Source: Octadecabacter arcticus 238 | GTDB lineage: Bacteria > Pseudomonadota > Alphaproteobacteria > Rhodobacterales > Rhodobacteraceae | Length of the DNA stretch: 64,000 bases | Assembly (NCBI RefSeq): GCF_000155735.2 | Contig: NC_020908.1 | Span: forward strand, 1,741,001-1,805,000 | Direction of reading: 5' to 3' | Shown here: positions 1-64,000 of the stretch, piece after piece | Layout of the letters: each line of letters starts with the position of its first letter | Numbering within the stretch: the stretch's first letter is position 1 | Made by a program: the position numbers and the translations under genes | Notes under the pieces: generated by a model | What the model saw: the letters and a program-made list of their open reading frames with translations, nothing else | What the model was told of the DNA's origin: nothing | Databases searched by the model: none

Positions 1-89
1 ACTCAATCATTGATAAATGATGCTTCGCCCAGTTTTGGAATTTAGCCACAAAGTGCCAAACACCAGATATTGCAAAGCCTTGGACACTA

Positions 90-809
90 ATGATGCCAGT
101 ATTCAAAACCATTTCTGACGATGACCCGCTTTTGCTGACTTCGCCTATTGTGCGCGGGGTTCTGCAAACCGCCAAATATATCGATGAACACGGGGGGATC
201 GGCTTAACCAAATCAGGTGCATTCAATCGCAAATTCGTGCATTGGGCAGCAGCAAAGTTTGATTGGCCAGGATATTCCGAAGAAGACCTATTTTCCGTCA
301 ACAAGGTTCTGAACGAATGGGACTTCCCAGCTGTTGAGGGCATTCATGTACTTTTGAAGGAATTAAAATTTGGCCGGCACTTCAAGGGCAAATTCCTACT
401 GACCAAAGCCGGCAAAGAATTGATCGCGCACCCTGCACGCGTGATGTCACAGCTGGTCCCCATTTTCTTATTTCGTATGGATCATGGCGGACATTTACGC
501 GAAGAAGATCAGATTCTAGGCAACTGGGACACCTTTCTGAATATCATCAACGTCGAAGCTGATCACGGCGCGAGCCTAACAAAGATCCGAGAAACACTCT
601 ACGGAGAGCCAGGCCGGGACAGCCTGTTCGATAGGATCGGCAGCGTTCTCTACGTCACAGTCCTGCGTCCGCTTTGCTGGGCCGGGCTGCTGACAGAAGA
701 AAGCCAAAGTCGACGTTCTTCCGATAGAATGTTCCGAAAAACCGAGCTTTGGAGACGAACGCTGCGACTGGACACTGACAGAGATCTGAGACCACGCATC
801 TTGCATTGA
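90..809 (+). CDS. Conserved hypothetical protein, 239 aa
   Basis: An open frame of 239 codons starts at tandem ATGs and ends at TGA (807-809). I do not recognise a named domain. The protein is soluble, rich in charged and aromatic residues, with no signal peptide and no membrane segment. Residues 17-60 (SPIVRGVLQTAKYI, LTKSGAFNRKFVHWAA) have the look of a small winged-helix-like alpha-helical domain, but this is only an impression. The C-terminal 30 residues are very Arg-rich. It stands alone: downstream there is repeat DNA and an IS66 insertion, and there is no partner gene in the same direction. Upstream sequence is too short to judge a promoter. Confidence 0.6.
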   Translation: MMPVFKTISDDDPLLLTSPIVRGVLQTAKYIDEHGGIGLTKSGAFNRKFVHWAAAKFDWPGYSEEDLFSVNKVLNEWDFPAVEGIHVLLKELKFGRHFKGKFLLTKAGKELIAHPARVMSQLVPIFLFRMDHGGHLREEDQILGNWDTFLNIINVEADHGASLTKIRETLYGEPGRDSLFDRIGSVLYVTVLRPLCWAGLLTEESQSRRSSDRMFRKTELWRRTLRLDTDRDLRPRILH

Positions 810-871
810 CTTAAAATGCTCACGTCAGGATCGTCCAGAACGGCCCATTGCTGCCGTTCACGTCCACCTCA

Positions 872-925
872 GGATGCTGCGGTGCAGCCCGTCGAACCGG
901 ACTTTCGTGCATTATGCAGCATCTT
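872..925 (+). repeat. Dispersed intergenic repeat R3, copy 1
   Basis: The stretch GATGCTGCGGTGCAGCCCGT followed by a CGGACTTTCG motif recurs near 33422-33475, and a weaker relative is seen near 38370-38400. It is non-coding and lies in the 200-bp spacer between the first gene and the IS66 element. Similar GGGCGG...CTTCGCTGC stretches recur in many spacers of this window. No function can be read from it. Confidence 0.5.
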
Positions 926-1009
926 TTCTGGCTGAAACGTGGTGTGCGGAAAAAGCACACTTTCGCTGCAGGCACCCCAATGGCTGCTCTTGGGTTTTGA
1001 AGTTTTAAC

Positions 1010-2614
1010 GTAACTCCCAAGCACCCTAGCCGATAACGGGTTTTTGTCAGTTTTGATGTGAGTCTCCTTAACCATTAGGCGCATGAATTTTCTGTTGTGG
1101 TCTGAATTTCGTGGCGCTGTGACGATTTCTCTGAATCATTGGTGGAATGGACCAAGTTACTGCTCTTGAACAACTCCTCGCCACGGCTCTGCGCAGGATC
1201 GCCGAGTTGGAAGCCGCGTTGGCGAGCATGGCGCAAGAGAATGCGGATCTGCGGCGTCAGTTGGCCAAGAACAGCAGTAATAGCAGCAAGCCGCCTTCGA
1301 GTGATGGGTTGAAGAAGCCGGTACCGCGTAGCCTGCGTGGTAAGTCCGGTAAGAAAAGTGGTGGCTAAGTTGGCCACCGAGGCGACACCCTACGTCAGAC
1401 AGCAACGCCTGACTTTGTGGAGCGACATGAGGCTGAGGCCTGTGGCACCTGTCAGCATGGCTTGACGGCTGGGATGATCAAGGCGGTGGAGAGGCGTCAG
1501 GTTTATGACATACCGGTGCCGCGTCTGGAGGTCACAGAGCATCAGGCAGCGATTTATTGTTGTGGCCATTGCCGAGCCACGACGACAGCCACCTTTCCCG
1601 ATGGCGTGAATGCACACGTGCAATACGGTAAGCGCATTCGGGCGGCGGCGGTCTACTGCAATGTTCAGCAGCTGATCCCCGAGGATCGGGTCTGCCAACT
1701 CCTGCGTGATTTGTTTGGTGCCACCAGCCTATGCGCGGCCAGCGTGACCAACTGGGTGAACGGCACAGCGCGTACCTTGGGTGGCGTCGTCGAACACATT
1801 CTGGCCCGGCTCAATGAAGGCGGCGTTCGGCATCTGGATGAGACCGGACTTCGTGTTGCTGGTAAGCTGCACTGGCTGCACTCAATCAGCGATCTCGCCT
1901 TCACGCATTATCGCATCAGCGCCAAGCGCGGTGCTGTTCCATCCTTCCTGACCGGCGGGACAATTGTTCATGACCACTGGAAGTCCTATTACGCCCATAT
2001 GAGTGGGGTGGACGCGCACGCCCTGTGCGGGGCGCATCATTTACGGGAACTCAAGGCCATCGAAGAAATCGAAAAGGAGCCGTGGGCGTGCGCGATGAGC
2101 GTGCTGCTCAACAGCGCCAATCAGCTCAAGTGCGCGGCTCAGGGGCGAGGCGAGACCGAACTCCCCACGTCGGTTCACCACGGCATCCTCACCAAATACA
2201 TGGCGATCCTCACCGAGGGCCTCGCCTTCCATGAGCGACAAGACCCACTGGCTAGACGCACTGGTGCGCGAGGCCGAAAAGCCAGGCGGCCAGGCCATAA
2301 CCTTCTGGTCCGCTTGCGCGACTACCGTGATGACGTCCTAAGGTTCCTTACGGACTTCACAGTTCCCTTCACCAACAATCAGGCCGAACGGGACCTGCGC
2401 ATGATGAAGTTGCGCATGAAAATCTCGGGAACTTTCCGCACCCTCGAGGGCGCGCAGGTCTTCGCTGACATCAAATCCGTCATCTCGACGGTCAGAAAAC
2501 ACGGGGGCAATATCCTCGAAACACTCACCCTATCACCACAACAGATCATCGCTCGGCTCTAACGTCGCAAGGGCAACACAGAACCCGATATCCGATGGGG
2601 TCCTTGGGAGTTAC
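1010..2614 (+). mobile_element. IS66-family insertion sequence, 1,605 bp, with 8-bp target duplication
   Basis: The left end reads GTAACTCCCAAGCACCC and the right end is its inverted, slightly diverged partner (GTAACTCCCAAGGACCC on the minus strand). Both ends are flanked by a perfect 8-bp direct repeat, GTTTTAAC, at 1002-1009 and 2615-2622. Terminal GTAA and an 8-bp duplication are standard for IS66. The element sits immediately 3' of the stop codon of the photolyase gene on the opposite strand (TAA complement at 2623-2625), so it did not cut that gene. It carries one transposase frame, broken by one stop codon, and no tnpA/tnpB accessory genes, as in the single-gene IS66 subgroup. Confidence 0.93.
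1147..2562 (+). pseudogene. IS66 transposase, interrupted by one in-frame TAA
   Basis: Two open frames, 1147-1368 and 1417-2562, are in the same reading frame. Reading through the TAA at 1366-1368 gives KKSGG-stop-VGHRGDTLR, where IS66 transposases have GGQ; a single C-to-T change of CAA would explain the stop. The N-terminal part has the Leu-rich coiled coil (LEQLLATALRRIAELEAAL) and the SSNSSKPPSSDG motif of IS66 transposases. The C-terminal part has the catalytic core, with HLDETGLRV, the HDHWKSYY region and TNNQAERDLRMMKLRMKISG near the end. Total length of 471 codons is normal for the single-gene subgroup. Inactive unless the stop is read through; no recoding signal is visible. Confidence 0.88.
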
Positions 2615-3638
2615 GTTTTAACTTAAAACAATGATAATTGGGTATTATCATTTAATTTGATCGTCTTCCCGCGTTTTGAAGCAGATTTTCGACTTCCTAG
2701 TTTGAGGAAAATGGCGTTTGCCGCGACCCCAAAGTCCTGGTTTTTCCGTATGGCAGAGATCTGTTGTTTTGCAGCCTTCGCAGAAACAGCTTGATCAACA
2801 AGTGGGGCAGGATAGTCCTGCCCAAGCGTAAAATCACGATCGTCGATCAGTGTCTTTTCCCATTTCCAGGGTTCATGAATGAACTCATCCGGAACGCTCT
2901 TGAGCTCAGGCACCCACTTTCGAATGAAAGTGCCTTTTGGATCATGCTCCATCGATTGTTTGATCGGATTATAAACGCGCATCGTGTTGATACCTGTTAC
3001 ACCTGATTGCATTTGCAGCTGGCTATAATGAATCCCGGGCTCATAATCTGTGAACAGCCGTGCCAGATGTTCGCCCGTAACGCGCCAATCGAGCCATAGT
3101 TGATAGCTGGCGAAGCTTACCAGCATTGCTCTCATGCGGAAGGTGATCCAGCCTTCTGCAGTCAGGTTGCGCATACAGGCATCAACGAAAGGGTACCCAG
3201 TTTGACCGCTCGCCCATGCTTGAAAATGTAGATCATTGTGTTCGCCTACACGTAGCCCTTCGAATGCAGGGTGCATGCAGTGCGTTTCTATTTCAGGTTG
3301 ATCTTCGATTTTTTGAATAAAGTGACAGCGCCATGCCAAGCGAGAGCCAAAAGCCGTAAGATTGCGCCCAAAGCTTTTGTTTTCGTCAGGCGATAACTGG
3401 GCACGGCGTTTCACGATAGATTGCGCCACCTCACGCACAGATAAGGTGCCCCATGCAAGGTGAGCGGAGAGGCGAGAGCAGTGGAACTCAGATGAATCAG
3501 GTGCTGAGATATGGTACAGATATTGGCGAGATCGGTGATTTAAAAAACTGCGCAGATCAGCAACCGCTTGTTTTCGACCGCCCTTTTGCACCTTGCCAAT
3601 AGGTACATTGCCAAAGATCGGGTCATTTTTATCAGGTA

Positions 3639-4831
3639 TACTCCCGCGCCTGAATTGACCTGAGGTTTTCCCCTCAAATCACTTTGTATTCCTTGAGTGA
3701 TATGACGCGGAAGTTGTCGGTGACGGTGTCGCGGAACTCTGGCCATTTTTCTGGCAGGGTCTTGCGGAAGAAGTCGAAAATGGCCTCTGTGAATTGGTTG
3801 AACGTTGCATAGTGCCGATTGTGGGTGACCCATTTGTGCATAACACCCCAAAGACGCTCGATCGGGTTGAGGTGCGGGGCATATGCTGGCAAGAAATGCA
3901 ACTTCACCCGACGTTCTGGGCTGTCCAGCCATGGCTGTAGTATCTTGGCATGATGATAGCGGGCATTGTCGACAAAGACGTGGATGGCCGTCTTGGTTTG
4001 GTTGTTGCGTTCCAACTTTTCCAGCATCTGTCGGGTTGTCTGGGCATTGATCTTCTCGCCTTCCACAAAGGTGACCTGGAAAGTCTCAAGGTCAAGCGCG
4101 CCCTGAATGTTGAGCCGCTTGCGCCCTGATGTCGCCTTCAGGGCCGTCTTTTGTCCCTTGGGGAACCAACCATGGGCGGGGCGGCTCTGGTGTTCGGGGT
4201 GGACAGCGTCCGAAAAGACAACCATCTCATCTGCGGCCAACCCGTTCATCAGGGCCTCATATTTGGCAATAAACGCAGCCTGCTTGGCTTCATCGGCCTG
4301 TGCAGGCAGTAATTGTGGTTTCTTATACGCGAACCCCAGGCGGCGCATCAGCTTGGCGGCTCCCGACGTGCTGTAGTTTTGGTCGCACTCGGCTAGAACA
4401 TAGGCACAGACCTCATCGGCATTGCGGGCAGGCTGCGCGGTGAAATGGGCTCTCACCGCCTGCTCTTGCACGACGGACAAATGACCCTGACGCTGGCTGT
4501 AGTCCTTCAGACCGAAAAACGATAGTCCCGCACCGGCAAAGGCAAATCGCCACTCCGTCAAAACTGTCGGGCCAATATCCAAAATCCGGCAAACCGTTCC
4601 GGCGTCTTCTCCTGCGTCCAAAAGAAGAAACGCGCGCGCCCGTTTCCAAACAAGGGCGTCAACTTTGCGGCGGCGGCAAAGCGCTTCAAGTGCTATGCGC
4701 TGCTCGTCGGATAAGGAGACTGTTTTGTATTGCTTGCTCATAAACTCAAAATACAGACTGAACCGCCTTTGGCCATGCGACGAAGTGAATCGCAGGCCCA
4801 AAATCGTCAGGTCAATTCAGGCGCAGGAGTA
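3639..4831 (-). mobile_element. IS630-family element, copy 1 (1,193 bp)
   Basis: Terminal inverted repeats start TACTCCCGCGCCTGAATTGA at the left and TACTCCTGCGCCTGAATTGA (minus strand) at the right. TA dinucleotides at 3637-3638 and 4832-4833 are the target duplication typical of IS630/Tc1-mariner elements. It is nearly identical to the copies at 7365-8557 and 22320-23512, all in the same orientation. It sits within the photolyase reading frame. Confidence 0.93.
3674..4741 (-). CDS. IS630-family transposase (copy 1)
   Basis: A DDE transposase of 355 residues from the ATG at 4741 ([14 protein letters not shown]); a longer frame exists upstream but this ATG gives the usual IS630 N-terminus. 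The N-terminal helix-turn-helix region is followed by the catalytic core: [10 protein letters not shown] (first Asp), [12 protein letters not shown] (second Asp), and [19 protein letters not shown] (Glu). The frame is uninterrupted, so this copy may be active. Compared with the other two copies it has QVTFVEG where they have QFTFVEG. Confidence 0.92.
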
Positions 4832-5467
4832 TAGGGTATCTGAACTGCACGGCGGAAATGAATTTAGCGTATTTGGTTTTGGCAGTATCTTTTTAGCCAT
4901 GCGTGCGTTTCGGATTTTGGACCAGTCATCTCGACTGCGCAGCCGCCGGACAACCCCGTTAGTGGGTGCTTCATGCAGTGCAATGCGGTGGTTCTGGCAC
5001 AGTTTCTGAACGGCTATATCTCTGTGATATGTCCATAGGTTTCCTGTTTCTTCGTGTGCATACACGTGGCTTACATCGTGATCTAAATGAAGTTTTTTAA
5101 TCACGTCACAAGAGTCGCCAACCTTTACAACAAGGTGTTGACCCAACTCAGCCAAACCACTGTCTAAATCACAAAGGCAATCGTGGATAAAATGCCAATG
5201 GCGACGAGATGCGAAGGGTTGATGCCAATATTCAGGCTCAACAATGTAAAGCGGTATGATGGGTGCGTTTGTCCGCGACGCGGCAAGCAACGGGGCGTGG
5301 TCATTGATCCGCAGATCTCGTTTAAACCAAACAATGCGGGGCGCCTGTGTCATGTGGAGTTTATTTCTTTTTATGTTTGAAGACGCTCTTAGTCGCGTTT
5401 GGCGTCGTAAGTTTGGCTTTTGGTCCAGCAGAGAAGCGCGATCTGTGAGGCCACTCTTTTACATCGC

Positions 5468-5776
5468 TTATTTTCCACGCCAATTGAGCGATCTCCTATT
5501 GAGATCGTATAGGTCGACACGATTGGCGATGATGTCTTCGCACAACTGCACCGCACGGACGGCTTGGTCGTGGGAAAGGCTTTTGTAGGCTGGCCTAGAC
5601 AGGTGCGCGAACCAAGGCCCATCGCAAACAATATCAAGAATAATACGCTGAAAACAATGATCGTTGCGTACAGGCCATTTCACCGCCGGGTCACGCGCCA
5701 TTTGAGGCATAACCTCTTTCGTCAGGACCATATAGCGGCTTACGAGGTCAGCCGTGCGGGACGGGATAGACGTCAT
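5468..5776 (-). CDS. Small conserved hypothetical protein, 102 aa, photolyase neighbour
   Basis: This short frame begins at ATG 5776, overlapping the stop codon of the upstream photolyase-like remnant by four bases (ATGA), so the genes were translationally coupled. It ends 115 bp before the cryptochrome/photolyase start on the same strand. The sequence (VKWPVRNDHCFQRIILD, WRGK end) is basic and soluble, without a signal peptide, and no domain is recognised. Its place in a photolyase gene cluster suggests a light or DNA-repair related role, but that is inference from context only. Confidence 0.6.
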   Translation of the reverse strand: MTSIPSRTADLVSRYMVLTKEVMPQMARDPAVKWPVRNDHCFQRIILDIVCDGPWFAHLSRPAYKSLSHDQAVRAVQLCEDIIANRVDLYDLNRRSLNWRGK

Positions 5777-6321
5777 CGCAGGTGCATGCCTATCGTTTGA
5801 CCCAATATTTGCGGGATATTTTTTCTGACTTTAAAAAAGCCAGCGGTCGCATACGGCCATATCGCATCATCCCACGCGCGACGCTGTTCACATAGTGTTA
5901 TGCCGCGCTCCTCAAGTTGATGTTCGGCTAAATTCAACCAGTCGCGCAAAGCTCCGAGGGTCACAAAAGGTGTCAAAATCTGCTTTGCGCCAGCCTGTGC
6001 CGTCCAGTCAGCCAGAACTGACGGCTCGGTCGCCTTGAGATGCGTCACATCTAAATTCAATCGCAACGCTGCATCAGCTAATGCACCAGCCTCAAAGGCA
6101 TAAACACGCTCGGACACAGGACGCGGTGATCGCAAGTGACTGCATGACAATGTAGCCGCGCCGCACAAACCAAAGGCAGCCAGATCAAAGTTCTCGATCT
6201 GGCAATCTTCGTCTGTGATCAAAAGCACGGTTGGCAGGTCAGGCTGCGCCTCATGGACTTTGCGCAACGGCTGCACTGATGGGAGGCCACTCGCCTCCCT
6301 GCAGGCGTGAGCGGCACCCAC
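5773..6321 (-). pseudogene. C-terminal remnant of a photolyase-like FAD-binding protein
   Basis: The 182 residues resemble the C-terminal part of the roseobacter FAD-binding domain proteins that are related to photolyase, which end in an alpha/beta domain (LPTVLLITDEDC, FEAGALADAALRL, GAKQILTPFVTLG, WDDAIWPYATAGFFKVRKNIP). The N-terminal FAD-binding half is missing: upstream of about 6300 the sequence passes straight into the end of the Sel1 gene. There is no good ribosome site for the frame's first ATG. The identification rests on remembered family features, so a different parent protein is possible. Confidence 0.5.
6271..6304. repeat. Strong hairpin at the truncated end of the photolyase-like remnant
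   Basis: GGGAGGC (6281-6287) and GCCTCCC (6293-6299) form a perfect 7-bp stem with a 5-base loop, and CTGCA/TGCAG extend it outside. It lies near the deletion boundary of the remnant gene. It could be a leftover terminator or a palindromic insertion; it lacks the conserved ends of the mini-elements described elsewhere in this window. Confidence 0.5.
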
Positions 6322-6324
6322 GCC

Positions 6325-6918
6325 TTAACCGCAATCCTGATAGTCTGACGCAATGCAGCGCCGCGCGAGTGCCTGTGCTTCGGCGATCTGTTCGCGAGTC
6401 ATGCTTTCTTCAACCACACCACGGCCAGCTGAACCGATAGCGGACCCGTTTGCACTACTGATGTTGGTCCACATGTATGCGATAACATAGTCCTTAATCA
6501 CAGCCTTGCCTAAGTAGTAAGCCAAGCCAAGGCTGTGTTGCGCATGTGCATGACCCTGTCCAGAAGCCAGACGGTACCAGTCCAAGGCCTCGATATAATC
6601 CTTACTCACACCAAAGCCGAAGTCGTAAGCGAAGCCGAGTTTGTGTTGCGCATCGGCATGACCCTGCTCTGCAGCCAGACGGAACCAGTTCGCGGCCTCA
6701 GCATAATCCTTACTCACACCAAAGCCGGTGGAGTACATTCCAAGGCTGTATTGCGCTCGGGCATCCCCCTGCTCTGCCAGCAGACGCCACACCTGCTGGG
6801 CCGTTGCGCCATCTCCCGCATCAAATGCTTCCATTCCCTTGTGAAAATCCAGCGCCATGGCGGGGACAGCGACTGCCGTACAAAGCAAAAATGCCGTGGT
6901 TCTAAGTAGCTTAATCAT
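6325..6918 (-). CDS. Exported Sel1-like repeat (TPR-type) protein
   Basis: From the ATG at 6918 the protein is 197 residues and begins with a clear Sec signal peptide (MIKLLRTTAFLLCTAVAVPA, cleavage after AMA). The frame is open further upstream but that extension has no signal peptide at its start. The mature part has Sel1-type repeats of about 36 residues: AQYSLGMYSTGFGVSKDYAEAANWFRLA, AQHKLGFAYDFGFGVSKDY and AQHSLGLAYYLGKAVIKDY. A C-terminal helical tail carries two Cys residues. Sel1 proteins are periplasmic or outer-membrane-associated scaffolds for protein-protein contacts. It is monocistronic here, with a large non-coding leader upstream. Confidence 0.85.
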   Translation of the reverse strand: MIKLLRTTAFLLCTAVAVPAMALDFHKGMEAFDAGDGATAQQVWRLLAEQGDARAQYSLGMYSTGFGVSKDYAEAANWFRLAAEQGHADAQHKLGFAYDFGFGVSKDYIEALDWYRLASGQGHAHAQHSLGLAYYLGKAVIKDYVIAYMWTNISSANGSAIGSAGRGVVEESMTREQIAEAQALARRCIASDYQDCG

Positions 6919-7046
6919 GGTTCGTCTAGCCTCATGTTCGTAAGGTGTTTTCAAAGGCACCGAACTTCTTTGTAAGTACTTGGGCATGTTCCAAGACGAA
7001 AACCAAGGCCTAACCAGCATGTTGATCTGGCGGGTTGAATCCGCGG

Positions 7047-7168
7047 ACCCCAAAGCGTGGGGCAATTGCGGTTTTGGGATAATCTGACGTATTTCCTCGA
7101 TACCTGTACCGTCGAACATTCTTCAACTCAAACTTCAGCTTCTGGGGATCAGCCCCACGCTTTGGGGT
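7047..7168. repeat. 17-bp perfect inverted repeat, arms 88 bp apart
   Basis: ACCCCAAAGCGTGGGGC at 7047-7063 is the exact reverse complement of GCCCCACGCTTTGGGGT at 7152-7168. Each arm can also fold on itself (CCCCA/TGGGG). The pair lies in the 440-bp spacer between the Sel1 gene and the IS481 remnant, which otherwise has no gene. Confidence 0.7.
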
Positions 7169-7364
7169 GCTCTCCTATAGCGATGTGGTATTTGCTGCTA
7201 TTCGAACTGGCGTTGGACTTTTCGATGTGAGTGCTGGGAACGGTGTAATCATGCACGATCGCGAGCAATTAAGTGAACTAGAGATTCTCTAGGTCTCACA
7301 GTGCCCGATTTCTTTCTCTTCAAAGGGCTCTTTGCTGACTTTAGCTGTCACATCCCGTGAGGTA

Positions 7365-8557
7365 TACTCCCGCGCCTGAATTGACCTGAGGTTTTCCCCT
7401 CAAATCACTTTGTATTCCTTGAGCGATATGACGCGGAAGTTGTCGGTGACGGTGTCGCGGAACTCTGGCCATTTTTCTGGCAGGGTCTTGCGGAAGAAGT
7501 CGAAAATGGCTTCTGTGAATTGGTTGAACGTTGCATAGTGCCGATTGTGGGTGACCCATTTGTGCATAACACCCCAAAGACGCTCGATCGGGTTGAGGTG
7601 CGGGGCATATGCTGGCAAGAAATGCAACTTCACCCGACGTTCTGGGCTGTCCAGCCATGGCTGTAGTATCTTGGCATGATGATAGCGGGCATTGTCGACA
7701 AAGACGTGGATGGCCGTCTTGGTTTGGTTGTTGCGTTCCAACTTTTCCAGCATCTGTCGGGTTGTCTGGGCATTGATCTTCTCGCCTTCCACAAAGGTGA
7801 ACTGGAAAGTCTCAAGGTCAAGCGCGCCCTGAATGTTGAGCCGCTTGCGCCCTGATGTCGCCTTCAGGGCCGTCTTTTGTCCCTTGGGGAACCAACCATG
7901 GGCGGGGCGGCTCTGGTGTTCGGGGTGGACAGCGTCCGAAAAGACAACCATCTCATCTGCGGCCAACCCGTTCATCAGGGCCTCATATTTGGCAATAAAC
8001 GCAGCCTGCTTGGCTTCATCGGCCTGTGCAGGCAGCAATTGTGGTTTCTTATACGCGAACCCCAGGCGGCGCATCAGCTTGGCGGCTCCCGACGTGCTGT
8101 AGTTTTGGTCGCACTCGGCTAGAACATAGGCACAGACCTCATCGGCATTGCGGGCAGGCTGCGCGGTGAAATGGGCTCTCACCGCCTGCTCTTGCACGAC
8201 GGACAAATGACCCTGACGCTGGCTGTAGTCCTTCAGACCGAAAAACGATAGTCCCGCACCGGCAAAGGCAAATCGCCACTCCGTCAAAACTGTCGGGCCA
8301 ATATCCAAAATCCGGCAAACCGTTCCGGCGTCTTCTCCTGCGTCCAAAAGAAGAAACGCGCGCGCCCGTTTCCAAACAAGGGCGTCAACTTTGCGGCGGC
8401 GGCAAAGCGCTTCAAGTGCTATGCGCTGCTCGTCGGATAAGGAGACTGTTTTGTATTGCTTGCTCATAAACTCAAAATACAGACTGAACCGCCTTTGGCC
8501 ATGCGACGAAGTGAATCGCAGGCCCAAAATCGTCAGGTCAATTCAGGCGCAGGAGTA
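7365..8557 (-). mobile_element. IS630-family element, copy 2 (1,193 bp)
   Basis: Same ends and length as copy 1, flanked by TA at 7363-7364 and 8558-8559. It is inserted in the C-terminal codons of the IS481 remnant and is therefore younger than it. Confidence 0.93.
7400..8467 (-). CDS. IS630-family transposase (copy 2)
   Basis: An intact 355-residue DDE transposase from the ATG at 8467, with the first Asp in [10 protein letters not shown], the second in [12 protein letters not shown] and the Glu in [13 protein letters not shown]. It differs from copy 1 by very few residues, indicating recent multiplication. Confidence 0.92.
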   Translation of the reverse strand: MSKQYKTVSLSDEQRIALEALCRRRKVDALVWKRARAFLLLDAGEDAGTVCRILDIGPTVLTEWRFAFAGAGLSFFGLKDYSQRQGHLSVVQEQAVRAHFTAQPARNADEVCAYVLAECDQNYSTSGAAKLMRRLGFAYKKPQLLPAQADEAKQAAFIAKYEALMNGLAADEMVVFSDAVHPEHQSRPAHGWFPKGQKTALKATSGRKRLNIQGALDLETFQFTFVEGEKINAQTTRQMLEKLERNNQTKTAIHVFVDNARYHHAKILQPWLDSPERRVKLHFLPAYAPHLNPIERLWGVMHKWVTHNRHYATFNQFTEAIFDFFRKTLPEKWPEFRDTVTDNFRVISLKEYKVI

Positions 8558-8639
8558 TAGTAAGGGTTTTTCTTAAACAGTTCTGGTTTAAGTTTGTGCC
8601 AGTCTTTCATGGCCTGCACGGAACGTCTCATTCGCCATT

Positions 8640-8682
8640 CACTGCCCGGCAGGGTATTTCCGAAGGAAATGTCCCGAGAGGG
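8640..8682 (-). repeat. Palindromic mini-element, copy in IS481 remnant (43 bp)
   Basis: Minus strand: CCCTCTCGGGA, then the hairpin ATTTCCTTCGGAAAT, then CCCTGCCGGGCAGTG. Ends match the other five copies while the hairpin is different. It sits exactly at the internal deletion point of the IS481 transposase and shifts the frame, giving an early stop. Confidence 0.75.
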
Positions 8683-9365
8683 TGCGGCAGATATTTAACG
8701 TCGATATGCAGGTAACCCGGCTCATAGGCCTTGAAGGCGCTGTGCTTTGGCTTTGCCGCTTTGACCTTCAGGTCGCGCAGATTCCCCACCTCATGACGGC
8801 GTAGGCATCGATCCAAGCCCGAGCGTGAAACGTTCGGATTCAAGACCTCCCGGACCACTGCAAGTAAGTCATCAAGTGACACCAAAAGCGTCTTACGCAA
8901 CGCCACCGCAACACTCTCCTGGGCGGGGTTCAGCGTCGTTTGTAAGCGATGTGGCGTATGGCTGCGGTCTTCGACGCTGTCGCGGCGACGCCACTTCAAA
9001 ACAGTCTGCTCAGAAATGCCATAGCGTTCACTCAGCATCCAGGCCGGATCTTCGCAGGCTTGAATGGCCGCTCTAATCTTCGGTGTTGTCGTCGCTTGGC
9101 TCTGCAGTCGAACGAGCATCACGTTTCGCCTTCCGAATGTCCTCTAAAACCGACCTTGCCATGAAAAAGGCCGAACGCCGAGGGTCAATGTGATCATCCG
9201 GGATGGAACAACTAGGCTGTAGGTTGTGTAATGTGGGTTATTGCCTTTGGCTTGCTTTTTAATAACAGAAACGTGCCGTTTTTGGCAGGGAAGCTGTGTC
9301 AGGAGTTTTATCTTTGGCGTGGTCTGTAGCTAATGGCGGGTTCGTCGCATAGCGTTAGATATACT

Positions 9366-9523
9366 CCGGTCAGGTCGCGTAATAACAACAAGAACCCAAA
9401 AAATCAGCCACGAAAAATTCCTGTCTGTCTTACGTAACGGGGTGCGCATTTCCCCTGTGAGGTAAAGGCCCGGGAAGGACCCAAACACTTCAAAATTACA
9501 CGTTAAATTATGCCACCAAGGGC
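9366..9523 (-). repeat. Dispersed repeat R1, copy 1
   Basis: On the minus strand this matches 42721-42886 over about 150 bp and 28906-29015 over about 90 bp. The shared core includes GAAGTGTTTGGGTCCTT and CTCACAGGGGAAATGCGCAC. It is non-coding. The rest of the 9123-9742 spacer holds no gene that I can support. Confidence 0.75.
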
Positions 9524-9743
9524 CGGAAGCCGCCCTTCGCTGCGGGTGCGAGCCAAGAATGCTTCATTCGTCGGAGCAGACATTCAAATCGGCGCTGATC
9601 CGGATTTGTCTCTGCAGTACGGAAGGCAGCTGAGGCGTGCCTTGCCGACATTTGCACTGCTTCAGTGCCGTTTTTGCAAAGAGTTTGCCCATCCGGCGAT
9701 AGTTGCGGATGCGATGTCGAAAAGCCATCCATGGCGAACTGAA

Positions 9744-9770
9744 TTTGTGTTTGTGTTTGTGTTTGTGTTT
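9744..9770 (+). repeat. Hexanucleotide tandem repeat (TTTGTG, 4.5 units)
   Basis: Four and a half perfect TTTGTG units lie 125 bp upstream of the DUF3422 gene. Such a tract could change length by slippage; whether it affects the gene is unknown. Confidence 0.85.
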
Positions 9771-9789
9771 GGAATGGTTAGAGGGCAAC

Positions 9790-9805
9790 GTATACAATTG
9801 CATAC
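9790..9805. promoter_or_regulatory. Possible operator, palindrome GTATACAATTGCATAC
   Basis: GTAT and ATAC arms flank an AATT centre 90 bp upstream of the DUF3422 start. The shape resembles operators of FCD-type GntR regulators, but no regulator gene is adjacent. Weak call. Confidence 0.3.
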
Positions 9806-9894
9806 ATCCAATCCTTTGAAAAATAATGCTTTTTGTGGATAATGTGGGATAACTGATTACATAACTACTAATGACTCTAACCAAAGGCTTAGTT

Positions 9895-11175
9895 ATGCCC
9901 TTTTTCGGCGATCACCCCCTGCGTTACGCTTTAGCGAACGAATTGCATGCAAGGCCGTTTCCTTTGGTCAACACGCCAAGTCAGGCGGCCTACATTGCGA
10001 TGAAGCACGCAGCGGGTGATGCCCCGCGCGCCCGAACCGCAGAGAGGGCACACCTGATCGATTTACTCGATCGCTTTGACGTGTCGCATCCAAAGCCCAA
10101 TGCCACACATTTTTCGGGGAGCATTGGCCGCTATACGCTGAAGTGGGAAAGCCATACCGAGTTTGTGACCTATACGATCTTTGGGGACGGGACGGACGAT
10201 CACCCATTTTCGGCTGAAGCGTTTGCCGTATTCCCTGAAGATTGGTTGGCTTTGGCCCCCGGAGAATGTGTGACCTCTGCGTTGATCCGTGTAGAGCCTG
10301 GACCCGATGACGCCAGTATCACCAAAAAGGCCGCAAAGTGGTTCGTGCCCGAAAGTCTTGCGATTAGCCGCGTTCTTGATGATGCATTGGTCATAGCGGC
10401 GGACTTTCGGATCGACAGTGCTGGGCATATGCGGCTTGCGGTTTTTCCCCGACCCGAGGTTGGATCGCAGCGGATAGGTCGTGTTGTGCAACGTCTTTGT
10501 GAAATCGAGACATATAAATCGATGGCGATGCTTGGGCTAACCGAGGCCCGCGGGCTGAGCAGTCAGATGACACTTGCTGAATCCAAACTCAGCAACATTT
10601 TGGCGGACATGGCGACAGCAGATTCGGATCCCGCAAATGTCCTTACACAGCTTCTTGCGGTGTCTGGTCAGGTCGAAAATATGGGCGCACAATCGGCATA
10701 CCGGTTTGCCGCGACAGGCGCATATGAGCAGATTGTGAACCAACGGATTGACGTTTTGCGAGAAGACCGTTTTGAGGGGCGTCAAACCTTTGGCGAGTTT
10801 ATGATGCGGCGGTTTGATCCGGCAATGCGAACGGTGAATGCGACTGAACGTAGGCTTCAGGAGATGTCAGCTCGCGCCTTGAGAGCGGGAGAATTGCTAC
10901 GAACCCAAGTAGATGTCGAACGGTCAGCTCAAAACCAAGCTTTGTTAACCAGCATGGATAAACGGGCAGATTTGCAGTTGCGATTGCAAAAGACGGTAGA
11001 AGGATTGTCGGTCGTGGCCGTCAGTTATTACGCGGTAAATATCTCGCTGTATGTTCTAGGGCCGCTTGAAAAAGCTTACGGTATCTCCAAAATATTTCTC
11101 GCCGCTGGGGTCACGCCTGTCGTGTTGATTTTCGTTTGGCTGTTACTACATCGCGTCCATAAGCAATCGGACTAA
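9895..11175 (+). CDS. DUF3422 family membrane-anchored protein
   Basis: The 426-residue product from ATG 9895 (MPFFGDHPLRYALANELHAR) matches the DUF3422 family, common in Rhodobacterales. I prefer this start over the in-frame ATG at 9871 because AAAGG lies just upstream of it. The N-terminal motif HPLRYALANELHARPFP is the family hallmark. The middle is alpha-helical and long-stalked, and two hydrophobic segments near the C-terminus (VVAVSYYAVNISLYVLGPL and IFLAAGVTPVVLIFVWLLL) should span the inner membrane. The biochemical function of the family is not known. It is a single gene with no co-directional neighbour; the next feature downstream is mobile DNA. Confidence 0.85.
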   Translation: MPFFGDHPLRYALANELHARPFPLVNTPSQAAYIAMKHAAGDAPRARTAERAHLIDLLDRFDVSHPKPNATHFSGSIGRYTLKWESHTEFVTYTIFGDGTDDHPFSAEAFAVFPEDWLALAPGECVTSALIRVEPGPDDASITKKAAKWFVPESLAISRVLDDALVIAADFRIDSAGHMRLAVFPRPEVGSQRIGRVVQRLCEIETYKSMAMLGLTEARGLSSQMTLAESKLSNILADMATADSDPANVLTQLLAVSGQVENMGAQSAYRFAATGAYEQIVNQRIDVLREDRFEGRQTFGEFMMRRFDPAMRTVNATERRLQEMSARALRAGELLRTQVDVERSAQNQALLTSMDKRADLQLRLQKTVEGLSVVAVSYYAVNISLYVLGPLEKAYGISKIFLAAGVTPVVLIFVWLLLHRVHKQSD

Positions 11176-11355
11176 TGCCAATATTTGCATTCCTCAATTA
11201 CGATATTTTTGCATTTTAAAGTGACCATTGGCTGAAACACAGCAAACGGCTGAACAATCCGCATATCGACGTTTTAGCCGACAAAGTGCTGCACTGAATG
11301 GCCGCAATGACGGGCCGCGCTGCAGCAACTTAAAGAGGCGGTGAAATACAGCAAT

Positions 11356-11371
11356 GGTGTAGGTTTCTCGG
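11356..11371 (-). repeat. Solo terminal motif of an IS91-like element
   Basis: GGTGTAGGTTTCTCGG is identical to the terminal 16 bp of the two IS91-like elements at 38413-41062 (as its complement) and 60795-63444. No transposase is attached in this orientation, so it appears to be a leftover end. It lies in the 11176-11537 spacer, which otherwise holds only repeat-like DNA. Confidence 0.55.
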
Positions 11372-11537
11372 TCGCTGCACCATGCACATTTTGACATGAA
11401 GGGCGGAAGGACGAGGCCGCTTGCGCGGCAATGGCGCTTTTTGCGGGTGTTCTGGGCGGATTCTAGTGCCGCGCATTTTGTGATCTGGCTGATTTGTTTG
11501 ACGATTGGGTTTCCCAATCTTTGAACAGGAGGCTTTC

Positions 11538-11835
11538 ATGAAAGAGGATAAGACAACGCCGCTGCGTGAGCGGATGATCGAAGATATGCGTATCCGTGGA
11601 CTGGGTGCCAAGACACAGCAAGCTCATATCAGGGCGGTCAGATACTTTGCTGAGTTTGTTGGTCGGTCGCCCGATGCTGCAACGCCGGATGAGCTGCGAG
11701 CGTATCAGCTTCACATGACCAATACTGGGGTCTCAATCGGTGTGTTCAACGCCAGGATTGTATCTTTGCGGTTCTTTTTTGGTGTGACATGTGCGCGTGA
11801 AGAGATGAAGCGGTACATGCAGTTCCGGCGCAAAG
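11538..11835 (+). pseudogene. Tyrosine recombinase, N-terminal fragment (IS91-associated type)
   Basis: From ATG 11538, preceded by an AGGAGG ribosome site, about 99 residues match the N-terminal SAM-like domain of the phage-integrase-type recombinase that precedes IS91-family transposases (LRERMIEDMRIRGLGAKTQQAHIRAVRYFAEFVGRSPD). It is a relative of the complete recombinase at 38554-39468. At about residue 98 (MQFRRKG) the sequence switches abruptly to an IS3 transposase fragment, so the catalytic domain is missing. Confidence 0.75.
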
Positions 11836-11850
11836 GGTATGAAGCATTCT

Positions 11851-12175
11851 CGTGGTGCGCCGTATCACCCGCAAACCCAAGGCAAGATCCCTCTCATGGC
11901 TTGCAAGCAAACCACTACTGGGCAGTGGAGCGATGGCATCAGACTTTGAAGAACCGCATCTTTCTGGAAAACTACTTTCTGCCAGGGATCTCGAAGCGCA
12001 GATCGAAGCCTTCGTCGATCACTATAACCACCTGCGCTTCCACGAGAGCCTGAACAACGTCACACCATCTGACGTCTACTTCGACCGTGACAAAGCCACT
12101 CCACAACAAAGAGAAAGGATCAAATGAAAGACACTCGAAGCGCGGCGCTTGCATCACAGTCAACGCGCGGCATAA
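11851..12175 (+). pseudogene. IS3-family OrfB, C-terminal fragment with mini-element and stop
   Basis: Reading across frames gives RGAPYHPQTQGKI, then a 38/39-bp palindromic mini-element, then ERWHQTLKNRIFLENYFLPG, a one-base deletion, and DLEAQIEAFVDHYNHLRFHESL. This is the C-terminal part of an IS3-family OrfB, including the catalytic Glu region (IERWHQTLK). A TGA at 12125-12127 replaces the CGA expected in ERIKR, after which KTLEARRLHHSQRAA continues to the TAA at 12173-12175. The same IS3 type is seen as a fuller remnant at 22010-24440. Confidence 0.78.
11889..11927 (+). repeat. Palindromic mini-element in IS3 remnant (38-39 bp)
   Basis: CCCTCTCA, then the imperfect hairpin TGGCTTGCAAGCAAACCA, then CTACTGGGCAGTG, followed by GA. 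It interrupts the codons between QGKI and ERW of the IS3 transposase, sense relative to that gene. Confidence 0.75.
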
Positions 12176-13045
12176 TGCAACTAACCAGATGAGCCAGACA
12201 CTCTCATAATCTAAGCCGCCTTTGGACCCAAAAACTCTGCCGACGTACACTTCCATGTCGTCTTCACCATGCCATCGAAGATTGCCCGGATCGCATATTG
12301 GAATAAGCGGTCGTTCTATGGGCTATTGTTCAAAGCGTCCGCAGAGGCGGTGATGACAATCGCCGCAGACCCCAAGCGCATGGGCGCGAAGGTCGGCATA
12401 ACCAGCGTGCTCCACACGTGGGGTTCAGCGCTTACGCATCATCCTCATATCCACATGATTTTGCCGGGTGGCGGCCTGTCAGCCGACGGCACAAAGTGGG
12501 TTGCCTGCAAGCCGGGGTTCTTCGTGCATTTGCGGGTGCTGTCGCGGCTGTTCATTCGTCTCTTCATCGAAGGCTTGCTCGCTTTGCACCGGGCAGCAGA
12601 GCTCTCCTTCTTCGGCGACCTGACTGGTTTGGCCGGTGTTGATGACTTCACAACGTGGCTCGCCCCGTTCCACAAGATCGAATGGGTGGTGTACGCCAAG
12701 CCGCCCTTCGGAGGGTCTGAAGCGGTTCTGTCCTACCTCAGTCGGTACACCCATCGGGTCGCGATCTCGAATGCACGCTTGGTCAGCGCGGATGCAAAGA
12801 CCGTCGCCTTCCGTTGGAAGGATTACCGTATCAAACGGGGTGACCGGCAGAAGGTGATGCGGCTGGCTACACCAGAGTTCATTCGCCGGTTTTTGATGCA
12901 CGTCCTTCCCGATCGGTTCCACCGCATCCGTCATTACGGCCTGTTGGCTAGCTCAACCCGGAAAGCCAATATCACCAAGGTTCGTGCCTTGCTCTGCATC
13001 CAGACCGGAACGTGTCAACGACTTTGAGACAGTGGCTTTTGGACT

Positions 13046-14059
13046 TTAGGCTTGGGTTTCTTCGGTTGGTTTTGGTGGGTTGATCCAGACGGCGGTCGGG
13101 ATTTGAGGCGGTTTTGGTGGTTTGTGTACGAAGCGTTCGGGCGTGGCGAGGAATGCCGCGTCTAGTGTTGCTTGTCGCGCGGTGTAGATTTCTTGGGCCT
13201 GCCCAAAATGGATTTGGTCGGGCGTCATCAGACCAATCCCGGCGTGATGATGGTCTTGGTTATACCATGCAAAGAACCTGCGGCAGAATGCGCGAGCCTG
13301 CTCGATGGTTTCAAAGTTCTTGGGGAACTCTGGCTGATATTTCAGTGTTTTGAAGTGGGCTTCGGAGAACGGGTTGTCGTTTGAGGTGTGGGGCCGACTG
13401 TGGGACTTGAGCACACCAAGATCAACCAGCATCAGGGCTGTCGTCTTTGCCTTCATGGGCCCACCGCGATCTGCATGCAATGTCAGCTGATCGCGTGGAA
13501 CCTCGTGTTTTTCCATCGCGTCGATGAACAGCTCTTTGAACTGGCTGGCGCTCTCCGCGTGCTCGACGCGCCAGCCAACAACGCGGCGGCTGAAGATGTC
13601 GAGGATGACATAGAGATAGAAGTAGGACCATTTCACCGGGCCCCTCAGCTTGGTGATGTCCCAAGACCAGACCTGATTGGGGGCTTCAGCTAGAAGTTCA
13701 GGCTTTTGATAGACGGGATGTGTGCGCTGTCGGCGGCGTTCGCCAACTTCGCCCTGCGCGGCCAATATCCGATACATCGTGCGGATTGAACACAGATAGG
13801 TGCCTTCATCCAGCAAGGTGGCAAAGACCTCTGTGGGCGTCTGATCCGCAAAGCGGGGTTCGCGCAGGTGGTGCAATACCTGGTCTCTTTCCCTTTCCGG
13901 CAGAGCCCGCGAAGACGCTGCGCGCGGTGGGCGTGTGCGTGGTGGTGCCGTCAGCGCCGCACGCTGTCGAAGAACGCTCGCGCGCGATAATGATAGCGCG
14001 GCGCAGACAGCCGAGGTCAAGCCGCTGCCGGTGGGCAATGCAATCGCGACGGCCATCAT
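13046..14059 (-). CDS. IS3-family transposase OrfB (copy 1)
   Basis: The 337-residue OrfB carries the integrase-type DDE core: [12 protein letters not shown] (first Asp), [11 protein letters not shown] (second Asp) and [17 protein letters not shown] (Glu). Its ATG overlaps the stop of OrfA (ATGA). A run of eight A residues in orfA, followed by an open -1 frame that runs into orfB, suggests that the active OrfAB fusion is made by programmed -1 frameshifting, as is usual in IS3 elements. Confidence 0.92.
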
Positions 14060-14538
14060 GATTTGCCGCTGCGCTCTTGCGTCTGCTCCATCTCGTCCAG
14101 AAGTCCCGCCACTTTTTTTTGGATGGCAATGATGGCTTCCGCCTGATCCAGACGGCGCCGCAAGGCTGTCACCTCACGGTTGGCCTTAGCCAGCTCAGCT
14201 TGCAATGGATTGGCAGGTGCCTTTTGTGGGCCACGGCGCATTGGCTGCAATGCACCCAATGTGCCGGCCGCCCGCGCACGGCGCCAATCGGTCAGTGCAG
14301 AGGAATAAAGCCCCTCCCGCCGTAGAATGGCGGAAACCCCGCCAGTGTCTGCCACTTGGTCCGTCTCATCCAGAATGCGCAGTTTGTATTTGGCTGTGAA
14401 GTTGCGTCGCTTCGGGATGCTCGTCAGTTCCGCTGTGGGAGCCAACGGCGCATTAACAACGCGGGGAGGCGACGTCGGGGCCAAAACGGCTCCAGATCCA
14501 GCATCTGGCGAAAGTGGTGATTGTGAAGGCATAACCAT
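14056..14538 (-). CDS. IS3-family OrfA helix-turn-helix protein (copy 1)
   Basis: The 160-residue protein has a Pro/Ala-rich N-terminus, then a helix-turn-helix ([29 protein letters not shown]) and a C-terminal leucine-zipper-like coiled coil ([23 protein letters not shown]). It binds the IS ends in related elements. The A8 slippery run lies at codons IQKKV. Confidence 0.9.
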
Positions 14539-15117
14539 GGGTTCGTTCTCCTACGCCCTCAAGTGTAAACTTTAGCCAGTCAATTGTCTCACGCTTATTG
14601 GCACGGAGGGGACGGCTGAACATACCGCTGCGCCATGTCGGAACCCGAGACCGCTCAGCTCACCCTGCGCGAGCCATGCCCGTGCTGCGGTGGCCCCATG
14701 CGCATCATTGAGATCTTTCGGCGCGGGCAGATACCGATGTCGCGCGCGCCACCAAGGGAGCAGGCGGCATGACACGATACTTGACCATTCAATACAACGA
14801 GCGCTGGTTGCCACTGGTAGACTGGACCAGACCGCCTGCGCCCATCGTCCCAAATGACAGCTGCAAATGTGCCACACCCCCACAATCGATGAAATATCTA
14901 TTGCCAATGCCGCGAAGAATGATGGCGATGCGCGCGCGCAAGGGGGTCAGCAGTGCGCCCGTGGCACCATTGCAATCAACCGCAATTACTCTTTCCCCAT
15001 AGGCAGCACCCAGCCACCGCAGCTTCCTCTTTCCGAGGTTTGTCAACGCGGGCCGCACTCAGCGCCCGAAGGCAAAATTGCACTCCGACCGCATCGAAAA
15101 CCTTCAGGAAAGCAGAC

Positions 15118-15228
15118 ATCCGCTGCAAGCGCGAGCCATCCATTCTGCGGGGTTGGAAGCCGACATTCAGGCCACCCCAAACTGAGCTTGACGCCGCGCT
15201 GCCGCAAGCCTGCTTCGAGCCCTTAGTG
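15118..15228 (+). repeat. Dispersed repeat R2, copy 1
   Basis: About 110 bp match the reverse complement of 26435-26552 at roughly 85% by eye, including CGCTGCAAGCGCGAGCCA and CCGACATTCAGGCCACCCCA. It lies in the 14773-15343 spacer between the IS91 remnant and tctA, which contains no gene I can support. Confidence 0.65.
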
Positions 15229-15343
15229 CGGCTATCGCACCGTACGCTGCTTTAGCGTGTCCTAAATCTAAACAGAACAACAACACAACTGAGCACTTTG
15301 CGTCCTCGCTTCCCTGAATAGCTCTCGAAAAGTCGCTTAGCTC

Positions 15344-16855
15344 CTAGTCGCCGTCTGCGACGCCTTCAGAGCGAAGTCGCGCGTACATGGCACGCATACT
15401 GGGCAGCAAAATAAGGATCACCGCGATGATCAGCAAGCCCAGCGTCATCGGGCGTTCCCAGATGAAGGATATCCCACCGTACAGCTGCACGGCCCGCGCA
15501 AAATTATCTTCCATCATCCCGCCTAGAATAAAGCCGATCAGCAGCGGTGGCAGAGGGTAATTTGCGAATCTCAGCGCGATCCCACAGACACCGAAGCCCA
15601 CCAACAAAAGCAGTTCTGTCGCGTTGTTCTGCCCGATATAGGCCCCCATTAGAGTAAAAAACATAATGAACGGAATCAGGTAGTTGCGCGGAATTGCGAG
15701 GACTTTAGCAATGTAGGGGATGAGCGGCAAATTCAGGATCAACAACACAAGGTTGCCGATGAACATCGACATAATGACCGCCCAGAAAATCTGTGGATCG
15801 TCAATCATCAGGCGTGGGCCAGGGGTGACGTTTAGCGCAATGAGTGCGCCCAGAAGGATCGCAGTGGTGCCCGACCCCGGAATACCTAGAGTTAGCAGCG
15901 GCACGAACGATCCAGTGCAGGCCGCGTTATTGGCGGTTTCAGGCGCGGCGAGGCCTTTAATTGAGCCTTTGCCGAATTCTGCCTGTTCTTCCTTGGTCGC
16001 AAGGTTGCGTTCCACCGCGTAGCCAAGAAAGGAAGCAATCGTTGCCCCTGCGCCAGGTAGCACACCAATGAAAAAGCCTTGAATGGATTGGCGGCCAATC
16101 ACAGGCGCAATTGCTCGCGCTTCGGCGCGGGTGATGCGCAGATCTTTGATCTCTCCGCCGTCGTCACCAATATTTTTTGGTTTAAGGACGAGGAAGATCG
16201 CCTCGGGTAGCGCAAACATCGCCATGGCGAGCGTGACGAACCCAAAACCGGATTGAAGCTCCATAAAGCCGCCCGTAAAGCGCGGCATGTTGAACAGTGA
16301 ACCCAGACCAACAGTCGCCATGATCAGACCCAGTACGGTCATCAACAGCGCCTTGGCCACCTGTCCGTTTCCCGCAAACGCCGCGATTGCAGACAAGCCG
16401 ACAATCATCAACCCGAAGTATTCGGCGGAATGAAACAAAAGCGCGACCGAAGACAACATCGGCGCGAAGATCATGAGCAAAATTGCGCCAATCGTACCGC
16501 CAGCAAAACTGGAGATGGCGGCGATGGTCAGCGCCTTGCCAGCCTTACCCTGCCTTGCCATCGGATAACCGTCGAATGCCGAGGCGACCGTGCCCGCAAC
16601 GCCGGGCGCGTTGAGCAGAATAGATGAGGTAGAACCGCCAAAGATCGCGCCGTAATAGACGCCCGCCAACAAAATTAGCGCGGCAGACGGATCGCCAATC
16701 GAAATTGCGACAGGGATCATGATAGCGATGATCGACATCGGGCCAAGGCCGGGCAGCATACCGATAAACGTACCGATCAGGCAGCCCCCAATGACCATAA
16801 GTAGATTTTGCAGGGACATGGCCGTTTGCAGGCCGATAAGAATTCCTTCAAGCAT
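15344..16855 (-). CDS. tctA: Tripartite tricarboxylate transporter, large membrane subunit TctA
   Basis: The 503-residue protein from ATG 16855 (MLEGILIGLQTAMSLQNLLM) is a polytopic membrane protein of the TctA family, with the conserved GxLPGLGPM motif (GMLPGLGPMSIIAIMIP), GVYYGAIFGGSTSSILLNAPG near residues 60-80 and LGIPGSGTTAILLGAL in the second half. The upstream in-frame extension inside tctB is not used. With TctB and the periplasmic TctC it forms a secondary transporter for citrate or other tricarboxylates, driven by an ion gradient. The start lies four bases after the tctB stop, so the genes are coupled. The set is divergent from its likely regulators tctD/tctE. Confidence 0.93.
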   Translation of the reverse strand: MLEGILIGLQTAMSLQNLLMVIGGCLIGTFIGMLPGLGPMSIIAIMIPVAISIGDPSAALILLAGVYYGAIFGGSTSSILLNAPGVAGTVASAFDGYPMARQGKAGKALTIAAISSFAGGTIGAILLMIFAPMLSSVALLFHSAEYFGLMIVGLSAIAAFAGNGQVAKALLMTVLGLIMATVGLGSLFNMPRFTGGFMELQSGFGFVTLAMAMFALPEAIFLVLKPKNIGDDGGEIKDLRITRAEARAIAPVIGRQSIQGFFIGVLPGAGATIASFLGYAVERNLATKEEQAEFGKGSIKGLAAPETANNAACTGSFVPLLTLGIPGSGTTAILLGALIALNVTPGPRLMIDDPQIFWAVIMSMFIGNLVLLILNLPLIPYIAKVLAIPRNYLIPFIMFFTLMGAYIGQNNATELLLLVGFGVCGIALRFANYPLPPLLIGFILGGMMEDNFARAVQLYGGISFIWERPMTLGLLIIAVILILLPSMRAMYARLRSEGVADGD

Positions 16856-16859
16856 GTGA

Positions 16860-17342
16860 TCAGACTCCCATAAAGTACGGTAGGGGGCGCAGGAAAATCC
16901 CCAGGACTTCTTGCACGAGGTACCAGACAACGACGGCTGTAGTGAGCGATATGGGCACCATGATGTGCCATTTACGTTCACCCAAAATGAATGATCCTAG
17001 GACCAGAAACGTGGTCGTTGACCCGAGAAACCCGACGGTGCGCAGGCACAGCGCATAGGCGACCATGAGCGCTAGCATCAGGATTGCCTGGCCAAGTTTG
17101 TAGTCAGTCAGACGGCGGTAGTCGATCTCGCCTTCAGTGTCGTCAGCTTTTTCAAATCCGAGCAGAATTGCTAGGGACAGACCAATACCAAAAATTGACA
17201 GAATTTTCGGAAAAGAACTGGGCCAGATGGGTTTGCGTTGCATGAACGGTGCGAGAGTGCCGTCCATAGTGAACCACGCTGTGTAGCCATAAAATAAGCA
17301 GATGCTCAGCAAAATAAGTGCGATCCAACGATCCAAAGCCAT
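16860..17342 (-). CDS. tctB: Tripartite tricarboxylate transporter, small membrane subunit TctB
   Basis: The 160 residues contain four predicted membrane helices: residues 6-24 (WIALILLSICLFYGYTAWF), about 46-62, two close helices around 88-120, and WHIMVPISLTTAVVVWYLVQ. This is the normal topology and length for TctB. Between tctC (72 bp upstream) and tctA (4 bp downstream), it completes the membrane part of the transporter. Confidence 0.9.
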   Translation of the reverse strand: MALDRWIALILLSICLFYGYTAWFTMDGTLAPFMQRKPIWPSSFPKILSIFGIGLSLAILLGFEKADDTEGEIDYRRLTDYKLGQAILMLALMVAYALCLRTVGFLGSTTTFLVLGSFILGERKWHIMVPISLTTAVVVWYLVQEVLGIFLRPLPYFMGV

Positions 17343-17413
17343 GCGATCAATTCCCCAAATAGTCGTAAAACAGGTTGGGCGGCGCGATGTGTCGCGCCGC
17401 CCGTGAAGGCCCC

Positions 17414-18400
17414 TTAAAGGAAGCCCAGTTTGGTCATCAGATCGCCAATAACCTTTTCCTGATTTTCAAGGAAGTCGCTGAAATCGTCGCCAGGATTGTG
17501 GATGTTGACCCAGCCGTTACGGGCCCGAACAGTTTCCCATTCTTCGGTGTCATACATCGCAGCCAACGCCGCCTGATAAACTGCAAGGTCTTCCGCTGGA
17601 AGGCCCGGTGCCGCGAAGAAGCCGCGCCAGTTAACGAAGGTGGTGTCGATACCTTGTTCCATCATCGTCATGGAGTCCGGTGACGCGGGAACGCGTTCAG
17701 CAGACGTGACGCCGATAATTTTGACTTCGCCAGCTTCTGCAAGATCAATTGCTTCGGACAGACCTGTGGACAACGCCTTGATCTCACCTGACAACAGGGC
17801 AGCCATCGCGGTTCCGCCAGCGTCATATGGAATGTAGTTCACATCCAGTGGATCACGGCCCGCAGCTTCCATTACCATGGCCGCAACGAGGTGATCGAGA
17901 CCGCCGGGAACAGATCCGCCTCCAACAGGCGTGCCAGAAGCGTCGGCGTCATAGGCGGCCAGAAAGCCTTCCATGTCGTTAATCGGGCTGTCTTTGCCAA
18001 CAACGATTGCCGCGTAATCACCGATGGTGCCTGCAACAAGCGTGAGGTCGCGGAAGCTTTGCGGGATTTCACCAGTTAGTGCGCGGATCACAATGGGGGT
18101 CGAATTGACCATCAGCGTCCCGTAGTTGCTTTCGGCGTTTTCAATCAGATAAGCGATGGCTGTACCGCCGCCGCCGCCGGACATGTTCTCAAAGGATGCA
18201 GATCCGATCAGGCCAGATTCGGTGAGCGCCTCGCCAGTTCCACGCGCGGTGCCATCCCAACCGCCACCGGCACCGCCGGGAATTAGAAAGTGGATGCTAT
18301 CCAGCATTTGGTGGCCATCTGCGAAAGCTGGCGTGCCAAGACCCAAAGTTGCGACAGCAGTCGCCATCAGGGCGCGACGGCCCATTTTCATCGTTGTCAT
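17414..18400 (-). CDS. tctC: Periplasmic tricarboxylate-binding protein TctC
   Basis: The start is the ATG at 18400, with GGAGAA seven bases upstream; the open frame further 5' lacks a signal peptide. The 328-residue precursor begins MTTMKMGRRALMATAVATLG and is probably cleaved after PAFA. The mature protein has the Bug/TctC fold signatures: IHFLIPGGAGGGWDGTAR, NMSGGGGGTAIAYLIE, GGGSVPGGLDHLVAAM and YDAGGTAMAALLSGEI. It captures the substrate and delivers it to TctAB. It is the first gene of the operon, divergent from tctD across a 107-bp spacer. Confidence 0.92.
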   Translation of the reverse strand: MTTMKMGRRALMATAVATLGLGTPAFADGHQMLDSIHFLIPGGAGGGWDGTARGTGEALTESGLIGSASFENMSGGGGGTAIAYLIENAESNYGTLMVNSTPIVIRALTGEIPQSFRDLTLVAGTIGDYAAIVVGKDSPINDMEGFLAAYDADASGTPVGGGSVPGGLDHLVAAMVMEAAGRDPLDVNYIPYDAGGTAMAALLSGEIKALSTGLSEAIDLAEAGEVKIIGVTSAERVPASPDSMTMMEQGIDTTFVNWRGFFAAPGLPAEDLAVYQAALAAMYDTEEWETVRARNGWVNIHNPGDDFSDFLENQEKVIGDLMTKLGFL

Positions 18401-18464
18401 TGTATTCTCCCATTTGGTAGCCGTTCTCCTGACGACACCGTGAATGTAGACAAACACGGCAACC

Positions 18465-18480
18465 TGACACAAACCTGTCA
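18465..18480. promoter_or_regulatory. Inverted repeat TGACA-N6-TGTCA in the tctC/tctD divergent spacer
   Basis: TGACACAAACCTGTCA lies 28 bp upstream of tctD and 65 bp upstream of tctC, at a place where one regulator could control both directions. It is a candidate binding site for the TctD response regulator. Assignment is by position and symmetry only. Confidence 0.4.
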
Positions 18481-18507
18481 TCCGCTTAAATAAGAGGCGT
18501 CGCGCAC

Positions 18508-19173
18508 ATGAAATACCTGCTTGTAGAAGACAATCATGAACTCGCGAAAGCGGTCTGTTCGCGAATTGGCTTGGACGGCCATACTGTTGACCACGCTGCA
18601 AAAATCGAAGACGCCATCGCGTTTGTGCAAGCTGGGGAATACGACCTTATCCTGCTCGATATTATGTTACCCGACGGGGACGGTCGCAGCTTTCTCAAAC
18701 AACATCGCGCGGGCAAGAACGACACCCCTGTCATCATTTTGACGGCTAGAAGTGAGGTCTCTGATAGAATCAGCTTGTTGGACTTGGGCGCGGACGACTA
18801 TGTCACCAAGCCTTTCGATCACGCCGAATTGCAGGCCCGATGCCGCGCTGTCTTACGCCGTAAAGCAGGCACATCGCAGACCACGATCAAAGTCGGTGAC
18901 GTCGAGTTTGATCCCGTCGGTGGCTATTTAACAGTCAAGGAAAACGTCATCAATTTGCGCAACCGCGAACTGCGCTTGCTCGAGATTTTGATGAACGCGA
19001 AGGGCCAGGTTTTTCCTAAACAAAAATTGGTCGACCGCTTGTTCTCGTATGATGATGACGTGTCCGAAAATGCCGTTGAGGTTTATGTCGGGCGTTTGCG
19101 CCGTCATCTTGAAGGTTCGTCTGTGCAAATTACAACACTGCGCGGCCTTGGCTACAGGCTCGACCATGACTGA
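18508..19173 (+). CDS. tctD: OmpR-family response regulator TctD
   Basis: The 221-residue protein has a receiver domain with the phospho-acceptor Asp51 in LILLDIMLPDGDG, the conserved Thr in VIILTAR and Lys in YVTKPFD, followed by an OmpR-type winged helix (RNRELRLLEILM, ENAVEVYVGRLRRHL, ITTLRGLGYRL). TctD activates tctCBA in related systems. The start has AGGCG-like complementarity upstream. Its last eight bases overlap the kinase start, so the pair is coupled. Confidence 0.92.
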   Translation: MKYLLVEDNHELAKAVCSRIGLDGHTVDHAAKIEDAIAFVQAGEYDLILLDIMLPDGDGRSFLKQHRAGKNDTPVIILTARSEVSDRISLLDLGADDYVTKPFDHAELQARCRAVLRRKAGTSQTTIKVGDVEFDPVGGYLTVKENVINLRNRELRLLEILMNAKGQVFPKQKLVDRLFSYDDDVSENAVEVYVGRLRRHLEGSSVQITTLRGLGYRLDHD

Positions 19174-20533
19174 AGATGTAATTGTCTTTGGGTCGCTGCG
19201 AAACCGGTTGGTGGTGATCCTAACCGGTGGCGCCGCGCTTTTGGCGATTATCCTGGTCTTGTTCGTGCGCGGCTATGCGACGCAGATCGCACAACAAGGA
19301 CAAGACAATATCCTAAGTGCTTCGGTTTCCTCGATTTTGGGGACGGCTGCACTGCGTGACGGCAATGTAGAGTTGGACTTCCCATACGCGTCTTTGTCGA
19401 TGCTGAACACGCCCGCTGATGACCGTGTATTTTATGCGATCTATGCGGACGGCGAGTTGTTGTCGGGCTATGAAAATTTGGACGTGCCGCAACTGCAGGC
19501 AGGCGATGAGGGCACATTTGCGTCATTAACCTACGACGGCGCTCAGATCCGCGTGGCGACTGCGACCCGAACATTGATTGGCGCGGACATGCCACGACAG
19601 GTTTCGGTCTCTGTGGCGCAAACCCAAGACGCTTTGTCAGATACGCTTAACCGGATTTCAAGCAATGTTGCGCTGTTCGGTACCGGTTTCTTCGCATTGG
19701 CAACGGCGCTGTCGTTCTGGGCCACCTCGACAACCATCGGGCAACTTCACAGGCTCACAACGGCTGTGACGCGCCGCGGTCCACAAGACCTGAGCCCTTT
19801 TTCAAAACCTGTGCCGTCCGAAATGGCTCCGCTGGTCGGATCTCTGAACACTCTGATGTTGCGCTTGGATCAATCCTTTAAACAGTCCGAGGAATTCATC
19901 GCCGAGGCCGCGCACCGTGTTCGAACGCCACTCGCGACTGTACGATCTTATGCTGAGGCCACACTGCAACGTGTTCAGAACCTCGAAAACCGCAATGCCT
20001 TGCGCGCAATGGTGCGCGCTATTGACGAAAGCTCGCGGGCGGCAGGACAACTGTTGGATCATGCGATGGTCACGTTCCGGGCGGAAAACCTGAGCCGTGA
20101 AAACGTCGACCTGGTGGAATTGCTGGGTGATCTCGTGCGGCGTATGACGCCTATCGCCGAAATGCGCGATGTGACCCTGAAACTAGACGCACGTGAACCC
20201 GCACTGATGTCGGGTGACCCGATCTTGTTGCAAAACGCGTTTCGCAACCTCGTCGATAACGCGCTGAAATATGCGCCATCTGATAGCACCATAACCGTGC
20301 AGGTGCACACCACGCCAACGCTGTCTGTTAATGTCAAAGATCAAGGCGTCGGTTTTCAAGTGGATGAAATTCACAAACTTGCCGGACGGTTCGTGCGCGG
20401 AAGCGATACAAGCGACCAAATTGGGTCCGGCCTTGGACTGACAATCGCGCAAGACGTGGCCTTGGCACACGGCGGTAAAATGATCCTGTCTAACAGACGG
20501 AAGGGCGGCGCATGCGTTACTTTGCAGTTTTAA
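19166..20533 (+). CDS. tctE: Sensor histidine kinase TctE
   Basis: The start is ATG 19166, which overlaps tctD. The 455 residues begin with a membrane helix (LVVILTGGAALLAIILVLFV), then a periplasmic sensor loop of about 140 residues, a second helix (ALFGTGFFALATALSFWA), a HAMP-like linker, the H-box FIAEAAHRVRTPLATVRSY with the phospho-accepting His, the N-box NLVDNALKYAP and the G-boxes DQGVGF and GSGLGLTIAQ. It matches TctE-type kinases. Its 3' end overlaps the next gene by 22 bases, which suggests that the binding protein downstream is part of the signalling unit. Confidence 0.9.
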   Translation: MTEDVIVFGSLRNRLVVILTGGAALLAIILVLFVRGYATQIAQQGQDNILSASVSSILGTAALRDGNVELDFPYASLSMLNTPADDRVFYAIYADGELLSGYENLDVPQLQAGDEGTFASLTYDGAQIRVATATRTLIGADMPRQVSVSVAQTQDALSDTLNRISSNVALFGTGFFALATALSFWATSTTIGQLHRLTTAVTRRGPQDLSPFSKPVPSEMAPLVGSLNTLMLRLDQSFKQSEEFIAEAAHRVRTPLATVRSYAEATLQRVQNLENRNALRAMVRAIDESSRAAGQLLDHAMVTFRAENLSRENVDLVELLGDLVRRMTPIAEMRDVTLKLDAREPALMSGDPILLQNAFRNLVDNALKYAPSDSTITVQVHTTPTLSVNVKDQGVGFQVDEIHKLAGRFVRGSDTSDQIGSGLGLTIAQDVALAHGGKMILSNRRKGGACVTLQF

Positions 20534-21522
20534 TTCTTCTTCTTTTCCCCCTAGTGAGCCATGCGCAGGACTGGGAAGACCGTCAGGTGTTTGGCTCGCA
20601 AAACCCGACAAGCACCCTGCGGATATTGTCGAGCACGGACACGTCTTTCTTTGCACCGATTATCGAAAACTTCATCGCACAGCGACCAAATATCGAGGTG
20701 CAATATCTTGTGGCTGGTACCACAAATTTAGACGAAATTTTCCGACAAAACCCCGACCAATTCGACGTCGTCATATCCAGCGCAATGGATCTGCAATTGA
20801 AGCTGGCTAATGATGGGCTCGCCGCGCGACTGGACGGTATTTCTCACCCTGAATGGGCGCAATGGCGGGGCAGTCTTTTCGCGTTCACTACAGAACCCGC
20901 AGCAATTGTGATCAACACCGAAGCCTTCGCCGAACTTCCGATTCCGGCCACGCGCCAAGACTTGATCGAAGTTTTACGCGCAAACTCTGACACCTTCGTG
21001 GGAAAAGTAGGGACCTATGATGTTCGCCAATCGGGGTTGGGTTATTTGTTCGCCACCCAAGATGCGCGCGCATCCGAAACCTTTTGGCGATTAATGGAGG
21101 TAATCGGGAGCTTAGATGCGCAGCTATATTGCTGTTCGGCGGACATGATCGACGATCTAATGACGGGGCGCATTTTGGTGGCCTATAATGTGCTGGGAAG
21201 CTACGCGCTGGCGCGGTCCGAAACCAAAGATATGCTCACCGTGATTTTGCCGTCCGAATTTCCAACAACGATGATGCGATCAGCGCTCGTTTCCAAGGCC
21301 GCATCGCAGCCCGCGTTGGCCGAGGCTTTCGTGAACCACTTGATCCGACTGCAATCTGATGGCAGGCCACAGGATTTCCCATTGCCGTCATTGGGCGCGT
21401 TTCAAGACACGACAGGTCGCACGTCAATCAGTCTTGAGCCCGCTTTAATGACCTATCTCGATACGCTTAAGCGGCAAACATTCATCCGTGAATGGGAAAG
21501 CGCAATTATCCAACAACGATAA
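20512..21522 (+). CDS. Periplasmic solute-binding protein coupled to TctDE (PgtC-like)
   Basis: The 336-residue precursor starts with a signal peptide (MRYFAVLILLLFPLVSHA, cut before QDW). The mature part follows extracellular solute-binding proteins of the iron/phosphoglycerate regulatory type (LRILSSTDTSFFAPIIENFI, GTTNLDEIF, FDVVISSAMDLQLKL). Its start overlaps tctE by 22 bases. No transporter membrane genes accompany it, so it is more likely a periplasmic sensor partner than a transport component; the PgtC regulatory protein of phosphoglycerate uptake is a precedent. Whether it binds citrate or another ligand cannot be seen. Confidence 0.75.
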   Translation: MRYFAVLILLLFPLVSHAQDWEDRQVFGSQNPTSTLRILSSTDTSFFAPIIENFIAQRPNIEVQYLVAGTTNLDEIFRQNPDQFDVVISSAMDLQLKLANDGLAARLDGISHPEWAQWRGSLFAFTTEPAAIVINTEAFAELPIPATRQDLIEVLRANSDTFVGKVGTYDVRQSGLGYLFATQDARASETFWRLMEVIGSLDAQLYCCSADMIDDLMTGRILVAYNVLGSYALARSETKDMLTVILPSEFPTTMMRSALVSKAASQPALAEAFVNHLIRLQSDGRPQDFPLPSLGAFQDTTGRTSISLEPALMTYLDTLKRQTFIREWESAIIQQR

Positions 21523-21818
21523 GTCGGCGCCATCTCAGGGCCGTTTGTCGGTCTCACAGCTTATTGCCGTGGCAACTTGGGTGCACTATCACATCTTATC
21601 AATCAAATTTCCCACAAGATAAGTGCAATCAACGTACGTGCTACAAACGGCTGTTTCGTCCCGCAGACCCACGTTTGAGCCAACAAACTGCTGGGCTCTG
21701 CACGAATGGCTGGTCTGGTGAAGCAGCGCTGGACGAACAGGCCAACGGCCGCAATGGGCCGCGATCTCAACGGGTCGACGCAACACTTTAATCTTTAGGA
21801 AGAGATGGAGTGTTTCAA

Positions 21819-21978
21819 ATGAAGTACCGTCGTAGGATTTATTATTCAGCTCAGCAGCGGGCTGAGATCTGGGATCGTTGGCAACGTGGCGAGTCGATGA
21901 GGTCTATTGTGCGGGTGTTTGATCGCCAATCATCCTCTGTCTTTTCAGTGATCTCACCAACTGGCGGGATACGTCCGC
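21819..21978 (+). pseudogene. IS30-family transposase, N-terminal fragment
   Basis: About 53 residues from ATG 21819 (MKYRRRIYYSAQQRAEIWDR, WQRGESMRSIVRVFDRQSSS, then GGIRP) match the N-terminal helix-turn-helix of IS30 transposases. The frame ends shortly after at the junction with the neighbouring IS3 remnant. The 21523-21818 spacer before it has no gene. Confidence 0.72.
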
Positions 21979-22052
21979 TGGATCACAAGCGCGGACACGT
22001 TGCCTTGCAGCCATTTTGCCAAGTCGCCTGAGACATAGCTGGAGCCGTTGTC

Positions 22053-22091
22053 CACTGCCCGGCAGTTGATACGCAGTATCAATGAGAAGGG
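22053..22091 (-). repeat. Palindromic mini-element, 39 bp, in IS3 orfB (DNGSSY region)
   Basis: Minus strand: CCCTTCTCA, hairpin TTGATACTGCGTATCAA, CTGCCGGGCAGTG, then GAC. It adds exactly 13 codons between RLLS and the DNGSSY motif that carries the second catalytic Asp, in frame. Confidence 0.82.
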
Positions 22092-22235
22092 ACTAAGCAG
22101 GCGAGGCTTGTGGACAACATGAACCTGGCCACATCCCGACGCGGCTAAGGCCAGATCCAATGTATCAGTGACGTCTTGGGTCCTCATGTTTGTACAGAGA
22201 TTCCATGAGATGATGTAGCGGCTGTAATCGTCCAG

Positions 22236-22274
22236 GCCTCTCGTGGCTTGCGAGCAAACCACTGCCAGCTAATA
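22236..22274 (+). repeat. Palindromic mini-element, 39 bp, antisense in IS3 orfB
   Basis: Plus strand: GCCTCTCG, imperfect hairpin TGGCTTGCGAGCAAACCA, CTGCCAGCTAATA, then GATC. It adds exactly 39 bases between YLSTI and LDDYS of orfB, in opposite orientation to the gene, and introduces a TAG. Its right arm has diverged from the consensus. Confidence 0.72.
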
Positions 22275-22319
22275 GATCGTGCTGAGATAGAACCAGCCCC
22301 AGCCCAGAACCTTGAGGTA

Positions 22320-23512
22320 TACTCCCGCGCCTGAATTGACCTGAGGTTTTCCCCTCAAATCACTTTGTATTCCTTGAGCGATATGACGCGGAAGTTGTCG
22401 GTGACGGTGTCGCGGAACTCTAGCCATTTTTCTCGCAGGGTCTTGCGGAAGAAGTCGAAAATGGCCTCTGTGAATTGGTTGAACGTTGCATAGTGCCGAT
22501 TGTGGGTGACCCATTTGTGCATAACACCCCAAAGACGCTCGATCGGGTTGAGGTGCGGGGCATATGCTGGCAAGAAATGCAACTTCACCCGACGTTCTGG
22601 GCTGTCCAGCCATGGCTGTAGTATCTTGGCATGATGATAGCGGGCATTGTCGACAAAGACGTGGATGGCCGTCTTGGTTTGGTTGTTGCGTTCCAACTTT
22701 TCCAGCATCTGTCGGGTTGTCTGGGCATTGATCTTCTCGCCTTCCACAAAGGTGAACTGGAAAGTCTCAAGGTCAAGCGCGCCCTGAATGTTGAGCCGCT
22801 TGCGCCCTGATGTCGCCTTCAGGGCCGTCTTTTGTCCCTTGGGGAACCAACCATGGGCGGGGCGGCTCTGGTGTTCGGGGTGGACAGCGTCCGAAAAGAC
22901 AACCATCTCATCTGCGGCCAACCCGTTCATCAGGGCCTCATATTTGGCAATAAACGCAGCCTGCTTGGCTTCATCGGCCTGTGCAGGCAGCAATTGTGGT
23001 TTCTTATACGCGAACCCCAGGCGGCGCATCAGCTTGGCGGCTCCCGACGTGCTGTAGTTTTGGTCGCACTCGGCTAGAACATAGGCACAGACCTCATCGG
23101 CATTGCGGGCAGGCTGCGCGGTGAAATGGGCTCTCACCGCCTGCTCTTGCACGACGGACAAATGACCCTGACGCTGGCTGTAGTCCTTCAGACCGAAAAA
23201 CGATAGTCCCGCACCGGCAAAGGCAAATCGCCACTCCGTCAAAACTGTCGGGCCAATATCCAAAATCCGGCAAACCGTTCCGGCGTCTTCTCCTGCGTCC
23301 AAAAGAAGAAACGCGCGCGCCCGTTTCCAAACAAGGGCGTCAACTTTGCGGCGGCGGCAAAGCGCTTCAAGTGCTATGCGCTGCTCGTCGGATAAGGAGA
23401 CTGTTTTGTATTGCTTGATCATAAACTCAAAATACAGACTGAACTGCCTTTGGCCATGCGACGAAGTGAATCGCAGGCCCAAAATCGTCAGGTCAATTCA
23501 GGCGCAGGAGTA
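22320..23512 (-). mobile_element. IS630-family element, copy 3 (1,193 bp)
   Basis: Same ends as copies 1 and 2, flanked by TA at 22318-22319 and 23513-23514. It interrupts the DFTYLK codons of the IS3 remnant. Confidence 0.93.
22355..23422 (-). CDS. IS630-family transposase (copy 3)
   Basis: A 355-residue DDE transposase from the ATG at 23422 (MIKQYKTVS; Ile instead of the Ser of the other copies). The catalytic Asp, Asp and Glu motifs are intact. Near the C-terminus it has LREKWLEFRD where copies 1 and 2 have [10 protein letters not shown]. Intact frame. Confidence 0.92.
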   Translation of the reverse strand: MIKQYKTVSLSDEQRIALEALCRRRKVDALVWKRARAFLLLDAGEDAGTVCRILDIGPTVLTEWRFAFAGAGLSFFGLKDYSQRQGHLSVVQEQAVRAHFTAQPARNADEVCAYVLAECDQNYSTSGAAKLMRRLGFAYKKPQLLPAQADEAKQAAFIAKYEALMNGLAADEMVVFSDAVHPEHQSRPAHGWFPKGQKTALKATSGRKRLNIQGALDLETFQFTFVEGEKINAQTTRQMLEKLERNNQTKTAIHVFVDNARYHHAKILQPWLDSPERRVKLHFLPAYAPHLNPIERLWGVMHKWVTHNRHYATFNQFTEAIFDFFRKTLREKWLEFRDTVTDNFRVISLKEYKVI

Positions 23513-23993
23513 TAGGTAAAGTCAGTTTGCCAGAGTTGGTTGATGGCCGTGGTTTTGTCTTTGAACTCGCTCACGGCCTTGATAGGCTCAAATGATTTTC
23601 AATCAATCGCGCGAGATGAAGGCTCGGCTTGTGATTAGGTCGTGTGCCTAGAGAACGCGATAGACCGAAGCCTCTGATACAAAGTAACTTTCCTTGTCCG
23701 TGAAGGTTACGGCCAACTCCCGTGGTGACAGCTCCGTTTCTTCCCACGCCAAGTCCACGACCCTACGCCGCACCTCATCAGAAATGCGGTTCCAGACATG
23801 CTTTGGCTTGGGTGATTAATCCTGCAACCCAGCCTCACCACGCTGAAGATACCGGTCGTACCAGCGATAGAATGTGGTGCGAGGAATGCCCAACTTGGCC
23901 AACGTCAGACGTGCTGATAGATGCGTTCCTTCGACCAGCCGGATGATCTCCAGCTTCTCAGATGCTGGGTATCTCATTCTTGGTCGCCCCATC

Positions 23994-24035
23994 CATTGCC
24001 CGGCGGGTGATTGCAAAGCAATCTGCCGAGAGGGG
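23994..24035 (-). repeat. Palindromic mini-element, 42 bp, at IS3 orfA end
   Basis: Minus strand: CCCCTCTCGGCA, hairpin GATTGCTTTGCAATC, ACCCGCCGGGCAATG, then GATGG. It is inserted after the LRLLKKS codons of orfA, sense relative to the gene, at a length divisible by three. Confidence 0.8.
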
Positions 24036-24319
24036 CCTGTTATGCTTTTTTTAAGCAAGCGCAGTTCGAGCGTTTGCTCCGCTACAACTTCCTTCAGATC
24101 ACGCGCCTCGCGGCGGAGGTCTTTGACTTCGTCAGTTGTGGCAGCCCACGCTGTATCGCCAGCAAGCCGCTTCTTGCCAGCTTCCATGAAGTCCTTAGAC
24201 CATTTGTAATAAATGCCCTGTGAGATGCCTTCACGACGGCACAGCTCAGCGATGCTATCTTCCCCACGCAGGCCGTCAAAGACGATCCGGATCTTCTCTT
24301 CGGACGAATACTGTTTGCG

Positions 24320-24358
24320 CCCTTCTCATCGATATTTCGTAGCGACTGCAAGGCAGCG
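24320..24358 (+). repeat. Palindromic mini-element, 39 bp, antisense in IS3 orfA
   Basis: Plus strand: CCCTTCTCA, imperfect hairpin TCGATATTTCGTAGCGA, CTGCAAGGCAGCG, then GT. Removing exactly 39 bases joins KDIKLAY to RKQYSSEEK in frame. In the antisense direction it adds an in-frame TGA to orfA. Confidence 0.75.
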
Positions 24359-24585
24359 GTAGGCAAGCTTGATGTCTTTGACGATCTTCTCGCCAGGGCT
24401 TTTGCGTGTTCCAGTTGTCTGTCTCATCTTCCACTCCTCAGTGGTTATGATGAGCCAACAACACCCTCTAATCAAATAACGCTATTTGGAACCCATAAGC
24501 GCTGACGTCAGACCCCTCCGTGCCAATAAGCGTGAGACAATTGACTGGCTAAAGTTTACACTTGAGGGCGTAGGAGAACGAACCC

Positions 24586-25068
24586 ATGGTTATGCCTTCA
24601 CAATCACCACTTTCGCCAGATGCTGGATCTGGAGCCGTTTTGGCCCCGACGTCGCCTCCCCGCGTTGTTAATGCGCCGTTGGCTCCCACAGCGGAACTGA
24701 CGAGCATCCCGAAGCGACGCAACTTCACAGCCAAATACAAACTGCGCATTCTGGATGAGACGGACCAAGTGGCAGACACTGGCGGGGTTTCCGCCATTCT
24801 ACGGCGGGAGGGGCTTTATTCCTCTGCACTGACCGATTGGCGCCGTGTGCGGGCGGCCGGCACATTGGGTGCATTGCAGCCAATGCGCCGTGGCCCACAA
24901 AAGGCACCTGCCAATCCATTGCAAGCTGAGCTGGCCAAGGCCAACCGTGAGGTGACAGCCTTGCGGCGCCGTCTGGATCAGGCGGAAGCCATCATTGCCA
25001 TCCAAAAAAAAGTGGCGGGACTTCTGGACGAGATGGAGCAGACGCAAGAGCGCAGCGGCAAATCATGA
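24586..25068 (+). CDS. IS3-family OrfA helix-turn-helix protein (copy 2)
   Basis: The 160-residue protein is almost identical to the copy 1 OrfA (Val instead of Ala in [10 protein letters not shown]). It carries the helix-turn-helix, a C-terminal coiled coil and the A8 slippage run at the IQKKV codons. Confidence 0.9.
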
Positions 25069-26078
25069 TGGCCGTCGCGATTGCATTGCCCACCGGCAGC
25101 GGCTTGACCTCGGCTGTCTGCGCCGCGCTATCATTATCGCGCGCGAGCGTTCTTCGACAGCGTGCGGCGCTGACGGCACCACCACGCACACGCCCACCGC
25201 GCGCAGCGTCTTCGCGGGCTCTGCCGGAAAGGGAAAGAGACCAGGTATTGCACCACCTGCGCGAACCCCGCTTTGCGGATCAGACGCCCACAGAGGTCTT
25301 TGCCACCTTGCTGGATGAAGGCACCTATCTGTGTTCAATCCGCACGATGTATCGGATATTGGCCGCGCAGGGCGAAGTTGGCGAACGCCGCCGACAGCGC
25401 ACACATCCCGTCTATCAAAAGCCTGAACTTCTAGCTGAAGCCCCCAATCAGGTCTGGTCTTGGGACATCACCAAGCTGAGGGGCCCGGTGAAATGGTCCT
25501 ACTTCTATCTCTATGTCATCCTCGACATCTTCAGCCGCCGCGTTGTTGGCTGGCGCGTCGAGCACGCGGAGAGCGCCAGCCAGTTCAAAGAGCTGTTCAT
25601 CGACGCGATGGAAAAACACGAGGTTCCACGCGATCAGCTGACATTGCATGCAGATCGCGGTGGGCCCATGAAGGCAAAGACGACAGCCCTGATGCTGGTT
25701 GATCTTGGTGTGCTCAAGTCCCACAGTCGGCCCCACACCTCAAACGACAACCCGTTCTCCGAAGCCCACTTCAAAACACTGAAATATCAGCCAGAGTTCC
25801 CCAAGAACTTTGAAACCATCGAGCAGGCTCGCGCATTCTGCCGCAGGTTCTTTGCATGGTATAACCAAGACCATCATCACGCCGGGATTGGTCTGATGAC
25901 GCCCGACCAAATCCATTTTGGGCAGGCCCAAGAAATCTACACCGCGCGACAAGCAACACTAGACGCGGCATTCCTCGCCACGCCCGAACGCTTCGTACAC
26001 AAACCACCAAAACCGCCTCAAATCCCGACCGCCGTCTGGATCAACCCACCAAAACCAACCGAAGAAACCCAAGCCTAA
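25065..26078 (+). CDS. IS3-family transposase OrfB (copy 2)
   Basis: The 337-residue DDE transposase is identical by eye to copy 1. It overlaps orfA by ATGA. All catalytic motifs ([25 protein letters not shown]) are present, so the copy is probably active. Confidence 0.92.
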
Positions 26079-26118
26079 AGTCCAAAAGCCACTGTCTCAA
26101 AGTCGTTGTCACGTTCCG

Positions 26119-26178
26119 GACAGAGGTGGCACAAATAATACCAACAGCAAAAACTGCTTTTTGGAATGTATGTAGCAT
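26119..26178 (-). pseudogene. 5' end of an exported protein gene, cut by IS3-family copy 2
   Basis: A strong ribosome site (GGAGGAA) precedes an ATG at 26178 on the minus strand, followed by a signal-peptide-like start (MLHTFQKAVFAVGIICATSV) that runs into the IS. On the other side of the IS the frame meets TGA at once, so the rest of the gene was lost. The remaining spacer to 26655 has no gene apart from a repeat. Confidence 0.4.
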
Positions 26179-26434
26179 ATCAAGTTCCTCCGAAGTTATT
26201 CAGGAACTACGCGTTCCCCCGCGACCGCTCCATCCCGCTTACCACATTCAGCTCGGTGTTTGGTTTTGGTAACTGAATTGTGATAGCTGCAGCTCCGTTC
26301 GAATCCAGTAAAGTTCTGGGCGGAATGCATTGACTATCAAGTGTTCGGCGAAGATCTGCCTCGCCCACTCAACCACTGTGCAACGCACAAACATGTAAGA
26401 GCCGACTTTGGCTGCTATCTAGAAATTGAAAGGA

Positions 26435-26552
26435 TAGGCTCCATGCAGACTTGCGGCAGCCCAGCGCCAAGCCCAGTTTGGGGTGGCCTGAATGTCGGCT
26501 TTCACCCCCGCGGGATGGGTGGCTCGCGCTTGCAGCGAAAGTCCGCAATCCG
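26435..26552 (-). repeat. Dispersed repeat R2, copy 2
   Basis: Reverse complement of the repeat at 15118-15228, with about 15% difference by eye. Shared blocks include CCGACATTCAGGCCACCCCA. Non-coding. Confidence 0.65.
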
Positions 26553-26724
26553 CCCTTCATGTAAAAATGTGCATGGCGCAGTATTTATTACTAACGGACC
26601 AGAGCCGCCGTTGACCTCTTAACCTCGACGCTGCGGCTCAAGCAGTTATTGGTAAATGGGTTTCCACCAGAGAATCTCATGCATATTGTCACCCCAACAT
26701 GCGTTATGGTGGGATAGAGTGGCG

Positions 26725-27282
26725 ATGAGCAGCGCGAAGATTTCATGGAAAGACGTCAAGCCCGTGCTGGCTGGGTTTTCTTCGACCCAGTTGCTTGGGC
26801 TTGTGCAGGACTTATATCGTTTAAACACAGAGAACGCGTCGTTCATGCATGCTCGCTTTTTGATAGATGATACAAAGCAGGGCCATCTTGCCCCTTACAT
26901 GACAAAAATTCAGGGTGCTATCAGCCCAAAGCAACCTTGGAAGCAGGATGTAAAACTGACCGAAGGCCGAAAAGCCATTAGTCAGTTCAAGAAAGCCAAT
27001 GGCAACATCCACGACACGTTGACCCTCATGATCTACTACGTCAAATGCGGTAATGATTTCACACTTGAGTTCGGAGACATTGATGAGGGCTTCTATGATA
27101 GCTTGTGTTCAATGTTCTCGAGTGTTGTCCAAACTCTTCTGAAACAGCAAGATCAGGAGCTTTTTGCTGAATTTTTGCCCTCGCTTGAGGCAGAGTTTCA
27201 ACGCGTTGATAGTCAAGTTGGTTGGGGATATCCCGATGAATTGTCAGATTACCTTTCCGACCTAAAGGATGCGTTTGAATAG
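26725..27282 (+). CDS. DUF6155 family protein
   Basis: The 185-residue protein from ATG 26725 (MSSAKISWKDVKPVLAGFSS) fits the DUF6155 family. It has an N-terminal helical stretch QLLGLVQDLYRLN, then GRKAISQFKKANGNIHDTLTLM, a YVKCGNDFTLEFGDIDEGFYDSL segment and a C-terminal VGWGYPDELSDYLSDL. The upstream in-frame ATG at 26656 gives an unlikely N-terminus. Function of the family is unknown. It is soluble and monocistronic. Its isolation among repeats suggests that it came in with accessory DNA. Confidence 0.7.
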   Translation: MSSAKISWKDVKPVLAGFSSTQLLGLVQDLYRLNTENASFMHARFLIDDTKQGHLAPYMTKIQGAISPKQPWKQDVKLTEGRKAISQFKKANGNIHDTLTLMIYYVKCGNDFTLEFGDIDEGFYDSLCSMFSSVVQTLLKQQDQELFAEFLPSLEAEFQRVDSQVGWGYPDELSDYLSDLKDAFE

Positions 27283-27434
27283 CGTTTCAAGGTGGTGCGA
27301 AATATGAAGCCGGCATTGGGAGAAAGCTGCATCGCCATGGACGGCCTGAAGCCGACCTTGTCGTTAGTGAATAATATAAATGAGATGCGAAACGTCAGGG
27401 CTAACTCTCATTTACAGCTTTTGAGTGCTCGCAG

Positions 27435-28637
27435 CTAGCCAAGCGACGCTACAGCTTGCGCCAATACTTCAACGCCAGCCACTAAATCCACTTCATCGGT
27501 ATCTTCTTCAAACGCATGGCTGATCCCACCGATCGACGGCACAAAGAGCATCGCAACTGGCATTAGCCGCGCCACATTGGTTGCATCATGCAAAGCGCCC
27601 GAGGGCATCAACCGCCAACTTCCTGGCGCGGCCACCTTCGCTCCATGCTCCAATGCCGCTTTTAATCTCATGTCCATAGCGACCGGCTCTAGCGCCCACA
27701 TCGGGCCAAAGTGTACGCTCATGTTTCGGGTATCAGCAACTTCTTGCGCGGTATCACGGACAATTTTTTCCATCCGGATCAAACGATCCGTATCACCATC
27801 GCGCCACTGCATCGTGAACATGCCTTTGCCAGGCACAATTGAGGATGCATTAGGGTGCAATGTCACATGCCCAATGGTCCAAACCGTCATTGGAGTTACC
27901 ACATTGCGCAACCTGTCATTGAGCAAAGTATTAAATTCAGCGATTGCTTGGAAAGCATCACGTCGCAAGTGCATTTGAGTCGTACCTGCATGATTTTGCT
28001 GACCTTCAAAGGTAATTGGGATCTCGCGGGTTCCAACAATCTTGGTAACAACACCGATCTTCTCACCAGCGGCATCCAGCGTAAGACCTTGCTCGATATG
28101 CAACTCAACAAAACCGCTGAACTGCGCTGGATCAACCCATCCTGTAACGCGCCCTGCGATCCCCTGACGCGCATCTTTGAGCGAAATACCATCATAATCC
28201 AGCTCAGTATCTGCATTCACAAGCAACGTCTTGCCACTCCAAACTGATGATCCCGTCAGTCCACCAAAGCGCCCCTCTTCATCCTGAAATGACACAACGG
28301 AAATCGCCGGCCCGCCTTCTTCGCGAGCCGCGCGCGCGACTTCCAGCGCAGCAATAACACCCAGTGCACCATCCAACCAACCACCCTCGGGTTGGCTGTC
28401 CGAATGAGACCCCATCAACAAAGATCGTCCCTCAGCCAAACCAAAGACATTGCCCATCGGATCAATCTGAACGCGTAAACCTGCAGCCTCAAACCGCTCT
28501 GCCAGCCAAAACCGGGCCATGATATCGGCATCAGAAAATGCGGGTCGCACTACGCCTTTGCCCACCCCAGACGCACCAAAGCCCCTCAGTGCATGCAAAT
28601 CAGATAAAAAACGCGCACGATCAATTATCATTGCCAA
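27435..28637 (-). CDS. Zn-dependent amidohydrolase, hydantoinase/carbamoylase family (M20)
   Basis: The 400-residue enzyme has the M20 metallopeptidase signatures of the N-carbamoyl-L-amino acid hydrolase, allantoate amidohydrolase and beta-ureidopropionase group: [21 protein letters not shown] (metal-binding His and Asp), [18 protein letters not shown] (Glu pair), [16 protein letters not shown] (metal His), [17 protein letters not shown], and the C-terminal [13 protein letters not shown] and [10 protein letters not shown]. It hydrolyses a carbamoyl or ureido C-N bond of a nitrogen compound in the cytoplasm. No neighbouring gene fixes the substrate. Length is normal and the frame intact. It may supply nitrogen together with amino acid uptake genes elsewhere, but that is inference. 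Confidence 0.88.
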
Positions 28638-28905
28638 AACCCATTTTATCTTTCAATTAATATTTCCCACGTAGAGTAATTCCCGATTTATGTAATCGGT
28701 TCTTACTCCAAAATAAAGTTCTTAGCATCCACCCGGAGGCACACTGAAGTGGTCCGTACATGCCCCCGCCCCATGATCAGGCAAATTAAGGCTATCGCGT
28801 TCGTTTAAGTGAACATGCAGCAGGCGGAACGTCTGCATGACAGCCCGTCACATTGTGATGAAAAACTCTGTGCGCATCGCCACCCTTGCTGGATGTTGCC
28901 GCGAA

Positions 28906-29015
28906 GGTCTGCAATCAGCCCTTTGTGGCAGAATTAATCGCGAAGCTTGAAGTGTTTGGGTCCTTTCCGGGCCTTTCCCTCACAGGGGAAATGCGCACCC
29001 CGCTTTTTTCGACAC
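28906..29015 (+). repeat. Dispersed repeat R1, copy 2 (short)
   Basis: Matches 42721-42830 over the GAAGTGTTTGGGTCCTTTCC and CTCACAGGGGAAATGCGCAC blocks, then diverges. It lies in the spacer 28638-29607, whose only other content is a TraG-like remnant. Confidence 0.7.
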
Positions 29016-29222
29016 ACACGAAATCTCACGAGTACCGTGCGGGGTTGGTGCTGTTGTTTGCAATTCGGATTGCCGCAATCGGATCAAGGATGATGCCTTC
29101 TGGTTACTAGAAGATGCGCGGGATGGAGAAGATCAAGTCGCCCGCCAGCCTTGGATTCAAGTCTTACTTAGGTGCTCCTAGTTTCCTAGACTACAAGCGC
29201 CTCCTGGACTCTCTATTCCACC

Positions 29223-29447
29223 TCAGCGGCCTTCGTTCGCATTGAGATTCTGCGTTTGAAATTGTCGGACAACCGGAGCGCCATTTGCGCCTGCTAATCG
29301 GCTGACAGCCTCATAGTTGGATAATTCCGTCAACTCACACTAGGCTGCATTGATCCCCATCCACTGACCCATGAGAGCCGCATCCACGGGTCCCAAACGA
29401 AACGCAATAACGGTCCCGGTGTTGGTGAGGATGGGGGAACATCAAAT
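29223..29447 (-). pseudogene. C-terminal remnant of a TraG/VirD4-type conjugative ATPase
   Basis: On the minus strand a decayed frame reads LTNTGTVIAFRLGPVDAALM, GQWMGINAA, a TAG, then CELTELSNYEAVSRLAGANG and APVVRQFQTQNL, ending at TGA 29225-29223. The NTGTVIAFR motif followed by an LSNYEA motif is typical of the last part of type IV secretion coupling-protein/HerA-like ATPases. Upstream of about 29447 the similarity is lost. It indicates that conjugative or plasmid DNA was once present here. The identification is from remembered motifs. Confidence 0.42.
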
Positions 29448-29607
29448 AGGAACGTACACCGCTAGGCATAGACACTTATAAGTCGACCTCCGGTGGATCA
29501 GTTATTGACTGAGCCCCACATTCATTAGATCTGACGTGCAAAAGATCGCGACGGACAAGATGCATCGCAGTGCGGGGTAAGAACGTTTCACAAGCGTAGG
29601 ACAGCGA

Positions 29608-30228
29608 ATGATGGACGTGTTGAACAGATTTGGTCATCTCAAGACGCCGCCTGCAGGGCCTTTTCGTTTTATCGCATTGGACGTCGAAACAGCGGGCAAA
29701 ACGATCGGCGGTATATGCCAGATCGGGCTTTGCTTTGTCAGCAACACGGGGGCTGTGCAGACCTATTCAGTATTGATCGATCCCGAGGAACCATTTGAGC
29801 AGTTCAATACCGAACTGCATGGGATTTCAGCCGATACTGTTGCGGGCGCTGGAATATTTCCAATGGTCTATGCGGCTTTGTTTGACCTTCTGAACACGCA
29901 CAACCTCATTCAGCACAGCACATTTGATGAAAAGGCCCTAACATCCGATTGCGCGCGGTATGGCTTGCCAATGATAACGTCACATTGGACCAACAGCGTC
30001 ACAGTTGCCCGTCAGGCATGGCCCGCGTTGAAAGGAGCCGGCGGGCATGGTCTCGCAAACCTCAAAAAGCACCTTGGACTTGAGTTTCATCACCATGACG
30101 CTGGGGAAGATGCGCGTGCCTCAGCCACAGTCATATTGAGGGCAGAAGACGTTCTAGGTATGCCGTTGTCCCATCTCACCATCAATCGCCAGCTGGCGTT
30201 TCAGTTTAAAAACTGCTCAGGGGACTAG
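29608..30228 (+). CDS. DnaQ-like 3'-5' exonuclease (DEDDh family)
   Basis: The 206-residue protein has the exonuclease core: ExoI motif FIALDVETAG with Asp25 and Glu27, ExoII region HNLIQHSTFDEKAL with an Asp, and ExoIII HHHDAGEDARASA with the His and Asp of DEDDh enzymes. It resembles the epsilon subunit of DNA polymerase III or exonuclease X-type stand-alone nucleases rather than a polymerase fusion. Such proteins degrade single-stranded DNA or RNA ends in repair or proofreading. It stands between a conjugation remnant and an integrated-element scar, so it may be accessory cargo. Confidence 0.85.
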   Translation: MMDVLNRFGHLKTPPAGPFRFIALDVETAGKTIGGICQIGLCFVSNTGAVQTYSVLIDPEEPFEQFNTELHGISADTVAGAGIFPMVYAALFDLLNTHNLIQHSTFDEKALTSDCARYGLPMITSHWTNSVTVARQAWPALKGAGGHGLANLKKHLGLEFHHHDAGEDARASATVILRAEDVLGMPLSHLTINRQLAFQFKNCSGD

Positions 30229-30388
30229 CCGCGATTGGCCAGATTGGCGAAACTGCACCGAAGCATTTAAATAGATCGTTAAGGTGCGGCCTGGGCAGTT
30301 TATTGCAGTCGTTTGTGCTTGTTAGCGAAACGTTGCCCATCGATGTCTTGACGCCCGCAAGTCCATGAAATATGAGTACTTTTGTTAA

Positions 30389-30460
30389 GTGGGTGTCTTG
30401 TAATGGTTAAGACCCCAGTTTTCCAAACTGGAGTTCTGAGTTTCCCTGACATTCTTTTTC
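30389..30460 (+). tRNA. Pseudo-tRNA-Gly(UCC), 3' half degenerate
   Basis: The 5' part is a convincing tRNA-Gly: acceptor strand GTGGGTG, D arm TCTT-GTAATGGTT-AAGA, and anticodon arm CCAGT-TTTCCAA-ACTGG (30415-30431) with anticodon TCC. From the variable loop on, the T-arm and the 3' acceptor strand do not pair and no CCA follows. It lies 100 bp upstream of a tyrosine integrase pseudogene, the usual arrangement at a tRNA attachment site. Most likely a damaged or partial tRNA copy left by an integration or deletion event. Confidence 0.6.
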
Positions 30461-30557
30461 ATTCCTAGTCATTCAATTCATTGACTTATATCGTTCCTGC
30501 TGATGGACTGAGTATCACCGACATTCAGTTTATTTCCGACAAAAAGCAGACAAAAAA

Positions 30558-31634
30558 ATGCCAAAGCTTTCCGAGACTTTTGCGAGCAGACTTCCCAATG
30601 CGCGGGCCGGTACGGACAAGTACTGGGATGCTGAAATCAAAGGGCTGGTGCTCTTTGTGGGGAAGCGCTCGAAGACCTGGTAGTTTCAGAAGGACGTTGG
30701 CGGCCAGACCAAGCGTATTCTGATTGGCCGGTTTCCCATCATCTCAGCGCAAGCTGCACGTCAGACGGCGCTTGGTTTTGCCTTGGAGATGGGCAGAGGG
30801 GCAGGGAAGGCGGCTCAGATTGGCGCGCCCACCTTGGAAGCCGCAATGGAAGTGTATCTGGCACGTCCAAAGCTGCGTTCTGAGACCAACAAGGTCGGGA
30901 TGCGGGCCCAGCTTACGCTTCATCTGAAAGACTGGATGCGCCTGCCCCTGGACGAGATCAGCAAGGCGATGACAGTACGCCGTCATCACGACATGGCTGG
31001 ATCGCCGTCAGCCGCCAATCATGTGCTTCGCAGCTTTCGCGCCATCTATAACCATGCTCGCCGGACTGGTGATCTGCCGGAATGCCCAACGATGGCAATC
31101 GAGTGGTTTGAAGATAAGCCGGACGGGCGGATTATTGAGAACCTGAAGCACTGGTGGAAGACGATTGATGATCTGCCCAATCCAATCCATCGGGTATTCT
31201 ACGAGCTGCTATTGTTTACCGGCCTTCGCAAAACTGAAGTGTTCACCTTGAAGTGGGATCAAATACTGGAAGATCGGATTCATCTGCCAATGACCAAGAA
31301 TGGCCGAAGCTTCGACCTTCCAATCTCGCAATTGCACCATGAGATATTGGCACCGCTTCGCCCTCTGAGCAGCGACTGGGTGTTTCCATCACCAAAATCA
31401 GAGACAGGTCACATCACGAGGCCGGTAAGGCTCAAGTATAATCCGCATATGCATTGCCGAACATTCGCGACGGTTGCGATGGAAGCAGGCGTGCTGGAGG
31501 AAATCGTAGGGCGGCTCCTGAATCACACTCCGCTGTCGATCACTGGGCAGAGATATGTGCGGCCGTCGTTGGATGCGTTGCGGCCGTCGATGGAGATTGC
31601 ATGTGATGAATTATTGAAGCGGATCGATAGCTGA
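30558..31634 (+). pseudogene. Tyrosine integrase, interrupted by an in-frame TAG
   Basis: One reading frame runs from ATG 30558 (MPKLSETFASRLPNARAGTD) to TGA 31632, broken only by TAG at 30681-30683 in the context KTW-stop-FQKDVGG; family members have an aromatic residue there. Features are the N-terminal arm-binding domain with ILIGRFPIISAQAAR, a core-binding domain, and a catalytic domain with the first Arg in TGLRKTEVFTLKW, a His box PHMHCRTFATVA, NHTPLSITGQRY and the C-terminal Tyr. The Arg of the HxxR motif appears to be replaced by Cys. About 358 codons, phage/island type. Position next to a pseudo-tRNA-Gly supports a former integrated island. Confidence 0.85.
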
Positions 31635-31639
31635 GCTGA

Positions 31640-32050
31640 TCAGAGTGGATTTCTGGTTTGTTGCGCGTGACGGATAGCGGATACCTCAAACGGAAGAGGC
31701 CAAGGTTCGCTTTGCGGACTGAGATGCCGCTGAGGCTATGATGTCAAAATGGCGCTTCCGGCCCTAACCGGCAGTTCGCAAAGGGTCGCCACGCCACGCC
31801 GCAGCGTCCCTGAAGAGGACATTGACGAGTGAACGCAGCAATTTATTGGCCGATGTCCACTCATCGGACTAGGGGGCAGCCATCCCATCATATTGGTTGC
31901 AACAGTGCTAGGAGGTGTGTTCAGTGTGGGCGATTGCTGCTTCGATGCTTCTCGTGTTCGATAGAGTGCCGTAGGTTCGAGGTGTCTTTCAGTCCATTTG
32001 GCCAGGTCTTCGATCCGAACCGTTCTTTGCATCCTGAATCCGAAACCTGG
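31640..32050. other. Spacer without a recognisable gene
   Basis: A minus-strand open frame (31736-32158) overlaps the start of the next gene and resembles nothing I know; its composition looks like a shadow frame. No RNA gene or clear terminator is seen. Confidence 0.5.
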
Positions 32051-32060
32051 AGATATCAAC

Positions 32061-33173
32061 ATGAGCACCACCGGCAAGCAGCTATTCACCACGCTAAAAA
32101 GCGATGGCACGCTCACCGTCGCGATCGAGGATGTGACCTTTCCTGACCCTACCGGCAATCAGGTACTCGTGAAAATGGAGGCGGCACCGATCAATCCGTC
32201 GGATCTCGCCATTCTCGCCGGTGCGGCCGATCTCGAAAGCGCCGAATATTCGCCTGGAAAATATGTCGCCAAGATGCCCGAGCCGTTCAACGCTGGGTCC
32301 AAGGCGCGGCACGGGCTAAAGCTTCCTGCCGGTAATGAAGGCGCGGGCACCGTCGTCGCTACGGGTGACGACGACAAGGCCAAATCGCTGATGGGACAGC
32401 GCGTCGCGTGTGTGCCGGGCAATGCCTACAGCCAGTATTGTATCGCCGAGGCTGCCATGTGCCTGCCGCTGGGCGATTATTCGGCCGAGGATGGCGCGAG
32501 CGGCTTCGTCAATCCCATGACCGCGCTTGGGTTCGTTGAAAATGCAAAAATGGACGGGCAGAACGCGATCCTGCATACGGTTGGGGCATCCAACCTGGGC
32601 CAGATGCTGACCCGCATCTGCAACGAAGACGGTATCGGGCTGGTCAACCTTGTACGCAAAAAAGATCAGGCCGAATTGCTCAAAAAACTTGGCTCAACCC
32701 ATGTCGTCAATTCGTCGGATGATGACTTCATGAACCAGCTACGGTCCGCAATCGACGACACTGACGCCTTCTACGGATTCGATCCGATTGGTGGGGGGAA
32801 ATCGGTCGACAGTGTATTCAAGGCTATGGAACAGGTCGCGGTCGACAAGATGACCGAGTATTCGCGCTATGGTTCCAACCAGCAAAAGCGCATGTTCATC
32901 TATGGGCGTCTGGACACTGGCCCGACGATCTTGTCGCCCAGTTACGGCTTTGGCTGGACCCTGTCAGGCTGGCTCCTGTTCCCCTTCATTCAATCGGTAG
33001 GAGCGGAAACTGTGGGACGTATGCGCAAGCGTGTTCTCGAGAACCTGACGACGACCTTTGCCAGCCACTACAAGAAACGGGTCGATCTCGAAGAGATGCT
33101 GACCAAAGAAGCCGTGACCGATTATCGCGCGATGAAGACGGGTGAGAAATACCTCGTCATGCCTTGGAAATGA
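32061..33173 (+). CDS. Zinc-binding-type (MDR) alcohol dehydrogenase/quinone oxidoreductase
   Basis: The 370-residue protein starts at ATG 32061 behind a good GGAGAT site. It is a medium-chain dehydrogenase/reductase: N-terminal GroES-like domain (NQVLVKMEAAPINPSDLAIL, LPAGNEGAGTVVATG) and a Rossmann domain with AILHTVGASNLGQMLTRIC. The Cys ligands of the structural zinc are not evident, so it is closer to the zinc-free quinone oxidoreductase branch. It reduces or oxidises small carbonyl compounds or quinones with NAD(P)H. No operon partner. The gene uses many GC-rich codons (GCG, GAC, CTG) compared with its flanks, which may indicate separate acquisition. Confidence 0.82.
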   Translation: MSTTGKQLFTTLKSDGTLTVAIEDVTFPDPTGNQVLVKMEAAPINPSDLAILAGAADLESAEYSPGKYVAKMPEPFNAGSKARHGLKLPAGNEGAGTVVATGDDDKAKSLMGQRVACVPGNAYSQYCIAEAAMCLPLGDYSAEDGASGFVNPMTALGFVENAKMDGQNAILHTVGASNLGQMLTRICNEDGIGLVNLVRKKDQAELLKKLGSTHVVNSSDDDFMNQLRSAIDDTDAFYGFDPIGGGKSVDSVFKAMEQVAVDKMTEYSRYGSNQQKRMFIYGRLDTGPTILSPSYGFGWTLSGWLLFPFIQSVGAETVGRMRKRVLENLTTTFASHYKKRVDLEEMLTKEAVTDYRAMKTGEKYLVMPWK

Positions 33174-33421
33174 GTGGCCCGCGCCAGGTCATGCGGACCT
33201 CAATGGGCGGTTCCCTGCGCTATAAGCGCCAGCTCTTCGCGATAGTTGACGCATAGCCCGACGCAATAGCAATATGGGTGACTTCAAAAGTCATCCGATC
33301 TCCCCGTCAAAGTTCAAATCGTTTTTCCCGAAGCGTGTAATTATGACCGGAAAAGTTTCTGTTCAAAGCTAATTCGTAAGGGCTGCTTCCGGCCCAAAGC
33401 CGACCTCCAACCATTTTCGGC

Positions 33422-33475
33422 GATGCTGCGGTGCGGCCCGTCAGAGCGGACTTTCGCTGCACGTGCGAAATTCGA
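33422..33475 (+). repeat. Dispersed intergenic repeat R3, copy 2
   Basis: GATGCTGCGGTGCGGCCCGT and the CGGACTTTCG motif match the copy at 872-925. The 33174-33563 spacer contains no gene. Confidence 0.5.
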
Positions 33476-33563
33476 TGATGGGCGAACTCACAGTGTGCGG
33501 ACTGAGCTGCCGTTCGCTGTCACCTCACCAATGACCGCTTTAAAGTTGTATCAACAGGCTCCG

Positions 33564-34478
33564 TCACTCCCCGATATAGGCACTGTACAGTTTTGCTAGT
33601 TCTTTCGTAACCGATCCTGGCAAGTCGTTACCGACTTTGCGTCCATCAATCATGCTGACGGGTGTAAGTCCGCCTAAGGTGCCGGTGACAAAAGCTTCAT
33701 CGGCAGCGTAGGTTTCCGCAAGGGTGAAATCTTTTTCAAAAACTGGCTTTCCTGCGTCGCGCCACAACTTGATCACTTTGGATCGCGTGATCCCGTTGAA
33801 GCAGGTTGTGCCGGTCGACGTCCATAATTCTTCGCCACGGACAATAAAGAAGTTTGTCGAGTTACAGCTTGCAACAAAACCACGATCATCCAGCATCAGC
33901 GCTTCATCCGCACCCATATTGATGGCTTGCAACAACGCTTGGATGAAGTTCAGCCGAGAGTGTGAGTTTAGCCGCAGATCAAAGACATCAGGCGTCGAGC
34001 AGCGCACAGTGGACGTCAGCAATTTTAGCCCACTCGCCTTCAAGGCGGCATTGGGCTGCTTGTATTCGGCAACAATAACGATCGTCGCTTTGCCAATGAT
34101 AAACCGTGGATCCTGATTTGGCGTGGATTTCAAACCGCGCGAAATCATCATCCGGATATGGACGCCGTCCTCCATCTTGTTGTGGTGTAGCGTTTTCCAG
34201 ATTTCGCCAATCAGGGCGTCACGGTCCATTCCTATATCAAGTTGGATGGAATTTGCACCTTCATAGAGCCGTACCATGTGTTCATCGACGGCCAGAAGAT
34301 TGCCTTTCACGAGGCGTATACCTTCCCAAACGCCATCGCCCAGAACGAACCCGCTGTCAAAAACGGGGATCATCGCTTTGTCGCGGGCGAAAAATTGTCC
34401 GTTCACGTAGATTTTGGCGGTGTCATTGCGGGCATCTGGGGCGTAGCTTTGTGAGCTGTCTTTACTGGCGTCGTTCAT
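33564..34478 (-). CDS. Class IV aminotransferase (branched-chain/D-amino-acid type)
   Basis: From ATG 34478, with AGGACC upstream, the protein has 304 residues; a longer frame would need a TTG start. Fold-type IV PLP enzyme signatures are present: KIYVNGQFFARDKAMIPVFD, GFVLGDGVWEGIRL, IRMMISRG, RLNSHSRLNFIQALLQA with a Lys-poor but Asn-rich lead to MGADEALMLDDRGFV, and SCNSTNFFIVRGEELWT. Related proteins include IlvE, D-alanine aminotransferase and aminodeoxychorismate lyase. It is the last gene of an amino-acid ABC transporter operon, 13 bp behind the ATPase, so it probably starts catabolism of the imported amino acid. Confidence 0.85.
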   Translation of the reverse strand: MNDASKDSSQSYAPDARNDTAKIYVNGQFFARDKAMIPVFDSGFVLGDGVWEGIRLVKGNLLAVDEHMVRLYEGANSIQLDIGMDRDALIGEIWKTLHHNKMEDGVHIRMMISRGLKSTPNQDPRFIIGKATIVIVAEYKQPNAALKASGLKLLTSTVRCSTPDVFDLRLNSHSRLNFIQALLQAINMGADEALMLDDRGFVASCNSTNFFIVRGEELWTSTGTTCFNGITRSKVIKLWRDAGKPVFEKDFTLAETYAADEAFVTGTLGGLTPVSMIDGRKVGNDLPGSVTKELAKLYSAYIGE

Positions 34479-34491
34479 GTGTTGGTCCTGT

Positions 34492-35268
34492 TCAGAATTC
34501 AAATTGTTTGTGACGTGCCAGAAAGGCTTGCGTGCGGGGGTTTTGCGGGTTCTTGAGGACTTGTTCGGGCGGTCCTTCTTCCTGAATAACCCCGTCGGCC
34601 ATGAAGATCACACGGTTGGCCACGTGATATGCAAACCCGACCTCATGGGTGACTAGCAACATAGTGCGACCTTCATCAGCGATCCCACGGATCACATTCA
34701 AAACTTCGCCCACCAATTCGGGATCAAGCGCGGATGTCGGTTCATCAAACAACATCAAATCGGGAGCAAGTGCCAATGCACGCGCAATGGCGACCCGTTG
34801 TTTTTGACCACCAGACAAGCGTGACGGGTATTCATTGGCTTTTTCCGCCAACCCAACACGGGCGAGTTCTTCGTGGGCACGGGTTTGTGCACTTGCTTTG
34901 TCCATGCCCTGCACAATACGCAGGCCCTCAATGACATTGCCCAGGACCGTCATGTGGGGGAACAGGTTGAATTGCTGAAACACCATCCCGACCTTTTGGC
35001 GCACCTTCGTTAGTTCAGCTTCGGGGTAGTGGCGTGGTTTGCCCGCGCGGACCGTTCCAATGGTTTTACCGGCGTGCGTAATCTCACCATCTGATGGGGT
35101 TTCCATAAAGTTTAGGCAACGAAGGAACGTGCTTTTGCCTGATCCGGATGCGCCAAGGATTGCGATACAATCGCCTTGCTTCACATCGAGATCGATGCCG
35201 CGCAGAACGTGGTTGTCGCCAAACGACTTGTGTAGATCGCGAATGGTCAGAATGGGGTTTTCGGACAT
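34492..35268 (-). CDS. Polar amino acid ABC transporter, ATP-binding protein
   Basis: The 258-residue ATPase from ATG 35268 has Walker [10 protein letters not shown], the Q-loop in [12 protein letters not shown], signature [16 protein letters not shown], Walker [15 protein letters not shown] and the switch His in LVTHEVGF. It belongs to the GlnQ/HisP group. It follows the permeases on the minus strand and energises import. Confidence 0.92.
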
Positions 35269-35272
35269 CAAT

Positions 35273-35938
35273 TCAGTCTCCCTTGGCCATGCGTCGTTCA
35301 AGCACATAGGTCGCGCGCACGATTGGATAGAGGATTACAAAAAAAGCAATTGCAACAACGGTGTAGGCTTCGATCGGGTTATAATTGACCGATGCAATCA
35401 GCCGCGCCTGATGCAGCACATCAGCGTAAGCAATTGCCGAAGCAAGCGTTGTCATTTTAAAAATTTCGATGCCGCGATTTGTAAGCGCTGGAAGCATCCT
35501 GCGCACAGCTTGGGGCAGAATGATCCGTGCCATTATTTCGCGGTGGCGCATGCCAATCGCGCGCCCTGCTTCCCATTGGCCGGGATCAATGGATTGAATA
35601 CCACCGCGAAAAATTTCTGCCGAAAACGCCGCAGAGTTCAGGGTGATGCCAAGCGCCGCCGCCATCAGCGCCGAAATCTCGAATGGTGCGAGGATCGGAA
35701 AGGCGAAGTAGAACCAAAATATCTGGACAAGGACCGGTGTGTTTCGGAAAAATTCGATAAAACAAGCCGCGGGCCAGCGTAGCCAGCGCCGCACCGAGTA
35801 GCGCGCCAAACCCATCATCAGCCCAAGGGACAAACCCGTCACAAAGCATATGGCGAAAATGCGCACTGTATTGATCAGCCCTGTCCACAGCGCCGCGCGA
35901 TATTCCCAAACAGACCCAAAATCCCAGACATAATCCAT
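35273..35938 (-). CDS. Amino acid ABC transporter permease (second)
   Basis: A 221-residue HisM/GlnP-type permease with about five membrane helices. The EAA loop appears as [20 protein letters not shown], the contact site for the ATPase. [17 protein letters not shown] in the second helix region is typical of the family. It is separated by one base from the upstream permease gene and by four from the ATPase start. Confidence 0.9.
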
Positions 35939-35939
35939 A

Positions 35940-36617
35940 TCAGCGCACCGTACTGTCGCCGCTTACGGCAAGACGGCGTTCGACCGCTTGCACGCAAAGG
36001 CTAAGTCCAAAGATAACGAAAAAATAAATCAACGCCGTGACGGTAAACACCTCAATCGGTCGAAAGGTTTTCTGGGCCAATTCATTGGCTTGATAAAGCA
36101 AATCCGCATAAGAAACGGTCGCGACCAATGTGGTGGTTTTCATCAGCTCGATTGCGCGTTCCGTAAAGGCCGGGATCATCCGTTTGACTGCCTGCGGCAG
36201 AATAATCCGACGCATGGCCTGTGGCCGCTGCATACCGATCGCGCGGGCCGCTTCCCATTGGCCTTTCTCGATTGAGACAATACCAGCGCGAAACACTTCC
36301 GCAAAGAATGCCGAGGACTGGATGGAAAATGTGATGGCCGCCGCGAGATAGGGCGTCATCTGGATATCCATTAGGATCGGCAGGGCGAAAAAGAACCAGA
36401 ATAGCTGTACAAGTGGGGGCGTTGTTCGAAAGAACTCGATCACAAATCCCGCAGGCCACGCAAGCCAACGCCGTGGCGATAGCCGTGACAGTGCGAGGAT
36501 CAAGCCCAGCGGCAGCCCGAAGGCCAGCGCTGTGCCCGTGATCGCCAACGTCCCGAGAAGACCCTGCCACAGCAGGTCCGAATTCTCGATGACGGAGGTG
36601 AAGTCCCATTCATACAT
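35940..36617 (-). CDS. Amino acid ABC transporter permease (first)
   Basis: A 225-residue HisQ/GltJ-type permease, paralogous to the next gene. Motifs are FFRTTPPLVQLFWFFFALP and the EAA loop ARAIGMQRPQAMRRIILPQA. The two permeases form the heterodimeric membrane channel. Confidence 0.9.
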   Translation of the reverse strand: MYEWDFTSVIENSDLLWQGLLGTLAITGTALAFGLPLGLILALSRLSPRRWLAWPAGFVIEFFRTTPPLVQLFWFFFALPILMDIQMTPYLAAAITFSIQSSAFFAEVFRAGIVSIEKGQWEAARAIGMQRPQAMRRIILPQAVKRMIPAFTERAIELMKTTTLVATVSYADLLYQANELAQKTFRPIEVFTVTALIYFFVIFGLSLCVQAVERRLAVSGDSTVR

Positions 36618-36641
36618 AATCTGTTCGCCCTGCCGGTTCGG

Positions 36642-37475
36642 TTACAGGCGTTCGCGCATGATCGCGGGAACAGTTGCCGGATCAAGGCCGAAGTCTGACA
36701 AGAACTCTTCGTACCACTGCTGGGTCTGGCCGCTGGTGTAGTACCCGTCGATCTGCTCGTTGACCCAATCTACGAAGGCAGTGTCACTTTCCTGACGAAC
36801 AGCAACCGAAGACGGACGCGATTCAACCGGTTGTGGCACAACAATCTGGCCTGCTCCAAGTTTCTGGCGTGCCGCGATCAGCGGCGGGTGGAATAGCGTT
36901 ACCGCATCTACGCGACCGGCCTGAAACGCGGCGATGGCTTCTGCATTGCCTGGAAACCGCTGAATATCTGCGTTTGGCGCATTTTCTGTCAAAAACGCAT
37001 CCATGCTGGACGCTTGTGGCACAGATATACTGATATCGGGGGAGTTCAGGTCTTCCCAATTGGTGACTTCAAGATCATCGCGCGCCAATACGGCCAGCGA
37101 ATAATACAGCAGCGGTGTTTCTGGGAAATTCACCGCTTCTTTGCGTGCATCCGTCGCGTCGAGGACGAACATCATGTCGATGCGATTGGCCTGAAGGGCG
37201 GCAACGGCTGTGCCCCAGGTCACTTCGACAGGTTCAAATGTAACGCCCAGCGTTTCGGCCATCGCTTCGCCCATGGACACGCCCAAACCGCCTGTCCATT
37301 CACCGCTGGCGATGTCTTTGGAATACCATGGCGGGGCCTGCGTCACGCCAACACGCAACACGCCGTTGTCCATCACTTGGTCCATTGTGCTGTCTTGGGC
37401 TTGGGCTGTTGTGCCCCCTGCCATGACCGCAACGGCAGCAGCCGCCGCCAACATCATACGTCTATTCATGTCCAT
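36642..37475 (-). CDS. Amino acid ABC transporter, periplasmic binding protein
   Basis: The 277-residue precursor begins MDMNRRMMLAAAAAVAVMAG, with cleavage likely after TAQA. The mature protein is an SBP family 3 member (VLRVGVTQAPPWYSKDIA, GLGVSMGEAMAETLGVTFE, ANRIDMMFVLDATDARKEAV, FQAGRVDAVTLF). It is the first transporter gene after the regulator, so its message is likely the most abundant. The ligand is a small polar amino acid or derivative; which one cannot be read from the sequence. Confidence 0.9.
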   Translation of the reverse strand: MDMNRRMMLAAAAAVAVMAGGTTAQAQDSTMDQVMDNGVLRVGVTQAPPWYSKDIASGEWTGGLGVSMGEAMAETLGVTFEPVEVTWGTAVAALQANRIDMMFVLDATDARKEAVNFPETPLLYYSLAVLARDDLEVTNWEDLNSPDISISVPQASSMDAFLTENAPNADIQRFPGNAEAIAAFQAGRVDAVTLFHPPLIAARQKLGAGQIVVPQPVESRPSSVAVRQESDTAFVDWVNEQIDGYYTSGQTQQWYEEFLSDFGLDPATVPAIMRERL

Positions 37476-37498
37476 CTCCTTGCTGGTTTATAGTTATT

Positions 37499-38176
37499 TT
37501 ACTTCGCCTTGGCCGCATTGCGGGTTTGGACAAAGGTTTTGGTCGTTTCCAATCCACGACGCATATGATCGCGCAGCTCGTCTTTCATTGCGCTGAGACT
37601 TTCACCCAACGCAAAGCTTACATAGTCATCGTGGCTTTCGCGTTTGGGCCCGGTCGTGCCGTGCGCGCGGTGATGTGATGCCCAATACATTTGAAGATGT
37701 CCGCGCAATCCCGTCCATGTATTCAGAAGAATTCGATTGCCAGAATGCTCATAAACCAGCCCATGCAGATCAAGCTCGGCCTCGATAGCGGCAACGTGAT
37801 CGCCCTGATCCACAGCCGTTTTCAGTGCGGCGTTTCTAACCAGGAGCTCAGCCTTAAACTGTTCGCTACGGTGCGGCCAAACGGCCTCGAACGCAAATTG
37901 TTCAAGGCAGGTCCGCATGGCGTAGATATCGTTGATATCCTCAAGTGAGATATCGACGACGCGTGTGCCAGTATATGGAACGTTGACCAAAAGCCCCTCA
38001 TCAATCAATTGACGCATCGCCTCGCGTAGCGGGCCGCGACTTGCGCCAAGGCGAAGTGCAAGAGTACTTTCGACCACTGGCGCACCCGGCTCTAGCTCGC
38101 CCTTAAGAATGGCACGCCTTAGCAGTGCTGCGATTTGCGCGCTCATCGTCTCACGTTTCAGGGGGGATGCGATCAT
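37499..38176 (-). CDS. GntR-family (FCD) transcriptional regulator
   Basis: A 225-residue regulator with an N-terminal winged helix (QIAALLRRAILKGELEPGAP, LALRLGASRGPLREAMRQLI) and an all-helical FCD ligand domain (IYAMRTCLEQFAFEAVW, ELDLHGLVYEHSGNRILLNTW) with the metal-ligand Asp/His pattern. It is the promoter-proximal gene of the cluster and probably represses the transporter and aminotransferase genes. A TTGT-N2-ACAA palindrome lies 41 bp upstream. Confidence 0.88.
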   Translation of the reverse strand: MIASPLKRETMSAQIAALLRRAILKGELEPGAPVVESTLALRLGASRGPLREAMRQLIDEGLLVNVPYTGTRVVDISLEDINDIYAMRTCLEQFAFEAVWPHRSEQFKAELLVRNAALKTAVDQGDHVAAIEAELDLHGLVYEHSGNRILLNTWTGLRGHLQMYWASHHRAHGTTGPKRESHDDYVSFALGESLSAMKDELRDHMRRGLETTKTFVQTRNAAKAK

Positions 38177-38216
38177 ATGGTGTCCTATGCTTCAAGACAT
38201 CGTCAGTGATCAATTG

Positions 38217-38234
38217 AAGATTGTCAACAATCTT
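38217..38234. promoter_or_regulatory. Probable GntR operator, AAGATTGTCAACAATCTT
   Basis: Two perfect 8-bp arms around a CA centre, 41 bp upstream of the GntR gene. The inner TTGTCAACAA matches the TTGT-N2-ACAA shape common for FCD-type GntR sites, which supports autoregulation and control of the ABC/aminotransferase operon. Confidence 0.6.
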
Positions 38235-38553
38235 GTAGCTTTAGTTTCCTCGTCGCAAATGCGAGGAGCGATTGGATGATTGCAACTTGGAATTGGTATT
38301 GCGGATAGTTATGATTTTTGTCGGTGGCGACATACTCTAAGTCGTGTCATCATCGTGTTGGTTTCAATCCTCTAAAGCGGACCTTCGTGCATCGTGCAGC
38401 ATTAGTCACTTTGGGCTCAGGCACTAAATCGCTCCGCGATAGGGGCGCTTGCTGCGGGTGTAGGGCTTAACAGGGATTTGTTGCGCGATTCTAGATTTTG
38501 GGTGTGTGCTGTTGGTCGAGGTGATTTTGCCTCGATTGACAGAGGATATTCCG

Positions 38554-39468
38554 ATGAACATTCAACAATCGACACCAACGACGCCCCTTCGTGCGCGCAT
38601 GATTTCCGATATGTCAGGGCGCAATCTCGGCCCTGCATCACAGAGTAGTCACCTGCGCGCCTGTAAGCGTTTTGCGGCTTGGTTAGGGCGCTCGCCAGAG
38701 ACGGCCACGCCAGACGATGTGAAGTATTTCCAACAACACCTGATCGAGAGCGGCGTCAGCATCTGCACCCGAAACCAAACGATGACAGGGGTCAAGTTTC
38801 TGCTCCGCGTGACCCTTCGACGGCATGATCTTGTGGCCGAGATCTTCCATTTGAAGGAACCGGTGAAAGTGCCACTGGTGCTGAGCAAAAAGGAGATTAA
38901 ACGCATTCTGGCTATGGCTCCGAGCCTGAAGGCGCGCGTGATGTTGTCGCTGGCTTATGGCTGCGGGATGCGTGCGGGCGAGGTCGTGCGGCTCAAAGTT
39001 GGTGATATTGATAGCGATCAGGAAATCATCCGCATCGTGCAATCGAAGGGGCGCAAGGATCGCATCGTCATGCTGCCTGTCGATATTTTGAGCCTGCTGC
39101 GCGACTGGTGGAAAGAACGGCCGACCGGTCAGGACAAGGATGTTCCTGCACCCGAGCGGGTCCTCTTTCCCGGCTATCGCGGCAAACACCTCTCAGCGCG
39201 ACAGATATCGCGGCTATTTAAAGAGACCGCGCGGGAAGCCGGGATCACCAAACCGGTCACGCTGCACACGTTGAGGCACAGTTTTGCAACCCATCTGTTG
39301 GAGCGCGGCGTCGATATCCGAGTGATCCAAGCCTTGCTCGGGCATTCCAAACTGACAACTACTGCGCGCTATGCCAGCGTTGCCACGGGCATGATTGCGG
39401 CAGTGGACAGTCCGCTGGATGATCTGAATGGAGCCAAGCGGAAGAAGGGCAAGCCTAAGCCTTCATAG
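38554..39468 (+). CDS. Tyrosine recombinase of the IS91-like element (copy A)
   Basis: From ATG 38554 (MNIQQSTPTTPLRARMISDM) the 304-residue protein has an N-terminal SAM-like domain and a complete catalytic domain: first Arg in CGMRAGEVVRLKVGDI, Lys in SKGRKDR, HTLRHSFATHLLERG (HxxR), GHSKLTTTARY (His and nucleophile Tyr). This recombinase type habitually precedes IS91-family transposases in alphaproteobacteria and may help resolve or target the element. Intact. Confidence 0.9.
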   Translation: MNIQQSTPTTPLRARMISDMSGRNLGPASQSSHLRACKRFAAWLGRSPETATPDDVKYFQQHLIESGVSICTRNQTMTGVKFLLRVTLRRHDLVAEIFHLKEPVKVPLVLSKKEIKRILAMAPSLKARVMLSLAYGCGMRAGEVVRLKVGDIDSDQEIIRIVQSKGRKDRIVMLPVDILSLLRDWWKERPTGQDKDVPAPERVLFPGYRGKHLSARQISRLFKETAREAGITKPVTLHTLRHSFATHLLERGVDIRVIQALLGHSKLTTTARYASVATGMIAAVDSPLDDLNGAKRKKGKPKPS

Positions 39469-39474
39469 GCCACC

Positions 39475-40714
39475 ATGCCCAGTCGATCACTGGAGGTCGC
39501 GGATATCTTCCGTGACCATGGTGCTGCTTGGCGTGCCGCAAACGCAGGACACATCAGCCTGAACCAGTTCAAAGTCATGAGTGCGATTGAGCGCTGTCGA
39601 ACCGCGGCGCTTGGCGGTCATGTCGCGCGCTGCGCCGACTGCGCGCATGAGCATATCGCCTACAACTCATGCCGCAACCGTCACTGCCCAAAATGCCAGG
39701 CGGGTGCAGCGAAGATATGGCTTGCGGCACGTGAGGCTGAACTGCTGCCTGTGCGGTATTTCCATCTGGTCTTCACCTTGCCAAAGCAGATTGCTGACAT
39801 CGCATATCAGAACAAACGCGAGATCTATAATCTTCTGATGCGGGCAAGCGCGGACACTGTGGTCAGAATCGCCGCTGATCCTAAACATCTGGGGGCAAAG
39901 GTTGGCATAACGTCGGTCCTTCACACTTGGGGCTCGGCGATGACCCACCACCCCCATGTCCATATGATCGTGCCGGGGGGAGGGCTTTCGACAGATGGTT
40001 CAAAATGGATCGCCTGCCGCAAGAACTTCTTCCTGTCTGTCCACGTTCTATCCCGCTTGTATCGGCGGCTCATTCTGGAAGGGCTGGCCAAGCTGCATAA
40101 GGCCGGGAAACTGCAATTCTTCGGCGATCTCACAAACCTTGCAGATCGAAATGTCTTTGACACTTTCCTGCAACCGCTGCGTAAAATCGAATGGGTGGTC
40201 TACGCCAAAGAACCCTTCACCGGGCCAAAAGCGGTGCTGGCATACCTATCGCGCTACACACATCGGATTGCCATTTCAAACAGCCGGTTGATCCGTTTCG
40301 ATGCGCAAAACGTCACCTTCCGCGCCAAGGACTATCGCCTCAAAGGTGCGGGCCGCCACACGACCATGTCCTTATCCACAAATGAGTTCATTCGCCGGTT
40401 CCTGATCCACAAATGAGTTCATTCGCCGGTTCCTGATCCACGTGCTGCCCAGAGGCCAGCACCGCATCCGACATTATGGGTTCTATGGGAATAGCAACCG
40501 CACGGCCAATATCGCGCGGATCCGGCAACTGCTGGGGGCCAAAACCCCTCACAAGGAGCACGATAAAGGCAACACCATCAACGATGCAGATGAACCTCCT
40601 CGTGTTCTTGCTCTGCCTTGCCCATGTTGTGGCGGGCAGTTGATAATCGTCGACACAATCGCACCAGCCCAACATCCCAGAGCGCCGCCAAAAACACAAA
40701 GGGCTGCTGCATGA
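39475..40714 (+). pseudogene. IS91-family HUH transposase, frameshifted by a 31-bp tandem duplication (copy A)
   Basis: The first 313 codons hold the zinc-finger region (CADCAHEHIAYNSCRNRHCP), the HUH motif in HHPHVHMIVPGGG and the catalytic-Tyr region YLSRYTHRIAISNSRL. At FLIHK the frame stops because 31 bp (40378-40408) are duplicated at 40409-40439. The rest (FLIHVLPRGQHRIRHYGFYG, CPCCGGQL, RAPPKTQRAAA) continues in another frame to 40714. Without the duplication the protein would be about 400 residues, normal for the family. Confidence 0.88.
40378..40439 (+). repeat. 31-bp tandem duplication inside IS91 transposase (copy A)
   Basis: Two 31-bp units follow each other; the unit is bounded by short repeats CTTATCCAC and CTGATCCAC, which suggests slippage. 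It shifts the reading frame by one. Confidence 0.92.
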
Positions 40715-41062
40715 CGCGCGCGCCGCACATCACGAACGACACCCTCGGCCGCTCGCTATATCTCCTGCGAACCAATCGGCATGCTTTGATCAAGCGATCA
40801 GCGTGGCAAAACATGGTGACGCCGACAAAATACCGTGAGTTTCAACCAACAGCAGGCAAAACCGGCGCTGCGCTTAACTCAATGCGCCCCGCCAAACTGG
40901 CCTGTCAGCTCCGGGCGAAAACACACGCATTGCGCAAATCCCCATAGCAACAATCGATCCACCCAGACCAACCCCGCGATTTCCCGCTTGAGCGCTTCTC
41001 CGACGCCAGGCAATGTTCCGCGTCACCCAAACCTCGCGCGTGGCGTCCGAGAAACCTACACC

Positions 41063-41360
41063 AATTGCGGCCCTTGGGGCAACGCGCAGCGAATGTCGGC
41101 TATGAAGGTAGAGGCAAAAACGTTCAACAACCACTTGGGTTTTGAACGGGGTTTGTGGCAGCGTTAAATGAGGACTTTTGCAAGCGTTCCACAAACGAGC
41201 GTTTTTGGTGCGGAAAAAACTGTCATCGCTCTGACTCCAACATAACGATGGTTTCAGGGTAAAAGCTGTTTTCAATTAAATTTCTAAATGGTTTAAGACG
41301 TTTAGGCGCTGTCACAAGTACCGAAAAATTCGGGGGCTGCTTCATGAGGGCGGACAAAAA
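41063..41360. other. Spacer between IS91-like copy A and chrA
   Basis: No gene. It contains a GTTCAACAACC / GGTTTTGAACGG inverted motif near 41128-41150, related to short repeats at about 42612-42640, 60268-60295 and 60740-60768. Confidence 0.4.
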
Positions 41361-42563
41361 ATGAGAGAGGCCGAGAATGCGACGCCTCAAGGGACGGCGT
41401 GCGAGGTTTTTCGTGCCTTCCTGAAACTTGGCCTCACGTCATTCGGCGGCCCCATCGCGCATCTGGGATATTTCCGGGACGAGTTGGTCATCCGCCGAAA
41501 GTGGATTGATGAGGCGGGTTATGCCGATCTTGTCGCGCTCTGCCAGTTCCTTCCCGGCCCCGCGAGTAGCCAGGTCGGGTTTGCACTTGGCCTATTGCGT
41601 GGCGGCCCCCTTGGGGCGTTGGCCGCATGGGCTGCGTTCACCCTTCCTTCAGCCCTGCTTCTGGTCTTGTTTGCCTTTGGCGCTTCCGCTTTCGATGGAC
41701 CGGTTGGTGGAGGGCTGATCCACGGCCTCAAGGTCGTGGCCGTCGCCGTTGTGGCACAGGCCGTCTGGGGAATGGCGCGCAGCCTTGCGCCCGATCGCGA
41801 GCGCGCAAGCATCGCTCTTGCAGCCGCTCTGATCGTGATCTTCGTGGCAGGCTCGATTGGGCAAGTGGCCGCTATCCTCATTGGCGGTATCGCGGGTCTC
41901 TGGCTATGCCGCGCCGCCCCCAGTTCCGCAGTCGGACACCTGACGTTTCGCGTATCGAAACGAGTGGGGGCGATGTCGCTGGTGCTGTTTGGCCTCCTCC
42001 TGCTCCTGTTGCCCTTTGTTGCCGGGATAACGCAGGGCGTTGCCCTGTTTGACTCCTTCTACCGGGCAGGGTCGCTTGTTTTCGGCGGCGGCCATGTCGT
42101 GCTGCCCCTCTTGCAGGCTGAAGTTGTGACGTCCGGCGCGGTCAACAATGATGCCTTCCTGTCCGGATACGGTGTGGCCCAGGCCGTGCCAGGGCCACTT
42201 TTCACCTTCGCTGCCTATCTCGGTGCGGTCATGGGGCAGGGGCCAAACGGTCTTGTCGGGGCAACTATCGCACTTTTCGCGATTTTCCTGCCGGGCTTTC
42301 TGCTTCTAGTTGGCGCACTGCCCTTCTGGGACGCGTTTCGGTCGCGCCCTGTCGCACAGGTTGCGATGCGGGGCGCAAACGCCGCTGTCGTGGGGATCCT
42401 CGGGGCGGCGCTCTATAATCCGGTTTGGACGAGCGCTATTGTCACGCCCTATGACTTCGCGCTCGGCCTGACAGGCTTCATCCTGCTTACGGTCTGGAAG
42501 GCGCCGCCGTGGATCATCGTTGTGCTGATGGCATCCGGCGGTGTCGTGCTTGGCCTGCTCTGA
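41361..42563 (+). CDS. chrA: Chromate transporter ChrA (two-domain)
   Basis: The 400-residue membrane protein has the duplicated CHR structure. The first half has LKLGLTSFGGPIAHLGYFRD and the PGPASSQVGFALGLL motif; the second half has AGSLVFGGGHVVLPLLQAEV, AQAVPGPLFTFAAYLG and GFLLLVGALPFW. About ten membrane segments are predicted. ChrA exports chromate from the cytoplasm with proton motive force; some homologues move sulfate-like anions instead. It stands alone, with no chrB regulator, inside the segment bounded by the two IS91-like elements. It is more GC-rich than its flanks, consistent with recent gain. Confidence 0.9.
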   Translation: MREAENATPQGTACEVFRAFLKLGLTSFGGPIAHLGYFRDELVIRRKWIDEAGYADLVALCQFLPGPASSQVGFALGLLRGGPLGALAAWAAFTLPSALLLVLFAFGASAFDGPVGGGLIHGLKVVAVAVVAQAVWGMARSLAPDRERASIALAAALIVIFVAGSIGQVAAILIGGIAGLWLCRAAPSSAVGHLTFRVSKRVGAMSLVLFGLLLLLLPFVAGITQGVALFDSFYRAGSLVFGGGHVVLPLLQAEVVTSGAVNNDAFLSGYGVAQAVPGPLFTFAAYLGAVMGQGPNGLVGATIALFAIFLPGFLLLVGALPFWDAFRSRPVAQVAMRGANAAVVGILGAALYNPVWTSAIVTPYDFALGLTGFILLTVWKAPPWIIVVLMASGGVVLGLL

Positions 42564-42720
42564 GCATGATGGGCTTCAAAATGGATGTTCGGTGTAGTCG
42601 ATAGATCGACCAAAAACGACCGTTTGTTGAACGGCTTCACCGAAGCGGACATTAGCGCACTTGCAGCGAAGGTCTGAAAGATCCGCAGAGAAGACCTCAG
42701 GGCCCACCTCCGCGAATGAC

Positions 42721-42886
42721 CGCAATCCGCCCTTTGTGGCAGAATTTAACGTGTAATCTTGAAGTGTTTGGGTCCTTTGCGAGCCTTTCCCTCACAGGGG
42801 AAATGCGCACCCCGTTACGTGTGACAGACGGAAATTTTGTAAGGTTATGATTTGGGTTCTTGTTGTTGTTATTGCGCAACCTGTCC
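42721..42886 (+). repeat. Dispersed repeat R1, copy 3 (longest)
   Basis: Best-preserved copy of the R1 family, running up to about 100 bp before the aldo/keto reductase start. It shares GAAGTGTTTGGGTCCTT, CTCACAGGGGAAATGCGCAC and GGTTCTTGTTGTT blocks with 9366-9523. Confidence 0.75.
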
Positions 42887-43945
42887 TGTGCCATTCCGTA
42901 CTCGCGTTCGGTGTGGCGCTGCACTCCTTGGAATACTAAGCTGTGCCCAACGAACACCAAGAGCACGAAGATCGGATTGAGATAATGGAAAAGCGACAGG
43001 TCGGGCGTACTGGGCTGATGATCGAAACTCTGGGGTTGGGTGGGGCACCGCTCGGGGGGAACTTCGTCGATCTTGAATACGGTCAAGCGGTGGAGTTGAT
43101 CCAGGCCGCACTGGATGCCGGAATTGGCTACTTCGACACTGCCCCTTGGTACGGATTTGGACGGTCAGAACGCGTGATGGGTGACACCCTGCGCGGCAAC
43201 GGGCACGTACTTTCAGACAAGGTTGGAAGGCTCCTGAAACCCGGGGCTGTTAGCAACCCAATGGATTTTGGCATGGTCGACCCGCTGCCGTTCAATGTTG
43301 TTTACGACTACAGCTACGATGGGATTATGCGTGCCTTTGAGGACAATCTCCAACGACTTGGGCTCGAGCGCATCGATATCCTTTTGGTCCACGACATCGG
43401 GGCGTTCCAGCATGGTGAAGAAAACGAGCGTCACTTCAGAGATCTCGCCCATAGTGGTTATCGAGCGATGGATGAGCTGCGCAAGACTGGTCAGGTCAAG
43501 GCGATCGGCTTAGGAGTCAACGAAAACCAGGTCTGCATAGATGCGCTTGGGATTGGTGAGTGGGACGTTTTCCTTCTTGCTGGTCGGTACACACTCCTAG
43601 AACAGACCGCTTTAGACACGCTTTTCCCCGCGTGCCGCAAAGCAGGAACCACGATCATCTGCGGTGGCCCGTTCAATTCCGGAATTTTAGCAGGACGGGA
43701 CATGTGGAACTACGCCAGGGCACCGGACGAAGTCATCAATAGGGCTAGAGCCCTGAGCGCAGTTGCCGATGAATTTTCGGTCCCGCTGGCTGCAGCTGCG
43801 CTGCAGTTTCCGCTTGGGAATGACATCGTCACCTCGGTCATTCCGGGTCCGCGGGATAAGACCGAACTTCAACAGATCGTCGATTGGTTTTCAACGCCGA
43901 TCTCTCGGAACGTGTCAACGACTTTGAGACAGTGGCTTTTGGACT

Positions 43946-44959
43946 TTAGGCTTGGGTTTCTTCGGTTGGTTTTGGTGGGTTGATCCAGACGGCGGTCGGG
44001 ATTTGAGGCGGTTTTGGTGGTTTGTGTACGAAGCGTTCGGGCGTGGCGAGGAATGCCGCGTCTAGTGTTGCTTGTCGCGCGGTGTAGATTTCTTGGGCCT
44101 GCCCAAAATGGATTTGGTCGGGCGTCATCAGACCAATCCCGGCGTGATGATGGTCTTGGTTATACCATGCAAAGAGCCTGCGGCAGAATGCGCGAGCCTG
44201 CTCGATGGTTTCAAAGTTCTTGGGGAACTCTGGCTGATATTTCAGTGTTTTGAAGTGGGCTTCGGAGAACGGGTTGTCGTTTGAGGTGTGGGGCCGACTG
44301 TGGGACTTGAGCACACCAAGATCAACCAGCATCAGGGCTGTCGTCTTTGCCTTCATGGGCCCACCGCGATCTGCATGCAATGTCAGCTGATCGCGTGGAA
44401 CCTCGTGTTTTTCCATCGCGTCGATGAACAGCTCTTTGAACTGGCTGGCGCTCTCCGCGTGCTCGACGCGCCAGCCAACAACGCGGCGGCTGAAGATGTC
44501 GAGGATGACATAGAGATAGAAGTAGGACCATTTCACCGGGCCCCTCAGCTTGGTGATGTCCCAAGACCAGACCTGATTGGGGGCTTCAGCTAGAAGTTCA
44601 GGCTTTTGATAGACGGGATGTGTGCGCTGTCGGCGGCGTTCGCCAACTTCGCCCTGCGCGGCCAATATCCGATACATCGTGCGGATTGAACACAGATAGG
44701 TGCCTTCATCCAGCAAGGTGGCAAAGACCTCTGTGGGCGTCTGATCCGCAAAGCGGGGTTCGCGCAGGTGGTGCAATACCTGGTCTCTTTCCCTTTCCGG
44801 TAGAGCCCGCGAAGACGCTGCGCGCGGTGGGCGTGTGCGTGGTGGTGCCGTCAGCGCCGCACGCTGTCGAAGAACGCTCGCGCGCGATAATGATAGCGCG
44901 GCGCAGACAGCCGAGGTCAAGCCGCTGCCGGTGGGCAATGCAATCGCGACGGCCATCAT
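43946..44959 (-). CDS. IS3-family transposase OrfB (copy 3)
   Basis: The 337-residue DDE transposase differs from copies 1 and 2 by one residue seen (RRLFAWYN instead of RRFFAWYN). Catalytic motifs are intact. OrfA overlap is ATGA. Confidence 0.9.
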
Positions 44960-45438
44960 GATTTGCCGCTGCGCTCTTGCGTCTGCTCCATCTCGTCCAG
45001 AAGTCCCGCCACTTTTTTTTGGATGGCAATGATGGCTTCCGCCTGATCCAGACGGCGCCGCAAGGCTGTCACCTCACGGTTGGCCTTAGCCAGCTCAGCT
45101 TGCAATGGATTGGCAGGTGCCTTTTGTGGGCCACGGCGCATTGGCTGCAATGCACCCAATGTGCCGGCCGCCCGCGCACGGCGCCAATCGGTCAGTGCAG
45201 AGGAATAAAGCCCCTCCCGCCGTAGAATGGCGGAAACCCCGCCAGTGTCTGCCACTTGGTCCGTCTCATCCAGAATGCGCAGTTTGTATTTGGCTGTGAA
45301 GTTGCGTCGCTTCGGGATGCTCGTCAGTTCCGCTGTGGGAGCCAACGGCGCATTAACAACGCGGGGAGGCGACGTCGGGGCCAAAACGGCTCCAGATCCA
45401 GCATCTGGCGAAAGTGGTGATTGTGAAGGCATAACCAT
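44956..45438 (-). CDS. IS3-family OrfA (copy 3)
   Basis: A 160-residue helix-turn-helix/coiled-coil protein, start [10 protein letters not shown] at 45438. The region upstream of this start, including the probable promoter of the element, is displaced by the nested insertion. Confidence 0.88.
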
Positions 45439-45480
45439 GGGTTCGTTCTCGGTGTTTGTCAAAGGTGTTGTCCGCCGATT

Positions 45481-46542
45481 TCATGCAGCGTCTCTGATTT
45501 CAGAGGCGCTGATTTCGTTTTCTGGGTTCAGCCAGACGGGTCCTGCTGGTTGCCAGTTTCGGGTTTTTCCTGACCAGCGTTGCGGGTTTTGCGCGCGAGC
45601 AGTGGCATAGAGATTGGCACGATTTGTGAGCGTTGCACGATCATGACCTGCGTGGCGCGCATTCGGCGTGACGAAGCGGATGGCGCTGTGCAGGTGTTCA
45701 CTATTGTACCAACCAGCGAAGGTTTGGACCCAGGTTTGAGCATCCGCCTTGGTGGCAAAGCCCTTGGTCGGCCAGTCCGGGCGGTATTTGCAGGTTCGGA
45801 ACAACGCCTCTGAGAAAGGGTAGTCGTTGCTCACGCGAGGGCGACTGTAGGAGGCCGTGATCCCTAGTTTTTCCATCGTCACCTTCATCGTGGCGCCCTT
45901 CATAGGACTGCCGTTGTCAGCGTGCAGAACCAAGGGGCGCAACTGACAGCCCTCCGCTAGCACTGCTTGCCGGATCAGAATGGCAGCCAGATCCGCACTT
46001 TCACGCTCATGGACCTCCCAGCCCACGATCTTCCAGCTGAAGATGTCCACGATCAGATACAGATAAAAGAACATGCCTGCGACAGGTCCCGGCATCCAGG
46101 TAATGTCCCAGGTCCAGACCTCACAGGGCGCACTGGCCTGATAGCTTGTGGGCTTCTTACGCTTGACTGGGGACTTGGCTCGACCCCGGTGATGCTGCAA
46201 TCCATTGGCGCGCAAAATGCGGTAGAAACTCGATTCCGAGGCCAGATATCGACCCTGATCGGCTAGCTTTGGCACAATCTGACTTGGGGGAAGGCTAGAG
46301 AACTCCTTTGAATTACAGACATCTAGAACAGCCGCGCGTTCTGCCGTACTCAACGCGTTTGCTGGTTCCGCACGCGGCACGAGGGGGCGCTTATCAGGGC
46401 GAACCTCGCCGTCTTTTGTCCAGCGCCGCAGAGTGCGTTCGCTGATTTCCAACTCGGAACAGGCTTTGGCGCGCCTCGCTCCTGCGGTGACGGCCTCATT
46501 GATCAGAGCAACTGCGGTTTGGCGATCTGGGGTGCTGATCAT
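45481..46542 (-). CDS. IS3-family transposase OrfB (nested element)
   Basis: From ATG 46542 (MISTPDRQTAVALINEAVTA), overlapping the orfA stop by ATGA, the 353-residue protein has the DDE core: VWTWDITWMPGP, LVLHADNGSPMKG and NDYPFSEALFRTCKYRPDW. An open -1 frame upstream of the ATG and a GGGGGG run in the orfA tail (ATC TGG GGG GAC) would allow a frameshifted OrfAB fusion. Confidence 0.88.
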   Translation of the reverse strand: MISTPDRQTAVALINEAVTAGARRAKACSELEISERTLRRWTKDGEVRPDKRPLVPRAEPANALSTAERAAVLDVCNSKEFSSLPPSQIVPKLADQGRYLASESSFYRILRANGLQHHRGRAKSPVKRKKPTSYQASAPCEVWTWDITWMPGPVAGMFFYLYLIVDIFSWKIVGWEVHERESADLAAILIRQAVLAEGCQLRPLVLHADNGSPMKGATMKVTMEKLGITASYSRPRVSNDYPFSEALFRTCKYRPDWPTKGFATKADAQTWVQTFAGWYNSEHLHSAIRFVTPNARHAGHDRATLTNRANLYATARAQNPQRWSGKTRNWQPAGPVWLNPENEISASEIRDAA

Positions 46543-47033
46543 GCGTCCTCTTCGTCCCCCCAGATCGCTGAGGCCTTTTTTCGAAGAACAAGCAGTGCTG
46601 CAGTTTCGGCCAGTGCGCGATCCTTGCGAGCAAGCTCGCGTTCCAAATCTTTCATCCGTTTCTTGTCTTCCTTGGTCGCACGCACAAGACGTGCTGCACT
46701 CGTGCGGTCCCAGTCGTTGGCCTGCTCGCAAGCAACTCGCCACATGGCAATCTGCGCCGGGTAAAGGCCGCGTTTGCGGCAGTATTCGGCTAGGTCAGCC
46801 TCGTTCAGCGCAGCAGTTTCCAACACCGCCGCAAACTTGTCACGTGAAGACCAGCCCTCAGGGCTCGCATCAGCGTCAGGCAAAAGCTGCCCCTTGTTGC
46901 GCGCCTGAGCACGCCAAGAGAAAAGCGTCGCCTCCGAAATCCCTTCCTCCTGCGAAAGCTGCCGAATAGCCACGTTGTTCGGCGGAAGCATCCGTTTCAG
47001 CACAGCTGCTTTTCGTTCCAGTGAATATCCCAT
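46539..47033 (-). CDS. IS3-family OrfA (nested element)
   Basis: A 164-residue protein with a helix-turn-helix (YSLERKAAVLKRMLPPNNVA, EEGISEATLFSWRAQARNKG) and a C-terminal coiled coil (DLERELARKDRALAETAALL). It belongs to the larger OrfA type that has a second DNA-binding module (LAEYCRKRGLYPAQIAMWR). Confidence 0.86.
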   Translation of the reverse strand: MGYSLERKAAVLKRMLPPNNVAIRQLSQEEGISEATLFSWRAQARNKGQLLPDADASPEGWSSRDKFAAVLETAALNEADLAEYCRKRGLYPAQIAMWRVACEQANDWDRTSAARLVRATKEDKKRMKDLERELARKDRALAETAALLVLRKKASAIWGDEEDA

Positions 47034-47356
47034 GTCATTGTCCTAATCCGCCCACCTGAAAATTAGAGAAAAATAGAGCAGCAGACAACATCCCTGACAG
47101 AGGGGGTTCTCCTACGCCCTCAAGTGTAAACTTTAGCCAGTCAATTGTCTCACGCTTATTGGCACGGAGGGTCTGGTGAATTCTGGGCAACACTCAAGTC
47201 AAAGGGTTTGATTGACGGTGCTACGCCTGTTCCAGATTAGATTTATTCTGGTAAAGTGAACTCCAAACGTTGGGTTGGATACTATGCTGTTACCAGTAGC
47301 CAGCTAGGTTCGGATCTAAAGCTGTTTGTAATAGGGTAGGGGTGTCAGTATTTGCT

Positions 47357-48271
47357 TTAGCCCAACAAAAGCTCGGTATCTCCAATTGCTTTCCTGAGCC
47401 GATCAGCTGAAAATTCCAGAAAGGCCCGCACTTTCGGCGCGACGAGTTTGCTTTGCGGGTAAACAAGGTGAATGGGCTCTGCCGGTGGCAAAAACTCTGA
47501 GAGAACTGGCACCAATTCGCCGTTCCGTACTTGTTCGGCGACCATGTACGAAAGTGCTAAAGTAATACCTTCTCCGTCCGAGGCTGCTGTAAGTGCCGTT
47601 GACGCGTCATTCACTTCGAGCCGAGGGTGCAGCTGGACATGACCACGCTGCGATTCCGTTTTATAGTGCCAGTCGTGGCTGGACATTGTTCCGGTAAAAC
47701 CGATGATGGAATGCGTTTTCAAGTCCGACGGTTCTGTGGGTACGCCGCATCGTTCCAGATACGCGGGGCTTGCAACAAAAAGTCGGCGAACATTCCCCAA
47801 GCGTTTTGCCATCAAATTTGAATCTGGCAGACCGCCAATTCTGACCGCGACGTCGATCCCTTCTTCAACCAAGTTTGCCACGCGATCCAACGCGACTAAC
47901 GACACAGATATTCTGGGGTGCGCTGCAAGAAACTCTCGCACGACAGGTGCCGCAATCATCCGGCTGAATGTCATCGAAGCCGACACAGTCAAGTGGCCCT
48001 GCGCGACACCGATCTCGCCAACGGCTTGTTTTTCGGCTGCTTCGATCTCCGAAAGCAGACGACGAGAGGAATCCAAAAACCTTGTACCTGGGTCCGTTAG
48101 CGAAAGCTGTCGTGTTGATCGCGTGAGAAGCTGAACGCCCAACCTGTCCTCCAGCGCATTCATCGCGCGGGTGACGGCAGGTGGTGACATCCGAAGCCGG
48201 TTGGCCGCCTGCACAAAACTGCCGCTATCGTTGATTGCGGCGAAGACTTCCATTTGTAGTATGCGGTCCAT
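47357..48271 (-). CDS. LysR-family transcriptional regulator
   Basis: A 304-residue LysR protein: N-terminal winged helix MEVFAAINDSGSFVQAANRL, RMSPPAVTRAMNALEDRLGV, followed by a co-inducer domain (VAQGHLTVSASMTFSRMIAA, DVAVRIGGLPDSNLMAKRLG). It is divergent from the hydrolase gene 131 bp away and so probably controls the hydrolase, the DUF1348 gene and the oxidase-like gene. The binding palindrome described at 48289-48307 lies in the shared spacer. Confidence 0.9.
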   Translation of the reverse strand: MDRILQMEVFAAINDSGSFVQAANRLRMSPPAVTRAMNALEDRLGVQLLTRSTRQLSLTDPGTRFLDSSRRLLSEIEAAEKQAVGEIGVAQGHLTVSASMTFSRMIAAPVVREFLAAHPRISVSLVALDRVANLVEEGIDVAVRIGGLPDSNLMAKRLGNVRRLFVASPAYLERCGVPTEPSDLKTHSIIGFTGTMSSHDWHYKTESQRGHVQLHPRLEVNDASTALTAASDGEGITLALSYMVAEQVRNGELVPVLSEFLPPAEPIHLVYPQSKLVAPKVRAFLEFSADRLRKAIGDTELLLG

Positions 48272-48288
48272 TTATTCCACTTTTTGCA

Positions 48289-48307
48289 ATAATGAATTAG
48301 CAATTAT
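48289..48307. promoter_or_regulatory. Candidate LysR box, ATAAT-N9-ATTAT
   Basis: The interrupted palindrome ATAATGAATTAGCAATTAT contains the T-N11-A pattern of LysR sites. It lies 18 bp upstream of the LysR gene start and about 96 bp upstream of the hydrolase start. Confidence 0.45.
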
Positions 48308-48402
48308 CAGAATTCTTCCAGATTTGAAAGGAGGGTAGAACAAATCCAAGCGCCGCAACAACATGACTTTAACCCAGCGGCATCACAGCGAAGGACATCG
48401 AA

Positions 48403-49404
48403 ATGAAAACCAATACACTCAAACCAATCACTCTCGCAGGCCTGATCTCACTTGGATTAGCAGCGCAGTTTGCGACAGCACCAACGCTAGCAGCTGCCGA
48501 AGAACTCTCTACATCTATCACGGCCCTGGGCGCGACATCAGTTCGTTACAATACGGTGAACATCGATGGTCAGGACATCTTCTACCGTGAGGCTGGCAAT
48601 CCAGACGCACCAGTCGTTCTGCTTTTGCATGGCTTCCCCACGTCGTCGCAGCAGTACCGCGATCTCATTCCAGAACTTTCAGATGAATACCACGTCATCG
48701 CCCCAGATTATCCGGGTTTCGGTCGCAGCGCGATGCCGGACCGCGCGGAATTCGACTACACATTTGCCAACTATGCGGACCTTATGGATGGCTTCACAGA
48801 TACACTGGGGCTCGAATTATACAGCTTGTACGTCATGGATTATGGGGCACCAGTTGGCTATCGGCTTGCCTTGAAGGAGCCAGAGGCCATCGAAACCCTC
48901 ATCATTCAAAATGGTAATGCATATGAAGAAGGCCTGCTTGAATTCTGGGACGTGTTTCGCACCAACTGGGCCGATCCGACTGATGAAACACGCGAACCGC
49001 TGCGTGGATTTCTGAACGTCGGCGCGACCGAATGGCAATATACCCACGGCGTGCCTGAAAGCCATTTGAGCCGGATCAGCCCCGATGCATGGATGCTTGA
49101 TCAAGCTTATTTGGATCGTCCTGGAAATCAGGAAATCCAACTCGACCTATTCTATGACTACCGGACAAATGTTGAACTGTACCCGGAGTTTCAGGAGTTC
49201 TTTGCACAGTACCAACCACCTACGTTGATCGTTTGGGGTGGAAATGACCACATCTTTCCTGCTGCAGGCGCAACGCCTTACCTCCAAGATCTACCCGATG
49301 CAGAAGTACACATGATTGATGCCGGTCACTTTATTCTCGAATCCCATGGGCCAGAAGTTGCTGGGATAATTCGGAATTTCTTGTCCGAAAACCTGACCAA
49401 CTAA
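48403..49404 (+). CDS. Exported alpha/beta-hydrolase with Asp nucleophile
   Basis: The 333-residue precursor starts with a signal peptide (MKTNTLKPITLAGLISLGLA, cleavage near LAAA). It has the HGFPT oxyanion motif (76-80), a nucleophile elbow VMDYGAPVG with Asp146 where lipases have Ser, and candidate acid and base residues in GGNDHIF (Asp282) and DAGHFILE (His309). An Asp nucleophile with this order is typical of haloalkane dehalogenases, fluoroacetate dehalogenases and epoxide hydrolases. It would act in the periplasm, which is unusual for these enzymes. It heads a three-gene run divergent from a LysR gene. Confidence 0.85.
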   Translation: MKTNTLKPITLAGLISLGLAAQFATAPTLAAAEELSTSITALGATSVRYNTVNIDGQDIFYREAGNPDAPVVLLLHGFPTSSQQYRDLIPELSDEYHVIAPDYPGFGRSAMPDRAEFDYTFANYADLMDGFTDTLGLELYSLYVMDYGAPVGYRLALKEPEAIETLIIQNGNAYEEGLLEFWDVFRTNWADPTDETREPLRGFLNVGATEWQYTHGVPESHLSRISPDAWMLDQAYLDRPGNQEIQLDLFYDYRTNVELYPEFQEFFAQYQPPTLIVWGGNDHIFPAAGATPYLQDLPDAEVHMIDAGHFILESHGPEVAGIIRNFLSENLTN

Positions 49405-49461
49405 ACAATTGCGGTGCAGGGGTTCTTTCTGCACCGTCCCCCTTAACCCACGGAGAATGTC

Positions 49462-49929
49462 ATGTCACAGCGCCTACCGATGCCCCCGTTTACGATTGAA
49501 ACAGCAGCTGAGAAAGTCCGCGTGGCAGAGGATGGTTGGAATTCCAGAGAGCCAGAAAAGATATCGTTGGCATACACCGTCAACAGTATTTGGAGAAATC
49601 GTTCATCGTTTCCAAAAGGGCGCGTTGAGATTCAAAAGTTCCTCACTGAGAAATGGGAAAGAGAGTTTGAATACCGCCTGATCAAGGAACTTTGGGCACA
49701 TGATGGGAGCCGAATTGCAGTTCGTTTTGCCTATGAATGGCGCGACGCCGATGGCAACTGGTTCCGCTCATACGGAAATGAAAATTGGGAATTTGATGCC
49801 AACAGTTTGATGCAACTTCGTTATGCAAGCATCAATGATCTGCAAATTGATGACGCAGATCGCAAGTTTCATTGGCCTCAGGGACCGCGCCCTGTCGATC
49901 ACCCCAGCTTAACCGAACTCGGTCTTTAA
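49462..49929 (+). CDS. DUF1348 (NTF2-like) family protein
   Basis: A 155-residue small protein with the DUF1348 signature: [87 protein letters not shown] and [11 protein letters not shown]. The fold is cone-shaped like NTF2/SnoaL; catalytic role unknown. Preceded by a GGAG site, 57 bp after the hydrolase, so probably in the same transcript. Confidence 0.9.
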
Positions 49930-49951
49930 CCGACAATAGAAGGACCCGCCG

Positions 49952-50560
49952 ATGGGACATAAATTTGCGGAACTCGCTTTCACTGACGCTGTGAGGGAAA
50001 TCCAATCAAATGAGGGGTCGCGTAACGCGTACGCGCGCATGGATGGAGGTGCTGATTACAACGACATCCTTGGGCCGAACGAAGCCCAATTCATTGCCGC
50101 GCGCGATAGTTTTTATATGGCAACCGTCAGCGAAACTGGCTGGCCATATGTGCAACATCGCGGCGGACCGGCTGGCTTTGTAAAGATCCTCGATGAGAAA
50201 ACAGTTGGATTTTCCGACTTTCGCGGTAACCGACAATACGTGAGCGTTGGGAATGCAAGCGAGAACGACCGTGTTTCACTGTTCTTCATGGATTATCCAA
50301 GCAAGACGCGCCTTAAGCTGTTGGGCAGGATGCGCGTCGTTGATCCGTCGGAACAAGACTTACTGAAGAATTTGGAAACGGAAAGCAGCTACCGAGCGCA
50401 TGCTGAACGTGGATTGATGATATCTGTCGAGGCATTTGACTGGAACTGCCCGCAGCACATTACGCCACGCTATACGCGGGCTGAAGTAGATCATGAGGTT
50501 CTGTCTCTGAAAGCGAAGGTCAATGAACTCGAAGCCGAACTTGCGCGGCACATGTCTTAA
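49952..50560 (+). CDS. Pyridoxamine 5'-phosphate oxidase-related flavoprotein
   Basis: A 202-residue member of the PNPOx-like split-barrel flavin-binding family: RDSFYMATVSETGWPYVQHR, GPAGFVKILDEKTVGFSDFR, GNRQYVSVGNASENDRVSLF, PSKTRLKLLGRMRVV and CPQHITPRYTRAE. The C-terminus is a short coiled coil (LSLKAKVNELEAELARH). Such proteins usually bind FMN or F420-like cofactors and reduce small substrates. It follows DUF1348 by 22 bp. Confidence 0.88.
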   Translation: MGHKFAELAFTDAVREIQSNEGSRNAYARMDGGADYNDILGPNEAQFIAARDSFYMATVSETGWPYVQHRGGPAGFVKILDEKTVGFSDFRGNRQYVSVGNASENDRVSLFFMDYPSKTRLKLLGRMRVVDPSEQDLLKNLETESSYRAHAERGLMISVEAFDWNCPQHITPRYTRAEVDHEVLSLKAKVNELEAELARHMS

Positions 50561-50689
50561 GACTGAACGCCAGTCAAAATTTATTGAGCACCGCTGCCGT
50601 GACGCAGTCGGCTCAATGTGACGGGGGGCACCCCCAAAAACGAAGCGATCGGCCCGTGATTGATGGTCGCTTCATAGCCCGGATATCAC

Positions 50690-50966
50690 TGTCAGAGCAA
50701 AATCGGTTGAGGCGGGCAGGGTGAGCAATTAGCGTCGTGGGATGACAAAACGTTCCCCTTTTCGCTACTTCAAGACGAACCCTGAGATCATCCGTCTGGC
50801 CGTAATGATGTATGTCCGTTTCCCGTTGTCGCTTCGGAATGTAGAGGATCTTTTGCACGAACGGGGCATCGACATCAGCCATGAAACGGTTCGATTTTGG
50901 TGGAACAGATTTGGCCCGTTGTTTGCCGCCGCTCTCGCCGAGTGGCATCAACTTTATGCGAAATAA
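50690..50966 (+). pseudogene. IS6-family element with internal deletion
   Basis: The start (50742, MTKRSPFRYFKTNPEIIRLA) is an IS6-family transposase N-terminus of about 59 residues (FPLSLRNVEDLLHERGIDIS, HETVRFWWNRFGPLFAA). It then jumps directly to the usual C-terminal residues ALAEWHQL and ends in TAA. The catalytic DDE core is deleted. The upstream leader GTTGAGGCGGGCAGGGTGAG is shared with the fragment at 60075-60140. Confidence 0.78.
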
Positions 50967-51380
50967 GTTCCGGCATTTAAGGCCATACTGAGACTGTTTC
51001 AGAATCCGTTTGACAGCATCACTCGCAAGGATATGGGCCGATAGTTACAGATGCTGCGCCATGAAAATTTCTACATGAAGGGCGGGAAGCGGCCCTTCGC
51101 TGTGTTTTGCACCGAGGTCTTCTCTGTGGATGGAGCCGACCTTTGCTCACGCGGCGAATGCAAGTGCAGAAACTACTCGTGCGCGCCGCACAGAAATTTC
51201 TGCAGCGCAGCGATTTACTCCAAACCAGCCATTCAGTCAGGGACAAGTGGGTGGAATCCAAACTACCCTTTCTGGACCGGTTCGTTTCGGGGGGGCTGTT
51301 TTTTGCCCTTGGCCGCGAGCGTTGATCACAAGACCCTGGTTAGGTTGACCGGAACCATTGCTGATGCCTACTATTGAATC
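50967..51380. other. Spacer with repeat-like DNA, no gene
   Basis: Several overlapping short frames exist but none has a ribosome site or known motif. It contains GGGCGGGAAGCGGCCCTTCG, a member of the dispersed GGGCGG...CTTCGCTG repeat seen in many spacers here. Confidence 0.5.
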
Positions 51381-52427
51381 TCAAGTATTATTTTCTCGGG
51401 ATTCCAGTCTGCCATTCGCATCAGCAAGGTCGAGGTGATACAGAACGTTTTCGCGCGTAATAACATGTGTCGCTACGGTTTGCCTGCCGAGATGCGTTTC
51501 TCCTAAGAATTTATCAATCGTACAATTGGCTATTTCTTGCATGTCTTGGTGAATAATGATGTCAATTTCAGACGCTAATAGATGGGCACGCGTTACATGT
51601 GTCAAATTATGTGCAAACACCTTGACCTGACCTGTTTTTTTGGTCGCGGATACGGCATCAACTATCGCCGAGGGGCCGGCACCAACGCAATAGATTCCAG
51701 ATATTTCAGGATCGTTTTCTAGGAGCTTTTTAATTATTCGAAAGTTCTCTTTTGGTTCGTCATTCCCGCCACTTACATCCTTTACTGTGATCGCAGGAAA
51801 GTCTGTCCGCATCAGCGCCCGAAATCCCGATTCACGTTCTTCGTGCGCCCGTGAGAGTTGACCGCTCCACACCACCGCAACAGCCCCTTCACAGTAATTG
51901 CCCATGAGGAGGCCGGCCGTTCTTCCCGCTGCGCGATTGTCGATTCCGACATAACCGATCTCATCATTTCCGGTCAGGTCAGATACAATCGTCGTCAGCG
52001 TTACGCCCTCAAAATGAAGTCTATTGACGGCCTCATGTACAAGAGGGTGATCCAGCGCTTGGAATGCTATTCCATCAGCGCTGCGCTCCAAAGTCTCTAA
52101 GAGGGCCGCGCTTAACGCGCCGGGATTCATCTTACTGACCCAATTCACACGGACTTGGACGCCCCGCTTTTTCCCGGCAAGTTTAAGAAAAGCAGCCAAA
52201 TACCGAGTAGAGTTGCCTGCGTTGGTAGGCAAGATCACTTCGATGGTTTTAGCAAATGCGGACGTCGCGTCGCCGTCATTTTCCAAAGCTGACTGTGCTT
52301 TCATGACGAGATCTACGGTTTTGTTGCTGACGCGCCCGCGTGCATTCAGGACCCGATCTACGGTTGAAGTACTGACACCTGCTTTGAGCGCGATATCCAA
52401 CGCCTTAACTCGATTTTTTTCAGGCAT
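51381..52427 (-). CDS. LacI-family transcriptional regulator
   Basis: From ATG 52427 (MPEKNRVKALDIALKAGVST) the 348-residue protein has the LacI helix-turn-helix and hinge (GVSTSTVDRVLNARGRVSNK) and a periplasmic-binding-protein-like effector domain (TIEVILPTNAGNSTRYLAAF, GIAFQALDHPLVHEAVNRL, IGYVGIDNRAAGRTAGLLMG). A longer frame needs a TTG start. The effector domain is close to those sensing sugars or inositol-like polyols. It is divergent from the threonate-dehydrogenase-like gene and probably controls the whole run to iolB. Confidence 0.9.
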   Translation of the reverse strand: MPEKNRVKALDIALKAGVSTSTVDRVLNARGRVSNKTVDLVMKAQSALENDGDATSAFAKTIEVILPTNAGNSTRYLAAFLKLAGKKRGVQVRVNWVSKMNPGALSAALLETLERSADGIAFQALDHPLVHEAVNRLHFEGVTLTTIVSDLTGNDEIGYVGIDNRAAGRTAGLLMGNYCEGAVAVVWSGQLSRAHEERESGFRALMRTDFPAITVKDVSGGNDEPKENFRIIKKLLENDPEISGIYCVGAGPSAIVDAVSATKKTGQVKVFAHNLTHVTRAHLLASEIDIIIHQDMQEIANCTIDKFLGETHLGRQTVATHVITRENVLYHLDLADANGRLESRENNT

Positions 52428-52703
52428 ATCTTGGTTTTTCCATTCCGGAGTTGACGCATTCTTGTACTTGGCGCGAGCAACATTCGTCAAGTATACTGCA
52501 AATCATAAGGGAGTGCATCAACAAATTTATCATTTAAACTACACTTTAACAATAGGTTGTGTGTGTTTCTGATGATTAATGATTGAAATAACGAAGAAAT
52601 AGAGCAAGCTTGTTTCATTTAAATGCTCACTTGACGCATAATGGTTGCCCATACTACGAACGTCTCAACTAAAGTAGAATCGTTACTGGCAAGGGAGAGA
52701 AGT

Positions 52704-53594
52704 ATGAAAAGGGTTGGCGTTGTTGGTCTTGGGGATATGGGCAGTGGGCTTGCAAAAAATCTCATCAAGAATGGCTTTGAGGTCACGGGGCTCGACTTGG
52801 CTCCTGCACGCGTCGAAGCCTTTTGTGCGATGGGTGGTAAGCCCGCAGCGAATGTCGAGGAAGTAGGGCAGAACGCCGATGCTGTTTTCGTCATGGTTAT
52901 GAATGGAAATCAGGCTAAGGCTGTCATTCTCGGCGAGAGAGGTCTTGTGAGCCATATGCCCAAAGGCAGTGCAATCATTATGACCGCGACGATCAAACCA
53001 TCAGAGGTCAAAGAAATTGGCGTGGCTCTGGAAGGGTCAGGTATTTCACTAATTGACAGTCCGGTGTCGGGCGGCTTCCCAGGGGCACAAGGCGGCACAT
53101 TGACAATGATGGCTGCAGGACAACCGAGCATCTTGGATGAGTTCAAGCCGGTGATGGATGCGGTCTCCAAGACCATTCACCGTGTTGGTGAAAACGCCGG
53201 TGACGGACAAGTAATGAAGGCCTGTCTGCAAACGCTCATTGGGTCGATTTTCGGCGCTACATTCGAAGCCGCGGCACTTGCGGCGAAGGCGGGCGTAAAG
53301 GGCCAAGCGCTGTATGATGTCTTTTCGACAAGCGGCGCCGGCTGTGGTGTCGCGAATACCGCACTTGAACACATCATCGATCGCAAGTTCGAAGGCACGG
53401 GATCCGGTATCGGAACGATGCACAAAGACCTGACTATCTCGCTTGATATGGCCGAGGAAATTGGCGTGCCGATGTTTATGGCATCAACTGCGATGCAGAT
53501 TTTCCACCAAGGTAAATCCAAATATCCCGAGGGCGATAACTGGGTCTGTACCCGTGTCATGGAAGAAATCAACGGCGCTGAGCTGCACCGCTAA
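52704..53594 (+). CDS. 3-hydroxyacid dehydrogenase, L-threonate dehydrogenase-like
   Basis: From ATG 52704, with GGGAGAGA upstream, the 296-residue enzyme has the Rossmann start VGVVGLGDMGSGLAKNLI, the substrate-binding DSPVSGGFPGAQGGTLTMMA, GENAGDGQVMKACLQTLIGS with the catalytic Lys region, and a C-terminal helical domain ending in CTRVMEEINGAELHR. It belongs to the beta-hydroxyacid dehydrogenases (3-hydroxyisobutyrate, tartronate semialdehyde, L-threonate type) and oxidises a hydroxyacid with NAD+. Located first in a sugar-acid/inositol-type operon. Confidence 0.88.
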   Translation: MKRVGVVGLGDMGSGLAKNLIKNGFEVTGLDLAPARVEAFCAMGGKPAANVEEVGQNADAVFVMVMNGNQAKAVILGERGLVSHMPKGSAIIMTATIKPSEVKEIGVALEGSGISLIDSPVSGGFPGAQGGTLTMMAAGQPSILDEFKPVMDAVSKTIHRVGENAGDGQVMKACLQTLIGSIFGATFEAAALAAKAGVKGQALYDVFSTSGAGCGVANTALEHIIDRKFEGTGSGIGTMHKDLTISLDMAEEIGVPMFMASTAMQIFHQGKSKYPEGDNWVCTRVMEEINGAELHR

Positions 53595-53611
53595 AAAGGA
53601 ATTTGAATATT

Positions 53612-54475
53612 ATGAAACTCGGATTAATTTGTGACGGCGTAAGCCGCGACCTTAGCCATGCTCTTAAGGTTATGGACGAATTCGAACTTAAGTATGCTGA
53701 GTTGCAGTTCGTGGGCGAGAAAGAGGTCGGAGATCATTCTACGCAAGAAATTGCTGAGATCAAATCCACTCTCGAAAAGCATAACAAACCTGTATCCTGT
53801 CTTTCGCGGCATGTCTTTGCGGGCATGACGACTGAAAACCGCCCTGGTGATGCCTTACATGTGAAGCACATGGATGCGCTCAAACGTGTTATGGAAATGG
53901 CGCACGAGCTCGACTCGCCACTTGTCCGCATTATGACCCAGAAGAAAGAGCAAATTCTTTGGGGGCATGGTGGTGCCGAAAAGTGGAACGTTGCGAAAGG
54001 TGCTTGGGACACCATGCCGCCGATGATCGCTCCTGCTGTTGAGCTTGCGAAAACTGAAGGTCTGACGTTGGTTGTGGAAACTGGCAACGGTACTATGGTG
54101 AATTCGAACTATACCGCGCGCAAATTGATTGACGATTTAGATGCGAAAGACACATTGAAAGTGCTTTGGGACCCAGCAAACAATTGTTGGTGTCATGAGG
54201 TCGCCTATCCGGATGGTTATGACGCCGTTCGGGACGGTTACTTGGGTCACATTCATATAAAAGATGTAAAAGTAGATACACCAAAGGCGACCTTAGAAGT
54301 CCGAAAAATGGGCGAGGGCCAGCTGGCCGATCAGTTCCGGCCGATGGCAGATGCCTTGCGCCGAGATAACTATGAAGGCGTGATTTCGTTTGAGAGTGTT
54401 TACCACCCCGGTAACGGAAACTTTGAAGACGGCTTCCGGGAATCCGTCGGTCTGTTCAAAGAAATTTTCGGTTAA
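53612..54475 (+). CDS. Sugar phosphate isomerase/epimerase (AP endonuclease 2 family)
   Basis: The start is ATG 53612 with AAAAGGA upstream. The 287-residue TIM-barrel protein has GLICDGVSRDLSHALKVMDE at the first strand, HNKPVSCLSRHVF, LTLVVETGNGTMVNSNYTAR, VLWDPANNCWCHEVAYPDGY and the last-strand motifs GHIHIKDVKV and GVISFESVYHPGNGNF; Glu, Asp and His residues are placed to bind the divalent metal. Relatives include IolE, IolH and Hyi. Exact substrate unknown; together with the neighbouring dehydrogenase it probably handles a keto-acid or inositol derivative. Confidence 0.86.
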   Translation: MKLGLICDGVSRDLSHALKVMDEFELKYAELQFVGEKEVGDHSTQEIAEIKSTLEKHNKPVSCLSRHVFAGMTTENRPGDALHVKHMDALKRVMEMAHELDSPLVRIMTQKKEQILWGHGGAEKWNVAKGAWDTMPPMIAPAVELAKTEGLTLVVETGNGTMVNSNYTARKLIDDLDAKDTLKVLWDPANNCWCHEVAYPDGYDAVRDGYLGHIHIKDVKVDTPKATLEVRKMGEGQLADQFRPMADALRRDNYEGVISFESVYHPGNGNFEDGFRESVGLFKEIFG

Positions 54476-54566
54476 ACGCGCCGTTTAAGAATGCGCCACC
54501 CGCCGGAAGGTGGATGGCGTGAGTACCGAAGATCAGAATATCGATGTGACAGGGAAGGGGTGAAAG

Positions 54567-55232
54567 TTGAATAAGCTAGATTTCAGCGTTGTATTCGAAC
54601 GATGGGACGAACTGCTTTACGGCGTCGTGTTTACGCTTGGCTTGTCGGTTGCTGGTATCTTTCTTGCGCTTCTAATTGGTGTCAGCGGGGTCGCACTGCA
54701 GCGGTCTGGGCGCAAAGCCTTTCGCATACCTGTTCGCATTTTCGTGGAAGTCATTCGCAATACGCCGTTTTTGGTTCAGATCTTCTTTCTATTTTTTGCC
54801 CTACCCTATCTGGGTGTGCGGCTTAGCCCGACGGTTACCGCGATCATAGCGCTCGCGATTAATGGGGGTGCATACGCGATTGAGATTATTCGCGGTGGGG
54901 TCGAATCCATCCCACGCGGGCAAGTCGAAGCTGGTGCCGCCTTGGGCCTTTCTCGGGCGCAAATTTTTCGAGATATCGTTTTGGTGCCAGCGCTGCGGGC
55001 GATTTACCCGGCACTTACATCGCAGTTTATTCTGCTGACGCTCACGTCATCGGTATGCTCATCTATCTCAGCGAGTGAGCTCACACACTTCGCCCAACGT
55101 ATTGAGTCCGCCACTTTTCGTAGTTTTGAAGTCTATTTCACGATCACCGGCCTCTACCTTCTGATCTCGTGGATGATGATGACCATGCTGGCTGTCTTCG
55201 GACGACGGCTCTTCAACTATCCCAACCAATGA
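54567..55232 (+). CDS. Polar amino acid-type ABC permease (first)
   Basis: A 221-residue HisM/GlnP-type permease with about five helices, the RNTPFLVQIFFLFFALPYLG motif and an EAA loop GAALGLSRAQIFRDIVLVPA. Starts 91 bp after the isomerase; a CCACC/GGTGG hairpin lies in the gap at about 54496-54513. Confidence 0.88.
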   Translation: MNKLDFSVVFERWDELLYGVVFTLGLSVAGIFLALLIGVSGVALQRSGRKAFRIPVRIFVEVIRNTPFLVQIFFLFFALPYLGVRLSPTVTAIIALAINGGAYAIEIIRGGVESIPRGQVEAGAALGLSRAQIFRDIVLVPALRAIYPALTSQFILLTLTSSVCSSISASELTHFAQRIESATFRSFEVYFTITGLYLLISWMMMTMLAVFGRRLFNYPNQ

Positions 55233-55889
55233 GTGAATGAGATGGACAAATTTGGCTCTCCTGAACTGTTCTTCCTTCTACAAGGTTTGAAGTGGACTCT
55301 GTTGCTTACGCTCATCAGCTTTATCGGCGGTGGTGTGATTGGCCTCGCCATCGCGCTTGCTAGGGTGAGCTCGTTACGCATCCTGAACTGGTCTGCAGCC
55401 GCCTACATCGCGGTGTTCCAAGGCACGCCGCTGCTCATGCAGCTTTTTGTTATCTTCTACGGGTTGGCGTTGATGGAATTCAATGTTGACGCTTGGGTTG
55501 CTGTTTCTTTTGCGTTTACCGCGCACGCAAGCGCATTCTTGGGCGATATCTGGCGGGGCACAATTCAATCGCTGCCGCGTGGGCAGACCGAGGCGTCGAA
55601 TGCGCTTGGTATTGGGTACATCTCCCGCATGCGAGACATCATCCTGCCTCAAGCAATTAAGATTTCGCTGCCAGCGACCATCGGGTTTGCTGTCCAACTT
55701 ACCAAGGGCACGTCATTGGCCGCAATCGTTGGATTTGTTGAATTGGCGCGAGCAGGTCAGATCGTTTCGAACCTCATTTTCCAACCTCTATTGGTCTACG
55801 GAATTGTTGGGGTGATCTACTTTTTCGTGTGCTGGCCGATGTCGATTTGGGGAAGCGCAATGGAACGCAAACTGTCGCTTGGCACATAA
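55233..55889 (+). CDS. Polar amino acid-type ABC permease (second)
   Basis: A 218-residue paralogue, read from GTG 55233 directly after the upstream TGA; ATG 55242 is an alternative. Motifs FQGTPLLMQLFVIFYGLALM and the EAA loop SNALGIGYISRMRDIILPQA are clear. It pairs with the preceding permease. Confidence 0.88.
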   Translation: MNEMDKFGSPELFFLLQGLKWTLLLTLISFIGGGVIGLAIALARVSSLRILNWSAAAYIAVFQGTPLLMQLFVIFYGLALMEFNVDAWVAVSFAFTAHASAFLGDIWRGTIQSLPRGQTEASNALGIGYISRMRDIILPQAIKISLPATIGFAVQLTKGTSLAAIVGFVELARAGQIVSNLIFQPLLVYGIVGVIYFFVCWPMSIWGSAMERKLSLGT

Positions 55890-55896
55890 TAACGGA

Positions 55897-55960
55897 CCGG
55901 AAAATCCGGCTTAAGAATCCTGTTTAGTTAATCAAACAGGGAGGAGGCGGCAAAAGCCGC
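55897..55960 (+). other. Three adjacent RNA hairpins between permease and binding-protein genes
   Basis: CCGGA-AAA-TCCGG (55897-55909), CCTGTTT-AGTTAATC-AAACAGG (55919-55940) and GCGGC-AAAA-GCCGC (55947-55960) are perfect stem-loops. There is no T-run for termination. Such hairpins in ABC operons often mark processing sites that stabilise the binding-protein message. Confidence 0.65.
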
Positions 55961-55988
55961 AAATTAGTGAACCACTGGAGGAAATAAA

Positions 55989-56819
55989 ATGAAACTAACT
56001 AACTTTACACGCCGGTCCTTTACGGGCCTGCTATCAACCGCAGCTGTTATCGGTGTCCTTGGCGCTACCGCAGCAATGGCTGATACCCTCGGAAATATCA
56101 TGGAGCGCGGGACAGTTGTTATCGGGATCCAAGGCGATAACCCGCCTTTTGGTTTTTTGGACTCAACCGGACAGAACGATGGTTATGACGCAGCACTTGC
56201 GAACCTTTTCGCCGACCACCTCGGCGTTGAGCTTGAGCTAGTAATCGTGACGAACCAGAACCGCATTGCTGCCCTGCAAACTGGAAAAGTTGACGCTTTG
56301 TTCGCAACACTTGGCATTAGTGCAGAGCGCGCGGAAGCACTACAATACAGCTACCCATACGCAGAAGACAGCATGCCGCTGATCGCTGCTGCCGACCTGG
56401 ATGTGGCCGACATTGCAGCAATGAACAGCCTGACCATCGGTGTTCCAAAAGGCAGCTCGCAGGAAAACCTGATCCCTGAATTGGCACCAAACGCGACCAT
56501 GCTCAGTTTTGATGATGACTCAGCAAACATTCAGGCGTTACTTTCAGGTCAGGTTGATGCAATTGCGGCAAACCAATTTGCGATTGGACGCATCGAAGAA
56601 AATGCGCCGGGTGAGTACTCTGAGAAGTTGGTCCTTGCGACGAACTACAAAGGTGTTGGTACGTTGCTTGGGGATGCGGCGATCAATACAACGATCAATG
56701 GCTTCCTTGAAATCATCAAGTCGAACGGAACCATGGATGCCCTTTACCAAGAATGGTTTGGCCTAGGTCAGCCGATGTTTGAAGCTCCCGTCGAAGGCGT
56801 GTCATTCACTGTAGACTAA
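55989..56819 (+). CDS. ABC transporter periplasmic binding protein (SBP family 3)
   Basis: The start follows a strong GGAGGAAA site. The 276-residue precursor has a signal peptide ([20 protein letters not shown], cleaved near AMA); the mature part has [58 protein letters not shown] and [15 protein letters not shown]. This fold normally binds polar amino acids, but the surrounding genes are for sugar acids and inositol. Its ligand is therefore an open question. Confidence 0.88.
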
Positions 56820-56848
56820 GTCCAAGTTTAGAAAAGGAAGTCGCCAAT

Positions 56849-57622
56849 ATGTCAGCTAAAGTAGAACTGAATATCCCTGAGACTGAAATTCTCATCGATC
56901 TTCAAGCAATAAACAAATGGTATGGCGGCTTCCACGCACTCAAAAATGTGAGCCTGACGGTTCGGAAAGGGGAGCGGATTGTTCTGTGCGGACCTTCGGG
57001 TTCAGGCAAGTCAACATTGATCCGATGCATCAATCACCTCGAAGAAATCAAAGATGGAACGATCACCGTTGCTGGTCGAAAAATGGAAGACGTTGCGAAA
57101 TCCGTCGAAGCTGTGCGACGTGAGGTTGGTATGGTCTTCCAAAGTTTCAACCTATTCCCGCATCTCAAAGTCATCGACAACTGCACCCTCGCTTTGCGAC
57201 GGGTTAAGTCGATGCCGCGCCCAGAAGCCGAGGAGATAGCTCGCAAATACCTCGATCGCGTTCACATACTAGAGCAGGCCGATAAGTTCCCTGCCCAGCT
57301 TTCTGGCGGACAACAGCAACGGGTCGCGATTGCGCGGGCTTTATGTATGGAGCCGAAAGTGATGCTGTTCGATGAGCCGACTTCGGCGCTTGATCCTGAA
57401 ATGGTAAAAGAGGTCCTTGATACGATGATAGGTCTCGCCGAAGACGGCATGACCATGATTTGCGTCACCCATGAGATGGGCTTTGCACGTCGGGTAGCAC
57501 ACCGTGTGTTGTTCATGGCTGATGGAGAAATCCTAGAAGAGGCAGAGCCGGAAGACTTCTTTAGCGCACCCAAACATGACCGCGCCAAAGCCTTCCTGGG
57601 TGAAATTCTCGCGCATCAATAA
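56849..57622 (+). CDS. Polar amino acid-type ABC transporter ATP-binding protein
   Basis: A 257-residue ATPase with Walker [11 protein letters not shown]-loop [12 protein letters not shown], signature [16 protein letters not shown], Walker [16 protein letters not shown] and switch His [11 protein letters not shown]. It completes a four-gene importer of the GlnQ/HisP type, read in the same direction as the isomerase and iolB genes. Confidence 0.92.
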
Positions 57623-57659
57623 CGTGCGGGTAGGATAGAGCATCAAATTCGAGCAGATG

Positions 57660-58149
57660 CTTGGCACCGGTTCCATGCACGGTGTTGGCCTACCATCATC
57701 ACATGGGCTCGATGATCAAGGATTAGGACGAGATCGATTGGTTGATGAAGGGCTCATCGGACGAGGCCACTTTGATTTTCGATGCTGGGCATCTTCACTT
57801 TGGTGGCGCTGATGTGATGGACTCCCTCGATAAGTGGGGCGATCGGATTCGCCATGTTCACTTTAAGGATGTGCGAGAAGATGTGGCGCGTCAAATTCGT
57901 GCGGAGAACAAAAGCTTTCTTTATAGGGTGGTCGGTGGTGTCTTTACCGTGTCAGGGGATCCCAAGGGATCTATTGATTTTCAATCTGTCACGGACGTGC
58001 TGAAGAAAATGGACTACTCCGGCTGGATAGTTGTCGAAGCCGAACGGGACCCTGCGAAAGCCAACCCGTTCGAATATTCCAAGCTTGGCTACGATCATAT
58101 CGTCGATATTTGCGGTAAGTCAGGTCTTTCCATCGCAATAACTGTTTAA
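57660..58149 (+). pseudogene. iolE: Truncated inosose dehydratase gene (iolE remnant)
   Basis: The frame from about 57695 reads LAYHHHMGSMIKD, a TAG at 57724-57726, then DEIDWLMKGSSDEATLIFDA, GHLHFGGADVMDSLDKWGDR, IRHVHFKDVREDVARQIRAE, GVFTVSGDPKGSIDFQSVTD and VVEAERDPAKANPFEYSKLG to the TAA after 58146. This is the C-terminal half of myo-inosose-2 dehydratase with its metal-binding His/Asp/Glu motifs. The first half is absent: the ATPase gene ends at 57622 and only about 40 bp separate them. The mutation removes a step of myo-inositol catabolism unless another iolE exists. Confidence 0.82.
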
Positions 58150-58164
58150 ACAAAGGGGAATGCA

Positions 58165-58971
58165 ATGCCTGATCTTTTGAAGAAGCCATTTGGAGCGCGC
58201 GGAAAAACCCATGAGATTACCCCCGCAAGTGCTGGTTGGCGTTATGTGGGCTTCTCGCTCTACCACCTCAAACCTGGGGACAAAGCTGCCGAAGTAGCCA
58301 ATGATCGCGAAGTTATGTTGGTGATGGTTGAGGGCAAGGCTCATATTAAGGGGGCCGGTCAAGACTGGGGCGTTTTGGGTGATCGAATGAATGTTTTCGA
58401 AAAAACACCACCGCATTGCCTCTACATGCCCAATGGCTCAGATTGGGATGCGGTTGCTGAGACGGATTGCGTTTTGGCTGTGTGTTCTGCACCAGGAAAA
58501 AGTGGACATGAGGCGCGGCGGATTGGTCCTGACGGCATAACGCTCACCGAGCGGGGCAAGGGTAACAACACCCGTCACATCAACAACATTGCGATGGAGA
58601 ACGAGGATTTTTGTGACAGCCTGTTGGTGACAGAGGTTTTTACACCAGCAGGGCACTGGTCGTCTTACCCGTCGCACCGTCACGATGAGGATGACTACCC
58701 ACGTATCACTTATCTTGAAGAGACATACTATCATCGCCTCAACCCAGCTGATGGTTTTGGCATCCAGCGGGTCTACACAGACGACGGTCAGCTGGACGAA
58801 ACGATGGCCGTATCGGATGGCGATGTGGTTCTGGTCCCTCGAGGGCACCATCCTTGTGGTGCGCCCTACGGGTTTGAAATGTACTACCTCAATGTCATGG
58901 CGGGACCTTTGCGCAAATGGCGTTTTATTCCGGCGCCTGAGGTCGATTGGATCATGAAGCGCGACGCGTAA
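58165..58971 (+). CDS. iolB: 5-deoxy-glucuronate isomerase IolB
   Basis: The 268-residue double-stranded beta-helix (cupin-like) enzyme starts 15 bp after the iolE remnant with AAAGGGG upstream. Motifs are GWRYVGFSLYHLKPGDKAAE, VLGDRMNVFEKTPPHCLYMP, TPAGHWSSYPSHRHDEDDYP (metal-binding His and Asp/Glu) and VLVPRGHHPCGAPYGFEMYY. IolB converts 5-deoxy-glucuronate to 5-deoxy-5-keto-gluconate in inositol breakdown. The gene is intact though iolE before it is not. An IS30 element follows 18 bp after the stop. Confidence 0.93.
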   Translation: MPDLLKKPFGARGKTHEITPASAGWRYVGFSLYHLKPGDKAAEVANDREVMLVMVEGKAHIKGAGQDWGVLGDRMNVFEKTPPHCLYMPNGSDWDAVAETDCVLAVCSAPGKSGHEARRIGPDGITLTERGKGNNTRHINNIAMENEDFCDSLLVTEVFTPAGHWSSYPSHRHDEDDYPRITYLEETYYHRLNPADGFGIQRVYTDDGQLDETMAVSDGDVVLVPRGHHPCGAPYGFEMYYLNVMAGPLRKWRFIPAPEVDWIMKRDA

Positions 58972-58989
58972 CAACGGCACTGCTTGGAT

Positions 58990-60012
58990 TCAAACATCAA
59001 GTGCAACGGTTGATTTGAAGGCCGCGATTTCGTCGGCCATGGCTTCAGCGGGTGTTCTCCAACCGAGAGTTTTTCTCGGACGGTTGTTCATCAGGTTTGC
59101 AACGTCGTTCAGCCATGTTTGGCTTGCACCGTTCAGGTCAGTTCCTTTGGGCATGTACTGACGCAGCAGTCCGTTGGTGTTCTCGTTGCTGCCACGCTGC
59201 CAAGGCGCATGCGGATCGCAGAACCAGATATCGATCTTCAACCGTCTGGCGAGTTCGGGGTGGCAGGCCATTTCGGAGCCGCGGTCGTAGGTCATGCTCT
59301 TGCGCAAAGCAGCGGGTAGTCGTCTCATCTGGCGGGTGAAGCTGTCGAGCGCGGCCTCGGCCCCATTGCCGTCCATTTTGCAAAGAATGACAAAGCGTGT
59401 CTTGCGCTCGACCAAGGTCCCCACTGACGAGCGATTGAATGCGCCCTTGATGAGGTCGCCCTCCCAATGGCCTGGTACCAGTCGCGCTTCGATCTCTTCA
59501 GGGCGGTTGATAATGCGCAATGATTCCGGGACCATAGCACTGCCCGCCGCTGTCCTGCGCTTGAGCCCACGCTTAGGCTTCGCTTGACGCAACGCCTCGA
59601 TCATCGCCGCCTTCAGCCCACCACGTGGCTGCGCGTAAATCGCGGCATAGATGGTCTCATGGCTCACATGGGCGGATGGATCATCAGGCTTCATGAGACG
59701 CAGTCTCTGCGCAATCTGCTCAGGCGACCAGTGCAGATGTACGAGCTTGCCATGAACGAAACGATAAAGATCGCTCCCCTCCACAAGCTTGCGCTCGCGG
59801 CGGCAGCGCGCACGCCGGGCATCATAGGCCTGCCGCGCCGCTTGCGGGCAATAGCTGCCGTCTTCCTGCCGACCTCGCGCCAGCTCACGGCAGATCGTGC
59901 TCGCCGGGCGATGCAAAAGCTGGCCGATCAACCGCTGACTGCTGCCCCTATTATGCTCGGCTAATATCACGCCACGGTCCTCGCTGCTGAGGTGCTTGCT
60001 TCGTATGTCCAT
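58990..60012 (-). CDS. IS30-family transposase
   Basis: A 340-residue protein from ATG 60012: N-terminal helix-turn-helix (KHLSSEDRGVILAEHNRGSS, QLLHRPASTICRELARG) and a DDE core with ARLVPGHWEGDLIKG, SMTYDRGSEMACHPELARRL and HAPWQRGSNENTNGLLRQYM. Complete and probably active. Confidence 0.93.
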   Translation of the reverse strand: MDIRSKHLSSEDRGVILAEHNRGSSQRLIGQLLHRPASTICRELARGRQEDGSYCPQAARQAYDARRARCRRERKLVEGSDLYRFVHGKLVHLHWSPEQIAQRLRLMKPDDPSAHVSHETIYAAIYAQPRGGLKAAMIEALRQAKPKRGLKRRTAAGSAMVPESLRIINRPEEIEARLVPGHWEGDLIKGAFNRSSVGTLVERKTRFVILCKMDGNGAEAALDSFTRQMRRLPAALRKSMTYDRGSEMACHPELARRLKIDIWFCDPHAPWQRGSNENTNGLLRQYMPKGTDLNGASQTWLNDVANLMNNRPRKTLGWRTPAEAMADEIAAFKSTVALDV

Positions 60013-60062
60013 CACAACATCCTATGCCCAAAGGGCTCTGAGTGTTGCATTTGAAACTTGAG
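58990..60062 (-). mobile_element. IS30-family element (about 1,070 bp)
   Basis: Inverted ends: left TCAAACATCAAGTGCAAC at about 58990 and right, on the minus strand, TCAAGTTTCAAATGCAAC at about 60061. The transposase stop codon lies within the left repeat. A target duplication could not be fixed. The right end abuts an IS6 leader fragment. Confidence 0.82.
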
Positions 60063-60074
60063 CCTAAGCTGTCA

Positions 60075-60140
60075 GAAGAAAACTTGTTGAGGCGGGCAGG
60101 GTGAGGAATTAGCTTCTGTGGATGACAAAACACAGCCTGC
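60075..60140 (+). repeat. IS6-family 5' leader fragment
   Basis: GTTGAGGCGGGCAGGGTGAG and GGATGACAAAA match the left end of the IS6 remnant at 50690-50755. Only the leader and first codons remain. The rest of the 60141-60388 spacer is repeat-like, including GGGCGGAGAGCCGACCTTCG. Confidence 0.6.
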
Positions 60141-60388
60141 TTCTTTGCGTGAAGCATTCAACATCAAGGGCGGAGAGCCGACCTTCGCTGCACTCTGCAT
60201 AGAGGTCTGCTGTGCTGGACAAAGTTGCCCTCCACTGTAGAATCCCTAATGTCGGCTTTTAGTAAATCGTTCAACAAACGGTGGTTTTTTCGAGTGGACT
60301 GGAAGCGGTGTTCCTCACCATTTAGTGTTGCCGCTAAAACTCAAAAACGATAACTGGGAGCCAAATACTTAGATAGAAAGTTGAACTT

Positions 60389-60700
60389 ATGACGAATACT
60401 AACTTGGAAAACCTGTCCATCAAAGAACTAAAGCAATTGCAAAAAGATGCGACTAAAGCGGTCGCAAGCTTTGAAGATCGTAAACGTGCAGGCGTGATTG
60501 CAGAGTTAGAGGCGGTTGCGCAAAAGCATGGGTACAAGCTGGCGGATCTTACGGGTGGCAAGAAAGCTAAATTTGCTTCGCCCGCCAAGTACAAGCATCC
60601 GGAAGATTCATCGCTCACCTGGAGTGGGCGTGGTAGACAGCCTAATTGGATTAAGGATGAGCTCTCAACGGGAAAATCGTTAATCGACTTTGCGATCTAA
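60389..60700 (+). CDS. H-NS/HvrA-like nucleoid-associated protein
   Basis: The 103-residue protein has an N-terminal coiled coil for oligomerisation (LENLSIKELKQLQKDATKAV, FEDRKRAGVIAELEAVAQKH) and the C-terminal H-NS DNA-binding motif KYKHPEDSSLTWSGRGRQPN followed by WIKDEL. H-NS proteins bind AT-rich, often foreign, DNA in the minor groove and silence it. The length fits the alphaproteobacterial HvrA/MucR-independent H-NS class. It is monocistronic and lies inside the segment bounded by the IS91-like elements. Confidence 0.9.
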   Translation: MTNTNLENLSIKELKQLQKDATKAVASFEDRKRAGVIAELEAVAQKHGYKLADLTGGKKAKFASPAKYKHPEDSSLTWSGRGRQPNWIKDELSTGKSLIDFAI

Positions 60701-61142
60701 AAATACTTCTTTGGCGCTAGTGTGTCTCGACTAGTAGCCTTCAACAAGCGGTCCTTTTTGAACGGTCTGCGCACGCGCAGCGAACGGCGGCTTGGGTGTA
60801 GGTTTCTCGGACGCCACGCGCGAGGTTTGGGTGACGCGGAACATTGCCTGGCGTCGGAGAGGCGCTCAAGCGGGAAATCGCGGGGTTGGTCTGGGTGGAT
60901 CGATTGTTGCTATGGGGATTTGCGCAATGCGTGTGTTTTCGCCCGGAGCTGACAGGCCAGTTTGGCGGGGCGCATTGAGTTAAGCGCAGCGCCGGTTTTG
61001 CCTGCTGTTGGTTGAAACTCACGGTATTTTGTCGGCGTCACCATGTTTTGCCACGCTGATCGCTTGATCAAAGCATGCCGATTGGTTCGCAGGAGATATA
61101 GCGAGCGGCCGAGGGTGTCGTTCGTGATGTGCGGTGCGCGCG

Positions 61143-62382
61143 TCATGCAGCAGCCCTTTGTGTTTTTGGCGGCGCTCTGGGATGTTGGGCTGGTGCGATT
61201 GTGTCGACGATTATCAACTGCCCGCCACAACATGGGCAAGGCAGAGCAAGAACACGAGGAGGTTCATCTGCATCGTTGATGGTGTTGCCTTTATCGTGCT
61301 CCTTGTGAGGGGTTTTGGCCCCCAGCAGTTGCCGGATCCGCGCGATATTGGCCGTGCGGTTGCTATTCCCATAGAACCCATAATGTCGGATGCGGTGCTG
61401 GCCTCTGGGCAGCACGTGGATCAGGAACCGGCGAATGAACTCATTTGTGGATAAGGAACCGGCGAATGAACTCATTTGTGGATAAGGACATGGTCGTGTG
61501 GCGGCCCGCACCTTTGAGGCGATAGTCCTTGGCGCGGAAGGTGACGTTTTGCGCATCGAAACGGATCAACCGGCTGTTTGAAATGGCAATCCGATGTGTG
61601 TAGCGCGATAGGTATGCCAGCACCGCTTTTGGCCCGGTGAAGGGTTCTTTGGCGTAGACCACCCATTCGATTTTACGCAGCGGTTGCAGGAAAGTGTCAA
61701 AGACATTTCGATCTGCAAGGTTTGTGAGATCGCCGAAGAATTGCAGTTTCCCGGCCTTATGCAGCTTGGCCAGCCCTTCCAGAATGAGCCGCCGATACAA
61801 GCGGGATAGAACGTGGACAGACAGGAAGAAGTTCTTGCGGCAGGCGATCCATTTTGAACCATCTGTCGAAAGCCCTCCCCCCGGCACGATCATATGGACA
61901 TGGGGGTGGTGGGTCATCGCCGAGCCCCAAGTGTGAAGGACCGACGTTATGCCAACCTTTGCCCCCAGATGTTTAGGATCAGCGGCGATTCTGACCACAG
62001 TGTCCGCGCTTGCCCGCATCAGAAGATTATAGATCTCGCGTTTGTTCTGATATGCGATGTCAGCAATCTGCTTTGGCAAGGTGAAGACCAGATGGAAATA
62101 CCGCACAGGCAGCAGTTCAACCTCACGTGCCGCAAGCCATATCTTCGCTGCACCCACCTGGCATTTTGGGCAGTGACGGTTGCGGCATGAGTTGTAGGCG
62201 ATATGCTCATGCGCGCAGTCGGCGCAGCGCGCGACATGACCGCCAAGCGCCGCGGTTCGACAGCGCTCAATCGCACTCATGACTTTGAACTGGTTCAGGC
62301 TGATGTGTCCTGCGTTTGCGGCACGCCAAGCAGCACCATGGTCACGGAAGATATCCGCGACCTCCAGTGATCGACTGGGCAT
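61143..62382 (-). pseudogene. IS91-family HUH transposase, frameshifted by a 31-bp duplication (copy B)
   Basis: Same structure as copy A: zinc finger CADCAHEHIAYNSCRNRHCP, HUH motif and catalytic Tyr region, then stop at FLIHK caused by the tandem duplication at 61425-61486. Substitutions relative to copy A are KCQVGA for KCQAGA and AREVELL for AREAELL. Confidence 0.88.
61425..61486 (-). repeat. 31-bp tandem duplication inside IS91 transposase (copy B)
   Basis: Two 31-bp units with the same length as in copy A, but the base at the inner junction differs (CTTATCC here, CTGATCC in copy A on the sense strand). Confidence 0.9.
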
Positions 62383-62397
62383 GGTGGCCTATGAAGG

Positions 62398-63303
62398 CTA
62401 AGGCTTGCCCTTCTTCCGCTTGGCTCCATTCAGATCATCCAGCGGACTGTCCACTGCCGCAATCATGCCCGTGGCAACGCTGGCATAGCGCGCAGTAGTT
62501 GTCAGTTTGGAATGCCCGAGCAAGGCTTGGATCACCCGGATATCGACGCCGCGCTCCAACAGATGGGTTGCAAAACTGTGCCTCAACGTGTGCAGCGTGA
62601 CCGGTTTGGTGATCCCGGCTTCCCGCGCGGTCTCTTTAAATAGCCGCGATATCTGTCGCGCTGAGAGGTGTTTGCCGCGATAGCCGGGAAAGAGGACCCG
62701 CTCGGGTGCAGGAACATCCTTGTCCTGACCGGTCGGCCGTTCTTTCCACCAGTCGCGCAGCAGGCTCAAAATATCGACAGGCAGCATGACGATGCGATCC
62801 TTGCGCCCCTTCGATTGCACGATGCGGATGATTTCCTGATCGCTATCGATATCACCAACTTTGAGCCGCACGACCTCGCCCGCACGCATCCCGCAGCCAT
62901 AAGCCAGCGACAACATCACGCGCGCCTTCAGGCTCGGAGCCATAGCCAGAATGCGTTTAATCTCCTTTTTGCTCAGCACCAGTGGCACTTTCACCGGTTC
63001 CTTCAAATGGAAGATCTCGGCCACAAGATCATGCCGTCGAAGGGTCACGCGGAGCAGAAACTTGACCCCTGTCATCGTTTGGTTTCGGGTGCAGATGCTG
63101 ACGCCGCTCTCGATCAGGTGTTGTTGGAAATACTTCACATCGTCTGGCGTGGCCGTCTCTGGCGAGCGCCCTAACCAAGCCGCAAAACGCTTACAGGCGC
63201 GCAGGTGACTACTCTGTGATGCAGGGCCGAGATTGCGCCCTGACATATCGGAAATCATGCGCGCACGAAGGGGCGTCGTTGGTGTCGATTGTTGAATGTT
63301 CAT
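62398..63303 (-). CDS. Tyrosine recombinase of the IS91-like element (copy B)
   Basis: From ATG 63303 the 301-residue recombinase is essentially identical to copy A but ends three residues earlier because AAG has become TAG in KGKPKPS. All catalytic residues (Arg, Lys, HxxR, His, Tyr) are retained, so it may still work. Confidence 0.88.
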   Translation of the reverse strand: MNIQQSTPTTPLRARMISDMSGRNLGPASQSSHLRACKRFAAWLGRSPETATPDDVKYFQQHLIESGVSICTRNQTMTGVKFLLRVTLRRHDLVAEIFHLKEPVKVPLVLSKKEIKRILAMAPSLKARVMLSLAYGCGMRAGEVVRLKVGDIDSDQEIIRIVQSKGRKDRIVMLPVDILSLLRDWWKERPTGQDKDVPAPERVLFPGYRGKHLSARQISRLFKETAREAGITKPVTLHTLRHSFATHLLERGVDIRVIQALLGHSKLTTTARYASVATGMIAAVDSPLDDLNGAKRKKGKP

Positions 63304-63697
63304 CGGAATATCCTCTGTCAATCGAGGCAAAATCACCTCGACCAACAGCACACACCCAAAATCTAGAATCGCGCAACAAATCCCTGTTAAGCCCTACACC
63401 CGCAGCAAGCGCCCCTATCGCGGAGCGATTTAGTGCCTGAGCCCTTAACTGCGGATGCTATGGTGTGTTCGAATGTCGGCTCTCATGACAATCTAGTAAT
63501 TTGAACAATCAGATGTTGTACAGCATGGGTTGTGCGACAAGGTTGGCCAATGGCAGGCCCTTAAGAAATCAATCGCGGTGCTTGCAGCGCAGTAGCGCTC
63601 GCGCGGTGAATAGCCCAAAGTGTCTGTATGCTATGGATTTGATAGACGCTCGTTTCAGGGTCTACAAAAAATTCAGATAAAAACGAAATGACAATTG

Positions 63698-64000
63698 ATG
63701 AGTGGTCCAAATGATCTGCAGGCCCTACTTGATGAAGCATGGCGCCACTTGACACGCGGTGTGGCCGACAGCCGCTCACCAGCGCGATATCCCACGTTTG
63801 CAACCGTCGCACCGGATGGAATACCCGAAGCGCGGACTGTGGCGCTGCGCGGTGCCTCCCGCTCCCAATCTTTGCTTGAAGTCCACACGGATATCGCGAC
63901 GTCCAAAGTCAACGCACTGCAACACAATCCAAAAGCCGCTTTTCACGTTTGGGTGCCGCGCGCACTTTTGCAAATTCGGATCACAACATGCGTGGATATC
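63698..64000 (+). CDS. Pyridoxamine 5'-phosphate oxidase family protein, 3' end beyond window
   Basis: An open frame from ATG 63698 runs off the window end (101 codons seen). It begins MSGPNDLQALLDEAWRHLTR and has the split-barrel FMN-binding pattern (SRSPARYPTFATVAPDGIPE, ARTVALRGASRSQSLLEVHT, DIATSKVNALQHNPKAAFHV, VPRALLQIRI). It resembles PdxH-related flavoproteins of unknown substrate. The spacer 63445-63697 before it shows no gene. Confidence 0.78.
   Translation, partial: MSGPNDLQALLDEAWRHLTRGVADSRSPARYPTFATVAPDGIPEARTVALRGASRSQSLLEVHTDIATSKVNALQHNPKAAFHVWVPRALLQIRITTCVDI

Follow-up and report, generated by a model that had tools for sequence, protein, structure and literature searches.

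Transposase genes of insertion sequences (IS) in Rhodobacteraceae, which are mostly marine bacteria, contain short inserts of 37–44 bp with the layout CCCTCTC-R-(hairpin)-Y-TGCCGGGCARTG. The balance of the evidence favours reading them as a non-autonomous mobile micro-element that is, as tested, nearly confined to this bacterial family and found almost only in IS transposase genes. Six copies lie in the window, i.e., the 64,000-nucleotide stretch of the Octadecabacter arcticus 238 genome analysed here. An earlier note on this DNA had described them as insertions; their places were confirmed, and the lengths given were right to within one base. Uninterrupted homologues were found for all six (identities 68–97%), and these homologues lack the segments at the corresponding places, showing that all six are insertions (Table 1). 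For elements 3 to 6 the boundaries are uncertain by one base, since the fit to the homologues is off by about that much where the flanks join.

Table 1 Elements in the window and the reading frames that hold them
Feature	Position	Strand	Length	Core	Site, host and basis	Uninterrupted homologues
Element 1	8640..8682	-	43 bp	GGGACATTTCCTTCGGAAATACCC	CCGCA|AATGGC, IS481-type transposase gene	L123 (97% identity)
Element 2	11890..11927	+	38 bp	ATGGCTTGCAAGCAAACCAC	AAGATC|GARCG, IS3 orfB; Pfam rve_3 downstream	L124, L216, L213, L231
Element 3	22053..22091	-	39 bp (38 if first C native)	ATTGATACTGCGTATCAAC	AGY|GAYAAC, before DNGS codons, IS3 orfB; Pfam rve in host frame	L124, L111, L216, L174
Element 4	22236..22274	+	39 bp	GTGGCTTGCGAGCAAACCAC	antisense to same IS3 orfB as element 3; right end decayed, CTGCCAGCTAATA	L216, L294, L209, L213
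Element 5	23994..24034	-	41 bp	GGCAGATTGCTTTGCAATCACC	GG(C/G)|GATGG, IS3 orfA; same site also filled in L010, L209, L216	L213, L294
Element 6	24321..24358	+	38 bp (39 with preceding C)	ATCGATATTTCGTAGCGAC	antisense, IS3 orfA region	L301, L122, L111, L010
Disrupted IS481-type transposase reading frame with element 1	8628..9122	-			reading frame	
IS3 orfB reading frame with elements 3 and 4	21954..22262	-			Pfam rve, E 7.8e-8	
IS3 orfA region with elements 5 and 6	23816..24366	-			Pfam	

The IS481 assignment of the frame holding element 1 is supported by the IS481 label on the plasmid match H6 and by protein motifs that we take to be of this type; a Pfam search of the fragment gave no match. Within the IS3 orfA region, the reading frame 23816–24187 matched HTH_28 and HTH_23 above the cut-off and HTH_Tnp_1 below it, and a Pfam search of 24094–24366 gave no match. 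Rfam covariance models applied to the window at the gathering threshold found only Cis8_sRNA, away from the elements.

The evidence that these copies belong to a family comes from pattern searches and pair counts. The left motif alone was not above chance in the window (5 found, 6.6 expected). Chance falls far short of explaining the two ends in combination: TCTCRN{12,30}GCCGGGCARTG had 46 matches in the O. arcticus genome, representing 42 distinct places, and the reversed control had none. A relaxed pattern was present in 199 of 394 Rhodobacteraceae genomes, with any control match in 38 of the 394, and a GTDB scan yielded at least 120 stretches. The strict pattern occurred in none of 380 sampled alphaproteobacterial genomes outside Rhodobacteraceae and in four of the five inside (O. 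arcticus included); a few named records outside the family do hold the element. The proposal of a mobile family with fixed ends rather than chance resemblance thus held up, with many more copies, whose cores covary, in this genome and its relatives. Plasmid annotation beneath element matches was mostly 'none', which is unusable as a gene call since pseudogenes are omitted from the table and 'none' is expected; four plasmid regions were examined. From 250 elements, 20 were set aside by a fold filter (dG above −2.5); the counts of site reuse, strand, target, guide and covariation below come from the remaining 230 or subsets of them.

The core keeps a hairpin of 7–10 bp despite sequence change. 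Among 51 distinct 22-nt cores taken with no fold filter, 95.0% of cells were paired (1000 shuffles: mean 73.2%, maximum 77.8%). Equally unfiltered sets gave 88.1% for 18-nt cores (n = 30; shuffled mean 61.0%) and 93.8% for 24-nt cores (n = 21; shuffled mean 69.9%). The covariation score was 0.53, compared with 0.14 after shuffling and at most 0.11 after sliding (52 rows, fold-filtered), and changes on both sides were seen in eight of nine pairs. These data bear out the suggestion of the earlier note that structure, not sequence, is kept. Single elements fold modestly: the six window copies did not do so reliably better than their own shuffles (z from −2.6 to +1.25). It is the family-wide covariation, not the folding of individual copies, that supports structure.

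Joined flanks matched empty homologues without target duplication, to within about one base; two empty IS5-type copies (L085 and L086) matched the joined flank with 100% identity across 150 bp, and one IS, compared between its filled and its empty copies, was identical beside the site. The preferred target is C|GAYGR, with GAYGR following the TGCCGGGCARTG end (218 flanks, about 3.9 bits over positions −1 to +5), and just 28 of 141 sites matched it at all positions. Insertion recurred at the same position of homologous IS in different genomes, in some cases with the same core and in others with a different one. Exact loss may fit these site reuse data as well as repeated gain does; same-site pairs and clusters are non-independent, some being copies within one genome. 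Filled IS5-type copies occupy distinct genomic places, and therefore element-bearing IS multiply. The core was also considered as an RNA guide, and this was rejected: the mean longest match to its own target was 4.57 compared with 4.52 in permuted sets, with 90 of 500 permutations as high.

To characterize the habitat, Pfam domains were searched beside 75 of 94 eligible GTDB loci (74 sense and 69 antisense stretches) and at 67 control sites in the same loci (131 stretches). Among the families considered (the best 25 of 29, 29 and 95 matched, with counts not deduplicated by element), those beside the 75 elements were nearly all transposase or HTH domains, the only others being ZinT, a coupling-protein gene and a weak terminase match; control sites gave host-gene domains. 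Some of the broken transposase genes seen in Rhodobacteraceae genomes probably owe their disruption to the element.

This habitat could arise without any preference for IS, if insertion took place anywhere near GAYGR but persistence and multiplication were limited to copies inside IS, these being redundant and themselves copied. Such survivorship with hitch-hiking is possible, and we hold it to be clearly less probable than the favoured reading. It agrees with the dispersed IS5-type copies and with the expected purging of insertions in essential genes, and intergenic copies may be under-seen, because the tally covers elements with at least one domain match beside them and leaves those without any match uncounted. 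However, control sites in the same loci gave host genes, and target motifs were not denser near elements (1.93 compared with 2.36 per kb per strand), by which motif density was also rejected as the cause of the IS preference. Moreover, IS make up a small part of most Roseobacter genomes, since the sequenced ones average about 21 transposable-element genes per megabase according to PMC3646047, which puts Octadecabacter 4–8 times higher, yet the domains matched beside the element are, among the families considered, nearly all those of IS.

A host system that tames IS, by which Rhodobacteraceae would block transposase genes with folded DNA, in many cases at a catalytic aspartate codon, appears improbable to us. 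The limit to one clade in an even genome sample, although IS travel widely, speaks for it, as do the many IS families hit and several sites directly before an Asp codon (IS5 I|DATYLK, IS3 S|DNGS, IS66 A|DDTP and IS4/5 A|DGAYD), which we presume to belong to DDE motifs. But Asp codons are expected at these sites from the GAY target alone, one IS30 site in the O. arcticus genome was empty in 36 copies and filled in five, filled IS multiply, no linked gene is known, and the records outside the clade mentioned above hold the element too.

Reused sites could be called confidently for gene strand in 28 cases from 35 clusters: 16 were sense and 12 antisense. This split makes splicing or ribosome bypass unlikely, and a reading-frame or sense logic was ruled out by it. 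Phases were mixed. Lengths were compared in 141 of 148 elements (dG −3.5 or below; three of 151 were short of flank): 11 were divisible by three and 130 were not. Reverse transcriptase as the mobiliser was rejected, since RVT_1 was equally present in element-rich and pattern-free genomes (8 of 20 each). All of this stands against an RNA-level element, i.e., a micro-intron, a translational bypass element or a retro-inserted RNA that leaves the transposase functional, which we regard as very improbable. In its favour are the hairpin with fixed flanks, the mostly sense copies, judged by eye, in the O. arcticus genome, and the similarity of cores at the same site, which had at most two differences in 18 of 52 different-genome pairs with 18–45% flank divergence and in 24 of 63 pairs across all divergences (background: 4.0%).

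Candidate enzymes were compared between 20 genomes with at least five relaxed matches (O. arcticus aside) and 20 pattern-free genomes; one of the rich genomes, G044, had the hairpin in just one of its five listed matches. Y1 was found in 5 of the 20 rich genomes and 1 of the 20 pattern-free ones, and Y2 in 8 and 1. Since both are commoner in rich genomes, and a hairpin element that moves as a single strand and duplicates no target is of the expected type, two sources were considered: a palindrome of REP or IS200/IS605 type with Y1 (RAYT) as its mobiliser, and a mini-IS91 driven by a resident Y2. This reading is improbable: Y1 is missing from 15 and Y2 from 12 of the 20 rich genomes, the conserved ends hold no GTAG or CGTC tag, and in the resident IS200 and IS91 copies that were compared the ends are unlike those of the element. 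This comparison, by which Y1/IS200 was rejected as the mobiliser and IS91 as the source, covered 10 IS200-type loci and 16 IS91 regions of the O. arcticus genome; there, Y1 had 48 matches, and nine of the 10 loci compared align to one IS200 type with the ends TTTACTTTCC...CGTTCAGT. A Y1 gene about 200 bp from the element at L061 is a truncated copy of this resident type. Single-strand transposition might leave a replication-strand bias; none was detected (GC skew 0.0026, standard error 0.0042, 92 elements), and 17 of 41 elements were co-oriented if replication is assumed to begin at the contig start. The half-matches examined in the O. arcticus genome were decayed copies, variant copies or chance matches, with no larger autonomous version among them. 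No mobilising gene for the element was found, and Y1, Y2 and RVT_1 are each missing from most rich genomes.

For the non-autonomous micro-element that we favour, an enzyme supplied in trans would recognise the folded strand by its hairpin shape and the two fixed blocks, cut the element out and paste it beside a GAYGR pentamer. Movement would then occur at the DNA level and involve neither a transcript nor a reading frame. A similar layout is found at the ori end of elements with HUH endonucleases (IS91, Helitrons and relaxase nick regions), and from the order of hairpin, fixed 12-mer, cut and target pentamer an HUH endonuclease would be the leading guess for the enzyme class, a tentative one that we think more apt to fail than to hold. 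Going further, the elements might form an IS-specialised class of micro-transposons: folded 40-nt DNA whose shape an undescribed Rhodobacteraceae enzyme recognises, and which enters the transposase genes of many IS families and leaves them again precisely, as a reversible plug. This is a speculative and rather unlikely reading; if true, it would mean reversible control of jumping genes across a bacterial family. The family lends itself to the search for a new DNA enzyme that recognises shape, and it raises the question of whether IS are in turn parasitised or controlled by elements such as these.

Known small palindromic repeats are mostly intergenic and linked either to a Y1 enzyme or to a parent transposon, whereas this family is, as tested, linked to neither, is conserved by shape and lives in IS genes. 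The earlier note had not recognised it as a known family; likewise, we found no description of such a family in the titles, abstract openings and passages covered by a literature search. The recombination of integron attC sites depends on the shape into which a strand folds, and these sites have a variable palindromic middle, as does the element, but the fixed ends of the latter contain no R boxes, judged by the attC consensus, and it carries no cassette gene. Translational bypass elements (mitochondrial byps and that of phage T4 gene 60) are short hairpin inserts in reading frames, whereas the element is antisense at 12 of 28 called sites and has no fixed phase. IS91 and Helitrons, which move by rolling circle with HUH enzymes, make no target duplication and have a hairpin near one end with a fixed target adjoining. 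The element shares the lack of duplication and the preferred target beside the hairpin end; it differs in its size of 37–44 bp, in its ends and in the scarcity of Y2 noted above. MITEs are likewise non-autonomous, geneless and present in high copy number, but they have terminal inverted repeats and duplicate their target, whereas the element makes no duplication and its ends, CCCTCTC and GGGCARTG, are by eye not inverted beyond CCC/GGG. MITEs are also normally intergenic, as stated in PMC10969869. REP sequences, described as palindromic repeats of 20–40 bp in PMC3733652, are similarly short and numerous. They are extragenic, GTAG- or CGTC-tagged and associated with RAYT (Y1), in contrast to the element, whose flanks in the 75 sampled copies match transposase domains, in whose ends, CCCTCTC and TGCCGGGCARTG, neither tag occurs, and whose rich genomes mostly lack Y1. 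The parallel drawn earlier with Rickettsia palindromic elements applies loosely, in that both are palindromic inserts within protein genes. The Rickettsia elements are about 150 bp long, code in frame and lie in unrelated metabolic genes, as described in PMC10969869, whereas the element is 37–44 bp long, mostly out of frame, and inserted in both orientations into transposase genes.

The earlier note had described six short segments in the window as insertions; all were found as described, and after removal of the element the flanks matched uninterrupted homologues lacking the segment in six of six cases. The left motif alone occurred in the window at chance frequency, so the evidence for the elements depends on both ends jointly.

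Elements and neighbouring features of the window (insert lengths were derived from homologues; the slash marks the junction in the empty site; L-numbers are compared loci)
Feature	Position	Strand	Insert (bp)	Empty site or remark
Element 1	8640-8682	-	43	CCGCA/AATGGC in L123 (IS481-type, 97%)
Element 2	11890-11927	+	38	AAGATC/GARCG in L124 and L213 (IS3 orfB)
Element 3	22053-22091	-	39 ± 1	AGY/GAYAAC in L124 and L216
Element 4	22236-22274	+	39	
Element 5	23994-24034	-	41	
Element 6	24321-24358	+	38 ± 1	
375-aa transposase frame	7400-8527	-		adjoins element 1; presumably IS630-like by its motifs
375-aa transposase frame	22355-23482	-		near-identical to the former and presumably likewise IS630-like; between elements 4 and 5
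Rfam Cis8_sRNA match	15693-15820	+		130 bits; antisense to the TctA-like frame
TctA-like reading frame	15344-16981	-		
Presumed two-component pair	18508-20533			beside the Cis8_sRNA match, as are presumed TctB- and TctC-like genes; names based on sequence
Short GTTTGT tandem run	about 9740-9775			

The elements consist, in this order, of CCCTCTC, R, a stem of 7-10 bp with a loop of 3-4 nt, Y and TGCCGGGCARTG. In the variable core of 22 nt, the stem is composed of 3 bp, a one-base bulge (mostly A) and 6 bp. The proposal of fixed ends around a variable but self-complementary core was borne out, since pairing exceeded that of shuffled controls for all three core lengths, each taken without a fold filter: 95.0% of cells were paired in 51 distinct 22-nt cores (shuffled mean 73.2%, maximum 77.8%), 88.1% in 30 distinct 18-nt cores (61.0%, 68.6%) and 93.8% in 21 distinct 24-nt cores (69.9%, 76.2%). 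Among 52 fold-filtered rows, changes on both sides were present in 8 of 9 stem pairs, and sliding the partner reduced pairing from 95% to 33-44%. The folding energies of single copies were not out of the ordinary. Judged by eye, the R of the right end depends on the type of core in many of the elements listed: CAATG predominates with GGCAGATTGC cores and CAGTG with GGGACATTGC cores. The right block is variable in some copies, as in a sub-line (L324, L330, L333 and L321) TGTCGGGCAAGG, TGCCGGGCAAGG or TGCCGGTCAGTG replaces TGCCGGGCARTG. One composite (L329 near 856, G000:C1:2865014), whose right half reads like the left end in reverse (CCCCGAGAGGGCAGTG), is perhaps a nested or palindromised element.

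Further copies are numerous. In the three contigs (5.48 Mb) of the O. arcticus genome, a relaxed pattern (TCTCR, 12-30 nt and the right end) gave 46 matches at 42 distinct places, compared to 0 for the reversed control, and the half-matches read included additional decayed or variant copies. Among 394 Rhodobacteraceae genomes, 199 had a relaxed match (maximum 25 per genome, O. arcticus aside) and 38, counted from the table, matched the reversed control; many of the listed single matches lack a hairpin and are probably due to chance. The strict pattern was present in 4 of 5 Rhodobacteraceae and in 0 of 380 other alphaproteobacterial genomes. At least 120 stretches with the element pattern were detected in GTDB, and 75 of the 80 titled matches listed are, by name, presumably Rhodobacterales; the remaining five are from Vreelandella (L134, L190), Labrenzia (L154) and unplaced Alphaproteobacteria (two). 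Two of 80 records in a plasmid similarity search, both from Shinella, which is outside the Rhodobacteraceae, match a family-type element. Because of these exceptions the clade limit is strong but not absolute; the Shinella, Vreelandella and Labrenzia records are candidates for transfer or contamination. Ten viral contigs also contain the pattern.

The elements sampled reside mainly in insertion sequence (IS) genes. We searched Pfam with the best coding stretch beside each of 75 random GTDB elements. Sense stretches (74) matched 29 families; 24 of the 25 shown were transposases or their usual HTH domains, and the other was ZinT. Antisense stretches (69) also matched 29 families, and 21 of the 25 shown were of this kind; apart from a weak terminase hit, the others were three coupling-protein families, each with a single member. 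From control CGAYGG sites at a distance of over 1.5 kb, 131 stretches gave 95 families, with one transposase among the 25 shown. The Pfam names imply, among others, IS3, IS4/5, IS66, IS110, IS256, the IS21 helper and IS91. Intergenic copies may exist beside this habitat; the counts leave out elements without any hit. The target motif was not denser near elements (1.93 vs 2.36 per kb per strand). Some IS copies bear two elements, and such doubly filled copies recur: L003 and L081 are two such elements, 386 bp apart and oppositely oriented, and in genome G013 four places have a pair spaced by 375 bp.

In the clear cases (IS5-type, IS481-type, IS30, locus L018, elements 1 and 2), the joined flanks showed neither duplication nor loss relative to the empty site. 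At L003, L080, L014 and the second site of L008, the junction was one to few bases off the homologue. Over 218 flanks, the target was C at -1 (75%), followed by G (76%), A (73%), T (62%) or C (25%), G (63%) and G/A (81%); since C/GAYGR was matched exactly at only 28 of 141 sites, this motif counts as a preference.

Of 230 hairpin elements, 112 fell into 43 same-site clusters, some including copies within one genome. Cores differed at two positions or fewer in 24 of 63 same-site pairs from different genomes, compared to 4.0% (976 of 24,226) of pairs from different sites; differences were larger in the remaining 39 same-site pairs, several of which had wholly different cores. L001, L002, L005 and L221 have identical cores despite flank divergence up to 33%, and between L200 and L206, whose flanks diverge by 9%, the cores differ at 8 of 18 positions. 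Thus, association of a core with its site and core change at one site both occur. Of seven near-identical IS5-type copies at different genomic places, five contain the same core and two (L085, L086) are empty and identical to the joined flank over 150 bp; two truncated and two diverged relatives are also filled, and over 846 columns the diverged ones show 98-141 differences from the empty copies. This pattern would follow from a filled ancestor with exact loss of the element in L085 and L086, from repeated entry of nearly the same core into one site, or from gene conversion by an unseen empty copy. The IS30 site shows the opposite picture, with 36 empty matches and five filled copies.

The family is real and large; its insertion, the covariation of its cores and its IS habitat are likewise demonstrated, whereas its mover is putative. 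No name or description of it was found in the literature searched, which covered few subscription papers and no preprints posted solely on bioRxiv. For O. arcticus, PMC3646047 reports 1175 transposable-element genes, a count that includes pseudogenes, along with 411 pseudogenes; the words palindrom-, hairpin and 'small repeat' do not occur in it. The features of MITEs and RPEs used for comparison come from PMC10969869, and those of REPs from PMC3733652.

The elements occur in antisense as well and in mixed phases, and their lengths are mostly not multiples of three, all of which speaks against splicing, bypass or in-frame tolerance; of 35 clusters whose substitutions reveal the frame, 28 were confident, 16 in sense and 12 in antisense. 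A guide role of the core was rejected, as cores matched their own targets no better than permuted ones. No replication-strand bias was visible. Comparing 20 rich genomes (at least five relaxed matches, O. arcticus aside) with 20 without the pattern, Y1 was found in five vs one, Y2 in eight vs one and RVT_1 in eight vs eight, and none of them was general across the rich genomes. IS themselves travel beyond the clade, whereas the element is clade-limited, which suggests that a factor bound to the host or the clade is involved. That the shape is conserved while the sequence is free points to a folded single strand, or a cruciform, as the substrate. In HUH nick sites, a hairpin, a fixed block, the junction and a preferred target follow in this order; the elements resemble them in their order of hairpin, fixed 12-mer, junction and preferred pentamer.
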